In this document: piece by piece, positions 1-64,000 of the stretch | Numbering within the stretch: the stretch's first letter is position 1 | Layout of the letters: every line of letters begins with the position of its first letter | Translations under genes and position numbers: made by a program | Source of the DNA: Lachnospiraceae bacterium | GTDB taxonomy: Bacteria; Bacillota; Clostridia; Lachnospirales; Lachnospiraceae | Assembly (NCBI GenBank): GCA_017408025.1 | Contig: JAFQVJ010000044.1 | Coordinates: 62,001 to 126,000, forward strand | DNA length: 64,000 nucleotides | Reading direction: 5' to 3' | Notes under the pieces: generated by a model | Database searches by the model: none | Told to the model about the DNA's origin: nothing | What the model saw: only the letters and a program-made list of their open reading frames with translations

Positions 1-2169
1 CTGCGTTTACGCTCATCTGCTCGCCCATAGCCTGTGCCATCTGCGCTTCAATCTGCTCTCTTGTCATAGTTCCAAGTACAGCATCTACCTGTTGCTGCAC
101 AAGTTCATTTGAAGGTATACTCTTGATAGCAATATACGTAGCTGCTTTCTCTGAATCAGAAAGACTTGCAATATATTCTCTGAAAGCCTTCTCCTTTTCT
201 GCATCACTTAAAGAACCTGTTGAAGAATCAAATGGAAGTCCAGTCAACACATCCTTTGTAGGATTGGCAAGCTGTGCCTCTATTACAGCTGTTCCCTCAG
301 CCTTCTCTATAAGATACTCTGTAAGCATCTTTGTATAGCCGATATTTCCTGTAAGCATTGTAACACCAGCATCCTCATTTGGACGGATAATACCTGTCAC
401 CTTAAGAGTTAAAGCATTATCATAGAGATAACGAAGTCCTGCCTCTGTCTCTCTCAAATCTGTGTATAAACCAGTTGCTTCATCATAGGCATAGCAATCT
501 GCGTTAAGCACTGTCTTAAATTCCATATTACATATTTCTTCATATGACCACTTAGTTTCTTCAACATCAAGCTGTGTGCCATTCATCGCAGCATCCATCA
601 GACTTTCAATGCTCTCCTCTGGCAATAATCCCAATGCATATAATGTAATATCATCTAACTCATTATTTTCGTCTACAACAAGTACTATCTCATCATAGCT
701 GTTTGGCCATGAACCATAGATTACATCATACTGCTCCTTAAGCAAATCATTGATAGGATCACCATCATTTCCTGTAAGCATTTCCTGCCAAAGCTTTACC
801 TGCATTGTATTCATTGATGATGACATACTGCTCATAACACCCATGCTCTCCATAGATGACTGCATTGCTGCCATGTCAATATTCATATACTTAAGAATAA
901 GCTCATGAAGTATTTCTTCTGTATTAGATGGAATGATTGCTCCATCCACATTCTTAGTATATATCTGCATATCAAGGTTATATGCATATCCTATGCCATT
1001 GATTGCCTCTGAAAGCTTTGAATCCTTCTTAGCCATCTCTGTCTCTAAAAACTCCTTAAATGATTTAAGGTCATTCTCCTGCTGCTCAAGATTATTCAAT
1101 GCATTCATCATATCGTACAGCGCTGATTTCTTGTAAACTGCTTCCGTATCATGAGACTTTTCTTCTGATGTAAGATTCATAAATGTTTCCATCAATGTAG
1201 AAAGCTCTACTGTTGTAGCCTCAAGTGTCAATGGATATGATGACAATGTATTCTCCTGAACTGTATCAATATATGTTGTCATACCTGTTGAGACAGCTAA
1301 AATAAGTGCAATACCTATAATACCTATGGATCCTGCAAATGCTGTGAGGGTTGTACGTCCCTTCTTTGTAAAGAGATTCTTAAGCGAAAGCATAAATGAT
1401 GTTGCAAATGACATAGATGGCTTCTTAACCTTCTTTGAAGAAACCTTTTCCTTCTCACAAAGCTCTCTCTCCCTCTTTATCTCTTCATCTGTAAGTGGTT
1501 GTGAATCGCCTGTAATCTTACCATCCAGCATACGAATAATTCTTGATGAATACTGCTCTGCAAGCTCTGGGTTATGTGTAACCATAACGATGAGACGGTC
1601 CTTAGAAATATTTTTTAATATCTCCATAACCTGTACACTTGTCTCTGTATCAAGAGCTCCTGTTGGCTCATCCGCAAGAATGATATCTGGATTATTTACC
1701 AACGCTCTGGCAATGGCAACTCTCTGCATCTGACCACCAGACATAGCATTTGGCTTCTTATAAAGCTGATCACCAAGTCCCACTTCCTCAAGAGCCTTCT
1801 TTGCTCTCTCTTTACGCTCCGCCTTAGACACACCTGAAAGTGTAAGTGCGATTTCTACATTCTGTAGCACAGTCTGATGAGGTATAAGATTATAGCTCTG
1901 GAATACGAAACCTACCGAATGATTACGATATGAATCCCAGTCTCGATCCTTATATTCCTTTGTAGATGTGCCATTGATAATCAAATCACCCTCTGTGTAT
2001 CCGTCAAGGCCACCAATGATATTAAGCATTGTTGTCTTACCACAGCCAGAAGGTCCTAAAATTGATACGAACTCTGACTTACGAAACTGTAAATCAATGC
2101 CCTTTAAAGCTTCTACCCTGCCATCACCAGCAGGGTATTCCTTTCTAATTCCTTTTAACTCTAACATGT
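1..2169 (-). CDS. MacB-like ABC transporter, ATPase-FtsX permease fusion (3' end outside window)
   Basis: Only the N-terminal 723 residues lie in the window; the gene continues beyond base 1. Residues 1-225 form an ABC ATPase with Walker A GPSGCGKT (about residue 37), signature SGGQMQRVAIARAL and Walker B ILADEPTGALD. A linker rich in Lys and Glu follows, then a first membrane segment (about residues 275-300, beginning after LFTKKGRTTL) and a long extracytoplasmic region of more than 400 residues. The MacB/FtsX family exports peptides or lipids or remodels the envelope, but the substrate here is unknown. ATPase and permease in one chain, with a large outer domain, is common in Clostridia. The start is the ATG at 2167-2169. 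A short dyad (GTCTTTT/AAAAGAC, 2235-2251) lies upstream and may be regulatory. Confidence 0.85.
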
Positions 2170-2234
2170 AATAATGTTTCCTTTCTTAACATTTAAATCC
2201 ATATACTCTTACATATGTATACAAATATAGCAAT

Positions 2235-2251
2235 GTCTTTTAAAAAAAGAC
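2235..2251. promoter_or_regulatory. short dyad upstream of the MacB-like gene
   Basis: GTCTTTT and AAAAGAC form a 7-bp inverted repeat around three A bases, about 65 nt upstream of the transporter start. It may be an operator. The sequence alone does not identify a regulator. Confidence 0.25.
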
Positions 2252-2329
2252 AACGTTTATCATACTATTATAGGATAAATATGTCAATTAGATTGCTGTG
2301 AAATAATTGTGAACGTATAATATACAGTT

Positions 2330-2360
2330 GTAAAGGAAAGTTTCGAGAACTTTCCTTTAC
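2330..2360. repeat. palindromic repeat family 1, copy 1
   Basis: A 13-bp perfect stem (arm GTAAAGGAAAGTT) closes a 5-nt loop TCGAG. The core arms AGGAAAGTT/AACTTTCCT with loop TCRAG recur at 2489-2535 and 58194-58220, with degraded copies at 43931-43970 and 31675-31699. This copy has TAAAGG where the others have TATAGG, and the opposite arm has the compensating change, so pairing is kept. Confidence 0.8.
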
Positions 2361-2488
2361 AAGAACAAAGTGGACAAGTCCACTTCAACTCCCTTAATCC
2401 CCCATTCATGAATGACTTGCTCCACTTTGCGAGCCGAGCACGGTCAGCTTTAGCTGACATTTTCTTCTCGTGGGAGTGCTCATCTTAT

Positions 2489-2535
2489 TTTTTATTGTAT
2501 AGGAAAGTTTCAAGAACTTTCCTATACAATAAAAA
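2489..2535. repeat. palindromic repeat family 1, copy 2 (longest arms)
   Basis: A perfect 21-bp stem surrounds a 5-nt loop TCAAG. On the minus strand it starts directly in the T-tract of the serA terminator (2539-2566), so terminator and palindrome are physically joined. Copies beside pnp and tRNA-Glu are placed the same way. Confidence 0.85.
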
Positions 2536-2538
2536 CAA

Positions 2539-2566
2539 ATCCGGTGCAGGAATTCCCACACCGGAT
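2539..2566 (-). terminator. intrinsic terminator of serA
   Basis: The inverted repeat ATCCGGTG/CACCGGAT is followed on the minus strand by TTTGTTTTTATT, 27 nt past the serA stop codon. The T-tract merges into the neighbouring palindromic repeat. Confidence 0.8.
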
Positions 2567-2592
2567 ATATACGGTTATATTATGTATTTCTA

Positions 2593-3756
2593 CTACTTAA
2601 TTACTCTAACCTTGATGATTCCTTCGATTCCTTCAAGCTTCTTCACAACTGCATCTGTAACCTTTGAATCCAGGTCGAGCATTGTATATGAGTAATCACC
2701 CTTTGACTTGTTTACCATCTCATGAATATTGATATGCTCAGCTGAACATGCACCTGTGATTTCACTAATCATATTTGGAATATTCTTGTGATTTACACAG
2801 ATACGTCCCTCTCTTGTACATACACCCATATCACATGCTGGGTAATTTACTGAATTTGCAATATTACCATTCTCAATATAATCTACAAGCTGATTAACTG
2901 CCATAACAGCACAATTGTCCTCTGATTCTGCTGTAGATGCACCGAGATGTGGGAATGCGATAACGCCTTCCATGTTTGCTGATTTTGCATTAGGGAAATC
3001 AGTTACATACTTAGCAACCTTTCCTGACTCTAATGCTTCCTTCATATCATCATCATTTACAAGAAGATCTCTTGCAAAGTTGAGAACTACAACACCATCC
3101 TTCATCATAGAGATAGATGCTTTGTTAATCATTCCCTTTGTATCATTAAGCAGAGGTACGTGAACTGAGATGTAATCACACTCTGCATATATTTCTGAAT
3201 TTGACTTAACCAATGTAACGCTTCTTGAAAGATTGAGAGCGTTCTTTACTGAAAGATATGGGTCACAACCATATACTTCCATCCCCAGTGCCACAGCTGC
3301 GTTTGCAACTAATACACCAATTGCACCAAGACCAATAACACCAAGCTTCTTGCCCTTGATTTCTGTACCAGCAAATGCATTCTTAGCCTTCTCCATTGTC
3401 TTATTAATATTCTCATCAGACTTGTTGTCAGCTACCCACTGCATACCGCCTCTGATATCACGAGCTGCAAGTAACATACCAGCAACAACCATTTCCTTAA
3501 CACCGTTTGCATTGGCACCAGGAGTATTGAATACTACGATACCCTTGTCTGCACACTTATCAAGTGGGATATTGTTGACACCAGCACCAGCTCTGGCTAC
3601 TGCAAGTAGACTATCTGAAAGGTCTAATTCGTGCATTGACGCACTTCTAACAAGTACTGCCTCCGCCTCTGCAAAATTGTCTGTTGTACCAAATGAAGCT
3701 GGTAAAAGCTTCATACCTACCTTAGCGATAGGGTTTAAGCAATTAACTTTAACCAT
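2593..3756 (-). CDS. serA: D-3-phosphoglycerate dehydrogenase
   Basis: This 387-residue protein carries out the first step of serine synthesis, NAD-dependent oxidation of 3-phosphoglycerate in the cytoplasm. The Rossmann motif is GVIGLGAIG (about residues 139-147), followed by the D-isomer-specific hydroxyacid dehydrogenase core with FPHLGAST near the catalytic His. Residues about 315-387 form a short ACT domain (GRICVNHKNIPNMIS), so serine feedback is plausible. The length matches the short SerA class rather than the 520-residue class. The start is fixed by AAGGAGG nine bases upstream of ATG. It lies after serC but behind a terminator and its own strong promoter, so it is probably expressed separately from serC. 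Confidence 0.95.
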   Translation of the reverse strand: MVKVNCLNPIAKVGMKLLPASFGTTDNFAEAEAVLVRSASMHELDLSDSLLAVARAGAGVNNIPLDKCADKGIVVFNTPGANANGVKEMVVAGMLLAARDIRGGMQWVADNKSDENINKTMEKAKNAFAGTEIKGKKLGVIGLGAIGVLVANAAVALGMEVYGCDPYLSVKNALNLSRSVTLVKSNSEIYAECDYISVHVPLLNDTKGMINKASISMMKDGVVVLNFARDLLVNDDDMKEALESGKVAKYVTDFPNAKSANMEGVIAFPHLGASTAESEDNCAVMAVNQLVDYIENGNIANSVNYPACDMGVCTREGRICVNHKNIPNMISEITGACSAEHINIHEMVNKSKGDYSYTMLDLDSKVTDAVVKKLEGIEGIIKVRVIK

Positions 3757-3842
3757 TTTAATGGTCCTCCTTGATTAGATATTATCATTTATATGTATGT
3801 CACAGACGAGAAATTATCGAGTGTCTGCAACGCTACCTAACT

Positions 3843-3871
3843 GTTATACTACACTTGTCAGGAAATGTCAA
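3843..3871 (-). promoter_or_regulatory. strong sigma-A-type promoter of serA
   Basis: On the minus strand TTGACA (3866-3871) and TATAAC (3843-3848) are separated by exactly 17 bp. The transcript would have a leader of about 80 nt that contains a small CAGAC/GTCTG inverted pair. Confidence 0.7.
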
Positions 3872-3928
3872 AGCAAATTAGGCCTGTAATCGTCAATTTA
3901 CTTTACTAATAAATAACATATTAAATTC

Positions 3929-3969
3929 AAAAAGTCGCATTGATAACCAACTCATCAATGCGACTTTTT
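3929..3969 (-). terminator. intrinsic terminator of serC
   Basis: A perfect 16-bp stem (AAAAAGTCGCATTGAT and its complement) closes a 9-nt loop, 16 nt past the serC stop codon, with T-rich sequence on either strand. It separates serC from serA. Confidence 0.85.
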
Positions 3970-3984
3970 TATATTCACTCTGTC

Positions 3985-5067
3985 TTAAGCGTTCTCTTCC
4001 TCAAACTTCTTCATGAAGTCTACAAGTGCCTGAACACCCTCAATTGGCATAGCATTGTAGATAGAAGCTCTCATACCACCAACTGTTCTATGACCCTTAA
4101 GGTTCTCAAATCCAGCTGCCTTAGCTTCCTTAACGAACTTAGCATCAAGGTCAGCATCACCTGTTACAAATGGTACGTTCATAAGGGAACGGTCCTTCTT
4201 CTCAACAGTTCCCTTAAAGAGCTTGCTCTCATCGAGGAAATCGTAAAGAATCTTAGCCTTCTTCTCGTTAAGCTCCTTCATTGCTGAAAGACCACCCATC
4301 TTCTTTAACCACTTGAATACCTTACCACAGATGTAAATATTGTAGCAAGGAGGTGTATTGTACATAGAACCATTGTCAGCATGAATCTTGTACTTCATCA
4401 TTGTTGGAGTTCCCGGAAGAACATCCTCTGTGATTAAGTCCTCTCTGATGATTACGATAACCATACCTGCAGGTCCAATATTCTTCTGAACACCACCGTA
4501 GATAACACCATACTTTGTTACATCTATAGGCTCTGATAAGAAGCATGATGAAACATCAGATACAAGAGTCTTGCCCTTTGTGTTAGGAAGCTCCTTGAAC
4601 TTTGTTCCGTAGATTGTGTTGTTCTCACATATGTATACATAGTCAGCATCCTCTGGGATGTCTAAGTCTGAACAATCTGGTATGTAAGAGAATGTCTTAT
4701 CTGCTGATGAAGCAACCTCAACAGCCTCACCATATATCTTAGCTTCCTGATATGCCTTCTTAGCCCACTGACCTGTTACGATATGAGCTGCCTTCTTATT
4801 CTTCATAAGATTCATTGGAATCATTGCAAACTGTAATGAAGCACCACCCTGTAAGAATAATACCTTGTAGTTATCCGGAATGTTCATTAATTCTCTTAAA
4901 TCAGCCTCAGCCTCATCAATGATAGCCTGATACGCAGCTGAACGATGGCTCATCTCCATTACTGACATACCAGTTCCATTGTAGTCAAGCATCTCTGCTG
5001 CTGCTTCCTTTAATACCTCTTCTGGTAACACTGCTGGTCCTGCTGAGAAATTATATACTCTTCCCAT
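3985..5067 (-). CDS. serC: phosphoserine aminotransferase
   Basis: This 360-residue class V PLP aminotransferase makes 3-phosphoserine from 3-phosphohydroxypyruvate and glutamate, the second step of serine synthesis. The N-terminus VYNFSAGPAVLP is the family signature. The PLP lysine is in GVQKNIGPAG (about residue 196), and the C-terminal GHRTVGGMRASIYNA is also typical. Length is normal. TAAGGAGG lies about nine bases upstream of the ATG. serB is not in the window, so the pathway is completed elsewhere. Confidence 0.97.
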   Translation of the reverse strand: MGRVYNFSAGPAVLPEEVLKEAAAEMLDYNGTGMSVMEMSHRSAAYQAIIDEAEADLRELMNIPDNYKVLFLQGGASLQFAMIPMNLMKNKKAAHIVTGQWAKKAYQEAKIYGEAVEVASSADKTFSYIPDCSDLDIPEDADYVYICENNTIYGTKFKELPNTKGKTLVSDVSSCFLSEPIDVTKYGVIYGGVQKNIGPAGMVIVIIREDLITEDVLPGTPTMMKYKIHADNGSMYNTPPCYNIYICGKVFKWLKKMGGLSAMKELNEKKAKILYDFLDESKLFKGTVEKKDRSLMNVPFVTGDADLDAKFVKEAKAAGFENLKGHRTVGGMRASIYNAMPIEGVQALVDFMKKFEEENA

Positions 5068-5168
5068 TTTTCATTTCCTCCTTAAAACATATAATTTTAT
5101 GTTTATGTAAACTCTAAACATAACTGTAGCAATATTGGGCCTTTAGTTATGTTTGTCAGATGAAATCC

Positions 5169-5196
5169 TTTATAATGTACCATTTCTGAATCACAA
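5169..5196 (-). promoter_or_regulatory. possible serC promoter
   Basis: On the minus strand TTGTGA (5191-5196) and TATAAA (5169-5174) are 16 bp apart, within the 254-nt gap between ilvB and serC. An inverted pair GATGAAATC/GATTTCATC (near 5160 and 5214) brackets it and could be an operator. The match is moderate only. Confidence 0.35.
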
Positions 5197-5321
5197 TATT
5201 TTGTCTTTCTATAGATTTCATCCGACTTTGAGTTGTGATTTATTTTTTGCGTATTTTTCCTATTCGGAAAATTCGTTCTGGTTAAGTTGTGTTTACTTTA
5301 TATCTATGTTCACCAGCGAAA

Positions 5322-7013
5322 CTACTTTGTAGTTTCAGCCAAGTCTTCAGCACTAAATGCCTCAGAAATAGGTGCACCCGGTGCAACCATTGGGAATACC
5401 TTATCATCACGGTCAATCTGACAATCAATAACTGCCGGACGACCAAGAGCGATAGCTTCCTTAAGTACAGCCTCAAATTCTTCCTTCTTTGTTACTGTGT
5501 AACCCTTTGCACCCATAGCCTCTGCAAGCTTTTCAAAATTAACATCATCATTAAGTATAGTATTAGAATATCTCTGTCCATAGAACAATGTCTGCCACTG
5601 TCTAACCATACCTAATACTCCGTTGTTGATAACAATCTGTACAACTGGAATGTTGTATCTTGCAGCTGTTGCTATCTCATTCATATTCATTCTGAAGCAG
5701 CCATCACCTGCAATGTTGATAACAGTTTTCTCCGGTCTAGCCATCTTGGCACCAAGTGAAGCACCAAGACCATAGCCCATTGTACCAAGGCCACCTGAAG
5801 AGATAAGTGTTCTTGGCTCCTTGTATTTATAGAACTGAGCAGCCCACATCTGATGCTGGCCAACCTCTGTTGTGATGATTGCATCTCCGTTTGTTACCTC
5901 ATAAATCTTCTCAATAACAAATGGTCCTGTAAGTGCATCCTTATTGTATGTAAGTGGATATTTGGCTTCGTATTCCTTAATATGAGAAAGCCACTCTCCA
6001 TGGTTCTGCTTCTCAAGCTTTGCATTTATCTTGGCAAGAACTTCCTTTGCATCGCCGATTACACTTGCATCAGCCTTAATGTTCTTATTAATCTCAGCTG
6101 CATCTATGTCTATGTGAAGAACCTTCGCATTCTTTGCAAACTTAGCTGCATTACCTGTAACACGGTCAGAGAATCTTGCTCCAATAGCAATAAGAAGGTC
6201 ACACTCTGATACACCAAAGTTTGATGTCTTTGTACCATGCATACCTATCATACCTGTGTACTTCTCATCTGTTCCATCAAAAGCACCCTTACCCATAAGT
6301 GTATCACATACAGGTGAATCAACCTTTTCAACAAATTCCTTCAACTCTGCTGCTGCGTCAGCTGCAATAACACCACCACCAACATAGATAAATGGCTTCT
6401 TTGCCGATTTGATAATCTCAACTGCATTGTCAATATCTGTATCCTTAATTGTCTCTATCTTTCTCTCTATCTTCTTAGGCTCAATTTTCTCGTACTCGCA
6501 CTTATTAGCTGTAGAATCCTTTGTGATATCAACAAGAACAGGACCTGGTCTGCCTGACTGAGCTATTTCAAAAGCACGTCTAATAGTTGGAGCTATATCT
6601 TCAACCTTCTTTACGATAAAGCTATGCTTTGTAATAGGCATTACAACACCTGCAATATCTATTTCCTGGAAAGAATCCTTACCAAGAAGCGATGTTCCTA
6701 CGTTTGCTGTGATGGCTACAACTGGAATTGAATCCATATATGCTGTAGCAATACCTGTTACAAGATTGGTTGCACCAGGACCTGATGTAGCCATACATAC
6801 ACCAACCTTACCTGTTGCTCTTGCATATCCATCTGCCGCATGTGAAGCACCCTGCTCATGAGATGTAAGAATATGGTTAATCTCATCCTGGTGCTTGTAG
6901 AGCTCGTCGTATACGTTAAGAATGGTTCCGCCTGGATAACCAAATACAGTATCTACGCCCTGCTCTTTTAAACATTCTATAATAATCTGTGAACCTGTTA
7001 ACTGCTGTGCCAT
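5322..7013 (-). CDS. ilvB: acetolactate synthase, large (catalytic) subunit
   Basis: This 563-residue ThDP enzyme condenses pyruvate to acetolactate (or with 2-oxobutyrate to acetohydroxybutyrate) in branched-chain amino acid synthesis. The N-terminal domain holds the catalytic Glu in SHEQGASHAADGYA (about residue 52). The FAD-binding middle domain follows, and the ThDP/Mg motif is GDGCFRMNMNE near residue 430. Full length agrees with IlvB/IlvI rather than catabolic AlsS, and the leuB-ilvD context supports biosynthesis. No ilvN regulatory subunit follows; the next gene is serC after 254 nt. It lies 25 nt after ilvD, in the same operon. Confidence 0.93.
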   Translation of the reverse strand: MAQQLTGSQIIIECLKEQGVDTVFGYPGGTILNVYDELYKHQDEINHILTSHEQGASHAADGYARATGKVGVCMATSGPGATNLVTGIATAYMDSIPVVAITANVGTSLLGKDSFQEIDIAGVVMPITKHSFIVKKVEDIAPTIRRAFEIAQSGRPGPVLVDITKDSTANKCEYEKIEPKKIERKIETIKDTDIDNAVEIIKSAKKPFIYVGGGVIAADAAAELKEFVEKVDSPVCDTLMGKGAFDGTDEKYTGMIGMHGTKTSNFGVSECDLLIAIGARFSDRVTGNAAKFAKNAKVLHIDIDAAEINKNIKADASVIGDAKEVLAKINAKLEKQNHGEWLSHIKEYEAKYPLTYNKDALTGPFVIEKIYEVTNGDAIITTEVGQHQMWAAQFYKYKEPRTLISSGGLGTMGYGLGASLGAKMARPEKTVINIAGDGCFRMNMNEIATAARYNIPVVQIVINNGVLGMVRQWQTLFYGQRYSNTILNDDVNFEKLAEAMGAKGYTVTKKEEFEAVLKEAIALGRPAVIDCQIDRDDKVFPMVAPGAPISEAFSAEDLAETTK

Positions 7014-7038
7014 ATTTTTTCTCCTATCTATTTCTTCT

Positions 7039-8700
7039 CTAAAGCGTTCTTAAAACGGCGCCTTTATCTGCTGATGTTACAAGTGAAGCATATCTTGCAA
7101 GGTAGCCTGTTACATTAGACTCCTTAGGCTGCCACTTAGCCTTTCTCTCTGCAAGTACTTCATCTGATACCTTTACATTTATACTATGGTTATCAATATC
7201 AATACTAATGATATCTCCTTCCTCCACCAATGCAATAGGTCCACCTACAGCAGCCTCCGGTGAAACATGTCCTATAGACGCACCTCTTGAGGCACCTGAG
7301 AATCTTCCATCTGTGATAAGTGCAACAGATGCACCAAGTCCCATACCAGCAATAGCTGATGTTGGGTTAAGCATCTCTCTCATACCTGGACCGCCCTTTG
7401 GTCCCTCGTAGCGAATAACTACTACATCTCCTGCCACAATCTTGCCACCCTTAATAGCTGCGATGGCATCCTCTTCACAGTCAAACACTCTTGCCGGTCC
7501 TTCATGCTTAAGCATCTCTGGAACTACAGCTGAACGCTTAACTACACATGAATCTGGAGCTAAGTTACCACGAAGAACTGCGATACCGCCAACCTCACTG
7601 TATGGGTTCTCTATAGGTCTTATAACCTCTGGATCCTTATTTACATGACCCTCAATATTTTCACCAACTGTCTTACCTGTGCATGTCACACAATCAGTAT
7701 TTAAGAGTCCCTTTTTATTAAGTTCATTCATAACAGCATATACACCACCTGCCTCATTGAGGTCTTCCATGTATGTATGTCCTGCTGGTGCAAGGTGACA
7801 AAGGTTTGGTGTCACTGCACTGATTTCGTTTGCAACGTCAAGATTGATGTCAACACCTGCCTCATGAGCAATAGCTGGAAGGTGAAGCATACTGTTTGTA
7901 GAGCAACCAAGTGCCATATCTACAGTCAACGCATTTCTGAATGCCTTTTCTGTCATAATATCTCTTGGTCTGATATCCTTCTTGATAAGCTCCATTATCT
8001 GCATACCTGCATGCTTAGCAAGCTTAATTCTCTCTGAATATACAGCAGGAATTGTACCATTTCCACTAAGTCCCATACCAAGAGCCTCTGTGAGACAATT
8101 CATACTGTTAGCAGTATACATACCTGAACATGAACCACATGTAGGACAAGCCTTGTTCTCGAACTCTTCGACATCCTCAAGTGTCATTGTTCCTGCTGCA
8201 TATGAACCAACAGCCTCGAACATGCTTGATAATGATGTCTTACATCCCTTTACACGACCTGCAAGCATTGGACCGCCACTTACAAAGATTGTAGGTACAT
8301 TAAGTCTTGCTGCTGCCATAAGTAAACCAGGCACGTTCTTATCACAGTTAGGAATCATGACGAGGGCATCAAACTGATGAGCCATTGCCATACATTCTGT
8401 AGAATCTGCGATTAGGTCCCTAGTTACAAGCGAATATTTCATGCCTGTATGCCCCATGGCTATACCATCACATACTGCAATAGCTGGGAACATAATAGGT
8501 GTTCCACCTGCCATGGCTACACCAAGCTTAACAGCGTTGGCTATTTTATCAAGATTCATATGTCCTGGAACTATTTCATTATAAGAACAGACAATACCAA
8601 CAAGTGGCTTCTCTATCTCTTCCTTTGTCAGTCCAAGAGCGTTAAATAAAGAACGGTGAGGAGCCTGCTGCATCCCCTTTGTTACGTTATCACTTTTCAT
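7039..8700 (-). CDS. ilvD: dihydroxy-acid dehydratase
   Basis: This Fe-S enzyme dehydrates 2,3-dihydroxy-isovalerate and -methylvalerate to the 2-oxo acids. Cluster-ligand motifs are visible: NCDKNVPG near residue 120 and [18 protein letters not shown] near residue 190. The C-terminus has the family motif GRFSGASRG. The frame opens with TTG at 8710-8712, four codons upstream. I prefer the ATG at 8698-8700 because MKSDNVTKG is the usual IlvD N-terminus and AAAGG is too close to the TTG. That start gives 553 residues. It sits between leuB (115 nt upstream) and ilvB. Confidence 0.95.
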
Positions 8701-8815
8701 TTTATCTACCAAGCCTTTCTATTCTATATTCCATATCCATATATAAGTCATCATTTATAATTTGCTGGTGTGTATTTTTCACATTTTTGCTAGCAGATTA
8801 TAACTTATGTCTTAA

Positions 8816-9898
8816 TTATATACGTTCACAGATGGCATCACCCATACCTTGACATGTTACCTGCTGCATACCTTCTGACATAATATCTACTGTTCTGATT
8901 CCGTCTTTAAGAACCTGTCTTACTGCTTCCTCTACAGCATCTGCTTCCTTATCCAGATCAAATGAATATCTGAGCATCATAGCTGCTGAAAGAATTGTAG
9001 CAAGTGGATTGGCAATATTCTTACCGGCAATATCCGGAGCTGCACCATGACTTGGCTCATAGAGGCCAAACTTACCAGCTGCAAGACTTGCCGATGGTAA
9101 CATACCAATCGAACCAGTAATCATACTAGCTTCATCAGAAAGAATATCACCAAACATGTTCTCTGTAAGAATAACATCAAACTGTGCAGGATCTTTTACA
9201 AGCTGCATTGCACAATTATCTACAAGCATATTCTCAAGAGTAACCTCTGGATAATCTTTAGCTACCTCTGCTACAACCTTCTGCCAAAGTCTTGAGGAGT
9301 CAAGTACATTTGCCTTATCCACACTTGTAACCTTCTTGCCTCTCTTCATAGCTATCTCAAAGCCCTTAACGGCTATTCTTCTGATTTCTTCCTCATTATA
9401 TGTAAGAGTGTCAACGGCTGTCATCACACCGTTTACCTCCTCTGTCTTTCTCTCTCCGAAATAAAGACCACCTGTAAGCTCTCTTACCACCACCATATCA
9501 AAGCCTGCATCTGCGATAGACTCCTTAAGTGGACAAGCACTCTTTAATTCATCATAAAGATATGCCGGACGAAGGTTTGCAAATAAACCAAGTCCCTTTC
9601 TAATCGCCAAGAGACCTGCCTCTGGACGAAGATTTGGAGGAAGCTTATACCAGCTGTCCACACCGACTCGGCCTCCCACAGCACCTAAAAGAACTGCATC
9701 GCTCTTTCTTGCTGTCTCTAAGGCTTCATCAGTCAATGGGACGCCATGGGCGTCGATAGATACGCCACCCATAAGCACCTCCTTGTATGTAAACTCATGA
9801 CCGAATTTGCTGCCTACTTTGTCTAATACCTTTTTCGCTTCTGACACAATCTCAGGACCGATACCGTCACCTGGGATAACTGCAACATTAAAATTCAT
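8816..9898 (-). CDS. leuB: 3-isopropylmalate dehydrogenase
   Basis: This 360-residue enzyme oxidises and decarboxylates 3-isopropylmalate in leucine synthesis, using NAD and a divalent metal. The N-terminus [12 protein letters not shown], the substrate-binding [16 protein letters not shown] region and the NAD-site motif [10 protein letters not shown] followed by [13 protein letters not shown] distinguish LeuB from isocitrate dehydrogenase. It is the first gene of leuB-ilvD-ilvB. leuA, leuC, leuD and ilvC are not in the window. The promoter and a dyad lie 100-150 nt upstream. Confidence 0.95.
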
Positions 9899-10001
9899 GT
9901 CCTTACCTCTTTCCTTGTTTTGTTCTGTTGATAACGCACTGTAAAAAGTTAATGTCTGGTTCCTTTTCCCTTGCGCACGTTATTTTAGTACTTTAATCAA
10001 A

Positions 10002-10018
10002 AAAAGTTACTAACTTTT
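10002..10018. promoter_or_regulatory. 17-bp perfect dyad just downstream of the leuB -10 box (operator candidate)
   Basis: AAAAGTTA and TAACTTTT flank a single central base. The dyad covers the predicted transcription start of the leuB operon, which suits a repressor site. It does not look like the CodY consensus. Coordinates may be off by one base. Confidence 0.45.
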
Positions 10019-10047
10019 AGTCTATAATAAATTTAGTAATATTTCAA
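10019..10047 (-). promoter_or_regulatory. leuB-ilvD-ilvB promoter candidate
   Basis: On the minus strand TTGAAA (10042-10047) and TAGACT (10019-10024) are 17 bp apart. The leader to the leuB ATG is about 110 nt. It shows no T-box motif or leader peptide that I can recognise. Coordinates may be off by one base. Confidence 0.45.
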
Positions 10048-10119
10048 CCCTAAAATAAAACTTTCTTGCATTTTTCCATTAAACTTTTAACGAAAAACTA
10101 TGTTATTTATAATGCAACA

Positions 10120-10144
10120 ACAGGTGCGATATATTCGCACCTGT
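10120..10144 (-). terminator. hairpin terminator at the end of the secretion locus
   Basis: A 10-bp perfect stem (ACAGGTGCGA/TCGCACCTGT) with a 5-nt loop lies 29 nt past the stop codon of the 806-residue protein gene. The following T-tract is weak on the minus strand (TTGTTGC). Confidence 0.6.
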
Positions 10145-10172
10145 CATCTTATCACTTGCTTTATTTACATTA

Positions 10173-12593
10173 TTATCTTCCACCATACTGTTTCTTCTTC
10201 GAGATAACGCTGATTCCCGCACAAGCTACAGCTGTCATTCCGAGAACTGTAATCCATAAACCTGTCAGGCTGTTGTCTGCTGTTATCGGTGCTTCTGCTA
10301 ATGCCCTAACTATCGCATACTCTGAAAAATGCTCTAATTCAACTACTATACAGCCATCCATATATGTAGTAGCAATATCCTCTGTTTTGCCATCATCTGC
10401 AATATGAATAACCTTATAATCACTACCCTTTGCACCTGCTTCTAAAGCAAACGGAATCTGAACCTTAATCTTTCCATCGCCAAATTCTGTTATATTCTTA
10501 TCGTTGCAAAGGATTTCAGCTGATATTATCTGCTTTACTTCTCTATTCTTTATAGCGTCCTGCTGCTTTGTTGTCAGCTTGTCCTGCTTTACTTCGTCGA
10601 TTTTAAGTGAGATGCTCAAGTTCTCTCCTGCGTCCTTTACTATCTTCTCCAATGCCTCTACATCTATAGTTACAAGTGCTTTTGCAGTTTCAATCTTTAA
10701 TGCCTTTTGAACCTTAGCTATCTCTTTAAGCGAATTTACAGGAATATTAACTTTTTTCACTTCCTTTGCAACATCTTCCAATGGAAGTGTAACTGTATCT
10801 AATGTACCAGCATTTGTGATTGCCTCATTTATAATATCCTCTGTAACCTCAACACTGCCCTCATTTACTTCAATCTCTGGTGTAACATCCTTTTCCGCCA
10901 ATGTATATATACTGAAATGATCTGTTGCAAATGTTGCATATCCATCCTTAACTGTTACTTCATATTCCTGTATCTGTTTATCTTCATCAACATAATATAC
11001 GATTAAGCTCTTATCCTTAAGCTCTGTGCCAATAGGTATCTTAACCTGGAACTTACCGTTGGCAAGCTTCGATATATATTTTTCCAATGAATTAGAGAAG
11101 AGCTTAATATCGAATGTAAGATTATCCTTAACCTTCAATGTCTTAATAATCTCTTCATATGTGTCACCACTTGTCAGCTTCTCAACATTAATACGTGTAT
11201 CGAGTGGAATTGATGAATCATTTGCCTCTACAGTAACATCTGTGGCAACATCTGATGAGCGGTATTCCGGCTCAACCATAGCGTCACTGTCCACTACTAC
11301 TATAAACATATATGTAGCTTCGCCAATTTCCATGTTAAACCAATAATCTCCTGCTGCGCTCTGAAGATAATAGAAATCTCCGTCCACTTCATCGTATGAA
11401 TTCAACACATAGTCCTTGCTACTCTGTGTCCATTCAATTGACATTTCACAATTCATCTTTTCCATAGTATATGATGACATGGCATTTGAATATTCCATGC
11501 TATCATTTTCACATGTAGCCCTTGCGATTTCGTATTCAGATACCTTTTCATTATATTCTTCAATCTGTTTCTGACATTCCGCTTTACTTGCTTCGTACAT
11601 TGCAGCATTATCAGGGTCTTCCTCTATCATAGTGTCATAATTATTAAGCTGATTTAGAAGGTCACTTATAGCCATATAACCAGCATTGATTTTTGCTGTA
11701 TAATCAGCTATGCTGGTATTACAATCTGTGATCAAAGCCTCCAACTTTGTAAGTTCTGTAGTACACTCTTCCAATTTTGCTTCATATCCAGCAATCTCTT
11801 CATCATACATATTTACATAATAATCTCTGATTCCCTGACCACCGTACGTTATCTTAACCTTGCCTGCTCCTGCATATTCATCTACTCGCTTCTGTGCTGC
11901 TGCCATCAATGCTTCCTTTGTTACCTCTGTACCATCTGGAACATATATGATGTGCTTACCACGTACGCCCATCTCAACATTACTATATACAACACCATCA
12001 TAAATAAATGGTGCCATACCTGATGCCTCTGTTAAGAATTCTGCATCCATTCCCATTCTGCAATCAATAGTAAAATTCTTATAATTTATATAAGACTTCA
12101 ATTCACCAGAATAGTCTATCATAGTATTAATCTCACCACTATTAAGCCACCAGCTAAGCAATTCCATGTCATTGACAGCAAAGTAATAACCTCCTTCTTC
12201 ACCGCCATCTGGGAACTCGCTTATCATACCATCAACCATTGTCTTAATATCACTATCATACTCATATACAATATCCACAACGTGACTTTCCTGTGATGTA
12301 TCTGTTGCCCAGTCATATTTGTAGTAAATGGTACATGACTTAAAATCTTCACTGAATAAGTCAAACCTAAAGTCTGGATACTTATCCCACATATGCTCCA
12401 TCTCATTAAAGAACCAATATGCCTCATCCTCCGAAGCAGGTACAACCGACTTCATCACGAACTTTCCATCTTCATTCAAGATAGATTTAAACTCCTCACT
12501 CATCGCAGTGTCAGTCTCTGCAAATGCTGTCATAGGTATCATAGATACAACAAGCATAAGCACAAGAATACACGAAAAAAATCTTCTCCTCAT
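10173..12593 (-). CDS. exported coiled-coil protein with C-terminal membrane anchor, unknown function
   Basis: I do not recognise a family in this 806-residue protein. It starts with a clear Sec signal peptide (MRRRFFSCILVLMLVVS, cleavage likely after AFA near residue 25). Residues about 260-375 are a heptad-rich coiled coil containing scattered Cys. The C-terminal half is beta-rich and Val/Lys-rich, and a single membrane segment (about 778-798) ends in the basic tail KKKQYGGR. There is no LPXTG motif. The protein would therefore be displayed outside and anchored at its C-terminus. It is the last gene of the type VII locus. A role as an envelope or extracellular component of that machine, analogous in placement to the missing EsaA, is inference. 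Confidence 0.8.
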   Translation of the reverse strand: MRRRFFSCILVLMLVVSMIPMTAFAETDTAMSEEFKSILNEDGKFVMKSVVPASEDEAYWFFNEMEHMWDKYPDFRFDLFSEDFKSCTIYYKYDWATDTSQESHVVDIVYEYDSDIKTMVDGMISEFPDGGEEGGYYFAVNDMELLSWWLNSGEINTMIDYSGELKSYINYKNFTIDCRMGMDAEFLTEASGMAPFIYDGVVYSNVEMGVRGKHIIYVPDGTEVTKEALMAAAQKRVDEYAGAGKVKITYGGQGIRDYYVNMYDEEIAGYEAKLEECTTELTKLEALITDCNTSIADYTAKINAGYMAISDLLNQLNNYDTMIEEDPDNAAMYEASKAECQKQIEEYNEKVSEYEIARATCENDSMEYSNAMSSYTMEKMNCEMSIEWTQSSKDYVLNSYDEVDGDFYYLQSAAGDYWFNMEIGEATYMFIVVVDSDAMVEPEYRSSDVATDVTVEANDSSIPLDTRINVEKLTSGDTYEEIIKTLKVKDNLTFDIKLFSNSLEKYISKLANGKFQVKIPIGTELKDKSLIVYYVDEDKQIQEYEVTVKDGYATFATDHFSIYTLAEKDVTPEIEVNEGSVEVTEDIINEAITNAGTLDTVTLPLEDVAKEVKKVNIPVNSLKEIAKVQKALKIETAKALVTIDVEALEKIVKDAGENLSISLKIDEVKQDKLTTKQQDAIKNREVKQIISAEILCNDKNITEFGDGKIKVQIPFALEAGAKGSDYKVIHIADDGKTEDIATTYMDGCIVVELEHFSEYAIVRALAEAPITADNSLTGLWITVLGMTAVACAGISVISKKKQYGGR

Positions 12594-12736
12594 ACTTCTT
12601 CCTCCTCGTATTTTTTATTCTCACGATACATTTGCATGAATAGATTATAACATAAAGCCGTTTATTTGTATATACATTTTTCTTTTTTATGAGTTTTTTT
12701 CAGAAAGTAATTAAGTTATAGCAGTATTTCCCAAAT

Positions 12737-13054
12737 TTATAATAATATAGATAAATTGTCCTTTACATGAATGTATGTGATATCCTTTTCAATATAGATT
12801 TTATCCTTTCCTGACATCAACTGCCCCTCTGTAAGGATAGAAGTGATATTCTTCACATCATATATATTTTTCTGTATTTCTGGTTTACTCACAACCATTT
12901 TTCTTTCCTCCACAAATCGTCTGGCATTATGTCCACTGATGTCTCCCACTATTTTTCGTATATTTAATGTACAAAATAAAACTCCAGTTATTAAAAGAAA
13001 AACTCCTGACAATATAAATGTAATTAAGGAAATAAATGTATATGTATCTGCCAT
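12737..13054 (-). CDS. small single-span membrane protein of the secretion locus
   Basis: This 105-residue protein has one membrane segment at residues about 9-30, then a charged C-terminal part of about 70 residues (KIVGDISGHNARRFVEE). No family was recognised. It begins two bases after the kinase stop codon, so it is translationally linked to the kinase. It may be a membrane partner or substrate of it. A longer downstream gap of 143 nt separates it from the 806-residue protein gene. Confidence 0.65.
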   Translation of the reverse strand: MADTYTFISLITFILSGVFLLITGVLFCTLNIRKIVGDISGHNARRFVEERKMVVSKPEIQKNIYDVKNITSILTEGQLMSGKDKIYIEKDITYIHVKDNLSILL

Positions 13055-13056
13055 AG

Positions 13057-14772
13057 CTATCTTACCTCCGCATTTTCATATGTATCTACAATTTCATCTA
13101 TATATATATCCAGATTGGACAAAATCTTATTCTGTTTGTCAATAGACTTATCCTGTGTTACCATCAATTTTCCTGTCTTTTCATAAATCTCCATCAATAT
13201 TTTCATAATTCTCTCACTTGATATTCCTGTGGCAACAAGGCCTTTCCTTTGATCAAAGATTAAATCAGAAACCGCCTCATATACTGACAACTTTATATAT
13301 GGCAGATTCTCGTTATCATACCCCTCCAGATTGTCTATACATTTCTCAAGGGATTCCACTAAAGAATTGTATATTTCGTAGCTGGGCTCTCTGGTGTTCG
13401 TCTGATTTGCCACATAGTTCCTATAAAAATCACAAATAACATAATAGGATTCTGCAAGCTCATAATTCTCATATGTTTCACTTTTTCCACGGATTGCTTC
13501 TTTGAAAAACGAATACGCCTTTAACGCTCTTACCTTCAGGGATACATTTTCATCATTTATTCCATACAGATAAAAATATGTAATTCCGGCAGTATAATTC
13601 ATATCTGCGTAGCCCTCATCCGATATGTCGTACTCATTTTCATTCTGCTCATTGAATGCTGCATTATAATATTCTATAAAATCTCTACTTTCTCTATCCC
13701 CAAATAAATTATTGTCATTGTATGCCTGTAAAAGCCTGTTGTACGCCTCGAATCTGTATGGGAATAATTCTATGGCCTCCTTATAGCTGTGTATCCTCTG
13801 GTCATAATCTGTGGATGTGCTGATATTTATTTTATGCTCGTAATTTCTATCATTTTCCAATGCCGCTAGAAAGTTAAACACTATACCTGATACAAACATA
13901 ATAAGAGTTGTAATGGCGCATAACGTAAACCCTCTTAATTTTGTTCTCTGCTTTTTCCTATAGTTATCATCCATTTCCTCATAATGCTCCAACGCATACA
14001 TCAATTCATCGCAGCTCTGATAGCGGTCATCTGGATTAAGCTGTGTACATTTATTTATAATAGCTTCCAGCCCTGAGGATAGGGCTGGATTCCACTGTCT
14101 TATAGGATACAGCTCGTATGGAGGCTCTGAAGGATTCTGTCCCGTCACAAGATGGTAAAGTGTTACTCCAAGACAATATATATCTGTTCTGGCATCAGTC
14201 TGTCCCATTCCACCGAATTGCTCTGGGGCAGCGTATCCCCTTGTTCCTAAGCTTACCGTATCATTAATGTTGTATTCCTTATATTCTCTAGCGATACCAA
14301 AATCAATAACCTTTAGACCACCTTCAGGCTTGAGCATCACATTTGCAGGCTTCATATCTCTGTATATAATGGGCGGAGTCTGAGAGTGAAGATATTTTAG
14401 TACATCGCAAAGCTGTTTTGCCCACTTTATAACATTCTCCTGTGGCTGTGCCCCTCCAGAGATAAGTATTTTATCAAGGGATTCACCTTCAATATAATCC
14501 ATAACAACGTATATCGTACTGCCATTATCGATAATATCAACTATTCTAGGCAATGCCGGATGATCAAGTCTCTTCATCAGATTAGCCTCAACAAGCAGAC
14601 TTTGTACTATAACCTGATTATTTCTGTCGTTTGATATTTTACTTATCTCCTTGATTGCCCACTGCTTATTTAACCTTTTGTCCATGGCAAGGTAAACAAT
14701 AGACATTCCACCTCTGCCTATCTCCTTAAGAACCTCATATTTATTATCAATATTTGAACCTATTCGTACCAT
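13057..14772 (-). CDS. membrane Ser/Thr protein kinase (PknB-like) with extracytoplasmic TPR-like region
   Basis: Residues about 5-270 form a Hanks-type kinase with all key residues visible. The glycine loop is GRGGMSIVY, the ATP lysine is in WAIKEI, the catalytic loop is YRDMKPANVML, the metal motif is DFG in IDFGIA, and GYAAPEQFGG follows. One membrane segment (about 287-310) leads to an outer region of about 260 residues with helical, TPR-like character and many Tyr and Asn. There are no PASTA domains, unlike the PrkC/Stk1 housekeeping kinase. The layout (kinase fold, membrane span, exterior helices) is that of EssB/YukC, whose kinase fold is inactive; here it looks active. The frame opens at a TTG; I take the ATG two codons later. 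It follows the PP2C gene by only a few bases. Confidence 0.88.
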   Translation of the reverse strand: MVRIGSNIDNKYEVLKEIGRGGMSIVYLAMDKRLNKQWAIKEISKISNDRNNQVIVQSLLVEANLMKRLDHPALPRIVDIIDNGSTIYVVMDYIEGESLDKILISGGAQPQENVIKWAKQLCDVLKYLHSQTPPIIYRDMKPANVMLKPEGGLKVIDFGIAREYKEYNINDTVSLGTRGYAAPEQFGGMGQTDARTDIYCLGVTLYHLVTGQNPSEPPYELYPIRQWNPALSSGLEAIINKCTQLNPDDRYQSCDELMYALEHYEEMDDNYRKKQRTKLRGFTLCAITTLIMFVSGIVFNFLAALENDRNYEHKINISTSTDYDQRIHSYKEAIELFPYRFEAYNRLLQAYNDNNLFGDRESRDFIEYYNAAFNEQNENEYDISDEGYADMNYTAGITYFYLYGINDENVSLKVRALKAYSFFKEAIRGKSETYENYELAESYYVICDFYRNYVANQTNTREPSYEIYNSLVESLEKCIDNLEGYDNENLPYIKLSVYEAVSDLIFDQRKGLVATGISSERIMKILMEIYEKTGKLMVTQDKSIDKQNKILSNLDIYIDEIVDTYENAEVR

Positions 14773-14779
14773 TTCCAAT

Positions 14780-15562
14780 CTACTCCTGTGACACTTTAAT
14801 ATAAGCTGCCGTTATATTGTCTGTTTCGCCTCTATCCATATTTATCCGTATTAATTGGGAAAGCTTGTTCTCGATTATCTCCTCTGAATCAGTATGTTTT
14901 GGATTCATCCATACAAACAGCTCATCAGAAGAAACCATATGTCTGAATCCATCAGAACACAATAAAACACCATCTCCTTCACATACCTTGCCCCGGTAGT
15001 ATTCTATCTCCAGATTTGGAGTAGCCCCTATACATTGGAATAAAACATTTCTTCGAGGATCCGTTTTTGCCTGCTCCTCTGTCAGCCTTCCGCACTTAAT
15101 TTCTCTTGCAATTAAAGACTGATCCTCCGTTATCTGGGAAATATTCTCCCCTAACAGATATGTTCTCGAATCTCCCACGTTGGCTATTACATATTCATCA
15201 TCAATTATAAGTATAGCTGTTATGGTAGTTCCCACATTAACACGATTTTCTTTTCCATAATTGTTAAGCTTATGGTTGATTTCTTCTAGCAACATATTCC
15301 ACTGAGACTGTATTTTATCAAATACCATGCCTTCTTTCTCTTCTTTTATGATGGCTGGAAGGTATCCTTCCAGCCATTCTGAAAATTTCCTTACTGTAAG
15401 CCCACTTGCCACTTCTCCTCTTTGTAGTCCTCCCATACCGTCACATAATACTGCCATGGCGATATTTTTATTTCCACACCTTCCAAGCTTAATGGTAAGG
15501 CTATCCTGATTTGTGTTTTTTGTTGTGCCAATATGGGTTGCTGCCCCCGCCAAAAATCTCAT
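14780..15562 (-). CDS. PP2C-family Ser/Thr protein phosphatase
   Basis: This 260-residue cytoplasmic PPM phosphatase is expected to reverse phosphorylation by the adjacent kinase. Metal-binding aspartates are visible in NQDS (about residue 19), LCDGMGG (about 41), NVGDSRTYL, LCSDGF and ETDNIT near the C-terminus. Length is typical of PrpC/Stp. It lies 12 nt after the FHA gene and directly before the kinase gene, so kinase, phosphatase and phosphothreonine reader are encoded together. Confidence 0.93.
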   Translation of the reverse strand: MRFLAGAATHIGTTKNTNQDSLTIKLGRCGNKNIAMAVLCDGMGGLQRGEVASGLTVRKFSEWLEGYLPAIIKEEKEGMVFDKIQSQWNMLLEEINHKLNNYGKENRVNVGTTITAILIIDDEYVIANVGDSRTYLLGENISQITEDQSLIAREIKCGRLTEEQAKTDPRRNVLFQCIGATPNLEIEYYRGKVCEGDGVLLCSDGFRHMVSSDELFVWMNPKHTDSEEIIENKLSQLIRINMDRGETDNITAAYIKVSQE

Positions 15563-15574
15563 ATACCCTCCATC

Positions 15575-16615
15575 CTATACATTAAATTCATAACTTTCAT
15601 TTGCAAAACGGAGCATTTGACCGGGCTTTATCTCGGTTAAGGTGTCTACCTGTAACCTCTCATCATCTATATATGTTCCGTTAGTTGAACCCTTATCTAA
15701 GACAAAGTAGTCTCCATTTTGAATAATTATCTCTGCATGATTCCTACTGACTGCATTGTTGCCTGATACCATATAATCAACAGAAGCACTCTGACCTATG
15801 CTGAAATTCTTTTTGTTTACAGATACTTTTTCTCCATTGCTGACTCTGACTATATATGGATAAATTACTCTGTTTAACTCCTCTGGTGCCAACACTGTCG
15901 TACCATATTCCGGAGCTCCCAAAACCGTTGTTCCCACCACCGAAGCTTGCTGACCCCCAAGCAGCTTTGATGGGTGAGCATACATCATAATATTTTCCTG
16001 GGGTTTTAAATCTGCTCCCTTAAATTCAATCTCCTTATCACTTTGCTTATCTCCCGGTGCAACGCTCTCACCATTCATCTGGCGCATGAACAACTCAAAA
16101 TCGTAAATCGAGAAATTAGGATGATTGCCAAAGTAAGCAATATATTCCTTAACAAACCCACAATCCTCAAGCTGATTAAACACAGTTTCAAACGCAAGAG
16201 ACTGAAAAAAATGTTTTATATCTGACTCCACATCATAATTTATAATCGGCAGATATACATACATCAGAGTTCTCGTGCCTGGTTCCACAAATATATAATT
16301 TGTAGAAATTAAGAAATTTTTTGTACTAAGCATGAGCCTTTGTGACTCGTTTACCATATCGAGAACAGACAAAACCATATTTAAAAAACCTTTCTTGGAG
16401 GTAACTGCCTGAAGATATTCCTTAAGTGACATATAGTTTGTAACCCTGTATATAAGCTCAGTTTTCCTTTTAACCCCTATATCAGGGTTTATGAGCTGGT
16501 ACACCTGCCCCTTTCTTAACAGTTCAGCCTCTCGTGTATTAATTGTCTGTGCTGGCGACAGCTTTACACTGACGTATTTTTCTTTTCCCTTCTTTATCAC
16601 TTCAATCTTGTTCAT
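15575..16615 (-). CDS. FHA-domain protein with DUF6382-type N-terminus
   Basis: Residues about 1-190 resemble the DUF6382 family, named here from memory of the domain arrangement. A low-complexity linker follows (TTVLGAPEYGTTVLAPEE) with repeated TTVL motifs. A C-terminal FHA domain (about 265-346) carries the phosphothreonine-binding residues in SRNHAEI and the STNGTYIDDERL motif. FHA domains bind phosphothreonine, and the TTVLGAPE and TTVLAPEE threonines are plausible targets of the neighbouring kinase, as in GarA-type switches. No membrane segment is seen. Its role as the reader in the kinase-phosphatase set is inferred from family and position. Confidence 0.85.
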   Translation of the reverse strand: MNKIEVIKKGKEKYVSVKLSPAQTINTREAELLRKGQVYQLINPDIGVKRKTELIYRVTNYMSLKEYLQAVTSKKGFLNMVLSVLDMVNESQRLMLSTKNFLISTNYIFVEPGTRTLMYVYLPIINYDVESDIKHFFQSLAFETVFNQLEDCGFVKEYIAYFGNHPNFSIYDFELFMRQMNGESVAPGDKQSDKEIEFKGADLKPQENIMMYAHPSKLLGGQQASVVGTTVLGAPEYGTTVLAPEELNRVIYPYIVRVSNGEKVSVNKKNFSIGQSASVDYMVSGNNAVSRNHAEIIIQNGDYFVLDKGSTNGTYIDDERLQVDTLTEIKPGQMLRFANESYEFNV

Positions 16616-16636
16616 TTTTATATCCTTTCAAAGAAA

Positions 16637-19600
16637 TTACTTTGCCCTGATTCGCTTTCTTCTGATTATCAAGCATACTACACCACCAGCCACGGCTGTT
16701 GATGTTCCGATTATTGTTCCGTAAAACAGTGGCTTATTCACATACCATCTTACGAACATATCTGTAGATACTGTAACTACATCACAGAAATCAACAACTT
16801 TACCAAGCTTCATATCCTCCATGTTATCCGTGTCAATAACATTACCTGCCTTATCTTCTATGGCAAACCTGACTTTCTGCTCCATGCCCTCTTCAATATA
16901 GAATTCTCCTCTGTAGGTTGTAACATCACTGAATTCTGTCACTGTCTGAATCACATTTCCATTGAGAAAAACTCTTACCTCTTCTATTGCCACTGCATCA
17001 AAAGCTTCATATTCCACCCGTATCCTATCACTGCTATATGAATCTTTACTTAGTCCCATGACCTTGACTACCTCAGGTTTAGTCGTATCCACTGAAAATC
17101 TGACGGCCATTTCATCGTATGTTATTGTATTTGAATTATTCCCTGCTTCATCCGCTGATGAAACTGAGATAACATATACTCCATCATATTTGAAATTATC
17201 CTTAGAAATTACATAACGATACTGATACCAGCCACTATCACCGACCGATTCTCCACCATTTTCCTCGTAGGTCTCCATAACTACACTGTTAAGCAGTGAA
17301 CCGTCCCTTGTGATAGTAACTTTTACGGAATCAGCCAAAATCCTGTTAGCATTATATTCAGTGATAACAAAATCATTATCTATTGACATATTATATGTAT
17401 TGACAATATTTTTAAGGTTTTCATCAAAGGTATACACTGATCCAAATCTATTAACAGAAAAGGAAATGGTCTCTGTGGACGTTCTACCCGCATAATCCGT
17501 AGCTGTGACAACAAGTGTATAAATTCCGTCATTTTCCTGAACAGCATTGAACGAATCCAGCTTGATTTCTGCTCCTTGCTCATCTATATTTCTATGAGAG
17601 ACAAGCAATGACGTAACATCCATCTCAATGAAGCTGTTCACATCGGTCTTATTGCCATTAAAGTACACACCTGTCTTAACAATATTCACACTGCAATCTC
17701 TGTAAAAATTGTCCTTTATAGATATTGATGGCACTATCTCATCATTATATGCCGCACCGTTTTCAACACCATTTATCTCAATGACTGGCATGTAAGTATC
17801 TATTGTAAATATCACCGTTTTTGTCAGCGCCACATTTCCAGCTTTATCCTTGGCGTCCACCTTTATAGTGTATGTTCCCTCCTCTGTAAACTCCTGAACA
17901 AGTGAGGATTCCTTTTGTGTACCATCAAACTGCTTACTCTGCACCATTTCCTCCACACCATTCAATTCTCTTGTAATGCCAATAACAACATCTGTATTTT
18001 CATAGTTTGATTCGACAACATCTATCTTTACACTTGCTTTGTCCATATAATATTCGTTAGGTGTAACACCTGAAATTTCAGCAATAGGAGCTGTATTGTC
18101 AACGATAAAGCTTATTGTTTTAGGCTCAGCCTTGTTTCCCGCCGCATCCTCAGATGTAATGGTTACAACATATGTGCCATCCTCTGAAAATGTATACGCC
18201 TGCTTAGTATTCACTGAATAATATGCAAATGGTTCTGCCTCATACTCAGTTACTTTTCCATCTAATGTCTTTTTTACAGTAACTACTGTCTTATTTCCCT
18301 CCTCTGAAAAATGCTTCTCCATTACCTGAAAATTAACTGTGATAATGCCTGTATTGTTACTTCCGTTCTCAACTCCTGTTATATCGGAAATAACAGGTGC
18401 CACCATATCAATCTTCACTCTATCCGTGGCTTCTGTTATATTACCTGCATTGTCCTCTGCAATCACCTTTACCGTATATATGCCAGATTCGCTTATTACC
18501 TTTTCAATCCATGATTTGTCAATGGTTATCTTATATGATGAATCCACTGTATACTTATCTGAGCAGTCATATATTCCATATTCTGTATCGTTCACAAAAA
18601 CCTTTACATTCTTTATACCTGAAGCTGGAAGCTTTTCTGTTCCCTCATCTTTAAGATTAACTATGTATGTGACTGTGTCTCTATACCACTCTCCCTTAAA
18701 TGCTTCTCCAGTTTTTTCAAAAGCTGCTTTAATCTTATTATTCTCCAGGAGGACATAATCGCTGGAAAAAGGATGTTTCCCACTACCATCACATATGCTG
18801 CTTAAAGATATCTTCTGCACATTTTCTACGTTGTCGGTAATGGTAAGGTACATATCACCTGATGTCATGACATTTACAGAAAAAGTAATGATTCCATCTT
18901 CATCTAATGAACCATTATATACCACATCATCGATATTCATTGTCACACTATGGACGCCAGAACCGTCATCCTTTGGCTTAAAGACAAATCCTGTAGGTGA
19001 ATTATAAAAGTTTCCAAATGCTGTTCTGCTCTCATTACCCTTAGTATCTGTATCCACAAATTCTGCGGTAGGAGCCCCTGTATCTACATATATCTTATAT
19101 TCACCATTCACTCCTGAATTACCTGCAAAATCCTTTATATTTTTTATCTGAATAGTAACAAGACCTTCTTCCGTTTTGCTATATAAGGCGGTGTCTATTA
19201 CATAGGTATCAGACAATACCTTTTCCGTCATTTCCTCAAAAGAAACCGTTTCGATATATACACCATTTACATGCACTTCATATGATAACAGGCCGGAAGC
19301 CTCACCTGCATCCGCACCTGACACTAAATCTGTCACAACTGCATTTACCTTTACATCTCCACCAGTCCAAATCTTATTATCTGACTCGTATACCTTGTAC
19401 TCACTGTCCGAATCAATAGAAAATGTTGCTATTGCAGGCATATCTTCTATTACAATATTTCCAATCTCCTCTATTACAGAATTGCCCGCTCTATCTCTTA
19501 CACAGATTTTTACATTTCTATTTTCTCCATTATATTGCTCGCCATCAAGCTTAAACACACAATATTCTTTTCCATCTGACGTTTTTAATATATTCGATGT

Positions 19601-21664
19601 GATAGAGTTTTTTCCTTCAACACTTAACGTAGCGTCATAAAGATTTTCCTCCTTATCATTCAACATTACTGTGATTTCAACTGCATCAACACTATATATT
19701 CCATGGTTTGTCAATATCGTTCCCTCATCATATTGTATTTCCATGATTTCCGGACAATTTTTATCGACTCCAAAGTATTCACGACATATGATAATATTCT
19801 CATCCTTGTCTCTTACGAAGATTTTATGCTCTGTGTCTGTTGTCTCCCCATCTGAAGTTGCATATATACATAAATCTCCGTAGGCAGAATATATATTTTT
19901 TAATGCCACATCATAGTAAGTATTAGTAGCTTCATCTGAGTTTCCTGTAATTTTCACATCCCCTGCCGTATTCCATCTTTCGCCATCTGCCCCTTCATCT
20001 ACTCCTGATATAGTGTAATAACCTCTGTTATTGGTAACATTTCCATACAATATAACGCCTACAGGTATTGATACACTGTCAAAGCGACCTAAATCATCTA
20101 AGATTTGAACATTTACTTCAAATTTTCTGTTTCTCACAATCTCATCGGGATTGCTGATTATATTCCCATCAAATTTCAATATTTTTTTTGGATCCCACAT
20201 CTGGAAAGTATATGAAGTTACCTCCTTGCCCTCCATATCATAAACCTTTATATCAAAAGGCAGTGTAAGGCTGATACCATTTCCTGTCTTCTCATCTTTA
20301 ACCACATCACAGCGTTCTTTGCAATCATAAAATTCTGCCAAGCCGCCCGGTGTAAGCTCCTTTTCCTTGTAACTTATATTTGCGGAAACCTTTCCTTTTT
20401 CAACTTTTATCTTATAGGATGTACTTACCTGATTCACCCAGCTATTAACTTCCAGTGGTACAGCTGTAACGGTTATATCAGTATTACCTACTCCTTTTAT
20501 TGTCACATTTCCTTTTTGATCAACAGTCGCTATATTATCATTTCCTGATGCATAGCTTATGTTATACAGCTTTGTGTCAGCTTCCCCTATGACACTAAAG
20601 CTAGTGCCAATAGATTTTACCGCATCAAATACAAATTCATAATCCTTTGATACCTTTTTTCCATTACTGTCTTTTAGAACTATTTCTCCACTATACCCAT
20701 TGACCTTTATGTCATAGGATGTGCTGATGCCACTGAGCTTACAGCTGGCCGTGATAGTAGTTTCACCACTGCTTTTTATTACTATAGTTCCGTCTTTTTT
20801 ACCATTTTCATCACTTTTAATATCCACAATCTCAGGATTGGCAGATGTATATTCCACACTGTCTGGATAAGGGCATGTGAGATTCAATCTCCACTCTAAA
20901 CCGTCTGGTATTGCATTTACTTCTACATTTTCCACATGACCTTCCTGATTTTTTGATACATTAAGACCATTTATATTCTTATTGTTTTCGTATTCATACC
21001 TTAAATCATTTTTTATATATAATTGAACATACGTATCCTTATAGCCTGAGCCAGATAGCTTAACAGTCACTGTTCCTGGTACCATATAATCTATCTTCCA
21101 ATCATTAGCTTTATCCACTTTGGATACGCTGGCATTGGCTTCTCCATCCTCTCCCTTTGATGTGACCTCACATTGAATATTCTCTGGTGTTTTTAATATA
21201 AACATTTTGTCCTCTGCATATGTTATTGTTCCTGAATATTGACGTTTTTCACTATCAAAGGTTAAGTTGCTATTACCTAATGGAACGTTTTTTTGAAGAA
21301 TAAGCACCACACTGTGCTCATTACCACTATTCGCTGTGACCTTTAATTGTCCCACGTATCTCTCATAATAGTGCTCACTATCACCATAAATATCAATCGT
21401 CGTTTCCTTATGAGTTTCAAGCTTAACAGATAGTTCATACACCCCCTCCTCCTTCGCTACGGCTGCAACTTTATTTCCCTCTATCTCAAATGAAGCATTA
21501 TCTATAACCTTATTTTCACTATTATAAACCTTCACAACAAACTTTTTTGTCGTCAATTCCTCATTGACAACGTCGCCCAATACCGAATTAATAGGTATAT
21601 ATGTGAATAAAAGCAACATGCTCATTATTATTGCCATAATCCTTTTCAAATACGTCCGTCTCAT
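16637..21664 (-). CDS. giant Ig-like repeat surface protein with C-terminal membrane anchor
   Basis: This 1,675-residue protein starts with a signal peptide (MRRTYLKRIMAIIMSMLLLF). The first third contains bacterial Ig-like (Big_2) units, seen as IKSSGETTITAS and IKGVGNTDITVTAV. The remainder has about eight Ig-like units ending in a D-x-A-G-N motif (RDRAGN, EDNAGN, EDAAGN, KDKAGN, DEAGN, EDKAGN). The C-terminus has one membrane segment (FYGTIIGTSTAVAGGVVCLI) and the basic tail RRKRIRAK, with no LPXTG. It should form a long stalk outside the cell. It is the largest gene in the window and lies between the T-rich protein and the FHA protein of the secretion locus. Adhesin or secretion-stalk roles are both possible. 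Confidence 0.85.
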   Translation of the reverse strand: MRRTYLKRIMAIIMSMLLLFTYIPINSVLGDVVNEELTTKKFVVKVYNSENKVIDNASFEIEGNKVAAVAKEEGVYELSVKLETHKETTIDIYGDSEHYYERYVGQLKVTANSGNEHSVVLILQKNVPLGNSNLTFDSEKRQYSGTITYAEDKMFILKTPENIQCEVTSKGEDGEANASVSKVDKANDWKIDYMVPGTVTVKLSGSGYKDTYVQLYIKNDLRYEYENNKNINGLNVSKNQEGHVENVEVNAIPDGLEWRLNLTCPYPDSVEYTSANPEIVDIKSDENGKKDGTIVIKSSGETTITASCKLSGISTSYDIKVNGYSGEIVLKDSNGKKVSKDYEFVFDAVKSIGTSFSVIGEADTKLYNISYASGNDNIATVDQKGNVTIKGVGNTDITVTAVPLEVNSWVNQVSTSYKIKVEKGKVSANISYKEKELTPGGLAEFYDCKERCDVVKDEKTGNGISLTLPFDIKVYDMEGKEVTSYTFQMWDPKKILKFDGNIISNPDEIVRNRKFEVNVQILDDLGRFDSVSIPVGVILYGNVTNNRGYYTISGVDEGADGERWNTAGDVKITGNSDEATNTYYDVALKNIYSAYGDLCIYATSDGETTDTEHKIFVRDKDENIIICREYFGVDKNCPEIMEIQYDEGTILTNHGIYSVDAVEITVMLNDKEENLYDATLSVEGKNSITSNILKTSDGKEYCVFKLDGEQYNGENRNVKICVRDRAGNSVIEEIGNIVIEDMPAIATFSIDSDSEYKVYESDNKIWTGGDVKVNAVVTDLVSGADAGEASGLLSYEVHVNGVYIETVSFEEMTEKVLSDTYVIDTALYSKTEEGLVTIQIKNIKDFAGNSGVNGEYKIYVDTGAPTAEFVDTDTKGNESRTAFGNFYNSPTGFVFKPKDDGSGVHSVTMNIDDVVYNGSLDEDGIITFSVNVMTSGDMYLTITDNVENVQKISLSSICDGSGKHPFSSDYVLLENNKIKAAFEKTGEAFKGEWYRDTVTYIVNLKDEGTEKLPASGIKNVKVFVNDTEYGIYDCSDKYTVDSSYKITIDKSWIEKVISESGIYTVKVIAEDNAGNITEATDRVKIDMVAPVISDITGVENGSNNTGIITVNFQVMEKHFSEEGNKTVVTVKKTLDGKVTEYEAEPFAYYSVNTKQAYTFSEDGTYVVTITSEDAAGNKAEPKTISFIVDNTAPIAEISGVTPNEYYMDKASVKIDVVESNYENTDVVIGITRELNGVEEMVQSKQFDGTQKESSLVQEFTEEGTYTIKVDAKDKAGNVALTKTVIFTIDTYMPVIEINGVENGAAYNDEIVPSISIKDNFYRDCSVNIVKTGVYFNGNKTDVNSFIEMDVTSLLVSHRNIDEQGAEIKLDSFNAVQENDGIYTLVVTATDYAGRTSTETISFSVNRFGSVYTFDENLKNIVNTYNMSIDNDFVITEYNANRILADSVKVTITRDGSLLNSVVMETYEENGGESVGDSGWYQYRYVISKDNFKYDGVYVISVSSADEAGNNSNTITYDEMAVRFSVDTTKPEVVKVMGLSKDSYSSDRIRVEYEAFDAVAIEEVRVFLNGNVIQTVTEFSDVTTYRGEFYIEEGMEQKVRFAIEDKAGNVIDTDNMEDMKLGKVVDFCDVVTVSTDMFVRWYVNKPLFYGTIIGTSTAVAGGVVCLIIRRKRIRAK

Positions 21665-21702
21665 TTCCTGTTTCTCCCTCTACTAAATGTCTGCCCAAAA
21701 AG

Positions 21703-22647
21703 TTAATCTATATCCAGGTCGCTGTACGATCCAATTGTAATACCGCCAAGATTATATCCTATGCTCCCTCCAAATTCGAAGCGTATATATATTACCTGCG
21801 ATGCATCATTTGTATAATTTAAATATTTATACATTACACATTTTGTATCATATTCCTCATCAGTATATTCATAATACGGAGTCCCATAGATAGCTTTCAC
21901 ATTATCCACTGTTGAACCTGTATGTCCATCATAGAATTTTATTTCGTTGTTAAAAAGACAAAGTGAGGCTATACTTCCAGATAAATAATCATATGACTTT
22001 CCCGCAGATGCAGGTCCTACACCACAGAATTCTACCAATTCATCCTTTGTCTTCGGCAAAGATACCAAACCGGTTTTTAGATTAAGACACAATTCCTCTA
22101 TGATTACTCCATTTACACCCCTTAAAGGTTTTGTAGTTTCCTCCTGTTTCGTTGTAGTTTCCTCCTGTTTCGTTGTAGTTTCTTGTTTTGTTGTTTTTTG
22201 TTCTGTTGTAGCCCTTTTTGTTGTCTCCTGAACTATTGTGGTCTGCTTAGATGTAGTATTTTTTTGAGATGAAGTTGTATCTCTTATTGTTGTCTCTTCC
22301 TGTTTTCCGTCTGTCGTTTCTTTGACCGTTTCTTCTACCAGCTTGCCCGTGGTTTTCTCCTCAACTGTACTTCCCTCCTGAGCCACCATTGCCTCCATAG
22401 CCGTTGTCTCTTCCAACGCCACAGTTGTCTCTTCAATGCTTTTTGTATTTCCATCTACAGTCATTGATACATCAATGGATGATTCTCCAATGGTATCTTG
22501 TGACCTAAATTCCTTTTTTTCTGCTCCACATTTAGGTGCAGTTGTTGCACTTCCATATTTAATTCCAACTATAATGATTAAAAGAGTAAGTACAATAACT
22601 GTCCCTATAATTCTCAATATAATATTCTTTTTTAAAATGTTCTTCAT
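21703..22647 (-). CDS. membrane-anchored protein with Thr/Glu-rich linker, unknown function
   Basis: This 314-residue protein has an N-terminal membrane segment (about residues 11-30, LRIIGTVIVLTLLIIIVG) with a basic start, so it is a signal anchor or uncleaved signal. Residues about 60-180 are Thr, Glu, Gln and Lys rich with repeated KQEETT units (bases about 22135-22200), typical of a wall-spanning linker. Residues about 185-314 form a compact outer domain rich in Tyr and Asp (CGVGPASAGKSYDYLSG). No family was recognised. It lies within the type VII locus between the lipoprotein and the Ig-like protein. Confidence 0.75.
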   Translation of the reverse strand: MKNILKKNIILRIIGTVIVLTLLIIIVGIKYGSATTAPKCGAEKKEFRSQDTIGESSIDVSMTVDGNTKSIEETTVALEETTAMEAMVAQEGSTVEEKTTGKLVEETVKETTDGKQEETTIRDTTSSQKNTTSKQTTIVQETTKRATTEQKTTKQETTTKQEETTTKQEETTKPLRGVNGVIIEELCLNLKTGLVSLPKTKDELVEFCGVGPASAGKSYDYLSGSIASLCLFNNEIKFYDGHTGSTVDNVKAIYGTPYYEYTDEEYDTKCVMYKYLNYTNDASQVIYIRFEFGGSIGYNLGGITIGSYSDLDID

Positions 22648-22709
22648 ACTTATATTCCACCTATATATTTACATCTGTATATGCACAAGTATTCAGGAAG
22701 CAGCATTAC

Positions 22710-22776
22710 TAATGATATAGGATTCAAGTGTGTGTGCGAAGCACGTAACAATCCGTTGAACTTCCCTATATCATTA
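22710..22776. repeat. repeat family 2, copy C (inverted relative to copies A and B)
   Basis: A perfect 12-bp outer stem TAATGATATAGG/CCTATATCATTA encloses inner pairs TTCAA/TTGAA and GTGC/GCAC. Its reverse complement contains TTCAACGGATTG, TACGTGCTT and AATCCTATAT, as in copies A and B near the WXG100 genes. It lies in the 146-nt gap after the SLH-like lipoprotein gene and may act as its terminator. Confidence 0.65.
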
Positions 22777-22793
22777 AAATGCCTTAAAAATGT

Positions 22794-25118
22794 CTATTTG
22801 TTTACAATTACCGTACAAGTAGCTGTAAATTTTCCATCGCTAGTCTTTACAGTAACTAGGGAACTTCCCTCAGATATACCTGTGACAATTCCTCCTGATA
22901 CAGTTGCTATATTTGCTTTTTCGGAAGACCATACCAAATCACTTTCCTTATATCCATCTGGAAGTGTACACTCTATAACTGCACTGTTACCTACGTCCAC
23001 AATGATAAGGTACCTGTCAATGTATAAGCCTCCCTGAGGTTGCTTTTCCCCATCACCACTTGTTGTCTCCTCCTGTTTAAGAGGAATAACCTCCTCAGCT
23101 CTCACCGCACTCTGGGTATCATACAATTTAATTTTCTCTGCCTGATCCTGCGATATCAGTGTAAATTCAGCACTCAAACAAAGCTCATTTATAACCGTGT
23201 TATCCTTTTTTCCTACCTGCAATTTGATAATAGGCAGATATAGATTTACATCAGTTTTTAATCCTATTTCTTCATATATAGTAATCTGTTCTGCCGTATG
23301 GTCTATATTGGCACCATCTTCAATATAGAAGCTTGCCGTTGCCTCAAGCTTTCCTGATGCGGCAAGTGCCACATCTATAATGTCGATATCAATAAATGTA
23401 AGACAAGCCGTCAATCTTGCACCTGCCTCTAAGCTAAGCTTTGCATCAATAGACTGCTTTGCAGATTTGTCACATGTAGACTTGAAGCCGTTTGCATTTT
23501 CATATTCCATTTTAGTGGCACTTGTAACCTCAAAATTGTATGAAATCTCCCCGTTTGCCTCCACAAAAAGACTTACTTCTACAGTAATGACGAATCCACC
23601 ATTTATAGGTATCTTCAATTCGCCAAGCTTTGCATCTCCTCCAATTTTTCCTTTCAATGTAACATTAGATGTAGTTTTGCTATTGAGAGACAAAGAAAAC
23701 TTTTCAACCGTTGTATTTCCCCAGTCAAAATCTATCTTTGCTTCTGCCGCAACACCAAGCTCCAGCTGCACCTGACCTGTCAATGAATATCCTGCCTTGT
23801 ACTTGTATACAGGTTTAGCATTTTCCGTAATCTGCTGTCTGTATGTCTCAAGCTGGGAACAAAACTCCTCTTCACTTATCTGTCCTGCATTATACTGGTC
23901 TGCCAGCTCCCCCATTTTATCCAGATATGCTCTGTCATTGCTAAATGCTACTCTTGACCCCTCTGCTGTCTTGATAAAGTCATCATAATCATCATTATTT
24001 GTCTTTGAATGCTTACCTGAAAATTTGAATTCATCAAAATATGTTCCCATTTTTGACAGTTTAGCATCAAGAGATGTATCCTGAGTTAGCTCTGATGAAC
24101 CATCTGTAAGATTGATATTTAAAGTAATTGTCTTACTTCCTGAAGCAGATGCCTCCACTGTATTATCTATCTTATGATCAGTTCCACTTAGATCACTTAT
24201 ATGTGACATGTCTGCCTTGGCAGTTAATTGGGCACTATTTGCCTTAGCTGAGTCCTTAACTATGGTAACACCTTCAACTGGAACAAAATGCTCTGAGTCA
24301 GCAATTGCATATGTGTCTATATCAATTTCATCTAGAACCTCATATATCTCTGGGCGTTCTACCTTGATAGTACATGCGCCGTCAGCCTCTACAGTCTTTG
24401 ATACAGCCTTTACTGCATATCCTTCCGGATACTGCTCACTTGGCACAAGGAAAACCTCTCCTGTATCTATGTCAGCAGCCTCACTGGCCGGCATGGTTAT
24501 CTGTGATGCATCTTCATTCACAGTTACATTTTCACTGTCAGTCTTATCTAGCACATCTTCTCTATATTCAACTATTATATGGTCATCCTCTGAATTATCT
24601 TCACTGAGATAGCATGTTACAGCCGAATTGAGAATTACTGCAGCCTCTACAAGACACAGACCTTCTGTAAGCTTTTTGTCTTCACCGTATTTTATGCTTG
24701 TGATACCTTTGGCATTTGCTAAACCTAAGATACCCTCATTAGGATCATCTCCCTCCATATATTCCCGGTAGTCAATGCCTGTAGCCAATACGGATGTGCT
24801 TATAACAAATCCTGTTGTAGCGATTTCATCTGGTTTAAATGTATCTGTTCCTGTAGAGAGAATTCCCCATTCATAGCATGATTGAACATACGGAAAAATC
24901 TCACTGTCACTTGCAACATCAGTATAATATGGCTCGTTATTCATATAGTTAACCATACCGAATCTCTGTCCCAGCATGGTTACCCATTGTCCTCTGGTCA
25001 GATAGTCGACACTTCCTATACTTTGATCCTTATTATCTGAACCACATGAAATCAACGTTGTTAAACACATAACTACAAGTAGCATCATAGCTACAATTCT
25101 TCTTAACTTCCCCTTCAT
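22794..25118 (-). CDS. lipoprotein with SLH-like N-terminal domain and C-terminal Big_2 domain
   Basis: This 774-residue protein has a lipoprotein signal with lipobox LISC (Cys about residue 26). Residues about 38-190 resemble S-layer homology modules (TRGQWVTMLGQRFG, DVASDSEIFPYVQSCYEWGI), which can bind the cell wall. The middle third is beta-rich with many Ser, Thr and Lys, and residues about 685-774 are a Big_2 Ig-like domain (SEKANIATVSGG). It should therefore be lipid-anchored and wall-associated. It directly follows the first WXG100 gene by 16 nt, in the same transcription unit. A wall-docking part for the secretion machine is inference. Confidence 0.78.
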   Translation of the reverse strand: MKGKLRRIVAMMLLVVMCLTTLISCGSDNKDQSIGSVDYLTRGQWVTMLGQRFGMVNYMNNEPYYTDVASDSEIFPYVQSCYEWGILSTGTDTFKPDEIATTGFVISTSVLATGIDYREYMEGDDPNEGILGLANAKGITSIKYGEDKKLTEGLCLVEAAVILNSAVTCYLSEDNSEDDHIIVEYREDVLDKTDSENVTVNEDASQITMPASEAADIDTGEVFLVPSEQYPEGYAVKAVSKTVEADGACTIKVERPEIYEVLDEIDIDTYAIADSEHFVPVEGVTIVKDSAKANSAQLTAKADMSHISDLSGTDHKIDNTVEASASGSKTITLNINLTDGSSELTQDTSLDAKLSKMGTYFDEFKFSGKHSKTNNDDYDDFIKTAEGSRVAFSNDRAYLDKMGELADQYNAGQISEEEFCSQLETYRQQITENAKPVYKYKAGYSLTGQVQLELGVAAEAKIDFDWGNTTVEKFSLSLNSKTTSNVTLKGKIGGDAKLGELKIPINGGFVITVEVSLFVEANGEISYNFEVTSATKMEYENANGFKSTCDKSAKQSIDAKLSLEAGARLTACLTFIDIDIIDVALAASGKLEATASFYIEDGANIDHTAEQITIYEEIGLKTDVNLYLPIIKLQVGKKDNTVINELCLSAEFTLISQDQAEKIKLYDTQSAVRAEEVIPLKQEETTSGDGEKQPQGGLYIDRYLIIVDVGNSAVIECTLPDGYKESDLVWSSEKANIATVSGGIVTGISEGSSLVTVKTSDGKFTATCTVIVNK

Positions 25119-25134
25119 AGGTCCTCCTGTATTC

Positions 25135-25455
25135 CTAAACTGATATCAGTAATTTCTTCGTTGCCTGATCAGCTGTATGAGACTGTATAGCCTCATATCC
25201 GTCAGCTGTTTTCTTAAGAAACGCTGCATATTCTATCATCAACTGCTCCATTGCCTGAAAATCATTCTTAAACATATTTATCTGCTTAACATAAGCCACA
25301 TTATCTTCTCCCTGCCAGAATCCTGATTCTGAGATTGAATCTATAGTGGTATATAGAGTTGTATATTCATCTCTATACTTTTTGGCTATACTTTCAACCT
25401 TTGAAGATGCAGCTCTCAAATCAGCAGAAGTTACAATAATTTTCCCCTGTGCCAT
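25135..25455 (-). CDS. WXG100-family secreted protein A
   Basis: A 106-residue helical-hairpin protein of the EsxA class, a substrate of the EssC motor. The turn motif WQG (GFWQGED) lies about 40 residues in, between two helices. It closely resembles WXG100 protein C (25963-26274) throughout, including AAFLKKTADGYEA compared with AAFLKQTAAKYRA. The frame has an ATG four codons upstream at 25467, but that one sits inside the ribosome site: GGAGGAAGAG lies directly before the ATG at 25453-25455, giving MAQGKIIV, which aligns with MARGQITV of its paralogue. No signal peptide, as expected. Confidence 0.9.
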   Translation of the reverse strand: MAQGKIIVTSADLRAASSKVESIAKKYRDEYTTLYTTIDSISESGFWQGEDNVAYVKQINMFKNDFQAMEQLMIEYAAFLKKTADGYEAIQSHTADQATKKLLISV

Positions 25456-25490
25456 CTCTTCCTCCATCTGTCATCATTATTTTTTATATA

Positions 25491-25564
25491 GAATCAGGAT
25501 GTCAAAACACCCCAATCCTGATTCAACGGATTGCTACATGCTTTGCACTCCCACAATCCTATAT
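25491..25564. repeat. repeat family 2, copy A, upstream of WXG100 protein A
   Basis: This aligns without gaps to 26301-26374 with about 59 of 74 bases identical by my count. It contains the hairpin GAATCAGGAT/ATCCTGATTC (25491-25524). The conserved core includes GTCAAAACAC, TTCAACGGATT and CTCCCACAATC. Each copy lies directly upstream of one of the two similar WXG100 genes. Confidence 0.75.
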
Positions 25565-25565
25565 A

Positions 25566-25600
25566 ATTAAATCGCAGTTGTAACACAACTACGATTTAAT
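25566..25600 (-). terminator. hairpin between WXG100 genes B and A (AT-rich stem)
   Basis: A 16-position stem with one C-A mismatch (ATTAAATCG and AGTTGT against ACAACT and CGATTTAAT) surrounds a 3-nt loop. No clear T-run follows on the minus strand. It may be a processing or stabilising structure rather than a full terminator. Confidence 0.45.
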
Positions 25601-25603
25601 CCA

Positions 25604-25628
25604 GGTGGTCAGCTAACAGCTGACCACC
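25604..25628 (-). terminator. GC-rich hairpin directly after WXG100 gene B
   Basis: A perfect 11-bp stem GGTGGTCAGCT/AGCTGACCACC with a 3-nt loop lies 22 nt past the stop codon of gene B. It has no T-run of its own but stands back to back with the hairpin at 25566-25600. Together they could protect the mRNA 3' end or reduce read-through. Confidence 0.5.
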
Positions 25629-25649
25629 ATAAGTGGATACCTCCACATC

Positions 25650-25946
25650 TTACTCAAAGGCCGCTGCATTTGAATTGATTGACTGCTCTGTTGCCTCATA
25701 ATTTGATACAGTTGTCTCAAGGAATGTAACATAAGACTTAATAATTGTATAATAGTTATCAAACTTAGGCTGCATATCTGTGATCTTCGCTCTGATTGTA
25801 TCAGATGCATCTGATGTCCATACCGACTCCAATGCATTGATAGCTCCCTTGATATCTGTAAGATGCTGATTTAATGTATCATTACTTTTCTGAATTGCCT
25901 TTGCCTTATTTCTTACTTCACTAAAAGTAATCTTAATATCTGCCAT
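25650..25946 (-). CDS. WXG100-family protein B, divergent
   Basis: This 98-residue helical-hairpin protein is WXG100-like in length, helical pattern and position. The turn reads VWTSDAS, so the Gly of W-x-G is replaced by Ser. It is clearly different from its two neighbours A and C, which resemble each other. It may form the heterodimer partner of one of them, as EsxA-EsxB do, or be an accessory substrate. GGGGAG lies upstream of the ATG. It lies between genes A and C with 16 nt to C. Confidence 0.85.
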   Translation of the reverse strand: MADIKITFSEVRNKAKAIQKSNDTLNQHLTDIKGAINALESVWTSDASDTIRAKITDMQPKFDNYYTIIKSYVTFLETTVSNYEATEQSINSNAAAFE

Positions 25947-25962
25947 ATCTACTCTCCCCTTT

Positions 25963-26274
25963 CTATGCGTTTGTTGCTAGCTGCTGTGCCTGTGTCTTAA
26001 TATCTGCCTGTGCTGCACGATACTTTGCCGCTGTCTGCTTCAAAAACGCAGCATAATCTCTCATAAGCTTCTCCATCTTTTGAAAATCATCCTTGAAACC
26101 CTCGATTTGTGCTGTGTATGCAGTATTATCAACACCTGCCCATGCAGACTGCATATCAGTAACTAGTGAGTATAGGGATGTATACTCCCTTAAGTAGCTG
26201 TCTGCGTACCCCTCAACTTTCTCTGCCACAGAATCAAGCTGAGTTGTTTCAACTGTAATCTGTCCTCTTGCCAT
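25963..26274 (-). CDS. WXG100-family secreted protein C
   Basis: A 103-residue protein with the WAG turn (SAWAGVDN, about residue 42) between two helices and no signal peptide. It is a close paralogue of protein A. It is the first WXG100 gene after yukD in transcription order. A copy of repeat family 2 lies just upstream (26301-26374). As a member of the ESAT-6/EsxA family it is expected to be exported by the EssC motor, alone or as a dimer. Confidence 0.92.
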   Translation of the reverse strand: MARGQITVETTQLDSVAEKVEGYADSYLREYTSLYSLVTDMQSAWAGVDNTAYTAQIEGFKDDFQKMEKLMRDYAAFLKQTAAKYRAAQADIKTQAQQLATNA

Positions 26275-26300
26275 TTTTTAACTCCTTTCATTTCTTACAT

Positions 26301-26374
26301 TGATTAGGGTGTCAAAACACCTTAATCCAAGTTCAACGGATTACTACGTGTTTCCCACTCCCACAATCTTATAT
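26301..26374. repeat. repeat family 2, copy B, upstream of WXG100 protein C
   Basis: This is an ungapped match to 25491-25564. Its own hairpin pairs GGTGT with ACACC and GATTA with TAATC, with changes in both arms compared with copy A, which suggests the structure is kept. It fills the gap between the YukD gene and WXG100 gene C. Confidence 0.75.
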
Positions 26375-26626
26375 TTATATTAATATCAATTGAGAGCCAT
26401 TCATTATCCCTAACTCTTCAACTGAATAATTAATATTGAAAATTGTACCTGTCGCTCTATGGCAAAGTACTAAATCTTCGGTTGCTTTATATAAGCCGTC
26501 CGAAAGCTCCTCCAAAGCCTGACCTACAAGTTTACATACTTCCCACATCTGGCTACACCTTGGTATTTTTATGTCATAAGATTTCCCAGCTGCTGGTAGA
26601 TAAACTTCTACAATAACATAACTCAT
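26375..26626 (-). CDS. YukD/EsaB ubiquitin-like type VII secretion protein
   Basis: This 83-residue protein has the ubiquitin-like beta-grasp pattern of the YukD/EsaB family: an opening strand YVIVEVYLP, a helix MWEVCKLVGQALEEL, and closing strands ending NGSQLILI. In known systems EsaB is a cytoplasmic regulator or accessory factor of the EssC machine. It overlaps the EssC stop codon by one base, so the two are translationally coupled. Neighbours confirm the assignment. Confidence 0.9.
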   Translation of the reverse strand: MSYVIVEVYLPAAGKSYDIKIPRCSQMWEVCKLVGQALEELSDGLYKATEDLVLCHRATGTIFNINYSVEELGIMNGSQLILI

Positions 26627-29600
26627 TACTCATCCTCATTTTCTGTGAATTTACTTGTGAGTGCTTTTAGCATAACAAATCTTCCCCTGCTGATATATAA
26701 ACCGAAGCCTTTTTCCATCTCCTGATAAAGCTCGCTTGTTGGTTTAGTTATCTTGAGAATGTACTGATCTGCAGAGCCATACCCTATCCACAATCCTGAT
26801 GGACTTCCACAATGTTTCTTATACCATGAGTCAAATGTAATCTTATTCATAGCCGCCAGTGAATCACCTATGATAAAATGAATATTCAACTGTAGCCTTC
26901 CCTTTTCAAAGAGAACCTTAAGCTTATCATTTCCATCTTCTGTTAAACTCTCCTTTAACCTTTCCAGGGAATTTATAATATAAATAATTCTCTTTTCAGT
27001 AATTTTTTGATTCTCTTTAAAGTATTTATGTCTGGCCACAGTCTCATTAAACATATCTACAATTACTGATTCCAAATTACTATTATGGTATTCATAAGCC
27101 TTTTCTGAGTCATATACAAACTTGTCTATAGCATCCAGCGCAATCACTTTCGCCTCAATTCTCTGGGACATCAATTCTGCTATTCCCTGCAATACATGAG
27201 ACACACCTTCACCATCCTGAGATATAACAAATGTAAAAAAACTGTCCATAATGTTGTGATAAACAGGGGCGAGACTTTTTATATTGATGCCTACAGGAAA
27301 CTTATCTAATGTAACTTCTATCTCTGACACATAACTACCATCAACTCTGTCGGGTAGGACAGGAATTCTTCTGGCATAAGATCCCTTATGTTCTAAAACC
27401 AGCCTTTCAATACACTGCTTCACAGTATTCATTACCATATCAGGCTCAGCAATTCTTGCTGTCTGAAATTCATATGTATGCTCATCCTTAATAATTCCCC
27501 TTCCCTTCATATCTGATGGATATACTCCTTCCGTCGATCCCAATATTGCTGAATAATCCGCCTTATCATTCATTTGCAGCACCAATAATCGTTTAAAATT
27601 CTGCACCAATCTAAATCTCATAGAACTGGCATTTGTTGCTGTAACAATCATATATATTCCATATTTAGTTCCCTCTCTTGACACCATTGCCACAAGCTCC
27701 TCACACATCTCATACATCTCCGCAAAGGCAGAATAGTTATTTATAAAAACAACTATATTTGGGCATACATTTCCAGAATTTTTTACATATGAAATGTAAT
27801 CTCCACCGTAATCTACAAATATCTTCTTTCTCTGAACAATTTCTGCCCGAAGCATTTTCATAAGATTTACTACCTTTTCTTCCTCAGTTAAAAGCACAAC
27901 ATCGCCTACCTGTGGTGCATTGGCAAACATCTTAAGGGTCTCTGCTCCAAAATCCAGAATATATATATTAAGATAATCTGCCGTGTGTTTATTAATAAGG
28001 TCATAAATCATCGTGGTTAAAAACGTAAGCTTTCCACTGCCTGCGACACCATATATAAGTGTGTTTCCCTCTTCTGCAAGATTCAGAGTCAGGATTCTCT
28101 GATTCTGATTAAACGGATCATCCAATTCACCAATGACAGGATGCAATATATAGGGCTCATCCTTCTCCATAGTATATTTTTTTAAAAGTTCATCCAGAAA
28201 AATACATTCCGGCATTGAATCAAGCCATAAGGGTCTGACACTTATCCCCTCCTCATATGCCAGTTTTGATAAATATCTGACCATTGCCACAATCTGCTTT
28301 GTCTTTTTCTCACCAAATTCAAGTTTTTTTACAGGCTTTACGGATTTTTTCACTCTGCCAATATTATCAATAACCTTTATGCTATCATCAGACTTCTTCT
28401 CATTACTTTCATGTTCATAATATGGTGCTCCACACCAAGCAGACTGACCTAGAGCAAAATATTCATTAAATCCCACCTGAAGATAAAATCTTCCTGTATT
28501 AGATAATTCAGCAGCCTCAGGTCTTTTAATCATATCTACACTGTCCGCCTTTTCCTGCACCTTAAGACAAACTCTGAACCTGGTATTACTCCAAATCTGG
28601 TCATCTACTACTCCCGATGGCTTCTGGGTTGCAAGTATAAGATGGACGCCAAGACTTCTTCCTATACGTGCTGCACTGATTAACTGTGCCATAAACTCTG
28701 GTTGCTGTGCTTTTAATTCAGCAAATTCATCAGATATGATAAACAGATGTGGGATTGGTTCATTTACCATCTTATCCCTGTACAATTTCTGGTACTTATA
28801 TATGTCCATTGTCCCTTCATTTGCGATTCTTCTGACCTCATTGAATACAGCCTGTCTTCTTCTAAGCTCGCTCTGAATTGATATAAGAGAACGTTTAACC
28901 GCTGCTCCATCCAGATTTGTTATTGTTCCTGCAAGATGAGGAAGCTTTATCCCCTTTTCCTTATCCTCAAAAGCTCCCGTAAGACCACCACCTTTATAAT
29001 CAATAAGAATAAATGCTACCTCATCAGGATGATAATTGACCGCCATGGATAAAATATATGTGATGATAAACTCACTTTTGCCTGAACCAGTCATGCCAGC
29101 CACAAGGCCATGAGGTCCTTGAAATTTTTCATGAAGATCCAGCGTAAACAGCTGTCCTAAGGTATCTACACCTATGGGAGCCGACAATGACATTGTAGGA
29201 TTATTATTCTTCCATCTCATAAGAGGATTCAAATGTTCGATTTTATGGACATCAAACATATCAAGAAATGTAAGCATATCTGGCAGTGTATATGAATTGC
29301 TTGTGGTATTAAGGCTAATATTTGCAATTGACTTGACAATATATAAAATATCTTTATCAAGCTTCAAATCAGCTGCAAACTCAATCCTTCCCCCACTGGT
29401 ATCATTTCTATCATATATTTTAGAAACTGTTTCCCCTATCTCTATTACCATTGAGCATTCCTTGGGAAGATTATGAATACTGTCAGCTACATTAATGACA
29501 GAAAATCCATAGTTGCTTTCCTCCTCAAGTACCATTCGTATGATATCTGTCCTCCCTCCAATTGATTTATCAAGATTGAAAATAACATAATATGGAGAAT

Positions 29601-31206
29601 ATTTATCCTGGCCCCTTTTTTGACTTCTGTCGTACAATTCCTTCTCCAGATATACTGATATCTCTTTTGCCTGCTCAATGTTTGTTGCATAAAATCTTAT
29701 GTTTTTGTCATCATCCCATACATGTGGTATCCATCTGAACATCTCCCATCCATCTTTATCATCCTCCGCCACTATAAAAACCAGCTTCAGCTCATCATAG
29801 CTGTGTAGTGCTATCATCCTTACTATCATACTACTTATGAAATCTAATGTAAGTGACCGTCTATCACTGACGATTCCACATATCTTGTTCTCCGAAAATG
29901 AGTAGGTTATAGGTACTGAATCTAAATCCTTAGGCTCATTTCTAAGTGCCATAAGCTCGTCCTGAAGGTTATCCTCCTCCAATGAAAATTTTCTGTCTGG
30001 AAAAACTATGTTTCCAATAAACTGAACGTTTCCAAGTCCCACCCTAAGCTTCAAAAAATCAGACTGTCCTATCACTCTCTCCCACAGATTCGCTTTTCTT
30101 GAAATTATTCGCTCTGCACACTGTTCGACTGATACGTTATTCTCAAACAGTATGTCACTTTGTTCCTTCATTTCCTTCCTTATGCGATCCCTTATAGCGA
30201 ATAAGTAATCTTTATATTTTGCTTGTCTTAAGCGCTCCTTTTTTGCTGCTTTTCTCTTCTCATATTTCTTTAAAAGAATTGGCCACATTATCATTCCTAA
30301 TAACATACTACCTGACATAACAACTGTGGGCATTGCTGTCAGCATGCCATTTCCACTGCTGGTTGCATTGATTATAGCAAATGCAGCTGTAGATGCGGAT
30401 GCCATTCCCATGGTAACAGATGGCCCCACTACAAGAACCATCGGTGTTGTATCTATCTTTTCAACCGTTGGTGGTGGGTCAACTTTTATCTTGTGCTCTT
30501 CTATATCCCTCTTAAATCTGGGAGAACGATAAAAATATTTATCATCTAAATCCTGATAGGTAATTTCATTTTTATTCTCTTCAATGCTTTGTGGTGCATA
30601 ACTAAACAGAACAGATGAGTCATATGTCACTGTGTTATCAGGATTATTCATTGCAATGAAATTGCTGCCTATTATAACCTTAAACCCCATAATATAGACA
30701 GTATCTCCAGGTCTCAATGTCATCGTAGATACTCTTAAATCATTAACATAAGTTCCATTGGTGCTATGTTCATCAATTACAGTCCATATATTGTCAAAAT
30801 AAGTAAGCTTTGCATGGTGAGCTGACACAAAACTATTGTTGACCCGAATAGTATTATTGATATCTCTCCCAATGGTAATTTCAATATTTTCTGTGACAAC
30901 AAGCTTCTTATATTCCCTTCTTGAGTCATTTATTACCTCGGCATAGAGAAAAGACTCTCCTGACTGGTCGTAAATCTCCACATTATATATTGTGTCTGGT
31001 TTTAAGATTGTCTCACTTTCATCACTGTTTATCAGTCTGGCTTTTTTAGTTTCTTTTAGAAACCATTGCCCACCTACACCTTCTGCACTTATTAAATTTC
31101 TTCTTTTTCCATCCGGACCAATATCTGAAATCCAATACCTTCCATTTACCTTCTCTGGTAGAGTGATACTATATACATTTTCCGGCTTCAATAATGTAAC
31201 AATCAT
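26626..31206 (-). CDS. EssC-type FtsK/SpoIIIE ATPase of type VII secretion with FHA domain
   Basis: This 1,526-residue motor is the diagnostic component of the locus. An FHA domain (about residues 95-185) has GRDINNTIRV, SAHHAKL and STNGTYVNDLRV. Two membrane segments follow near 285-320. The first ATPase domain has an intact Walker A GMTGSGKS (about 705) and Walker B LFIISDE. The second has GVAGSGKL (about 1055), where Leu replaces the usual Thr/Ser, and the third (about 1330) has only DGEGVSH. Such decay of domains 2 and 3 is known in EssC/EccC. The length matches S. aureus EssC (about 1,480). The frame opens at a TTG, but I chose the ATG at 31204-31206, which follows GATGAGGAACAA. EsaA, EssA and a classical EssB are not nearby. 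Confidence 0.95.
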   Translation of the reverse strand: MIVTLLKPENVYSITLPEKVNGRYWISDIGPDGKRRNLISAEGVGGQWFLKETKKARLINSDESETILKPDTIYNVEIYDQSGESFLYAEVINDSRREYKKLVVTENIEITIGRDINNTIRVNNSFVSAHHAKLTYFDNIWTVIDEHSTNGTYVNDLRVSTMTLRPGDTVYIMGFKVIIGSNFIAMNNPDNTVTYDSSVLFSYAPQSIEENKNEITYQDLDDKYFYRSPRFKRDIEEHKIKVDPPPTVEKIDTTPMVLVVGPSVTMGMASASTAAFAIINATSSGNGMLTAMPTVVMSGSMLLGMIMWPILLKKYEKRKAAKKERLRQAKYKDYLFAIRDRIRKEMKEQSDILFENNVSVEQCAERIISRKANLWERVIGQSDFLKLRVGLGNVQFIGNIVFPDRKFSLEEDNLQDELMALRNEPKDLDSVPITYSFSENKICGIVSDRRSLTLDFISSMIVRMIALHSYDELKLVFIVAEDDKDGWEMFRWIPHVWDDDKNIRFYATNIEQAKEISVYLEKELYDRSQKRGQDKYSPYYVIFNLDKSIGGRTDIIRMVLEEESNYGFSVINVADSIHNLPKECSMVIEIGETVSKIYDRNDTSGGRIEFAADLKLDKDILYIVKSIANISLNTTSNSYTLPDMLTFLDMFDVHKIEHLNPLMRWKNNNPTMSLSAPIGVDTLGQLFTLDLHEKFQGPHGLVAGMTGSGKSEFIITYILSMAVNYHPDEVAFILIDYKGGGLTGAFEDKEKGIKLPHLAGTITNLDGAAVKRSLISIQSELRRRQAVFNEVRRIANEGTMDIYKYQKLYRDKMVNEPIPHLFIISDEFAELKAQQPEFMAQLISAARIGRSLGVHLILATQKPSGVVDDQIWSNTRFRVCLKVQEKADSVDMIKRPEAAELSNTGRFYLQVGFNEYFALGQSAWCGAPYYEHESNEKKSDDSIKVIDNIGRVKKSVKPVKKLEFGEKKTKQIVAMVRYLSKLAYEEGISVRPLWLDSMPECIFLDELLKKYTMEKDEPYILHPVIGELDDPFNQNQRILTLNLAEEGNTLIYGVAGSGKLTFLTTMIYDLINKHTADYLNIYILDFGAETLKMFANAPQVGDVVLLTEEEKVVNLMKMLRAEIVQRKKIFVDYGGDYISYVKNSGNVCPNIVVFINNYSAFAEMYEMCEELVAMVSREGTKYGIYMIVTATNASSMRFRLVQNFKRLLVLQMNDKADYSAILGSTEGVYPSDMKGRGIIKDEHTYEFQTARIAEPDMVMNTVKQCIERLVLEHKGSYARRIPVLPDRVDGSYVSEIEVTLDKFPVGINIKSLAPVYHNIMDSFFTFVISQDGEGVSHVLQGIAELMSQRIEAKVIALDAIDKFVYDSEKAYEYHNSNLESVIVDMFNETVARHKYFKENQKITEKRIIYIINSLERLKESLTEDGNDKLKVLFEKGRLQLNIHFIIGDSLAAMNKITFDSWYKKHCGSPSGLWIGYGSADQYILKITKPTSELYQEMEKGFGLYISRGRFVMLKALTSKFTENEDE

Positions 31207-31244
31207 TTGTTCCTCATCTCCCCAAAACAACTAAGATGCTTTCT

Positions 31245-31568
31245 CTATTTCTTGGTGCCGCAGAAAGGACATCTGACTTCTGTAGCAGCATAACTACAGC
31301 CACATTTCTTGCAAAAAACAACTCCAATACTTTTTGAATTGCTGCCTGCCTCCATATTTCCCAGTTTTATACATATGCTGTCAAGGCTTTCCCTCATCCT
31401 TATAGTCTTAATCATCATAGTGATGACCAAACCAATCAGCGCTGCCAACATTACAATTCCAATAATTAGCAGTACTATAATCCAATTTGAACCACTACTT
31501 TGCTCTGCAGCATTTGCCACCGTCTCTGTCATTTCAAAATCATAATCATGATATGTACCCTCAGACAT
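31245..31568 (-). CDS. small membrane protein with C-terminal zinc ribbon
   Basis: This 107-residue protein has one membrane segment (about residues 29-52, WIIVLLIIGIVMLAALIGLV) and a C-terminal zinc ribbon with two Cys pairs (CKKCG and CPFCG). The ribbon lies on the opposite side of the membrane from the short N-terminus, probably in the cytoplasm. It is the first gene of the type VII locus, 38 nt before essC. A role in assembly of the motor complex is inferred from position only. GGAGGG lies upstream of the ATG. Confidence 0.8.
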   Translation of the reverse strand: MSEGTYHDYDFEMTETVANAAEQSSGSNWIIVLLIIGIVMLAALIGLVITMMIKTIRMRESLDSICIKLGNMEAGSNSKSIGVVFCKKCGCSYAATEVRCPFCGTKK

Positions 31569-31674
31569 TCTATTCCCTCCATCTTCTTCTCTTCATGTAT
31601 CCAAGTATGACATCTATAAAGAATTATTTATGTATCTATAAAATGTTTATGCGGGTAAATTGAAAAATAGAACA

Positions 31675-31699
31675 GAATTTTCCTATACAATAATAAAAA
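31675..31699. repeat. half copy of palindromic repeat family 1
   Basis: It retains TTTCCTATACAAT followed by AATAAAAA, which is one arm and the flank of the repeat. The opposite arm is degraded. It adjoins the pnp terminator in the same orientation as the copies beside serA and tRNA-Glu. Confidence 0.5.
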
Positions 31700-31737
31700 C
31701 TGTCCGATACGCGTTATAACACGTATCGGACAGTTTT
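31696..31737 (-). terminator. intrinsic terminator of pnp
   Basis: A perfect 16-bp stem (AAAACTGTCCGATACG and complement) with a 10-nt loop is followed on the minus strand by TTTTTATTATTG, 52 nt past the pnp stop codon. It could also act on plus-strand transcripts. Confidence 0.85.
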
Positions 31738-31789
31738 CAACCTATCTTATATATTATTTACAGCTATATTTCACTCCACAATTTTAGAT

Positions 31790-33874
31790 TTATTTACAAT
31801 CCTTGATAGAGAATGAGATTCTACCCATCTTATCCTTGCCAAGGCATACAACCTTAACACGGTCTCCAAGAGTAAGCACATCCTCAACATGGTTGATTCT
31901 CTCCTCAGAAATCTTAGAGATGTGAACCATACCCTCCTTACCAGGAGCAAACTCTAAAAACGCACCGAATTCCTTGATGCTGATAACTGTACCTTCGAAT
32001 ACCATACCTTCCTCAAAGTCAGTAACGATAGTCTCAATCATCTTCTTGGCTTCAGCCATCTTGTCAGCCTCTACGCCACAGATAGATACAGCACCTTCGT
32101 CTGTGATATCAATCTTAACACCTGTCTGCTCGATGATAGCGTTGATTGTCTTACCTCTCTGTCCAACAACCTCGCCAATCTTAGCTGGGTCAATCTGAAT
32201 CTGTATAATCTTTGGAGCGTATGGGCCAACCTCAGGTCTTGGCTCAGCGATTGCTGGCTTCATACAATTCTCCATGATAAACATTCTTGCCTCACGACAT
32301 CTAGCGATTGCACCTTCAACTATAGGTCTTGTAAGACCATGAATCTTGATATCCATCTGTATAGCTGTGATACCTGCATCTGTACCAGTTACCTTAAAGT
32401 CCATATCTCCGAAGAAATCTTCAAGGCCCTGAATATCTGTAAGTAATACGTAATCATCATCTGTATCGCCTGTTACAAGACCACATGAGATACCAGCAAC
32501 CATCTTCTTGATAGGTACGCCGGCAGCCATAAGTGACATACATGACGCACATGTAGATGCCATTGATGTAGAACCGTTTGACTCAAATGTTTCAGATACA
32601 GTTCTGATTGCGTATGGGAATTCCTCCTCTGAAGGAAGAACTGGAATAAGTGCTCTCTCTGCTAATGCACCATGACCGATTTCACGACGTCCCGGACCTC
32701 TTGAAACCTTAGTCTCACCTACTGAGTATCCTGGGAAGTTATAATGATGCATATATCTCTTAGATGTCTCATTTACATCAAGGCCATCAAGCTTCTGTGC
32801 CTCTGATAATGGAGCAAGTGTACATACGTTACAAATCTGTGTCTGTCCTCTTGTAAACATTGCAGAACCATGAACTCTAGGAATCAAGTCAACCTCTGCA
32901 GCAAGTGGACGAATCTGTGTAAGCTCTCGACCATCTGGACGCTTGTGATCCTTTAAAATCATCTTTCTAACTGTCTTCTTCTGATACTGATATAATGCTT
33001 CTGGTATAAGAGCAACCCATTCTTCATTCTCAGCAAATGCCTCTACAAGCTTTTCACTGATAGCCTTGATGTTACCTTCTCTTGTCTGCTTATCATCTGT
33101 AAATACCGCTACTTCCATTTCCTCTGGAGTTACGATTTTCTTCATCTCATCAAATAACTCGGCTGGAATTGCACAGCTCTCATATGTGTGCTTCTCCTTA
33201 CCAACCTCAGCTACTATCTGCTCAATAAATGCGATAACCTTCTGGTTAATCTCATGAGCTGCATATATAGCCTCAATCATCTTAGCTTCAGGCACTTCGT
33301 TAGCACCAGCTTCAATCATGATAACCTTTTCCTTTGTAGATGCAACTGTAAGCTTAAGGTCTGAAACTGCGTTCTGTGTTGCATTTGGGTTGAACACGAA
33401 TTCACCATCTATAAGACCTACCTGTGTTGTAGCACATGGACCATCAAATGGAATATCTGATATAGCAACTGCAATTGCAGAACCCAGCATAGCTGTAAGC
33501 TCTGGGCTACACTCTGGGTCAACTGACATAACCATGTTGTTAAGTGTTACATCATTTCTGTAATCCTTAGGGAATAATGGTCTCATAGGACGATCGATTA
33601 CACGTGATGTAAGAATAGCATTCTCAGACGCCTTTCCCTCACGCTTATTGAAACCACCAGGAATCTTACCAACTGCGTATAACTTTTCCTCATACTCAAC
33701 TGAGAGAGGGAAGAAATCAATACCATCTCTTGGCTTATCTGATGCTGTTGCTGTAGATAATACTACTGTATCACCATAGTGCATTAAGGCTGCACCATTT
33801 GCCTGCTTTGCAACTCTATTGACATCAACTGTAAGTGTTCTGCCAGCGAGTTCCATTGAAAAACTCTTGTACAT
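31790..33874 (-). CDS. pnp: polyribonucleotide nucleotidyltransferase (PNPase)
   Basis: This 694-residue 3'-5' phosphorolytic exoribonuclease takes part in RNA decay. Two RNase PH-like domains are followed by a KH domain (GEVVGQRGKTINAIIEQ, about residues 558-600) and an S1 domain at the C-terminus (FEGTVISIKEFGAFLEF). Length is normal. It follows rpsO, as in many bacteria, with a 197-nt gap that contains a large hairpin in the pnp leader. Confidence 0.98.
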   Translation of the reverse strand: MYKSFSMELAGRTLTVDVNRVAKQANGAALMHYGDTVVLSTATASDKPRDGIDFFPLSVEYEEKLYAVGKIPGGFNKREGKASENAILTSRVIDRPMRPLFPKDYRNDVTLNNMVMSVDPECSPELTAMLGSAIAVAISDIPFDGPCATTQVGLIDGEFVFNPNATQNAVSDLKLTVASTKEKVIMIEAGANEVPEAKMIEAIYAAHEINQKVIAFIEQIVAEVGKEKHTYESCAIPAELFDEMKKIVTPEEMEVAVFTDDKQTREGNIKAISEKLVEAFAENEEWVALIPEALYQYQKKTVRKMILKDHKRPDGRELTQIRPLAAEVDLIPRVHGSAMFTRGQTQICNVCTLAPLSEAQKLDGLDVNETSKRYMHHYNFPGYSVGETKVSRGPGRREIGHGALAERALIPVLPSEEEFPYAIRTVSETFESNGSTSMASTCASCMSLMAAGVPIKKMVAGISCGLVTGDTDDDYVLLTDIQGLEDFFGDMDFKVTGTDAGITAIQMDIKIHGLTRPIVEGAIARCREARMFIMENCMKPAIAEPRPEVGPYAPKIIQIQIDPAKIGEVVGQRGKTINAIIEQTGVKIDITDEGAVSICGVEADKMAEAKKMIETIVTDFEEGMVFEGTVISIKEFGAFLEFAPGKEGMVHISKISEERINHVEDVLTLGDRVKVVCLGKDKMGRISFSIKDCK

Positions 33875-33916
33875 TTTTACCTCCTATAATTAAACATTTC
33901 ACAATCGGTAGAAGTT

Positions 33917-33990
33917 CCGAAAACACTGAAAATGCCGCAACCGATGTACATGTACATTTACATTATTTGTGGCTGTTTCAGTGGTCTCGG
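33917..33990 (-). promoter_or_regulatory. large imperfect hairpin in the pnp leader
   Basis: CACTGAAA (33924-33931) pairs with TTTCAGTG (33976-33983). CCGA/TCGG pairs are outside, and GCC/GGC, CAA/TTG and an ACATGT palindrome are inside. It lies 40-115 nt upstream of the pnp start. In E. coli a leader hairpin mediates pnp autoregulation through RNase III. Whether this one is equivalent is unknown. Confidence 0.45.
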
Positions 33991-34032
33991 TCAAGCCTCC
34001 CTCGCCAACTGTTATCCTATACAGCAAAGATA

Positions 34033-34051
34033 GACAAGGCGTTGCCTTGTC
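34033..34051 (-). terminator. hairpin after rpsO
   Basis: A perfect 8-bp stem GACAAGGC/GCCTTGTC with a 3-nt loop lies 20 nt past the rpsO stop codon. It is followed on the minus strand only by TATCTTTGC, so termination is probably partial and lets transcription reach pnp. Confidence 0.5.
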
Positions 34052-34071
34052 CATCCTTAATTTCTGTATAA

Positions 34072-34338
34072 TTACTTTCTGATACCTAACTTCTCAATTA
34101 AGCTTCTGTAACCTTCAAGGTCTGTCTTCTTTAAGTAATCAAGTAAACCACGTCTCTGACCTACCATCTTAAGAAGACCTCTTCTTGAATGGTGATCCTT
34201 CTGATGTGTCTTTAAGTGCTCTGTGAGCTCCTTGATTCTCTCTGTTAAGATAGCAATCTGAACCTCTGGAGAACCTGTGTCCTCTGGTGTTCTACCGTAT
34301 GTCTTAATAAGTTCTGCTTTCTTCTCTTTGCTTATCAT
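34072..34338 (-). CDS. rpsO: 30S ribosomal protein S15
   Basis: This 88-residue protein is the normal length for S15, which binds 16S rRNA in the platform of the small subunit. Family motifs [29 protein letters not shown] and LLDYLKK are complete. TAAGGAGG lies upstream of the ATG. It is followed by pnp. Confidence 0.98.
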
Positions 34339-34369
34339 GGCAATTTCCTCCTTAAAAATATATCGCCTT

Positions 34370-34408
34370 ACACTTCAGTACCGGTCGGAGTGTCCAAACA
34401 CCGAGTGT
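34370..34408 (-). promoter_or_regulatory. candidate S15-binding leader of rpsO
   Basis: In the rpsO leader an outer pair ACACT (34370-34374)/AGTGT (34404-34408) encloses a hairpin with stem GGTGT/ACACC-type pairing around TTGG, plus the palindrome ACCGGT. S15 autoregulatory leaders in Firmicutes use a three-way junction of similar size. A further perfect hairpin GTTGTGC/GCACAAC lies at 34427-34442. The match was judged by eye only. Confidence 0.35.
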
Positions 34409-34468
34409 GGGCTTGTTGTTTATTTTGTTGTGCCTGCACAACCTTATATATATTAACACACAAAAAAA

Positions 34469-34495
34469 GGAAAGTCAAAGTATTTTTGACTTTCC
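34469..34495 (-). terminator. intrinsic terminator of the NlpC/P60 gene
   Basis: A perfect 11-bp stem GGAAAGTCAAA/TTTGACTTTCC with a 5-nt loop is followed on the minus strand by seven T residues, about 50 nt past the stop codon. Confidence 0.9.
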
Positions 34496-34546
34496 CTTAT
34501 ATAGCATTTTCTATTTACCTGTTCTTACAAAATTCTCTTGAAGAAT

Positions 34547-35833
34547 TTACTGGATAACTCTTACAGCTCTACGTGGTGTAACGAAATTGTAATTGCCAAT
34601 ACAGATACCTGCTCTCTCGTTTGCAGCATGGATTATCTTTCCATTACCAATATAGATAGCAACATGTCCACCACCGTTAGAATATTTGTAAACAAGAATA
34701 TCTCCTGGCTGTATATCACTAAGTGAAATTGTTGTACCAACACCACTCAGGTAACCTGATGATGATCTTGGTAAGCTGTAACCAAACTTAGCAAAAATCA
34801 TTTTAACAAATCCAGAACAGTCAGTTCCCTTTGTCAAGCTGTTTCCACCGTATACATAAGGATTGCCAAGGAACTGGTATGCATAATTAATCAATTCCTG
34901 TACCTTCTGTGATGCTTCTGGATTGGAATATGTGTAACTTGTTTTAGAACCACCACTTGATGTCTTTGGTGCTTCAACTACCTCTATAATTGCCTCAGCT
35001 GTAGGCAATGTATATACTACATCAACATAATCTGCTGATACGTATCCTTCAAGTCCGTTGATAGATGCCTTATACCATCCATTCTTTTCTTCTTCTACAA
35101 TATTGAGATGTGAACCCTTTGATACCTTTGTAGCAATACTGCACTCTGTACTTGGCTCTTCTCTGACATTAAGCTTGTCACAATTAACCTCAAGCACTGC
35201 TGTCATCTTTTCCATGGCCTTAACGTTTGCTTCATATCCTGTAAGAATGTAGTCCTTTGATACATAACCTGTAACATCTCCAGACTTAATCTTATACCAG
35301 CCATCTTCCTCTGAAAGTATTTCACAAACACTATATCCTGGCATCTTACCTACAACCTTGTATGATGTACCTGCACCTTTTCTTACGTTTAAGTATGAAT
35401 TTGCATTTGAAATACCTAAATTTGTATAACCAGCAATAATAGAACCTTCAGGTACTATCTCTGTAGCTAAATCCATATCCTTCACAGCTTCCTTCTTTTC
35501 TGATTCAGAAATGTTGTCGCTACTATAAAGATAATCATTATATCCTTCCACAGCATCAGCAAATCCAACATTAAAATAACTGATGTCTCCTGTAATTTCC
35601 GAATTTGCGCCGTTTGCAGAATCCATAGTATCGATAACTGACGATACTCCAACGGATGAAATATTTATGTTACCAGATGCAACTGGTGTTGGAATTTCTT
35701 CTACCTCACTACTTGCTACTACATTTTCATCTGTTCTCTGTTCATCATTGGAACCATTGCCTGCGAAAAGTGCTACCGCTGCCATAATTGCCACAAATGA
35801 ACCTGCCCCAATTACTGTAATTTTCTTTCTCAT
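34547..35833 (-). CDS. secreted SH3-NlpC/P60 peptidoglycan endopeptidase
   Basis: This protein of about 428 residues has an N-terminal signal or signal anchor (MRKKITVIGAGSFVAIMAAV). Two bacterial SH3 domains bind the wall (NVRKGAGTSYKVVGKMPGY and NVREEPSTECSIATKV). A C-terminal NlpC/P60 domain has the catalytic Cys in TDCSGFVKM, then His in GGGHVAIYIG and a further polar residue in IIHAANER. It should cleave D-Glu-diamino acid bonds in stem peptides outside the cell. The frame opens 15 codons earlier, but GGAGGAG stands immediately before the ATG at 35831-35833, where the signal sequence begins. It has its own terminator, so it is probably monocistronic. Confidence 0.92.
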   Translation of the reverse strand: MRKKITVIGAGSFVAIMAAVALFAGNGSNDEQRTDENVVASSEVEEIPTPVASGNINISSVGVSSVIDTMDSANGANSEITGDISYFNVGFADAVEGYNDYLYSSDNISESEKKEAVKDMDLATEIVPEGSIIAGYTNLGISNANSYLNVRKGAGTSYKVVGKMPGYSVCEILSEEDGWYKIKSGDVTGYVSKDYILTGYEANVKAMEKMTAVLEVNCDKLNVREEPSTECSIATKVSKGSHLNIVEEEKNGWYKASINGLEGYVSADYVDVVYTLPTAEAIIEVVEAPKTSSGGSKTSYTYSNPEASQKVQELINYAYQFLGNPYVYGGNSLTKGTDCSGFVKMIFAKFGYSLPRSSSGYLSGVGTTISLSDIQPGDILVYKYSNGGGHVAIYIGNGKIIHAANERAGICIGNYNFVTPRRAVRVIQ

Positions 35834-35962
35834 ATCTCCTCCAAATGTGTTTCCATTTGTTGTGAATGTGTTACGCAATTACTCTACATTATAGCACTAT
35901 TTTCCTATCTGTCAACCCCTAAGCCCATTTTCTGGTATTTATACACATCTGGGGCATATTTT

Positions 35963-36898
35963 TTACGTGTAATCCACACTTATTTTCCCTCTTCTTAATT
36001 CAATATCCCTATGGACTGCGTGCTTGAGTTCATCTAATGAAGCAAATCTTTTTTCTCTTCTCTCGAACTCAAAAAATTGCAATTCAATTGTTTTTCCGTA
36101 TAAATCTTTTGAAATATCGAGTATATGAGTTTCAACATTAACTCTGCCATCACCCATTACAGACGGTCTTACGCCAATGTTAGTAACAGCATCATAAGCT
36201 TTGCCATCCATAATAGCTTTTGTAAAATACACTCCGTTAGGTGGAAGCATTTTATCATCTTCTGGAATTATATTTACAGTTGGAAAATCTAAAGTTCTTC
36301 CAAGCTTTTGTCCTTCCACAACAACGCCTATTATAGTATACGGATATCCAAGCAATTTATTCACTAACTCTATGGATCCCTTTCCTATTTCCTCCCGTAT
36401 AAAAGTGCTACTTATATCTCGCTCTCCATACTTAAATTTATCTATAGCCACAGTTTTATAGCCATACTTTTTTTCTAATTTTTTCAGAAGTGCCACATCG
36501 CCAAGTCTCTTATGACCAAATCTAAAATCCGAGCCACAGAATATCTTCTTTACAGCCAACTTCTCCACTAATATATCCCTAATAAAGGCCTCTGGCTCTG
36601 TACCTATTATAGAATCATTTAACGGTTGCTCCACCAATATTTCAACACCGTTTTTCTCCATAAACATACGTTTCTCGGTTGCAGTGAGCACATATTTCTG
36701 CTTTTCTTTTCCAATAAATTCCTGGGGAGCTCTGGCAAATGTAAACACAGTTGGCACAAGTCCATTTTTCTTCTCCGCTTTTATTAGCTCGATTAACGCC
36801 TTGTGTCCTCTGTGCAATCCATCAAATTTACCTATGGCAATAGCTGTTCCATTTTCAATTTTTATTATTTCGTCTGATATATCACCATATATATTCAT
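35963..36898 (-). CDS. ribF: bifunctional riboflavin kinase/FAD synthetase
   Basis: This protein of 311 residues makes FMN and FAD from riboflavin. The N-terminal nucleotidyltransferase domain has GKFDGLHRGH (about residue 24). The C-terminal riboflavin kinase domain has the G-x-T-x-x-F-P-T-V-N motif (GRTLDFPTVNI) and PPNGVYFTKA. The frame opens with TTG, but GGTGA at good spacing favours the ATG at 36896-36898. It is the last gene of the nusA-infB operon, 44 nt after truB, a frequent arrangement in Firmicutes. Confidence 0.96.
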   Translation of the reverse strand: MNIYGDISDEIIKIENGTAIAIGKFDGLHRGHKALIELIKAEKKNGLVPTVFTFARAPQEFIGKEKQKYVLTATEKRMFMEKNGVEILVEQPLNDSIIGTEPEAFIRDILVEKLAVKKIFCGSDFRFGHKRLGDVALLKKLEKKYGYKTVAIDKFKYGERDISSTFIREEIGKGSIELVNKLLGYPYTIIGVVVEGQKLGRTLDFPTVNIIPEDDKMLPPNGVYFTKAIMDGKAYDAVTNIGVRPSVMGDGRVNVETHILDISKDLYGKTIELQFFEFERREKRFASLDELKHAVHRDIELRRGKISVDYT

Positions 36899-36942
36899 CA
36901 AAAATCACCATTACACAATATGCCTTTGTAAGATACTATCTT

Positions 36943-37869
36943 CTAAAAGAACATCTTCTCAACTTTTAAAAGCTTTTCCTTTGAATTGTAGACAAATATG
37001 CCCATAAATGTTCCCTTGCTATCGTACACCCGCACTTTATCTTCGCCCGTCAGTCTTGCACTGCCATCCATGCGCACCATATTCATCTTCAGGCTATTTC
37101 CGTTATATATAAGTTTATCGAACTCTTCTTTAGTGTACACACAATCGTAATTTTTAAATATTTCCTCTACAGGCAAAATATGACTGTCAATATTTTCTTC
37201 AGTCGCCACCAGTTCACTTATTTCCCCAAGTGTCAGTGCATCCTCCAACGCAAAGGTGCTTACTCTTGTTCTCTTAAGAGTCTCCATACACGCACCACAG
37301 CCTAGTTTTACACCAATATCATGACAAAGTGTTCTTATATATGTTCCTTTTGAACATGAAACTTTCATGATAACTCTTGGGAAATCTATAACTATATCTA
37401 CTATGGAATTGATAAATACCTGCCTAGGCTGCCTCTCTATCTCAATACCTTCTCTTGCAAGCTCATAAAGTTTCCTGCCATTAACCTTTAGTGCACTGTA
37501 CATAGGCGGAATCTGGCTATATTCACCAACAAAGCTCGTAATCGTTTTCAATATACTCTCGTCATCAAGCATTCCTTTTTCTTTCATGGCAGCCACATCA
37601 CACTCTTCAATAATCTTTCCTGAAATGTCCTGTGTATCTGTGACCTTTCCAAGCATCATAACAGTCTCATAGGTCTTATCCTTGTCAGTCAGCATATCAC
37701 ATAGCTTTGTTGCATGACCAAGACACACAGGCAGTACTCCTGTCGCATCAGGGTCCAGGGTTCCTGTGTGTCCTATCTTTTTCTGTTTCAATATTCCACG
37801 AAGCTTAGCTACCACATCATGTGATGTGAAGCCTGCTTCCTTATTTACTATAATTACTCCGTTGTACAT
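36943..37869 (-). CDS. truB: tRNA pseudouridine(55) synthase
   Basis: This 308-residue enzyme makes pseudouridine 55 in the T-loop of tRNAs. The catalytic Asp is in HTGTLDPDATGVLPVCLG (about residue 39), with the conserved N-terminus GVIIVNKEAGFTSHD. It overlaps the end of nrnA by 16 bases, so they are coupled. Length is normal. Confidence 0.97.
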   Translation of the reverse strand: MYNGVIIVNKEAGFTSHDVVAKLRGILKQKKIGHTGTLDPDATGVLPVCLGHATKLCDMLTDKDKTYETVMMLGKVTDTQDISGKIIEECDVAAMKEKGMLDDESILKTITSFVGEYSQIPPMYSALKVNGRKLYELAREGIEIERQPRQVFINSIVDIVIDFPRVIMKVSCSKGTYIRTLCHDIGVKLGCGACMETLKRTRVSTFALEDALTLGEISELVATEENIDSHILPVEEIFKNYDCVYTKEEFDKLIYNGNSLKMNMVRMDGSARLTGEDKVRVYDSKGTFMGIFVYNSKEKLLKVEKMFF

Positions 37870-38819
37870 TTAATCTCCATGTCAATACGTTCTGCAATAT
37901 TGTTTATTACATCATGGGCAGTACCTCTCATAGTACACCCTGCTGCTCTTACATGACCGCCACCACCGAAATATCCTGCAATCTTATTAACATCAAGGTA
38001 TTTCTTTGATCGGAGGCTGACCTTATATGTAAGATAATCTGTCTCATAAAGGAAAATAGCACATTCCACACCTTCTGTCAGTCTGAGCTGTTCAACTATG
38101 CCACTTAAATCCTTTGATGTCACACCATAGAATTCCATATCCTTCTTCGACAACACCGAGAAAATGCATTTTCCATCAAAAAACACAACACTCTCAAGTA
38201 ATGCTCTACCAAGAATCTGATTCTGAAGATAGCTCTTAGCATAAAATCCATCATCAATAATACTCTGGAAATCTATTCCCTTGCTCATAAGTTTTCCTGC
38301 AATATTCATAGTCTCAGCCGAAGTGCTTGCGTACTTGAACACTCCTGAGTCATGAATAATACCTGTATAAAGAGCTTCAGCAACCGCCTTGCTTATCTTC
38401 TCTTCATCTAGAAGCTTGTATAGAACCTGACTAGCTGAACTTGCGTTTGGTTCAATAAGATTTTCCATGGCAAGACCTGTATTGCTAATATGATGGTCAA
38501 TACACACAGTATTGTCACTGTTCTGGAACTTATCAGCGATAACACCGATTCTTTCCACATCACTTACATCAAGAAGAATAACAAGCTCTGCACTATCTTC
38601 TCCGGCCTCATGCTTCACTTCATCCATTCTGGATATATATGCAAATCCATCACCTGTATCTTCCATGTAAACTGATACTGATTTATCTGGATAGTTATCC
38701 TTTATGTAGTTATATAATCCCATGCATGAGCCCACGCAGTCCCCATCGGGACGTACGTGACCTGCTATGGCAATAGAATTAACTGCTTCAATCTTCTGTA
38801 TTAAATTCAATTGAAACAC
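37854..38819 (-). CDS. nrnA: DHH-DHHA1 phosphoesterase (nanoRNase/pAp phosphatase)
   Basis: This 321-residue cytoplasmic enzyme is of the NrnA/YtqI family, which degrades short RNA oligonucleotides and dephosphorylates pAp. The DHH domain has GHVRPDGDCVGS, LLDVSD and the signature IDHHIS. The DHHA1 domain ends with GGGGHVRAAGCTM. It lies between rbfA and truB, the standard place in Firmicutes. Confidence 0.92.
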   Translation of the reverse strand: MFQLNLIQKIEAVNSIAIAGHVRPDGDCVGSCMGLYNYIKDNYPDKSVSVYMEDTGDGFAYISRMDEVKHEAGEDSAELVILLDVSDVERIGVIADKFQNSDNTVCIDHHISNTGLAMENLIEPNASSASQVLYKLLDEEKISKAVAEALYTGIIHDSGVFKYASTSAETMNIAGKLMSKGIDFQSIIDDGFYAKSYLQNQILGRALLESVVFFDGKCIFSVLSKKDMEFYGVTSKDLSGIVEQLRLTEGVECAIFLYETDYLTYKVSLRSKKYLDVNKIAGYFGGGGHVRAAGCTMRGTAHDVINNIAERIDMEIKCTTE

Positions 38820-38826
38820 ATCCTTT

Positions 38827-39222
38827 CTATTCTTCTAATTCTGTTTCTACTTCCACAGATTTTGAATTATCCGCTGTTATTACCTGATCAATCTTCTTAG
38901 ACATATTAACACCATACTCGATAGACTGGTCTATCACAAATGTAATCTGCGGTGTATTTCTAAGATTAATTGATGATGCAAGCTGTCTGCGAATATATCC
39001 TTCAGCGCTCTTAAGACCCTTAATAGTGTCCTGCTTTGCTTTGTCATCGCCTAGCACTGAAATATATGCCTTGCAAAATTTCAAATCAGGAGTTACTTCG
39101 ACTGCTACAACACTGGTCATAGGGCTGATTCTAGGATCTTTTATACCACTTCTGATAATGTTGCCCAGCTCTCGCATAACCTCTGCATTAACTCTGACAT
39201 TTTTTACACTGTTTTTTCTCAT
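38827..39222 (-). CDS. rbfA: ribosome-binding factor A
   Basis: RbfA assists late 30S maturation. The KH-like fold is visible as ELGNIIRSGIKDPRI, VTPDLKFCKAYISV and TPQITFVIDQS. The frame extends upstream to a GTG at 39273, but that GTG lies inside a perfect hairpin. RbfA proteins normally begin MRKNSVKN-like, so I take the ATG at 39220-39222 (131 residues, normal length). It follows infB and precedes nrnA. Confidence 0.94.
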   Translation of the reverse strand: MRKNSVKNVRVNAEVMRELGNIIRSGIKDPRISPMTSVVAVEVTPDLKFCKAYISVLGDDKAKQDTIKGLKSAEGYIRRQLASSINLRNTPQITFVIDQSIEYGVNMSKKIDQVITADNSKSVEVETELEE

Positions 39223-39261
39223 CTGACTCTTTCCATCTTTCTTTTTAGCTACTCTTTTCAG

Positions 39262-39284
39262 CGAAATTTGCACAGCAAATTTCG
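39262..39284 (-). promoter_or_regulatory. perfect hairpin between infB and rbfA
   Basis: CGAAATTTGC/GCAAATTTCG form a 10-bp stem with a 3-nt loop, directly after the infB stop codon at 39288. There is no T-run, so it is not a terminator. It may mark an RNA processing site or tune rbfA translation. Confidence 0.4.
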
Positions 39285-39287
39285 TTT

Positions 39288-41633
39288 TTATCGTGGCACC
39301 TCAACCATGATATACGCTTCTACTGTGTCAAGCTCCTGCAAGTCGTTAAAGCCTTCAAATACGAAACCACACTCATATCCTGCTTTAACCTCCTTCACGT
39401 CATCCTTAAATCTCTTGAGAGATGCGAGAGGTCCGTCAAATATTACATTTCCCTCTCTCATGATACGTGCCTTACAGCCTCTCTGGAATACACCGTCAAG
39501 GACGAATGAACCTGCGATGTTACCAACACCTGAAGCCTTAAATATCTGACGAATCTCAGCATGACCGATAACCTTCTCCTCGAAGATTGGATCAAGCATT
39601 CCCTTCATGGCAGCCTGAACATCCTCAATAGCCTGATAGATAACGCTGTAAAGTCTTACATCTACGCCCTCTCTATCAGCAGTATCCTTAGCTGCATTGT
39701 CAGGTCTTACATTAAATCCGATGATGATAGCATTTGATGCTGACGCAAGTATAACGTCTGACTCATTGATAGCACCTACACCACCATGGATAATCTTAAC
39801 TGCAACTTCTTCATTTGAAAGCTTAACAAGACTTTGCTTAACAGCCTCTACAGAGCCCTGAACATCAGCCTTAACGATAATATTAAGCTCCTTAATATCA
39901 CCTGTTTGCATCTGATTAAATAAATCATCCAGAGACATTCTGTTCTTAGCCTTAGAGCTTTCAATAAGCTTTTCCTTGCCTTCTGCGATAAATGTCTCTG
40001 CAAAGCTTCTTGCTTCCTTCTCATTCTTTGTAGCAACAAAGATTTCACCCGCATTTGGTACTGAATTGAGACCTAGTATCTCGACTGGTGTCGAAGGTGT
40101 AGCTGTCTGCACTCTCTCTCCACTATCAGCTATCATAGCTCTGATACGACCATAGCTTGAACCAACTGCAATAGTATCTCCTACCTTAAGTGTACCCTTC
40201 TGCACAAGAACTGTAGCAACTGTACCACGTCCCTTATCAAGCTTAGCTTCTATAACAAGACCTCTTGCCTTACGGTTAACATTTGCTTTAAGTTCAAGCA
40301 TCTCAGCAGTGAGAAGAATCATCTCAAGAAGCTGGTCGATACCTTCCTTTGTATGTGCTGATACAGGAACGAATACCGTATCTCCACCCCAGTCTTCTGC
40401 AACAAGCTCATACTCTGCAAGCTCCTGCTTAACCTTATCTATATTTGCACTTGGCTTATCAATCTTATTCACAGCAACTATAATGCTGATACCAGCTGCC
40501 TTAGCATGGTTGATTGCTTCTACAGTCTGTGGCATAACACCATCATCAGCAGCTACAACTAAAACTGCAATGTCTGTTGACTGTGCACCACGCATACGCA
40601 TAGCTGTGAACGCCTCATGTCCAGGTGTATCAAGGAATGTGATATCCTCACCATTACACTTAACCATGTAAGCACCTATATGCTGTGTAATACCACCAGC
40701 CTCACCTGAAACTACATTCTTTGAACGTATCGCATCAAGAAGAGATGTCTTACCATGGTCAACGTGACCCATGACACAGACAACAGGTGGTCTCTTTGTC
40801 ATTGTTGTCTCATCCTCTTCTTCCTCTCTTAAGAGTTCTTCTATAGCGTCAACCTTCTCTTCAGGCTCTGCAATGATATCGTACTCTAACGCGATTTCCT
40901 CTGCTGTCTCGTAATCGATTTCCTGATTGATGCTAAACATCTTGCCCTGCATAAAGAGCTTTTTAATGATGGCTGATGCCTGCATCTTCATCTTATCAGC
41001 AAGCTCCTTGATTGTAAGGTAATCAGGAAGTGTGATTACCTTGATTTCCTCTTCCTTTGGCTCCTGCTTTACAGGTGGCTTCGGCTGATTATTCCCCTTG
41101 CCATTCTGCTTCCCCTGGAAGTTTTTATTGTTATTATTGTTTTTATTATTGTTTTTATTAAAATTATTATTCTTGTTGTTATTTTTATTGTTCTTATTGT
41201 TTTTGTCACTATTCTGAGGATTAAACACCTGTGTTATGTGCTTTTTCTTATCCTGATTTCTGTCCTGATTCTTGCTGTTATTATTGTTCTGATTCTGGTT
41301 ATTCTGCTTCTTATCAGACTTATCATGCTTCTTAGGCTGACTATTTTGGTTATTGTTCTGATTATTTGAAGCATTTTCCTTCTTAGAGTCCTGCTTTTGC
41401 TCTGTTTTTTTCTCCTCTTTTTTAGGTTCAGCCTTTGAAGCTTCCTCCTTCTTAGGCTCAGCCTTTGGAGTATCTGCCTGACCCAAAGCTTTCTTTACAA
41501 GTGCTACTGCCTCTTCATCTATAGAACTCATGTGATTCTTTACTTCAACGCCGTTCTCTTTCAATATAGCTAATATATCTGCATTGTCTTTTTCTAACTG
41601 TTTTCCTAATTCATACACTCTGATTTTAGACAT
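39288..41633 (-). CDS. infB: translation initiation factor IF-2
   Basis: This 781-residue GTPase places initiator tRNA on the 30S subunit. The G-domain motifs are [22 protein letters not shown] and NKID, followed by domains II-IV. The N-terminus has the IF2_N motif ([17 protein letters not shown]). Residues about 70-185 are an extreme low-complexity stretch of Asn, Lys and Gln (bases about 41080-41430). This variable linker is expected in IF-2, but its Asn richness is striking. It lies 65 nt after ylxQ in the nusA operon. Confidence 0.98.
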
Positions 41634-41698
41634 CTAACTACCTCCGTTATATCTGCTCTACGCACGACCACGTTTTTTGATTTCTATATCTCCAATTT

Positions 41699-42031
41699 TT
41701 AAAATTCAATCTGAATATGGTTACCTGCAAGTGTTAACTGTTTCACTACTGCATCTGCCAGTCCTTTATCTGTCAATGCCAATGAGGCTCTGCATTCTTT
41801 CCCAATAAAATGTCCCAATGCTTCCTTCGTTCCATAAAAATATAATGGCACTTTGTAATAGTCACACATGTTTTTAAACATTTTTTTAGTGTTTTCAGAC
41901 GCTTCTGTGGATACTATTACGAGAACTGCTTTCTTTTCCTTCACTGCCTTCTCCACAGAAAACTCGCCGCTCACTGTCTTTCCAGCCTTTGTTGCTAAAG
42001 AAATCATTGATAAAACTTTATCCTGTTTCAT
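41699..42031 (-). CDS. ylxQ: L7Ae-family RNA-binding protein YlxQ
   Basis: This small protein of 110 residues belongs to the L7Ae/L30e kink-turn-binding family (LATKAGKTVSGEFSVEKAV, KKMFKNMCDYYKVPL). It is the second small gene between nusA and infB. The frame opens with a GTG overlapping ylxR, but AGGTGA before the ATG at 42029-42031 decides the start. The exact function is not established; RNA binding follows from the family. Confidence 0.9.
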   Translation of the reverse strand: MKQDKVLSMISLATKAGKTVSGEFSVEKAVKEKKAVLVIVSTEASENTKKMFKNMCDYYKVPLYFYGTKEALGHFIGKECRASLALTDKGLADAVVKQLTLAGNHIQIEF

Positions 42032-42032
42032 G

Positions 42033-42299
42033 CTATTCACCTAATTCCTTTTTCAGTTCCTCGAAAATCTCTGCTGAAACCGCCACACCAAGAGATCTGT
42101 CTATGGCTTTGGTTTTCATCGCTCTCTTAAGACACTCTTCTGAGCGACAAATATATGCACCTCTTCCATTCTGTCTCCCTGTCAAATCTATGATTATGTT
42201 GCCATCAACTGTCTTCAGCACACGTACCAGTTCTTTCTTTGATTTCATCTCGCCACAACCAGTACATTTACGCATTGGAATCTTCTTAACTGCTCCCAT
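42033..42299 (-). CDS. rnpM: YlxR family protein (RNase P modulator RnpM)
   Basis: This protein of 88 residues has the family signature RKCTGCGEMKSKKELVRV near the N-terminus and GRGAYIC further on. YlxR has been described as an RNA-binding modulator of RNase P. The GTG at 42308 is less likely than the ATG at 42297-42299, which follows AGGTGA at six bases. It lies between nusA and ylxQ, as usual in Firmicutes. Confidence 0.9.
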   Translation of the reverse strand: MGAVKKIPMRKCTGCGEMKSKKELVRVLKTVDGNIIIDLTGRQNGRGAYICRSEECLKRAMKTKAIDRSLGVAVSAEIFEELKKELGE

Positions 42300-42337
42300 G
42301 TTAATCACCTGCTTTTTTATGTTTATCTATTTCGCTT

Positions 42338-43402
42338 TTATTCGTTGTCTGGAATAAAATCATCCATTTCTTTTGCCTGTGACTCGCTCTTTATGTCAAT
42401 CTTAAATCCTGTAAGTCTTGCTGCAAGTCTTGCGTTCTGTCCTTCCTTACCGATTGCAAGTGAAAGCTGATAATCCGGAACAACGACTCTGGCTGTTTTT
42501 TCTTCATCATCTGCAATAACAGATACAACCTTTGCTGGACTAAGTGCATTCTCGATGAGAATAGCTGGATTCTCACTCCAATTGATAATATCAATCTTCT
42601 CGCCTCTAAGTTCATCCACGATAGCATTTACTCTGGCACCATTTACACCTACGCATGCTCCTACTGGATCTACGTTTGCATTGTGTGAACGAACAGAAAT
42701 CTTACTTCTTGAACCAGCTTCTCTTGCAATATTTACAATCTCAACAACACCATCCTTAACCTCTGCAACTTCAGCTTCGAATAATCTCTTTACAAGTTCT
42801 GGATGAGTTCTGGACACAAGAATTCTTGGTCCCTTTGTACCTTCCTTAACTTCTACAACATAAAGCTTAACTCTCTCATTTGGCATAAATACTTCACCCT
42901 TAACCTGCTCAGACTCATTTAAGATAGCGTCCGCTTTACCAAGGTTAATGCTGATACTTCTATTATTTACTCTCTGAACGATACCTGTTACGATATCTCT
43001 TTCCTTACCGCTAAACTTTTCGACAATGGCTCTTCTCTCTTCTTCGCGAATCTTCTGAGTGATTATGTTCTTCGCATTTTGAGTTGCAATACGTCCAAAT
43101 TCCTTTGACTTAATTTCAACATTTATAACATCACCGAGCTGATGCTTCTTGCTAATCTCGTGAGCTGCGTCAACGTTAATCTGCGTAACTGGATCCTCTA
43201 CTACTTCTACAACTTCCTTCTCTGCATATATATGATAATCGCCAGTCTCTCTATCAATTGTAACTTTTACATTGTCTGCCTTTCCAAAATGATTCTTATA
43301 CGCTGTGATAAGAGAATTTTCAATAGCTTCAAGCAATACTTCCTTGCTGATATCCTTCTCCTTCTCCAATACGTTTAATGCTTCGATAAGTTCCTTGTTC
43401 AT
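42338..43402 (-). CDS. nusA: transcription elongation/termination factor NusA
   Basis: This 354-residue RNA polymerase-binding factor has an N-terminal domain (residues 1-125), an S1 domain (DIVTGIVQRVNNRSISIN) and two KH domains (DPVGACVGVNGARVNAIV, then AIGKEGQNARLAARLTGF). It ends without the acidic C-terminal repeats of E. coli NusA, as is normal in Firmicutes. AAGGAGG lies upstream of the ATG. It lies 27 nt after rimP. Confidence 0.98.
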   Translation of the reverse strand: MNKELIEALNVLEKEKDISKEVLLEAIENSLITAYKNHFGKADNVKVTIDRETGDYHIYAEKEVVEVVEDPVTQINVDAAHEISKKHQLGDVINVEIKSKEFGRIATQNAKNIITQKIREEERRAIVEKFSGKERDIVTGIVQRVNNRSISINLGKADAILNESEQVKGEVFMPNERVKLYVVEVKEGTKGPRILVSRTHPELVKRLFEAEVAEVKDGVVEIVNIAREAGSRSKISVRSHNANVDPVGACVGVNGARVNAIVDELRGEKIDIINWSENPAILIENALSPAKVVSVIADDEEKTARVVVPDYQLSLAIGKEGQNARLAARLTGFKIDIKSESQAKEMDDFIPDNE

Positions 43403-43429
43403 TTCTTTTTCCTCCTTAAATATATTTCA

Positions 43430-43894
43430 CTAAAAATCAAATGATAATCTAATAAGTGCCACGTTTGTTCTGTCAAATGTTACATCACTCTCGTCAATCA
43501 GAAGAACTATCTCCTCTTTAGAATATGACTTGAGCACTCCAGTGAATTCCTTTTGTCTGTCAATCGCTTTGTAAAGATGTATATCTACCTCTTTGCCAAT
43601 GCTTCTTACAAAATCTTTTTCCTTCTTCAGAGGTCTGCCAAGTCCTGGCGAGCTAACCTCCAGTATATATGAGTCTTCTATGAAATCTTCTACATCCAGC
43701 TTATCACTTAATGCACGGCTTACAACCTCACAGTCATCAACTGCTATGCCGCCTTCCTTATCTACATAGACTCTCAGATACCAGTTACCTGCTTCCTTCA
43801 CGTATTCAACATCCACCAGTTCAAACTTGTTTGCTTCAATAATAGGTAAAACAAGCTGCTCTGTTCTCTGTTCATACTCTTCTCTTCTTGACAT
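43430..43894 (-). CDS. rimP: ribosome maturation factor RimP
   Basis: This 154-residue 30S maturation factor has the family features FELVDVEYVKEAGNWYLRVY, DCEVVSRALSDKLD and LEVSSPGLGRPLKKEKDF, with an SH3-like C-terminal part. It is the first gene of the operon rimP-nusA-rnpM-ylxQ-infB-rbfA-nrnA-truB-ribF. GGAGGTG lies upstream of the ATG. Confidence 0.96.
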   Translation of the reverse strand: MSRREEYEQRTEQLVLPIIEANKFELVDVEYVKEAGNWYLRVYVDKEGGIAVDDCEVVSRALSDKLDVEDFIEDSYILEVSSPGLGRPLKKEKDFVRSIGKEVDIHLYKAIDRQKEFTGVLKSYSKEEIVLLIDESDVTFDRTNVALIRLSFDF

Positions 43895-43930
43895 GAATGC
43901 ACCTCCGTTTTGTTTTAGGTAAGCTAGTTA

Positions 43931-43970
43931 TATAGGTAAGTTCTAAGAACATTCCCATATAACAATAAAA
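43931..43970. repeat. palindromic repeat family 1, degraded copy after tRNA-Glu
   Basis: TATAGGTAAGTT, AAGAAC, TTCCCATAT and AACAATAAAAA match the repeat with several changes that weaken the stem. It adjoins the tRNA-Glu terminator, as the other copies adjoin their terminators. Confidence 0.5.
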
Positions 43971-44002
43971 AATCACCGAAAACTATCGTTTTCCGTGATT
44001 TT
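43969..44002 (-). terminator. intrinsic terminator after tRNA-Glu
   Basis: A 15-bp stem with one mismatch (AAAATCAC-C-GAAAAC against its partner) closes a 4-nt loop, four bases past the tRNA. On the minus strand T-rich sequence follows. Confidence 0.75.
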
Positions 44003-44006
44003 CTAG

Positions 44007-44078
44007 CAGCTAATAGGGGAATCGAACCCCTGTTTCCGCCGTGAGAGGGCGGCGTCTTAACCCCTTGACCAATTAGCC
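44007..44078 (-). tRNA. tRNA-Glu (anticodon CTC)
   Basis: A 72-nt cloverleaf. The 5' strand GGCTAAT pairs with ATTAGCT (with a G-T at position 1-72) and the discriminator base is G. The D-arm is GGTCAAGGGGTTAAG, the anticodon stem CCGCC/GGCGG holds the loop CTCTCAC with anticodon CTC, and the T-arm GGGGTTCGATTCCCC is perfect. CCA is not encoded. Length and D-arm fit Glu tRNAs. A single tRNA here, rather than a cluster, is unremarkable. Confidence 0.95.
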
Positions 44079-44137
44079 ATCCGAGTTTATTTTTTTGTGC
44101 TCTCTCGTGAGCACTTTGGTAGTATACATGATGATTT

Positions 44138-44159
44138 AAAAAAATGCAAGCATTTTTTT
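44138..44159 (-). terminator. probable terminator of the 44195-45334 gene
   Basis: AAAAAAATGC/GCATTTTTTT form a 10-bp AT-rich stem around two bases, with T-rich sequence on both strands, 35 nt past the stop codon. Confidence 0.5.
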
Positions 44160-44194
44160 TAAAAAATTTGAATTTTTTTATGCTTATCTTGTTT

Positions 44195-45334
44195 TTACTC
44201 ATTATATGCCATATCTTCCAGCAACCAGCTATCTCCCTGCTTTCTGATAAGCAATGTAAACTTGATGAATTCATTTACTGGTTTTCCAGATACTTTTTTC
44301 TCTATCTCATATACTACATCACAGTAAAATAGCTCATCCGACACCTTATGGATATTATCCACAAGCTTTGATGTATATTCAATAGTAGATGGTTTCCTTG
44401 TATACACTACCGAGTCATCTGCTCTCTTAATCGCAGATGACGCTGCACTTCCGCTTACTGTATATGCTAGCATCTGATCCATAGTTGACCATCTATTAGT
44501 ATACAACACATATGCCTGCACTATAGCATCTGCGTATGTTGTACATTGCTCCACCGTAGCCTCATCCGGTCTGCTTACATACTCCCGCACGCCTTCATTT
44601 TCCACATATAATATCTCATTACCAGTTTCATCCAACACTTTTATGTCATCAGCATTTATTAGACCTGAAAGCTTGTATGTAAATAGCTTTTCCTCTTCTC
44701 CTGCAAGCTCAACTACTCTGTCATAAATATTGGATACAATAGTTGATTCCTCTGTAATATACTTTTCTTCCACTGCTGCATCATCCACATATACACTCAT
44801 ACCATTTTCAACAGTGAGCTCTACCGTATCAACATATTCTATACTAGCGTCTACGGACGCACCACTTATTTTCCATGTGTTGAATCCAAACTCGTCTATG
44901 GAACCTGATGTCAATGTAACAGTTGCTATAACCTCATCGCCAGCTTTTATATCATACACAGGTCTGTTTTCCAGATAGTTTCCCTCATTTTTCTCATAGG
45001 ATATATTATCGAAATCCAGTGAACTCAACTTATACTCTACCAACTGTTCATCAGTATAATACAAGTTATCTTCATCAATATTTTCCAATAACAATTGCTT
45101 ATGAAAATCTCTCGTATACTGCTTTACATATTCGTCTATACACAATGTATTTCCCTGCTCTGCACGTTCTTTTGCTTCCGCATATCTTGTGTCATAGTCT
45201 GTCTGATAATCCTTCAATGCTCCCCATTCCCATACAAGCAATACAATAACTGCGATAATGAGCAGTACTGAATATACGACCATAAATTTAAAGAATATAG
45301 TAGTCTTTTTTAATTTTTCCCACACTTTCTTCAT
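44195..45334 (-). CDS. single-span membrane protein with large outer domain, unknown function
   Basis: About 379 residues, no recognised family. A cytoplasmic basic start (MKKVWEKLKKTT) leads into a membrane segment at about residues 17-39, then an acidic extracytoplasmic region of about 340 residues rich in Tyr, Asp, Glu and Val. The C-terminal section (residues about 280-379) resembles an NTF2-like fold in its strand pattern, but this is a weak impression. The frame opens 27 codons earlier inside the preceding gene. The ATG at 45332-45334, two bases past that gene's stop codon, fits better. Co-transcribed with the phosphodiester glycosidase gene. Confidence 0.75.
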   Translation of the reverse strand: MKKVWEKLKKTTIFFKFMVVYSVLLIIAVIVLLVWEWGALKDYQTDYDTRYAEAKERAEQGNTLCIDEYVKQYTRDFHKQLLLENIDEDNLYYTDEQLVEYKLSSLDFDNISYEKNEGNYLENRPVYDIKAGDEVIATVTLTSGSIDEFGFNTWKISGASVDASIEYVDTVELTVENGMSVYVDDAAVEEKYITEESTIVSNIYDRVVELAGEEEKLFTYKLSGLINADDIKVLDETGNEILYVENEGVREYVSRPDEATVEQCTTYADAIVQAYVLYTNRWSTMDQMLAYTVSGSAASSAIKRADDSVVYTRKPSTIEYTSKLVDNIHKVSDELFYCDVVYEIEKKVSGKPVNEFIKFTLLIRKQGDSWLLEDMAYNE

Positions 45335-45336
45335 AA

Positions 45337-46380
45337 CTATTCTTCTAACCTCCTTATAAGGATAGTTGTAGGAATCTTTCTCATGCCTACAAGGGATGCA
45401 CTTGAATTTAGACACTCATCATTATAATACATAGATGATGAACTACCTCCATCAAGATTTGCCGCATTTACAGCACCAAATTCTAGCATAATATTTATCA
45501 AATCTCTCTGATTAGCACCGAGGCTTGAAGTTTGTCTTCCATCAATAACCAAAAGCAACATAGCTCCATCTGCTCTCTGTCCGATAGCCGTTCTAGGATT
45601 AAGACCACCGCCAGTTCCACCTACATTTGTAGATTTCCCATTGACAACAAGAATTGGTCCAAAGCTTACCGCATCTCTAACTCCCATATCAAGAGCCTTC
45701 TGAGCAGTCATATTTCCAACTACGAGGATATTTTCGTTGGTTATACCTATCACTTCATATTTAGAGTTAAGATTGCCCCATTTGAGTTCGCCTTCCGATA
45801 TAACAAGTCCCTCCGGTATGGCTCCTGAACCACTACCTCCTGCATCTTCAAATCCACCAGCATTTGTTCCGCCTATAGCGTCATACTCATCTATAAATTC
45901 AAGGACCGTCTTGCCACTACCAGAGCCATAGCTATCAAGTGCGCCAACAAATACCCTTGATGGGTCCTCAACAATCATCATCATACCTCTGTATGTAGCA
46001 CCTATAACAGTCTCAAATCTTACACCATCAACAAATTCTTCTTTGTATTCATTTTCATCCTGTCCATGGTCTGACTGTTCTCCGCTTTCATCCTTATCAT
46101 CTTTCTTAATTACGACTATAGATGTATCTGTGATATCGTCAGTTTTTTGAACCGTGTTTCTGTCTTTGATTTCCTGTATCTCTTCCTCAGAACAATAAAT
46201 ATCTGCTAAAAATCCTCCTGCACTGGACTCTTTAACTGAAAGAACAAACAAATCCTTCGCCAACGGCGATGGACCATTAACCAATATCCACATAACCGAG
46301 TACACACCTATCAGTAAAATTACCAGTGTAATACCCACAAATATAAGAAATCTTCTCAGATATTTCAAAAATCTTTTCAT
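45337..46380 (-). CDS. exported phosphodiester glycosidase (NAGPA domain) family protein
   Basis: A 347-residue protein with a signal anchor (about residues 11-33) and a C-terminal phosphodiester glycosidase (NAGPA, COG4632) domain. Typical motifs are GGTNAGGF, NPRTAIGQRADG, VIDGRQ and the end motif ANLDGGSSSSMYYN. In bacteria the family acts outside the cell on phosphodiester-linked sugars of envelope or exopolysaccharide polymers; the exact substrate is unknown. A promoter with an extended -10 lies about 150 nt upstream. The downstream membrane protein follows by two bases. Confidence 0.88.
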   Translation of the reverse strand: MKRFLKYLRRFLIFVGITLVILLIGVYSVMWILVNGPSPLAKDLFVLSVKESSAGGFLADIYCSEEEIQEIKDRNTVQKTDDITDTSIVVIKKDDKDESGEQSDHGQDENEYKEEFVDGVRFETVIGATYRGMMMIVEDPSRVFVGALDSYGSGSGKTVLEFIDEYDAIGGTNAGGFEDAGGSGSGAIPEGLVISEGELKWGNLNSKYEVIGITNENILVVGNMTAQKALDMGVRDAVSFGPILVVNGKSTNVGGTGGGLNPRTAIGQRADGAMLLLVIDGRQTSSLGANQRDLINIMLEFGAVNAANLDGGSSSSMYYNDECLNSSASLVGMRKIPTTILIRRLEE

Positions 46381-46525
46381 AATGGTACCTCAAAACAATA
46401 CTGTCTTCTTTATCTTGATTTCCTTGTAACCAACCACACAATTATCTCAAATTGCAATTTAAAAGTCAATAAACATTAACTATTACGCATGAGAGAGACT
46501 TGGGATTCTAAGCTTGTCTTTTTCC

Positions 46526-46553
46526 ATTATATCAAAAGCCTCTCCTTTAACAA
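46526..46553 (-). promoter_or_regulatory. promoter of the phosphodiester glycosidase operon
   Basis: On the minus strand TTGTTA (46548-46553) and TATAAT (46526-46531) are 16 bp apart, with TG one base before the -10 hexamer (extended -10). It would give a leader of about 140 nt. Confidence 0.6.
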
Positions 46554-46637
46554 AAAATGTACAATCTTCCTCCAAGCACTATATAAGTATTACACTGTGA
46601 ACATTGTAGCACAAGGTACTTTCCCTGACAATTCTTT

Positions 46638-47879
46638 CTACTCCACTTCAAAGGAGTCACAATACTCCAATACACTCATGGAAACATCACAAATCGGGTA
46701 TCTTCTCAAATCATGCATATGGTCTGGCTGATTGTACATATAACCTGTGCTCTTATTAAAGTAAGCCCATTCTACCACATTTTCATCCCACAACGCATCA
46801 CAATGGTAATAAACACCATCGATCTTTACTATATTCCATGCGTGAGTGTCACTATTGCAACAATATGCATCAAGTCCTGCATGATTTGCAAGCAACGCAA
46901 ACATTTCTGCATAATCTCCACACACTCCCCGACCATTCATTATTCCATCATATCCATAAACAGAACCATCCCTTGGCGATTCATCATAATACATATTATC
47001 CTTTACATACTTATATATTATCTTCTCTAATTCCAATTCAGACAATTCATCTGGGAATGAAGCTACTATTTCCTTAGCTCTATTTTCCACTTCCAGTGCT
47101 TGCTCATAAGTTCCCTGTGCCCCTTGATTGTACGCAGCAATCAATGATGTACAGTCCTTTATAGTGTTATAATCAATTATGCAATTGCTTTCTATACACA
47201 AAGTCTCAAGATTTTTTGCATCTTTTAACGGTTCTATACTTTTTATTAAATTACAATTAAGGTCTACAAACTTAATGTTCGGTATATTAGCTATTGGTGA
47301 TACATCCTCTATCATATTACCACTTAAATATAAAGACTCAAGATTTCCGCACTTGGAAAAATCTGAAATTTCCTTGATATAGCCATTCGACACATCGATA
47401 CATTTTATATGTTTAAGCGTTGCCATTTCACTTATATCCGAGATATAGTTACTGCCAATATGAATCTCCTCAAGATTGGTAAGAAAAGATATACCCTTTA
47501 TGGATGTAATCACATCATCCCACGTTGCAAGGTATGTGACTCTTTCCAAATCACTGTATGTAAGTACCTCATTAGCACCATATCCCAATTCCCTTCTGAT
47601 GGCACTTGCTAAGGTTGAATCAATTTCTATACCTGATTCTACATTTTTATCAGCTTCAAATCCAGGTGCATCAGCTATCATATAATCATCTTCAGTTGTT
47701 TCCTGGACATCCTCCGTGCCAATATAATTTGAAGTCGTCATATCAACACTTTCTGTAGCACTCTTTGATATACTCTCTTTGTTCTCCTTTGCGCCAATGT
47801 CATCATCTTTGTTGCACGCACTAAACAAAACAATGCTACCTATAACCATAGCACACACCATTTTCATAGATTTTCTCAT
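46638..47879 (-). CDS. lipoprotein with leucine-rich repeats and a transglutaminase-like domain
   Basis: About 413 residues. Lipoprotein signal with lipobox FSAC (about residue 22), then an acidic Ser/Thr-rich linker. Four to five leucine-rich repeats of the internalin type span about residues 130-245 (LTNLEEIHIGSNYISDIS, NLESLYLSGNMIEDVS). A transglutaminase-like domain (about 280-390) has the catalytic Cys in GRGVCGDYAEMF, His in SDTHAWNIV and Asp in YHCDALWDE. All three residues are present, so it may cleave or cross-link proteins at the surface. The ATG at 47877-47879, eight bases after GGAGG, is preferred to the GTG two codons upstream. Confidence 0.88.
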   Translation of the reverse strand: MRKSMKMVCAMVIGSIVLFSACNKDDDIGAKENKESISKSATESVDMTTSNYIGTEDVQETTEDDYMIADAPGFEADKNVESGIEIDSTLASAIRRELGYGANEVLTYSDLERVTYLATWDDVITSIKGISFLTNLEEIHIGSNYISDISEMATLKHIKCIDVSNGYIKEISDFSKCGNLESLYLSGNMIEDVSPIANIPNIKFVDLNCNLIKSIEPLKDAKNLETLCIESNCIIDYNTIKDCTSLIAAYNQGAQGTYEQALEVENRAKEIVASFPDELSELELEKIIYKYVKDNMYYDESPRDGSVYGYDGIMNGRGVCGDYAEMFALLANHAGLDAYCCNSDTHAWNIVKIDGVYYHCDALWDENVVEWAYFNKSTGYMYNQPDHMHDLRRYPICDVSMSVLEYCDSFEVE

Positions 47880-47995
47880 AACCACTACCTCCAGTTTGCC
47901 TCTAAGTTCAAATTCGTTAAACTAATGACAACTACATTGCTATACACTCCCATTCGCCAACAGACATTTTACAATCTGTTTTACCTCACTATAAA

Positions 47996-48691
47996 TTATC
48001 TATCTAAAATAGCATTTATAATTGAACTAATATGTATCTGCATTGTATCTAAACAAGGAACAGGAGTCACTTCATCATTTAACAAAAGCGGAAGCTCAGT
48101 ACAACCTAAAACAATTGCTTCTATATCATTCTCTTTCTTCATTCGTGAGATTATGTGTTGAAAAGACAATAAAGTTTCTTCTTTTACAATTCCCAATTCT
48201 AACTCCGTGGAAATTTTTCCATTTATCAATTCCATCTCTTCTTCCAACGGAATAACAACTTGAATCCCCTTTTTTACAAAAGGGGATTTGAAAAATTCAC
48301 CTGTCATAGTAAAAATTGTACCCAATAAACCAATTTTCTTTAATCCTCTGCGTTTAGCTTCTTCAAAAGTTGCTTCAACAATACTAATCATCGGAATTGG
48401 AGATTTTTCTTGTAATCTATCAAATACAATATGAGGTGTATTTGCTGACAAGGCTGCAAAATCAGCACCGCTTTTAACCAAATTATTGATTGCATTCATC
48501 AGATATTCAGTTAATTCATCATACTTTTGTTCACTACATAATCGTAAAACATCAAAAACATTTATACTTTCAATTGACAATTCCGGAAATACTGATTGTC
48601 CTAAAATCTCTTGAACACCATATACAATATCGTGGTAATATGGAATCGTTGACTCTGGTCCCATACCACCAACTAAACCTAATTTTTTCAT
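47996..48691 (-). CDS. aspartate/glutamate racemase family protein
   Basis: This 231-residue member of the PLP-independent Asp/Glu racemase family has the N-terminal LGLVGGMGPESTIPYYHDI typical of aspartate racemase. The two catalytic cysteine regions are GADFAALSANTPH (Cys replaced by Ala or Ser here) and VLGCTELPLLL (Cys present). With one cysteine position altered, activity as a true racemase is uncertain; members of this kind include YgeA-like broad racemases and inactive relatives. Base composition looks more A+T rich than in neighbouring genes. It has no close operon partner. Confidence 0.8.
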   Translation of the reverse strand: MKKLGLVGGMGPESTIPYYHDIVYGVQEILGQSVFPELSIESINVFDVLRLCSEQKYDELTEYLMNAINNLVKSGADFAALSANTPHIVFDRLQEKSPIPMISIVEATFEEAKRRGLKKIGLLGTIFTMTGEFFKSPFVKKGIQVVIPLEEEMELINGKISTELELGIVKEETLLSFQHIISRMKKENDIEAIVLGCTELPLLLNDEVTPVPCLDTMQIHISSIINAILDR

Positions 48692-48810
48692 AATAATCCT
48701 CCAATCTCAATCTATCGCTTAAGAGCCTTCCACTCATGACGTGTTATAGCATAAGCATATGATATTTCATTCTTTTTGTAAATTTCAATATATTTTGTCT
48801 TGAGGATATA

Positions 48811-49506
48811 CTAACGTGAATTGGTATAATATTTCTTGTACACCTTGTACGAATAAACACACACAATCACTCCCATACATAAAATAAAACCCAGCATTAC
48901 CATTGTCGATGCAAAGCCGCCAATTATCAGCGTTTCAAATATTGTCAACACTCCACAGACCATACATGCAGCACCACCAAACCTGTTACTCTTTGACCAT
49001 GTAACATCATTGTGCAATGCCCACACAGTACCTACTCCCATTATGGAGTTTGGCTTTGCCTTAGGAAGCATATTTCCAAGAAATATCATAAATATCCCCA
49101 AAATGATATTTGTAACCTCGTCAAAATGAACAGACCACGTAGACGTCTCTCCTCCGCTTGAAGAATACGCCACAAATAGCAGAAGACACTGCATAACACT
49201 ATACATAACCGCCATGCCAACAGCTACACAATATAAAAATTTCTCGTTATTTTCTGCTTCCTTTATAGCCTTATCATCAGTAAGACGTTTCTGCTTCTTT
49301 CTGTAGTGTCTCATAAGCAGCTTCCAGAACACTGTCATCACAATGATTATGCACGGAAATATGAAATTTTCATATTTTGAGCCCCATCTGTCTATTTCGC
49401 CTGACATATTATAGTGCATAGGCACCTTATCTGGCATAAATTTTAATGCTACAGCTGTTATAAACATTGGTAATAATGTTAGTCCCCACAAAATCTTATT
49501 TTTCAT
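48811..49506 (-). CDS. sdpI: SdpI-family membrane protein (immunity-type)
   Basis: About 231 residues with about six hydrophobic segments. The N-terminal DUF1648 module is visible as LPMFITAVALKFMPDKVPMHYN and the Trp-Gly pair in DRWGSK. The SdpI motif region MGVGTVWALHNDVTWSKSN follows. In Bacillus, SdpI gives immunity to the SdpC toxin and tethers the repressor SdpR. The start at ATG 49504-49506 (GGAGGTAAGGGTA just before it) is better than the frame opening at 49521. It overlaps the sdpR stop region by 11 bases. No sdpABC toxin genes are nearby. Confidence 0.88.
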   Translation of the reverse strand: MKNKILWGLTLLPMFITAVALKFMPDKVPMHYNMSGEIDRWGSKYENFIFPCIIIVMTVFWKLLMRHYRKKQKRLTDDKAIKEAENNEKFLYCVAVGMAVMYSVMQCLLLFVAYSSSGGETSTWSVHFDEVTNIILGIFMIFLGNMLPKAKPNSIMGVGTVWALHNDVTWSKSNRFGGAACMVCGVLTIFETLIIGGFASTMVMLGFILCMGVIVCVYSYKVYKKYYTNSR

Positions 49507-49771
49507 TACCCTTACCTCCAAACTGCTTCATCCACATAACCATCTCATCAAATATGGTCGTGTTCAGCTCATAATAAATGAAGTTCTTTTGCTTATACTC
49601 CATCACCATATCAGCCTTCTTCAATAGCTTTAAATGATATGACAGTGCTGCCGGTGTAATCTTTAGCTTTTCTGCTATCTCACCTGCACTCAGCCTGCCT
49701 TCCTTTAGCATCATCAGAATATCACGCCTCTGCGCATCCGATAATACCTTAAACGTATCCGCCAGTCCCAT
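49496..49771 (-). CDS. sdpR: ArsR-family repressor, SdpR-like
   Basis: This 91-residue winged-helix repressor has the ArsR core VLSDAQRRDILMMLKEG, the recognition helix SAGEIAEKLKITPAALSYHLKLL, and no metal-binding cysteines, as in SdpR. The ATG at 49769-49771 has AAGGTGA at six bases and is preferred to the earlier start at 49789. It is coupled with sdpI. It probably represses its own promoter; a pair of direct repeats lies between the promoter and the gene. Confidence 0.9.
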   Translation of the reverse strand: MGLADTFKVLSDAQRRDILMMLKEGRLSAGEIAEKLKITPAALSYHLKLLKKADMVMEYKQKNFIYYELNTTIFDEMVMWMKQFGGKGNEK

Positions 49772-49792
49772 GTAATCACCTTTTACCATTTA

Positions 49793-49824
49793 TTTTCTTT
49801 AAACTATTTAAAATTTTCTTTAAA
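49793..49824 (-). promoter_or_regulatory. tandem operator candidate for SdpR
   Basis: TTTTCTTTAAA occurs at 49793-49803 and again at 49814-49824, exactly 21 bp apart (two helical turns), just downstream of the predicted -10 of sdpRI. Confidence 0.45.
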
Positions 49825-49827
49825 TAC

Positions 49828-49855
49828 ATTATATATTACTTTTACAAAAAAACAA
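49828..49855 (-). promoter_or_regulatory. sdpRI promoter candidate
   Basis: On the minus strand TTGTTT (49850-49855) and TATAAT (49828-49833) are 16 bp apart. The -35 box lies inside the terminator palindrome of the upstream ABC operon. Confidence 0.45.
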
Positions 49856-49892
49856 GAGGTATTTAAAAATATTTTTAAATACCTCTTGTTTT
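49849..49892 (-). terminator. 44-bp perfect palindrome, terminator of the two-ATPase ABC operon
   Basis: Two 22-nt arms (AAAACAAGAGGTATTTAAAAAT and its complement, given here only as a motif class: AT-rich with central GAGGTA/TACCTC) meet with no loop. On the minus strand seven T residues follow. It lies 36 nt past the permease stop codon. Confidence 0.85.
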
Positions 49893-49927
49893 ATCTCTTC
49901 ATCATCAATCATTGCAAACTATTTTTA

Positions 49928-50740
49928 TTAATTTCCTGAGCTCTTATAGTACTTCACACTAAATCTCCAGAATCCATACGCTAACAAATACATTACCACA
50001 CCTACAACTGGTGTCAAGTACATAAAAATCTCTGGGTACTGTTCCATATCTGGTTTTCTAAGTAAATACTGTGCTGGAAAATAATTGACAAACGCAAAAG
50101 GAACAACATATATCATTACCGCCTGTATTCCCTTGCTGAATATACTTATAGGATAACCTGCGAATTCACGGGCATTAAAGTAAAATAGCTCCTTTATACT
50201 GCCAGTTTCTAACAGGTATATATTCAATGTGGCAAGGAATAAGAATATGGCTCCCTGAATCAGCACACCACCTATAATCGCAAATATATAATAAAGGATA
50301 GTTACAACGTCCCACTGTACCCCAACCTTACCAGCGGATATAATAAACAGCACTATCCCAAGTCCACCATGTCCTATAGCAGCAAACCAGTCAGCATTAC
50401 AGAATATAAGTTGAAATAATAGACCACGAGGTCTTAGAATAAATCGGTCAAAGCCGCCTGTTCTTACAGTGTGACCAAAATCCCTTAGTCCTGTAAAGAA
50501 CAGAATCAATATTCCGTATGTAACGAATAGTAAGCTGAATAAAAAAAGCATCTCATATATATTCCAGCCATTCAATGAATCAAATTCTAGCAAGGTAAAA
50601 TAGATTACAAATATACCTGTAGCCTCACGCAAGAATACTGCCAATGAGCGAAGCACCGCATCCACCTTATACTGAAACCATGATTTCATAACATATTTTG
50701 TGTACACTCCTGCCAAGTGCATTGTATCATTCTTCATCAT
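49928..50740 (-). CDS. ABC-2 type permease (COG3694 class)
   Basis: A 270-residue integral membrane protein with about six membrane segments and the motif FDRFILRPRG in the loop after segment 2, typical of the ABC-2 permeases that accompany COG4586/4587 systems. It ends the operon ATPase-ATPase-permease-permease and starts one base after the preceding permease. The substrate is unknown; related sets export lipids or peptides or provide resistance. Confidence 0.88.
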   Translation of the reverse strand: MMKNDTMHLAGVYTKYVMKSWFQYKVDAVLRSLAVFLREATGIFVIYFTLLEFDSLNGWNIYEMLFLFSLLFVTYGILILFFTGLRDFGHTVRTGGFDRFILRPRGLLFQLIFCNADWFAAIGHGGLGIVLFIISAGKVGVQWDVVTILYYIFAIIGGVLIQGAIFLFLATLNIYLLETGSIKELFYFNAREFAGYPISIFSKGIQAVMIYVVPFAFVNYFPAQYLLRKPDMEQYPEIFMYLTPVVGVVMYLLAYGFWRFSVKYYKSSGN

Positions 50741-50741
50741 C

Positions 50742-51530
50742 CTAACCTCCCTGCACTACCAACTTCTTTTTGCCCTTTGCCCACAACAGATTGCCTATCA
50801 TATAGATAATAACTATCCATATAAGCTGTATGAGACACTTATATGCAATCTGTCCAGATGAAAGCTGTCCCAGATAAATCTGCACCGGTGTAAAATAAAT
50901 TGATGAAAATGGGGAAAACTCCACTATTCCACTCATCCAGTCAGGCATAAACCACAGTGGTATCATAGAACCAGACAACACATTTACGAATACATTCTTA
51001 ATAGTCACTATACTCCACACATTTATAAGCCAGAAGGCTGACATCTGCACCACAAAGCTGATTGTCCACAACACACCATAGCCAAGAAGTGCACTGACTA
51101 TAAATAGTATAAGCATAGATACGCTTGCAGGTGGCTCTATGCCCATTATGATAACAGATACTATGAGTGCTGGTACAAAATGATATAAAAGCTTAAAAAA
51201 AGCATTTCCCAGATTTTCCGCAATCATCCTGCCCTTAATGCTGACAGGCAACAGAAGCTCTGTGGCTATACTGCCATTTCCTATCTTGTCAGGAAGATAA
51301 AAATCATGTACATAAAATACTGCCTCAAGACCTATAGACAATATAAAGTTTGTCGTTACCATAGTCATGGTTATTCCTTCAACCTCTGTTCTACTACCAT
51401 AAAGTGCTTTATATATTACCCAGAATATAAAGATTCTCACGATAGTATTGAGTATTCCCATAAAATGGTCGAAGCGGTAAGCACTTTTTAGCATAAAGCT
51501 CTTTTTTCCAAATGCAATATACGGCATCAT
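50742..51530 (-). CDS. ABC-2 type permease (COG4587 class)
   Basis: A 262-residue protein with about six membrane segments and the loop KIGNGSIATELLLPVS, the counterpart of the loop in the next permease. The two probably form a heterodimeric channel. It lies two bases after the ATPase gene. Confidence 0.88.
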   Translation of the reverse strand: MMPYIAFGKKSFMLKSAYRFDHFMGILNTIVRIFIFWVIYKALYGSRTEVEGITMTMVTTNFILSIGLEAVFYVHDFYLPDKIGNGSIATELLLPVSIKGRMIAENLGNAFFKLLYHFVPALIVSVIIMGIEPPASVSMLILFIVSALLGYGVLWTISFVVQMSAFWLINVWSIVTIKNVFVNVLSGSMIPLWFMPDWMSGIVEFSPFSSIYFTPVQIYLGQLSSGQIAYKCLIQLIWIVIIYMIGNLLWAKGKKKLVVQGG

Positions 51531-51532
51531 AC

Positions 51533-52537
51533 CTACACCTCCCCACTGTATATTTTTCCTATGATTCTCTCAATTTCTGGTTCAGACACATTGATATCCT
51601 TTACGCCATAATTCTGTAACAGATAATTCATAAGCTCATCTATCTGAACTTCTGTATTTTCAAATATAAACTGCTTCTTTCTGCCACAAGCCTCATTAAG
51701 TTCTTTTATATCCACATTTTTCATAATATCTTTCATTGGCGATATATCATAATTTCTATCAAACTCCACCTCAACCTGTCTGGTAGTTCCATATTTTTCC
51801 TTTATGTTCTGTATAGAACCATCATAAACCTTAGAGCCCTTGTCGATAATAATAAGCCTGTTACAGGTCTTCTCTATATCCTGCATATCATGTGTTGTAA
51901 ATATCATCGAGACCTTATCCTCTGCATTAAGTTTCTTTATAAAGCTCCTTATCTTCTCCTTTCCTACTACATCCACGCCGATGGTAGGCTCATCGAAAAA
52001 TACTATTTTAGGCGAATGTAAAAGAGCTGCCACTATATCAGCTCTCATGCGCTGTCCTAAGGACAACTGGCGCACTGGTCTGTCTATAAACTCCCACATA
52101 TCAAGCATGTCCATAAATCTGTCAAGATTTTTCTTATACATCTTCTCTGGTATACGGTATATAGCCTTTAACAGTTCAAAGCTGTCTATAACTGGTAAAT
52201 CCCACTGTAGCTGAGACTTCTGTCCGAATACTACTCCTATACTGCCTACATAATCCTTTCTCTGCTTATATGGCACATATCCATTTACAGTTATCTCGCC
52301 ACTGTCTGGATATAATATTCCTGACAACATCTTTATAGTAGTACTCTTTCCTGCTCCATTTGGTCCTATGAAGCCCACCATCTCTCCCTGCTCAATAGCA
52401 AAGCTTATGTCTTTTACTGCCTTCTTTTCCTCATATTTTGGTACAAATAAATTGGCAATTGTGCCTGGTATGCCTTTAGCTCTCTTGCTTACCTTAAATG
52501 ACTTACTTACATTTTTCACTTCAATAAAACTGCTCAT
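51533..52537 (-). CDS. ABC transporter ATPase (COG4586 class)
   Basis: A 334-residue ATPase with Walker A GPNGAGKST (about residue 60), signature LSLGQRMRADIVAALL and Walker B IVFFDEPTIGVD, plus a C-terminal extension of about 90 residues. The long C-terminus and Q-loop spacing match the COG4586 class that pairs with these permeases. It overlaps the upstream ATPase gene by 17 bases. Confidence 0.9.
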   Translation of the reverse strand: MSSFIEVKNVSKSFKVSKRAKGIPGTIANLFVPKYEEKKAVKDISFAIEQGEMVGFIGPNGAGKSTTIKMLSGILYPDSGEITVNGYVPYKQRKDYVGSIGVVFGQKSQLQWDLPVIDSFELLKAIYRIPEKMYKKNLDRFMDMLDMWEFIDRPVRQLSLGQRMRADIVAALLHSPKIVFFDEPTIGVDVVGKEKIRSFIKKLNAEDKVSMIFTTHDMQDIEKTCNRLIIIDKGSKVYDGSIQNIKEKYGTTRQVEVEFDRNYDISPMKDIMKNVDIKELNEACGRKKQFIFENTEVQIDELMNYLLQNYGVKDINVSEPEIERIIGKIYSGEV

Positions 52538-53429
52538 CTGCTATCCCTCTCTCGATTTTCATGATAACATCCGCCAGATTAGGCTTTTTTATACTAACCT
52601 CCTTTATAGAAGCTTTTGATAATATCACCTTTAGTATCTCAGCCGATGTAATTTGATTGGAATTGTAGATTAGCTTTAATTTATCTCCATCTATGTGATA
52701 GCTTTTTACAGGTAAATCCTCTATATCAGGTATTCCTCCCTGCAATGTCAGCTGCATGACGTCAACTGGCGCATATTTCCTGAAGAGTATGTCACTTCTA
52801 CCGTAATAGCATATACGACCTTTATCAAGAATACATATTCTACTGCATACATCAGAAATGTCCGACATATCATGAGATGTAACTATGTTTGTAAGCCCTT
52901 TTGCCTCTCGTTCTTTTATAAGAGCCCTGATTGCCTCCTTGCCGTTCATATCAAGACCTATGGTTGGCTCATCAAGAAGGAGAAGCCTTGGATTGTGTAT
53001 AAGCGCAGCTCCTAGCTCTGCTCTTCTTCGCTGTCCCATAGAAAGATTTCCTATCTTCTCGTATTGAAACCCACCAAAGCCCAGTCGCTCTGATAACGTC
53101 TTATAAGACTTTTCAAAGAAAGACTCCTTTAGGCGATAAATTAGCTTCAAGCTATGAAAATTATTTACCACCGTTTCCTCTGTCTGCAATGAGGGAAGCT
53201 GTGCGAATAACACACCCAGTTCAGCTTCTCTTTTGCCAAGCATAGATACAGGCTCATGATCCATAACATACACATTTCCCTTATCTGGTGCAAGCAGACC
53301 ACATATAAGCTTAATAAAGGTTGTCTTTCCTGAACCAGTAGCACCGATAAGTCCAACTGTTACTCCTTTAGGAATATGTACACACATATTTGCCAGTATG
53401 AATTTGTCTACATTTTCAAAACTAATCAT
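52521..53429 (-). CDS. second ABC transporter ATPase of the same operon
   Basis: A 302-residue ATPase with Walker A GATGSGKTT, signature LSMGQRRRAELGAAL and Walker B LLLLDEPTIGLD. It resembles the next ATPase but begins abruptly (MISFENVDKFILANMCV) and has a shorter C-terminus. It probably forms the heterodimeric ATPase pair with the downstream protein. First gene of the four-gene transporter operon. Confidence 0.9.
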   Translation of the reverse strand: MISFENVDKFILANMCVHIPKGVTVGLIGATGSGKTTFIKLICGLLAPDKGNVYVMDHEPVSMLGKREAELGVLFAQLPSLQTEETVVNNFHSLKLIYRLKESFFEKSYKTLSERLGFGGFQYEKIGNLSMGQRRRAELGAALIHNPRLLLLDEPTIGLDMNGKEAIRALIKEREAKGLTNIVTSHDMSDISDVCSRICILDKGRICYYGRSDILFRKYAPVDVMQLTLQGGIPDIEDLPVKSYHIDGDKLKLIYNSNQITSAEILKVILSKASIKEVSIKKPNLADVIMKIERGIADEQFY

Positions 53430-53472
53430 CTTTTTTCCTCTTCTGATAAAGAGTTAATTCCTCTCATAAATT

Positions 53473-53502
53473 AAACCCCTACATTTAATAATGCAAGGGT
53501 TT
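53473..53502 (-). terminator. weak hairpin after the GHKL kinase gene
   Basis: AAACCC/GGGTTT outer pairs and ATT/AAT inner pairs around a short loop lie 15 nt past the stop codon. The T-tract on the minus strand is weak. Confidence 0.35.
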
Positions 53503-53516
53503 GGGATAAACTGCAC

Positions 53517-54248
53517 CTATGCTGGGATAAACACCTTCACACAGAAAAAATTATCCTCCTCATAAATGTCACACATACCATTAGAAGCTTCCACAATGGA
53601 CCTTATGTTACCTATGCCCATACCATGATTATTCTTTTCTTCCTTGGTGGAATTCAAATGAGGATTAACCTGTAAAACTGAACTGTTAATCTTATTTTTT
53701 ACACATATGGTCTCATAACCTCTCTGCTTTGATATTATAACCTGAATTTCTCTATTACTATTTTCTTCCTGTAAGGACGCTTCTATGGCATTGTCCAGCA
53801 TATTTGATAGTAATGCAGAAAAATCTATACTTGCAAGATTGTTAAACTGCAAATTTTCTATTTCTGCTTTTACGGCGATTCCACCACTTTTTGCCAGCTC
53901 AAGCTTTTCATTAATGATATGGCTCATAAGCGAATTGCCAGTCTCAATATAACTGTGCATAGCATTTAGCTTACCTAAAATATCAGATGTATATGCCTTT
54001 GCCTCCTCGTAATCCTCGCCATTAATATATGAAGCTATAACCATTAGATGATTCTTCATATCATGCTTTAACTGGCGCATTCTCTGATGCAGAGCACGTA
54101 TCTCATTATCCTGCTTTCTAGTATGCTCTATATCCTCCTTCAGCATAGATAGTTGATACTCCAATTCTGATTTTTCACCATAGACTTTCATATATTTTCT
54201 GTTAAGCTCGGCGTACTCTTCCTGAATTTTTCTCGTCTTTCCTATCAT
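53517..54248 (-). CDS. GHKL-type (AgrC-like) histidine kinase without a membrane domain
   Basis: A 243-residue sensor kinase. An N-terminal coiled coil (residues 1-55) leads into the phosphoacceptor motif LKHDMKNHLMVIASY (His about residue 63). The ATP-binding domain has LSNMLDNAIEAS and GMGIGNIRSIVE. The usual six-span sensor domain is absent, so it must sense a cytoplasmic signal or work with a partner. It overlaps the LytTR regulator gene by four bases and directly precedes the two-ATPase ABC operon. Confidence 0.88.
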   Translation of the reverse strand: MIGKTRKIQEEYAELNRKYMKVYGEKSELEYQLSMLKEDIEHTRKQDNEIRALHQRMRQLKHDMKNHLMVIASYINGEDYEEAKAYTSDILGKLNAMHSYIETGNSLMSHIINEKLELAKSGGIAVKAEIENLQFNNLASIDFSALLSNMLDNAIEASLQEENSNREIQVIISKQRGYETICVKNKINSSVLQVNPHLNSTKEEKNNHGMGIGNIRSIVEASNGMCDIYEEDNFFCVKVFIPA

Positions 54249-54931
54249 CGCATATACCTCATAAGCTTATTCTTAGCTTCCTCCACATACGTTTTTCCTA
54301 TAGGTAACGCTGTTCCATCTGTCAGCTGTGCCTCATCACCGCTAAAAATCCTTACCCCTAACTGATTTACAAGAAACCCCTTATGAATACGGATAAACCC
54401 TTGATGCCCCAAGGTATTCTCCACAGCTGTTACAGTACTCCTAAAGCGATATCGCCCATTGTCAGTGAATACTTTAAGATAATTACCATCTGCCTCAAAA
54501 TATTTTATCTCAGATAAAGGCACTCTTATATCCTTTCCCTCTGTGCGGAAATTAAAATATTTCGTGCTGCTCAAGGACTCCTTCACACAATCGTCCAAAA
54601 CCTTCTTTATCTCATTACCAAAGTAATCCTTTCTTATAAATCCAAAAGGATGATACTGAAAGCTCTCGTATACAAGCTCGTCATGGCTTGTAACAAATAT
54701 TAACAATGGCTTTTTTTCCAGATTAACAAGCCATTTGGCAATATCCATCCCACTCAACCCTGGCATATCTATATCCAAAAGAAGGATGTCACAGACAGCC
54801 TCCTTCAGCGACTTCACAAGCTCCATGCCAGATGTATATGTATTTACTTCGCAATTCTTCTGACACTGCTGTACCATTTGCTTCATATCTTCAAGTATTT
54901 TTTTCTCATCATCACACAGATATATCTTCAT
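54245..54931 (-). CDS. LytTR-family response regulator (AgrA-like)
   Basis: About 228 residues: receiver domain (residues 1-120) with phosphoacceptor Asp in LLDIDMPG, acidic pair DDE near the start and conserved Lys in FIRKDY. The LytTR DNA-binding domain (about 130-228) has YFEADGNYLKVF and FIRIHKGFLVN. These regulators bind direct repeats upstream of target genes. The ATG at 54929-54931 gives the usual MKIYLCDDE start, 17 codons inside the longest frame. It forms a pair with the GHKL kinase. Confidence 0.92.
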   Translation of the reverse strand: MKIYLCDDEKKILEDMKQMVQQCQKNCEVNTYTSGMELVKSLKEAVCDILLLDIDMPGLSGMDIAKWLVNLEKKPLLIFVTSHDELVYESFQYHPFGFIRKDYFGNEIKKVLDDCVKESLSSTKYFNFRTEGKDIRVPLSEIKYFEADGNYLKVFTDNGRYRFRSTVTAVENTLGHQGFIRIHKGFLVNQLGVRIFSGDEAQLTDGTALPIGKTYVEEAKNKLMRYMR

Positions 54932-55057
54932 ATCCAATTCAGCTCCATTACACTTATTACTAAATGTCCCACAATTCTTCAAAGAATTGTAATCTAATAT
55001 TTAACTATCATACTAATAAACGGCACACATAGCAATATTTTATTTTTTTCCATAGCA

Positions 55058-55092
55058 AAATCAAGTCCTTCAATACATGAAGAACTTGATTT
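55058..55092 (-). terminator. terminator of the FtsX-type ABC operon
   Basis: AAATCAAGT/ACTTGATTT with inner CTTC/GAAG pairs (one mismatched pair between them) form a stem, 8 nt past the stop codon. The minus-strand T-run is short (TTTT). Confidence 0.55.
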
Positions 55093-55100
55093 AAATCTCT

Positions 55101-56195
55101 TTAATATTCACATATATCCGTTTTAAGCATCTGCCTGCATCTTGTGACAATGAGTGGCACAATTATTATCACATTGCAAAGTATCATGTAAAACAATGAC
55201 GTTGAATTATAATATCTCAAATACTTTCCCTCTGGATACAACACCAGATTATTAAATAGATATAATCCAACAAGAGTTACAGCTGTTCCTGCTGCAAGAG
55301 CTATAGCATCAAGCAACAACAGCTCCCCTGCTATCTTTCCAATAATACGTTTTCTTGATATTCCAATTGCGCGGTATACTGAAAACTCACATTCCCTTCG
55401 CTGATACATACCTATAAACGCTGCATTTATAGTTACTGCCAATATAATGGATAACAAAAGTGCTATAAATATATATATCAAATCAAATACCTCAAACTGA
55501 CCTGCTATATCACTTGCTACACCATTATATACATAAACATCACGAGGATTATCCAATCCCTTTTGAAGGCTGTATACATAATCATACAGCTCGTTCCCCT
55601 CTATACCATTGCCAATAAGTATAGCCATTGATGATACCTGGGTATCGTTATCTATAAAATATAAGGTATATCCATCCTCCTTTGTGACTGCATCCAGTGT
55701 AAATTCACTAAATATATTCCACTCATATTCTTTATCTACCTTATCTCCTATGGATAAAGCTCTATTCTTTGCGAATTTATCACTCATAATCATGCTTCCG
55801 CTTTTCAGATTATCATAGTCACACTCTATCCCTTTTAACTTACAGAAGCTTTTAAAATCATCGACAGAACGAAATGTAAAGGCACATTGACCACTGCTAA
55901 AGCCCATAACTGTTTCCCAATTCAGACCATTGTACTGACCTAATTCAATAATTGTCACTTTTCCACTTGAGGCAGCTTTATCAAGAAACTGTCGATATGC
56001 TGTAAAATCAGATGAATTTGCACCTACGCTGACTAATTTATCATAAGTATCAATATGATATTGCCAGTTATCATATGGATTTGTTACATACAGACCACCA
56101 ACATATACACCAAAGCTTAAGAAAATCATAAGTATAAGCAGCAGACTTCTCTTTCTATTTTCCTTTACATAATATAATGCTGAAAATGGCTTCAT
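55101..56195 (-). CDS. FtsX-like ABC permease
   Basis: A 364-residue permease with one N-terminal membrane segment (about residues 16-37), an extracytoplasmic domain of about 200 residues, and three C-terminal membrane segments. The FtsX motif is YRAIGISRKRIIGKI (about residue 275). The extracytoplasmic domain is much like that of the other permease in the operon in size. It overlaps the ATPase gene by four bases. In such sets the transporter usually gives resistance to antimicrobial peptides or exports lipids. Confidence 0.9.
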   Translation of the reverse strand: MKPFSALYYVKENRKRSLLLILMIFLSFGVYVGGLYVTNPYDNWQYHIDTYDKLVSVGANSSDFTAYRQFLDKAASSGKVTIIELGQYNGLNWETVMGFSSGQCAFTFRSVDDFKSFCKLKGIECDYDNLKSGSMIMSDKFAKNRALSIGDKVDKEYEWNIFSEFTLDAVTKEDGYTLYFIDNDTQVSSMAILIGNGIEGNELYDYVYSLQKGLDNPRDVYVYNGVASDIAGQFEVFDLIYIFIALLLSIILAVTINAAFIGMYQRRECEFSVYRAIGISRKRIIGKIAGELLLLDAIALAAGTAVTLVGLYLFNNLVLYPEGKYLRYYNSTSLFYMILCNVIIIVPLIVTRCRQMLKTDICEY

Positions 56196-56869
56196 ACTTC
56201 CTCACCACCTCTTACTCTACTGATATTTCCATCCCACATCTCTATGACGCTGTCAGCATCCTTCAATATAGATCTGTCATGTGTGATTACTAACACTAGA
56301 TTATTCTTGGAATATTCCTTAAGAATCTCCATAACAGCAAATGCATTTTCATGATCAAGTGCTGCTGTCGGCTCGTCAGCAAACAGAACCTTTGGATTGT
56401 TTATCATTGCTCTGGCGATAGCGGTCCTTTGTCTCTGTCCGCCAGAAAGCTTTGCAGGGCGTTTAGATATCTCCCTTTCTCCAAGACCAAAGCCTGACAG
56501 AAGCTCCTTCGCTCTGTCCTCTACCTTCTTTCCCTTCTCTGTTGCCGCTACTATTACATTGTCAAGAGCAGACATATAAGGCACCAGAAAATGTCTCTGG
56601 AATACAAATCCGAACTCATTTCTTCTAAGCCTTTCTCTGTCACTATCACTAAGATTTGTTATACTATTTCCATTGTAAATAATCTCTCCATCTGTAGGCT
56701 TTTTAAGGGTTGACAGGCAGTACATAAGCGTAGACTTTCCACTGCCAGAGGGTCCTATTATGCCCACAAGTCCCTTGTCCGGAAGAGATAAATCAAATCC
56801 TCCCAATGCATAAACCTTTTCCGACTTTTCCATATCATATATCATGGTTATATTCTTTATCTCAAACAT
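56192..56869 (-). CDS. LolD/MacB-type ABC transporter ATPase
   Basis: A 225-residue ATPase with Walker A GPSGSGKST, signature LSGGQRQRTAIARAM and Walker B VLFADEPTAALD. The ATG at 56867-56869 follows GGAAG at seven bases and starts MFEIKNI; the frame open to 56941 is not used. It lies between the two FtsX permeases. Confidence 0.93.
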   Translation of the reverse strand: MFEIKNITMIYDMEKSEKVYALGGFDLSLPDKGLVGIIGPSGSGKSTLMYCLSTLKKPTDGEIIYNGNSITNLSDSDRERLRRNEFGFVFQRHFLVPYMSALDNVIVAATEKGKKVEDRAKELLSGFGLGEREISKRPAKLSGGQRQRTAIARAMINNPKVLFADEPTAALDHENAFAVMEILKEYSKNNLVLVITHDRSILKDADSVIEMWDGNISRVRGGEEV

Positions 56870-56951
56870 TGCTATCTTCCTTTCTATACATCTATGTCTG
56901 CAACTACATCTGTCACTATAATATTTACCACATTCATACAATATTTATTGT

Positions 56952-58121
56952 TTACACCAAATCATCATCTATGGCATCTATAGTCATTATCCTGTGAAGA
57001 GCAAATCTTACAGGAAGCTGTAGCACTCCCAAAAGAAATGCATAAGTACATAATATTTCCAGAAATGTATCTGGATAAAAATATCTGCATTTTATACCTT
57101 TTGGACTAAGCATCATAAAATCAACTGCCACAACTGATACACCTATCAAAGCTAAGCCTATTACAATTGCAAGGCCAAAGGAGAATAGCAATTCTCTCAT
57201 AATCGACCTATATATTTCCTTCCTTGAATAACCTATAGAGCAATACAAACACCATTCATTATGTCTGTCACGAAGATACATGGTATAAACAATAAATAGG
57301 GCTAAAAACAATAATATAATTATGACAATATATATAATATCTGTAGAAGTGCCGATCACATCTGTAACCTCCTGTTTTAACAGCATTTCTCCCTGCTTCA
57401 CATCAACGATATTGTCGTAGGTATCTCTTACATATATACCTTCCTCTTCTAATAACTTTGATAAATCATAGACACTGCCATCTGATAATATAACTAGCAT
57501 ACTCGCAACCGTACATTCCTCAGAGATTAAGCCATATCCAAGATAATTATCACTGTCCAGCACTCCTACAATCTTATACGTCTTATCACAGGACTCCTGA
57601 TCAAAGTAATCATTAAGCTCGTAGCCCCCATTGCTCATGGCCGCTTTATCAAGGACTATCTCTCCCGGATTTTCCGGCATTCTTCCTTCGCATATTTCCA
57701 CATCAATGTGGTCGCTTATAGTCTTAAGCTGTGACTTTTCCACTAATGGCATTTCAACTGACCATGAACCTATGGCAGCATCTATAACATTATACAGCAC
57801 TTGAGTATAATAGACCTCTTCAACGTCCTCATGCTCCTTTAATGCCTCACATAATTCAAGATTTTTCTGCAAATACTGCTGGTTTATCTCCTCACCATCC
57901 AGATTATCTACATCAATCCCCAGTGAGCTCCCTGCCAAAAAAGCATATTGAACATTTTTTGCATTGTCTATTGTGCAGACACGAAATGTCTCTTCTGTTG
58001 CCATTAGCAAAAAGTTTGTCAGGTATATAAGCACAAAACACAGTCCCAGACTTACGACTAATACAGCAATTCGCCTTTTGTTGTTTCTAATGTATTTCAT
58101 GGCAGATAACTTCTGTCCCAT
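56952..58121 (-). CDS. FtsX-like ABC permease
   Basis: A 389-residue permease with an N-terminal segment (about residues 15-38), an outer domain of about 220 residues, and three C-terminal segments near 255-285, 305-335 and 355-375. The FtsX motif is CSIGYSRKEIYRSIM (about residue 300). First gene of a permease-ATPase-permease operon. The upstream gap (58122-58312) holds a palindromic repeat and the terminator of the response regulator gene. Confidence 0.9.
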   Translation of the reverse strand: MGQKLSAMKYIRNNKRRIAVLVVSLGLCFVLIYLTNFLLMATEETFRVCTIDNAKNVQYAFLAGSSLGIDVDNLDGEEINQQYLQKNLELCEALKEHEDVEEVYYTQVLYNVIDAAIGSWSVEMPLVEKSQLKTISDHIDVEICEGRMPENPGEIVLDKAAMSNGGYELNDYFDQESCDKTYKIVGVLDSDNYLGYGLISEECTVASMLVILSDGSVYDLSKLLEEEGIYVRDTYDNIVDVKQGEMLLKQEVTDVIGTSTDIIYIVIIILLFLALFIVYTMYLRDRHNEWCLYCSIGYSRKEIYRSIMRELLFSFGLAIVIGLALIGVSVVAVDFMMLSPKGIKCRYFYPDTFLEILCTYAFLLGVLQLPVRFALHRIMTIDAIDDDLV

Positions 58122-58193
58122 CTTTATTTCCTCCTATTATATATTTTGGGAAAATATCCATTGAACCTTCTATTCACAAAACCTTCCCTTTTG

Positions 58194-58220
58194 ATAGGAA
58201 AGTTTCGAGAACTTTCCTAT
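58194..58220. repeat. palindromic repeat family 1, copy 3
   Basis: ATAGGAAAGTT/AACTTTCCTAT with loop TCGAG, followed by ACAACAAAAA. It lies about 40 nt past the response regulator terminator (58262-58295) on the minus strand, in the same orientation as copy 2. Confidence 0.8.
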
Positions 58221-58261
58221 ACAACAAAAATATATTATCATCACAATACCATTGGAAAAAG

Positions 58262-58295
58262 TGACCACAGTCATAATACGTTGTGACTGTGGTCA
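58262..58295 (-). terminator. intrinsic terminator after the NarL-type response regulator
   Basis: A perfect 12-bp stem TGACCACAGTCA/TGACTGTGGTCA with a 10-nt loop is followed on the minus strand by TTTTT, 17 nt past the stop codon. Confidence 0.88.
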
Positions 58296-58312
58296 TATTT
58301 ACTAATCAAAAT

Positions 58313-58948
58313 TTATCCGTTAATAGCAATTACAAGCTTTGCCCTGTCATGGATGCCTGTTTTGTCATATATGACTGATATATAATTCTTAACTGTCCCC
58401 TCTGATATAAAAAGCTTCTCAGCAATCTGTCTATTATTTAGACCCTTTGCCATCAAGGTACATATTTCCATTTCTCTGGCTGTCATTCCTTCAAGAATTG
58501 CTACATTCTGCTTTGCCTCGTCAGTACTGCCTCTCATAAGCTCTGATAACCTTTTCATTACCTTCCTGTCGATGACATCTCTGCCATTCATAATCTGCTC
58601 TATGGCACCGAGAATAGCGTCCTTTCCACTGTCCTTCAACAAATATCCGTCCGCTCCACCTCCTATGGCATCGGTTATATTTTTGTCGTCATAAAAGGTA
58701 GTCAACACAAGTATCTTCACATGGGGATACTTAATTTTCATCTGTGAAATAAGTTCTATCCCTCCCATACCTTTCATATTTAAATCAACCAGTGCTATAT
58801 CGCATTTCTCTTTAGCAAGTACATCAAGTGCTTCATTACCATCATTTGCCTTCCCCACAATCTCATATCCATTAAGTGTAAGTATTATCTCAAGACTTTC
58901 TATAAGTAACGGTTGGTCATCAACCAGCAATACCTTTATGTTATCCAT
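58313..58948 (-). CDS. NarL/LuxR-family response regulator
   Basis: A 211-residue regulator. The receiver domain has DDQPLL, the phosphoacceptor Asp in IALVDLNMKGMGG (about residue 55) and conserved Lys in LLKDSGKDA. The C-terminal HTH (about 145-211) has MTAREMEICTLMAKGLNNRQIAEKLFISEGTVKNYIS-class motifs, quoted here only in parts: NRQIAEKLFI and GTVKNYIS. It overlaps the kinase gene by eight bases and lies upstream of the FtsX transporter operon, its probable target. Confidence 0.93.
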   Translation of the reverse strand: MDNIKVLLVDDQPLLIESLEIILTLNGYEIVGKANDGNEALDVLAKEKCDIALVDLNMKGMGGIELISQMKIKYPHVKILVLTTFYDDKNITDAIGGGADGYLLKDSGKDAILGAIEQIMNGRDVIDRKVMKRLSELMRGSTDEAKQNVAILEGMTAREMEICTLMAKGLNNRQIAEKLFISEGTVKNYISVIYDKTGIHDRAKLVIAING

Positions 58949-60104
58949 TTACATCCTCCTCTAAAAGCTTTATTGTAACCTCTGAACTAAAGCCTCCATC
59001 ATTGTTATACGTTGTACTTCCGCCACATCTTTTCACATAAGAATCTATTTTCTTAAGGCCATACCCCTGCTCAATACGTTCAGTCTGGTTATTGTGTGAG
59101 AAATCACTCTCTCCATTGTCTACTACCTTAAGTCTTAAGTTTCTACTGTCCGCAGTAAGGGTTACTGTAAAAATATCAGCTCCACCGTGACGTACACCAT
59201 TTGATAAAAATTCCTGTAATGCTCCCGTCAAAAACTCTGTGTGTTCATGTGGAATGACTACATTTTCTCCCACATTTCCAAAGTTCGTATGTACCTTTAT
59301 CATTGTATCCATAACAAAGCTGTCTGTAACTGCTGTCAGCTCGCTTACAAAGTCCTCTATACTTACATATTTGTTGTCACCGTCCAAAACCCTTACCGCC
59401 TGTCTGATAGAATCAAGGCTTGTTCTGATTCGCTCATTGGCCGCATTCATTTTCTCCCTAGCTCTGTCAGGAGCTGTGTCATATAGCATGTCTGCCGCAT
59501 CTAAGGTCATAATGGCAGCAGTGATGGAATGTCCAACAATGTTGTGAATGTTTCTACTGATATTTTCCCTTTCCTCAAGTCTGGCATTTTTATCAGCCAG
59601 ATAATTTTTTATAATAAGCTCCTGATTTAGCTTCTTTGCATACATTTCATTGACCGCAGTCACACTGACCGCCTTGGCCACCTTATCCTTAGCGGTCACA
59701 TATTCCCTTATTAAACGACTTACCATATATAAAAGCATAGCTATCACAAGCAAAATTACAACATTGAGTATAATCCTATAAAATGGCTCCCTACTTTCCA
59801 ACAGAGCTACTGTCATATATATAATTGATGGAAAGAAGATGCTTAATGGTTCCCTTTTAAGTATCTTTCCCTGCCACATTACAAGGTATCCTAGGAAATT
59901 CTGCGAAGCAATAGAAAACGCAATTGCCAATATCAGCCATATGACAGTGTCAGCCAAATCACATTTTTCTTTAAGCCTTCTACCGCCAGTAACACACAAC
60001 AAAACTCCCGACAAGGCAATAAAAGCAAAAGGCACCTCTGTATAAAAGCTCCCCACTATAGTTAAAATCAATATAAGTATTGTATCTTGTACAAAATTTT
60101 CCAT
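58941..60104 (-). CDS. NarL-type sensor histidine kinase (HisKA_3)
   Basis: A 387-residue kinase with an N-terminal region of about four membrane segments (residues about 5-130). The HisKA_3 phosphoacceptor motif is ENISRNIHNIVGHSI (His about 187), and the ATP-binding domain has FLSNGVRHGGAD and GYGLKKI. The dimerisation helix continues to RVLDGDN. It partners with the overlapping response regulator. The stimulus is unknown. Confidence 0.9.
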   Translation of the reverse strand: MENFVQDTILILILTIVGSFYTEVPFAFIALSGVLLCVTGGRRLKEKCDLADTVIWLILAIAFSIASQNFLGYLVMWQGKILKREPLSIFFPSIIYMTVALLESREPFYRIILNVVILLVIAMLLYMVSRLIREYVTAKDKVAKAVSVTAVNEMYAKKLNQELIIKNYLADKNARLEERENISRNIHNIVGHSITAAIMTLDAADMLYDTAPDRAREKMNAANERIRTSLDSIRQAVRVLDGDNKYVSIEDFVSELTAVTDSFVMDTMIKVHTNFGNVGENVVIPHEHTEFLTGALQEFLSNGVRHGGADIFTVTLTADSRNLRLKVVDNGESDFSHNNQTERIEQGYGLKKIDSYVKRCGGSTTYNNDGGFSSEVTIKLLEEDVNG

Positions 60105-60192
60105 CTCTACACCTTACACCCTAATCAAATATATGAAGTATTATAAATACTGCATCATAAACACGCAATGTGATTTAAGCCATATTGTAGAA

Positions 60193-61197
60193 TCAATAGC
60201 TTAATCTTCTCAATGTTCCCTCTTCAAAGGTATATTCTGGTGTCACAAATGGATATACAACCTCATCAACATAGTACCAAGGGTCATCCTCGTGAAGCGG
60301 ATTTTTAATTACATGGAATTCCTGCGCTGGCATAAATCCTTGCGCCAGCAAAAATGCTTTATTGCCATTTGCATCAACACATGTATCAACTACCATAACT
60401 ACATGTCCAGGATTTCCACCCTTTAAGAATATATCTCCTATCTTTATATCCGACAGGCTTATCTCTGTTGACTCTGACTTCATAGAATATGTTCCAGCGT
60501 AAGCAAATACCATTCTCATATATTCCTGAAAGCTCTCATAGGAACTGTCACATGAAGAATCAGCCACCCACGAGGCTTTTCCGTCGGTTACTTTTATTTT
60601 GTAACCTTCACGCCACTTCATATACGAGGCTTCAAATCCATCTGAGTAATGGAATACCATTCTATCATACTGCTCTGTAGCAAGGAAATACTCCGCATAC
60701 ATTCTCATAACAGAATCTGCACACTGTTGTAAATCCCTAGATTCAATAGGTAATGTAAAAACTGCCACCTGTGCATCCTGATTTTTCTTTTCACTTCCAT
60801 CATATAAAAGTACTTTAGCTCCATTTTCTTTTAATCCATAATTTCTGATAAATGTACCAAGGCTGTCTTCTGCTTCCTCTGTTCTTGTGTAGCCTGATGG
60901 GACTGCTATTCTTGTTGCCAATGTCATTCCCTCAGCATTAATAATAGCTGTAACTGCACCGTCACCAGCCGGCTCTGATGGATTCTCTCCATCTGAGGGT
61001 TCAGCACTTTCACCATCTTCCTCACTGTCAGCACTATCGCCTGTGCCATCATTTGATTGGTTTGATGCAACGCTGGTTGTAGCTTCACCGTTATCTTTAT
61101 TGATACTGTTATTACTCCATATCACGTCATTTAATGTAACTAATAGGAGTATGCAAGTTATTACACCTATTGCTCCTATAACTAGCTTTTCCTTCAT
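60193..61197 (-). CDS. DUF4846-family membrane-anchored protein
   Basis: A 334-residue protein with an N-terminal membrane segment (about residues 5-25), a Ser/Asp/Glu-rich linker (about 30-80), and a DUF4846 domain recognised from DLQQCADSVMRMYAEYF, FHYSDGFEASYMKWREGY and GNPGHVVMVVDTC. The last motif resembles the His region of amidase folds, but no matching catalytic Cys is certain. Function is unknown. It is located on the outer face of the membrane. Confidence 0.82.
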   Translation of the reverse strand: MKEKLVIGAIGVITCILLLVTLNDVIWSNNSINKDNGEATTSVASNQSNDGTGDSADSEEDGESAEPSDGENPSEPAGDGAVTAIINAEGMTLATRIAVPSGYTRTEEAEDSLGTFIRNYGLKENGAKVLLYDGSEKKNQDAQVAVFTLPIESRDLQQCADSVMRMYAEYFLATEQYDRMVFHYSDGFEASYMKWREGYKIKVTDGKASWVADSSCDSSYESFQEYMRMVFAYAGTYSMKSESTEISLSDIKIGDIFLKGGNPGHVVMVVDTCVDANGNKAFLLAQGFMPAQEFHVIKNPLHEDDPWYYVDEVVYPFVTPEYTFEEGTLRRLSY

Positions 61198-61281
61198 TCT
61201 TCCACCTCTCCTGATTTCATCTTATGTTTTATCTTTTCCTGTATCCCTTGAATATTTACTTTTCAACATTATAGCTTCATG

Positions 61282-61665
61282 TTACCTCTTTAAAGAAAAA
61301 CCACTTGGCAACAGTGCCCTCAATGTGGTCTCTATCATATTACCTGTCTCATCTTCATAAATAACTATCATATCTTCGCAGAACTCTGACAAAAACTGTC
61401 TGCAGATTCCACATGGCACAAGATTATATATAGAGCCACCAACGGCTATTCTGACAAATTCTTTTTCGCCTTCCGATATAGCCTTAACTGCCGCTGTTCT
61501 CTCAGCACATATGGTTCCACCGTATGAACTATTCTCCACATTTACACCTGTGTATATATTACCCGACTTTGTCTCAAGTGCAGCTCCAACACACACCTTT
61601 GAATATGGACTATATGCATTCTTTGAAATACCCTTCGCTATATCTAGCAACTCTTTATTATTCAT
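61282..61665 (-). CDS. cdd: cytidine deaminase
   Basis: A 127-residue zinc enzyme that converts cytidine and deoxycytidine to uridine forms in pyrimidine salvage. The zinc and catalytic motifs are CAERTAAVKAIS (Cys-x-Glu, about residue 52) and PCGICRQFLSEF (about residue 84). NVENSSYGGT is also typical. The length is that of the homotetrameric class. Confidence 0.95.
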   Translation of the reverse strand: MNNKELLDIAKGISKNAYSPYSKVCVGAALETKSGNIYTGVNVENSSYGGTICAERTAAVKAISEGEKEFVRIAVGGSIYNLVPCGICRQFLSEFCEDMIVIYEDETGNMIETTLRALLPSGFSLKR

Positions 61666-61720
61666 ATCTTTCTCCTATCCGCCAGCTCTATCACATGGTA
61701 ACATATTCGTCATATCATTA

Positions 61721-62665
61721 TCAACTACATATATTATTCAGATATGACTCAACTGATGAGATACAGTTTGCTCCATCTGAAACAGCTGTAATAACCTGTC
61801 TCAGATTCTTTGTTCTGACATCACCAGCCACAAATACTCCTGAAATGTCAGTAACTCCATCTTCCGAAGCTACGATATACCCACGTTCATCTACCTTTAC
61901 AAATTCCTTTACAAATTCTGTTTTAGGTTTCATTCCCACAGCTATAAATATTCCGTCTATGTCAAGCTCCTGGCTAGCATCACTAATTACATTTTTCACT
62001 TTAACCTTCTTAACCGTTCCCTCACCTAATATTTCTGTTACTACGCTTTCTTTGATAAATTCTATATTTTCAGTAGCCAGCAGCTTTTCCTGCAGCGATT
62101 TTGCCCCTCTGAATATGTCTCTTCTATGGATAATATACACCTTTTTTGCCAATTTTGAAAGATATATTGCATCCTCTAAAGCCACATCGCCACCTCCTAC
62201 GACTACTACTTTCTTTTCTTTATAAAAAGCACCATCACATGTAGCGCAGTATGATACTCCCTTTCCCTTATATTCATTTTCCCCTGGAACGTTAAGCTTA
62301 CTATGTTCAGCTCCCATTGCCAGTATTACTGTTTTTGTATAAAACTTATAACCATTTACTGTACTAATCTCAAATATATGGTCCGCATCCTCTGCTGATA
62401 TTTTCTGTACACCACTTACTTCTTCATCTATAAACTCTGCTCCAAAATGTTCTGCATGCTCCCTGAATTTCATTGCCATTTCAAATCCATTTATGTCCTG
62501 CAGACCAAGGTAATTATCAACTTCACTTGTATTTACAATCTGACCGCCACTGTATCCTGCCTTCTCTATAACTGCAACATCTAACATAGCTCTTTTACCA
62601 TACACTGCAGCACTCAATCCAGCAGGGCCACTACCTACTATAATTACATCATATATCTTTTCCAT
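61721..62665 (-). CDS. trxB: thioredoxin-disulfide reductase
   Basis: A 314-residue FAD/NADPH enzyme that reduces thioredoxin. FAD motif VIIVGSGPAGLSAAVYG, redox pair CATC (about residue 133), NADPH motif GGGDVALEDAIYL, and the second FAD motif VFVAGDVR. The length is that of the short bacterial TrxB. The ATG at 62663-62665 follows AAGGGAAGGAAA and gives the usual start MEKIYDVIIV, six codons inside the longest frame. No thioredoxin gene is adjacent. Confidence 0.95.
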   Translation of the reverse strand: MEKIYDVIIVGSGPAGLSAAVYGKRAMLDVAVIEKAGYSGGQIVNTSEVDNYLGLQDINGFEMAMKFREHAEHFGAEFIDEEVSGVQKISAEDADHIFEISTVNGYKFYTKTVILAMGAEHSKLNVPGENEYKGKGVSYCATCDGAFYKEKKVVVVGGGDVALEDAIYLSKLAKKVYIIHRRDIFRGAKSLQEKLLATENIEFIKESVVTEILGEGTVKKVKVKNVISDASQELDIDGIFIAVGMKPKTEFVKEFVKVDERGYIVASEDGVTDISGVFVAGDVRTKNLRQVITAVSDGANCISSVESYLNNICS

Positions 62666-62731
62666 TTTCCTTCCCTTTCTCATAATTAGATTCTTTTTTT
62701 CATAGTTGATTATACAACTTGGATTATACTC

Positions 62732-62761
62732 AAAAACGGCCTGTATATACAGGCCGTTTTT
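62732..62761 (-). terminator. intrinsic terminator of the chemotaxis receptor gene
   Basis: A perfect 14-bp stem (AAAAACGGCCTGTA and complement) meets with two central bases and is followed on the minus strand by T-rich sequence, 21 nt past the stop codon. Confidence 0.9.
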
Positions 62762-62782
62762 TTCAAATCACGTATTACATTG

Positions 62783-64000
62783 CTATATGTTAAACACTTT
62801 AACACTATTTTCAAGCTCATCTGCGATTGTGCGAAGATGTGCTGCATTGCCCGACATTTCCTGAATGGTTGCATTAACCTCTGTTGCAGATGCAGACGTT
62901 TCTTCAGTACTTGCTGCATTTTCCTCAGCAATAGCTGAAAGGTTTTGAACAATATCAACTACTGTCACTCTAGACTCCTCAAGTCTCTTTGTAGCCTCTG
63001 AAATAGTTTCAATGTCTCTTCTAGACTGTGAAATTCCTTCAATAACACCTGTTACTACCTGATCAGTCTTTTCAACCATCTCATTCTGCTTAGCCATAAT
63101 ATCCTTAACCTCAGTCATGATTTCGACTTCTTTGTGAGATGCAGCCATAAGCTCTGAGACTATAGCTTCAATCTGAAGTGCAGATTCATTTGATTGTTCA
63201 GCCAGCTTCTGAATCTGAGCTGCTACAACTGCGAAGCCTCTTCCCTGCTCGCCTGCTCTAGCTGCCTCAATACTAGCGTTAAGAGAAAGCAGATTTGTTT
63301 CATCCGCTATAGATGTAATAAGACGAACTGCCTCACTAATCTTCTGTACTGATTCATTTGTTATATTAGTCTGATTATATATAACATCAAGTGAATCCAT
63401 CGCTTTATCATTAACAGTGCTAAGTTCCTTAAGTATGTCTGTCGCCTCGTTACCCTGAGCCTCCATATTATTGGCCTTTTCGTGAAGCTTTTCGATATTA
63501 TCCGTTGTCTCATCAATCATTCTACCCATAACAATAACATTCTCTGTTGCCTTCTGAGTATCATTAGCCTGTGATGTAGCTCCCTCAGCAATTTCATTTA
63601 TAGCCTTCTCAACCTGTTCCACCGCTATAGTAGTCTCTGCCGCTCCATCGCTGAGAACATTGGATGATTCTTTAACTTCTCCACTCTTCCCTACAATATC
63701 TGTTACCATGGCACCAAGCTTATCCTTAAGATTTTTTATAGATTTAACAATGTCACCTGTCTCATCCTTATTTTTAAGAATATTCTGATCGATATCAATG
63801 GCAAGGTTACCATCTGCAAGCTCCTCCAATGTTGCCACACCATATGATATTCTCTTTGACATCTTAGATGCTGCCACAAAAATAAAGACTACACATACCA
63901 CAACGCCAACTACACCAACTATCATTATAATTGAAAGGATTGTCATTATTTCAGCACTGACATCATCAGCACTCTTACCTGCGAAAACCATACCTACTGG
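62783..64000 (-). CDS. methyl-accepting chemotaxis protein (5' end outside window)
   Basis: The C-terminal 405 residues are visible; the frame is open to the end of the window. A membrane segment (residues about 20-42 of the visible part) leads into a HAMP domain (MSKRISYGVATLEELADGNLAI) and a long signalling domain. The hairpin tip is DETNLLSLNASIEAARAGE-like, with GRGFAVVAAQIQKLAEQ, the conserved CheA/CheW contact region. The sensor domain lies beyond base 64000. The preceding visible PVGMVFAG fits the end of a periplasmic-type domain. Confidence 0.93.
   Translation of the reverse strand, partial: PVGMVFAGKSADDVSAEIMTILSIIMIVGVVGVVVCVVFIFVAASKMSKRISYGVATLEELADGNLAIDIDQNILKNKDETGDIVKSIKNLKDKLGAMVTDIVGKSGEVKESSNVLSDGAAETTIAVEQVEKAINEIAEGATSQANDTQKATENVIVMGRMIDETTDNIEKLHEKANNMEAQGNEATDILKELSTVNDKAMDSLDVIYNQTNITNESVQKISEAVRLITSIADETNLLSLNASIEAARAGEQGRGFAVVAAQIQKLAEQSNESALQIEAIVSELMAASHKEVEIMTEVKDIMAKQNEMVEKTDQVVTGVIEGISQSRRDIETISEATKRLEESRVTVVDIVQNLSAIAEENAASTEETSASATEVNATIQEMSGNAAHLRTIADELENSVKVFNI

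Follow-up and report, generated by a model that had tools for sequence, protein, structure and literature searches.

Within the 64,000-nucleotide stretch of Lachnospiraceae DNA analyzed here (the window), 14 open reading frames on the minus strand fill positions 10173–31568 and form a putative T7SSe-type secretion locus. T7SSe was described in 2024 by Garrett, Higginson and Palmer, who already raised control by threonine phosphorylation (PMC11217815). We lean toward the view that five of the products, namely the giant Ig-like protein TseI, the membrane kinase TseD, the phosphatase TseF, the DUF6382-FHA protein TseJ, and one small transmembrane (TM) protein, constitute a portable envelope-spanning phosphothreonine control cassette. 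A single bacterial family would use it with three or more unrelated kinds of surface machine (type VII secretion, Tad pili, and VgrG/DUF4280 contractile-injection-like clusters), with two sister copies in this genome beside two of these. The recognition of kinase, small TM protein, giant Ig protein, PP2C phosphatase, and often DUF6382-FHA protein as a portable cassette appears to be new.

The locus lies between housekeeping genes. On one side, positions 5322–9898 encode a TPP enzyme, an IlvD/EDD dehydratase, and an isocitrate/isopropylmalate dehydrogenase; on the other are pnp (31790–33874) and rpsO (34072–34338). Gaps between the 14 genes range from −1 to 182 bases, which is consistent with one operon. 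The gene order is partly conserved in relatives L033, L034, and G341, which argues against a chance row. Profile matches confirmed the gene content given in the preliminary description, comprising EssC, YukD, three WXG100 proteins, a kinase, a PP2C phosphatase, a DUF6382-FHA protein, an SLH lipoprotein, and a giant Ig-like protein on the same strand.

The export core is well defined. The EssC/TseC ATPase (1534 aa, 26626–31230) scored 1053.6 bits on NCBIfam TIGR03928 (cut-off 778.4) and contains an FtsK_SpoIIIE domain (Pfam, 2.8e-46) and two Walker A-like motifs. It also carries its own FHA domain, as had been claimed (residues 118–180, Pfam, 8.8e-16), in which R122, S136, H139, and N158 are present, giving the intact, phosphothreonine-type form characteristic of T7SSe. 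This is the only full EssC in the genome; the two other matches are a partial one (query 676–921, contig C60) and the FHA protein of the window itself. The YukD-like ubiquitin-fold protein (TseB, 26375–26626) gave a weak match of 1.3e-4 and 23.1 bits, below the Pfam cut-off of 27. WXG100 proteins 1 (WAG motif, 25963–26274), 2 (WTS motif, 25650–25946), and 3 (WQG motif, 25135–25467) all exceeded the Pfam cut-off and are the only WXG100 matches in the genome. Protein 2 additionally scored 116.2 bits on the NCBIfam "pore-forming ESAT-6 family" model (cut-off 100), and protein 3 fell below the NCBIfam cut-off. Models for EssB/YukC, EssA, and the EsaA N-terminus found no match in this genome (71 contigs, 91.04% complete). 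In B. subtilis the cut-off was exceeded for each of the three, and the EsaA model also matched below cut-off in three further control genomes. The reported absence of EsaA, EssA, and EssB therefore held up in a genome-wide HMM search.

Downstream of the core lies the candidate control cassette. TseD (13057–14778) matched PF00069 at 1.3e-48 with its catalytic K/D/N/D residues intact. Its ectodomain was modeled as all-helical (pLDDT 84.6), and the ectodomain sequence matches designed TPR proteins. We do not claim TseD as an EssB/YukC homologue; profile comparison gave a probability of 3%, and the profiles do not align. The phosphatase TseF (14780–15562) matched PP2C_2 at 4.7e-13 and retains the PP2C metal-binding motifs; the kinase and the phosphatase of the first description thus both have intact motifs. 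TseJ (15575–16615) combines DUF6382 (7.6e-12) and FHA (1.6e-14), has no TM segment, and shows FHA residues Q, S, H, N, and G, with Q where arginine is expected. TseI (1675 aa, 16637–21664) matched Big_13 at 3.3e-17 and has a hydrophobic N-terminal segment, read as a signal peptide because hydropathy peaks at residue 11, and a C-terminal TM segment. A 105-aa protein with an N-terminal TM segment (12737–13054) follows the kinase in cassettes and is a candidate TseK or TseH. The other such candidate is a 107-aa single-TM protein with a C-terminal zinc-ribbon-like end, encoded 5′ of essC (31245–31568), with relatives in G012, G017/L064, L034, and L055.

Three further proteins complete the locus. 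The 314-aa protein (21703–22647) consists of an N-terminal TM segment, a Thr/Glu-rich linker, and a C-terminal domain; the sole relative found was in L034. The 806-aa protein (10173–12593) has a hydrophobic N-terminal segment and a C-terminal TM segment. It had no further family member at E 1e-4 among the relatives' stretches searched, and the ORFs of L055 and L064 that share its label (g1) in the neighborhood map are not members. In the 774-aa lipoprotein (22794–25118), the SLH domain fell below the Pfam cut-off (E 0.069), and its AlphaFold model resembles solved SLH domains (7sv4, E 2.2e-4). The SLH part is followed by a long-strand beta region (439–679), for which the structure search returned no credible solved fold, and by a Big_2-like C-terminal part. 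Most loci in the EssC clade of the window have this lipoprotein, which is absent from the T7SSe components named in the accessible text of PMC11217815. A strict link to type VII secretion was rejected, since G049 and G008 match but lie outside the EssC-bearing genomes. Among the matches listed, five family genomes, including these two, aligned over at least 500 of 676 positions, and the G166a and L065 matches covered the Big_2 end only.

The distribution of the cassette separates it from the export core. The preliminary description had treated the kinase-phosphatase-FHA set as a part of the secretion system. DUF6382 occurs in 192 of 200 family genomes versus 49 of 200 for EssC, and cassettes also stand by Tad and VgrG/DUF4280 genes; the set is thus not dedicated to type VII secretion. 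The 22 mapped cassettes adjoin EssC at 5 loci, Tad pilus genes at 5 (called by Pfam in 2 of these), and a VgrG/DUF4280 cluster at 1. No machine was seen at the remaining 11, some of which are cut by contig ends. A second VgrG/DUF4280 locus also carries a cassette. No cassette was seen at 19 of the 20 DUF4280 places examined. The VgrG assignments are sub-cut-off Pfam matches in two genomes, with DUF4280 above cut-off. A 724-aa protein from contig 45 was considered as a possible sheath protein; it had no Pfam match and no convincing PHROG or PDB match. The window genome itself holds two cassettes, one by the type VII locus and one by the VgrG/DUF4280 cluster on contig 45. The kinases of the two cassettes share 69% identity and group as sisters on the tree (support 100/99).

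A different reading is that every protein of the cassette is a structural part of the T7SSe machine, with TseI as an EsaA-like wall-spanning conduit and the kinase as a structural stand-in for EssB. In its favor, TsdI, which is related to TseI, is predicted to be possibly envelope-spanning like EsaA, and the TscD kinase has an EssB-like topology (Garrett et al., PMC11217815); the cassette genes here also share the apparent operon with EssC. However, 20 of the 22 mapped loci carry a giant Ig label together with the kinase (Tad-adjacent G051 has no Ig label), and EssC adjoins only 5. A TseI copy of 39% identity occurs on contig 45, at a locus that yielded neither EssC nor WXG100 matches, and the intact kinase active site also speaks against a purely structural role. 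We therefore consider this reading rather unlikely.

Whether a kinase accompanies EssC depends on the EssC clade. Inside the window's EssC clade it was present at 30 of 31 determinable loci, compared with 16 of 40 in other clades, so the proposed co-occurrence of kinase and EssC held within this clade and failed outside it. A giant Ig label was found in only 3 of 35 rows of the clade, although many of its stretches stop some 10 kb from essC, and most clade kinases consequently have no demonstrated tie to this cassette. Intact S/T and NG residues in the EssC FHA domain were retained in 37 of 46 rows with a kinase in the stretch versus 3 of 25 without, counted from profile-aligned residues, with 28 further EssC rows not scorable for kinase. 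The 9 other kinase-bearing rows do not have the intact residues, and R and S together with NG were kept in only 17 of the 46. One clade had the kinase at 6 of 11 determinable loci, yet intact FHA in 0 of 15 EssC proteins; the YukC-linked clade had 0 of 9 for both. The association is clade-bound. Six independent pairs on supported branches gave on average 1.4 concordant and none opposite, and the tree-based sign test was not significant. Despite the striking counts, we therefore dropped FHA-kinase co-variation as independent proof.

These distributions also bear on whether the cassette could be a kinase module for general cell-envelope stress, neighboring surface machines by chance, with EssC not directly controlled. 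The absence of a machine in view at 11 of 22 cassettes agrees with such a module, and six kinase matches in the genome leave scope for other targets. Against it stand the near-constant kinase in the window's EssC clade, the intact FHA of EssC, and the cassette at both mapped contig-45-type clusters, and we regard this explanation as quite improbable. The undescribed variant machine with phosphorylation-driven assembly proposed at the outset is hardly tenable, because a system with these parts, T7SSe, is already in print together with the phosphothreonine hypothesis, even though the gene content and the missing EsaA/EssA/EssB matches were confirmed.

Taken as a whole, we judge it probable that the locus joins a T7SSe export core to a swappable, envelope-sensing phospho-switch cassette acting on the motor. 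The core would comprise EssC, YukD, and the WXG100 proteins, and the SLH lipoprotein would extend from it into the cell wall. The cassette joined to this core would consist of TseI, TseD with its TPR-like ectodomain, the small TM protein, TseF, and TseJ. TseI and the kinase ectodomain would most likely form the envelope-side sensor. The kinase may then phosphorylate a threonine, either its own or that of a partner protein; the FHA domain of EssC and/or TseJ would bind the phosphothreonine and promote motor assembly or activation, and the PP2C phosphatase would reset the switch. Several elements of this model are inferred: what the signal is, which residue is phosphorylated, that EssC is the target, which way control runs, and that the motor is gated, along with TseI as sensor rather than conduit and the role of the cassette at other machines. 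Should the cassette prove to be shared, the parts list of T7SSe would best be divided into an export core and an exchangeable controller, and TseI should be viewed, for testing, as a sensor instead of a conduit. It would also offer one genetic handle on when these bacteria fire unrelated surface machines. The T6SS threonine phosphorylation pathway, in which a kinase, a PP2C phosphatase, and an FHA protein control a secretion machine, is comparable.

Among known systems, T7SSe is the closest match, as judged by comparing its published parts list gene by gene. Shared features are at least two WXG100 proteins, a YukD-like protein, an EssC whose FHA residues are intact, a membrane kinase, a PPM phosphatase, a giant Ig-like TseI, TseJ without TM, and the absence of EsaA, EssA, and EssB. 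For TseH and TseK, the small components with one TM segment each, the window offers two candidates by topology. The third WXG100 protein, the SLH lipoprotein, the 314-aa anchored protein, and the 806-aa exported protein are extras. T7SSj and T7SSf share the PPM phosphatase and DUF6382-FHA protein with the window, and T7SSj also the kinase; T7SSj is without TseH and T7SSf without a kinase (PMC11217815). The window kinase is seemingly TPR-bearing, like TsjD of T7SSj, for which a TPR domain is predicted (PMC11217815). However, TsjC was placed nearer the T7SSf and T7SSb ATPases (PMC11217815), whereas on our EssC tree the window's EssC clade is separate from the YukC-linked one, at a large distance. 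T7SSb of B. subtilis and S. aureus shares EssC (TIGR03928 equivalog), YukD, and WXG100 proteins. In contrast to T7SSb, the window genome has no EsaA, EssA, or EssB/YukC match, its EssC FHA is intact where that of T7SSb is degenerate, and a predicted active-type kinase appears to replace the pseudokinase. Copurification of the YukB FHA region with the pseudokinase domain of YukC is described for B. subtilis (PMC9600267); by analogy, an active kinase paired with an intact FHA domain would be a natural counterpart. The T6SS pathway (PpkA, PppA, Fha) shares the kinase, PP2C, and FHA, acting on a different machine, a parallel taken up in the discussion of PMC11217815.

The locus at 10173-31568 comprises 14 open reading frames, all on the minus strand and spaced by -1 to 182 bases, between branched-chain amino-acid genes on one side and pnp/rpsO on the other. 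EssC scored 1053.6 bits against the NCBIfam model TIGR03928 (cut-off 778.4). Pfam and NCBIfam models also matched the three WXG100 proteins, kinase, PP2C phosphatase, DUF6382-FHA protein and giant Ig-like protein named in the preliminary description, with YukD matched weakly (Pfam). The kinase retains its catalytic residues, the PP2C its metal motifs, and EssC two Walker A-like motifs. The FHA domain claimed within EssC is present, with R122, S136, H139 and N158 kept. Promoter and terminator scans, covering the locus up to 29700 with the 5′ end outside, gave no excess over shuffles. The sole tRNA gene found in the window, tRNA-Glu, lies at 44006-44078.

Each part of T7SSe named in the accessible portion of PMC11217815 (TseA, A2, B, C, D, F, H, I, J and K) has a counterpart in this locus. 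Two small transmembrane (TM) proteins are candidates for TseH and TseK, in either assignment. In the open-licence library searched, "T7SSe" appeared with "type VII secretion" in this paper only. Models for EssB/YukC, EssA and the EsaA N-terminus gave no match in the window's own genome (71 contigs, 91.04% complete), and B. subtilis scored above cut-off every time as a control; at this completeness a gene could still have been missed. The genome carries one full EssC and three WXG100 matches, every one of the latter inside the window. The proposed machine without matches to EsaA, EssA and EssB is supported, but its type and the phosphothreonine idea were already published as T7SSe: the same portion of PMC11217815 notes that the phosphothreonine residues are conserved in TseC and considers threonine phosphorylation as a means of control.

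Among 200 sampled family (Lachnospiraceae) genomes, EssC was found in 49 (E up to 1e-30), YukC above cut-off in 9 and DUF6382 in 192. Scanning genomes yielded 52 EssC loci, most of them in MAGs named Clostridia, Lachnospiraceae or Bacilli. These 52 were mapped together with the EssC neighbourhoods of 43 of those 49 family genomes, the window's own among them (G006, G092, G105, G187, G190 and G193 fell outside). Removal of proteins below 1150 aa and three duplicates left 99 rows, and the EssC tree was built without the FHA part. The window's EssC fell in a supported 35-row clade, closest to loci L034 and L033. Loci were determinable when a kinase or YukC was seen, or when the mapped stretch spanned 12 kb or more of flanking sequence, including 6 kb downstream. 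Counting kinases of any type, 30 of 31 determinable rows in this clade carried one, the exception being L034, whose stretch stops inside tseI. The long-EssC, DUF6382-upstream and one small clade gave 8/10, 6/11 and 2/2, respectively, and the sister and YukC-linked clades 0/8 and 0/9. The expected co-occurrence of kinase and EssC holds in the window's clade, but across the other clades only 16 of 40 determinable loci carry a kinase. Within the 35 rows, the giant Ig label occurred in just three (window, L033, L034) and the SLH lipoprotein label in 28, L065 through its Big_2 end alone. Elsewhere, Bacilli/Tenericutes MAGs held EssC pairs starting ~9-10 kb apart (L051, L056, L074), with WXG100-like genes in between and no kinase within the stretch. 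A family-level clade with EssC of ~1570-1700 aa (G013, G111, G137, G148 and relatives L118, L126, L104, L095) often had one or two unassigned genes of 230-280 aa between EssC and YukD.

The EssC FHA was intact (S/T plus NG) in 37/46 rows with a kinase versus 3/25 without, 28 rows being indeterminable; requiring R and S as well gave 17/46 and 2/25. The three kinase-less rows with an intact FHA were L034 (stretch truncated), G166b (PP2C present) and G088. By independent tree pairs, this association was below significance in 70 rows, L034 excluded. Because the DUF6382-upstream clade had an intact EssC FHA in 0/15 rows and kept S, H, N and G in 8/11 TseJ-labelled proteins, the phosphate reader may differ from clade to clade.

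A kinase-ectodomain profile built from three sequences matched in 59 of 397 family genomes. We mapped 22 places for the cassette (kinase, PP2C, giant Ig protein and small TM protein, often with DUF6382-FHA): the 20 best outside the own genome, the window itself and contig C45 of the same genome. EssC lay in the stretch of five (window, G341, G224, G239, G252), Tad genes in five (G270, G073, G008, G051, G130) and VgrG/DUF4280 in one. The Tad assignment was Pfam-checked for G270 (TadE, Peptidase_A24, T2SSF, DUF5702) and G008 (Peptidase_A24, DUF5702). Eleven stretches, several ending at contig ends, showed no machine, G065 having YukD alone. The giant Ig end was labelled in 20, by a profile of Ig-like repeats plus C-terminal TM that could in individual cases have picked up an unrelated Ig protein; the small TM protein was labelled in 17, PP2C in 14 and DUF6382-FHA in 13, most frequently in the order J-F-D-K-I. 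In the kinase tree, the window and C45 kinases were sisters (100/99), next to T7SS-linked G341 (91/89). All five Tad-linked kinases fell inside one supported seven-member set, and the machine label changed at least twice across 14 labelled rows. A search of open-licence literature, by title and start of abstract, listed no paper on a kinase/giant-Ig cassette that T7SS loci have in common with Tad pili and with an injection-like cluster.

The second locus, on C45, shares 39% (giant Ig protein), 59% (PP2C) and 69% (kinase) identity with the window. Beyond these lie genes for DnaJ, for DUF6382-FHA and for additional kinase, FHA and PP2C proteins, then a cluster with a DUF4280 match (3.6e-24) and a VgrG-like protein (DUF2345, Phage_GPD and Phage_base_V, all sub-cut-off). 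One FHA and one PP2C protein of C45 have relatives at other T7SS loci. This VgrG/DUF4280 cluster (L157, L165, L166) is injection-like. DUF4280 occurred in 58/397 genomes; in 20 chosen places (two short), only G339 had the same cluster, beginning with kinase, small TM protein, giant Ig protein and PP2C. G339 is absent from the 59 profile matches, and its kinase ectodomain therefore differs. The other 19 places showed no cassette, one having a lone kinase; one of them, L226, shared part of the C45 cluster, with no cassette within its 20 kb. On G339 contig C26 (L227, L225, L228), VgrG-DUF4280 units are repeated, and the small genes in between may be effector/immunity pairs. The third DUF6382-FHA protein of the own genome lies within a Tad pilus locus (L143, contig C29) with no adjoining kinase or PP2C label.

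The kinase ectodomain was modelled as all-helical (pLDDT 84.6, pTM 0.78), and its sequence matched designed TPR proteins. In the mechanism we propose, the giant Ig protein and kinase would act as envelope-side sensors, the kinase would then make phosphothreonine for the FHA of EssC and/or TseJ to read, and PP2C would reset the switch; its target, signal and direction are likewise proposals. The SLH lipoprotein (22794-25118; model pLDDT 73.3, pTM 0.51) may anchor the machine in the cell wall. Its SLH part and Big_2-like end match solved domains, and residues 439-679, with seven predicted strands of 19-38 residues, gave no credible match in the solved-fold comparison.

The accessible portion of PMC11217815 names no such lipoprotein as a T7SSe component; the paper does mention Tad genes next to T7SSg and T7SSh, and a TadZ-like domain carried by TsfV. 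In B. subtilis, the YukC pseudokinase domain copurifies with the YukB FHA region, according to the accessible part of PMC9600267. The window appears to pair an active kinase, judged by its intact residues, with an intact FHA.
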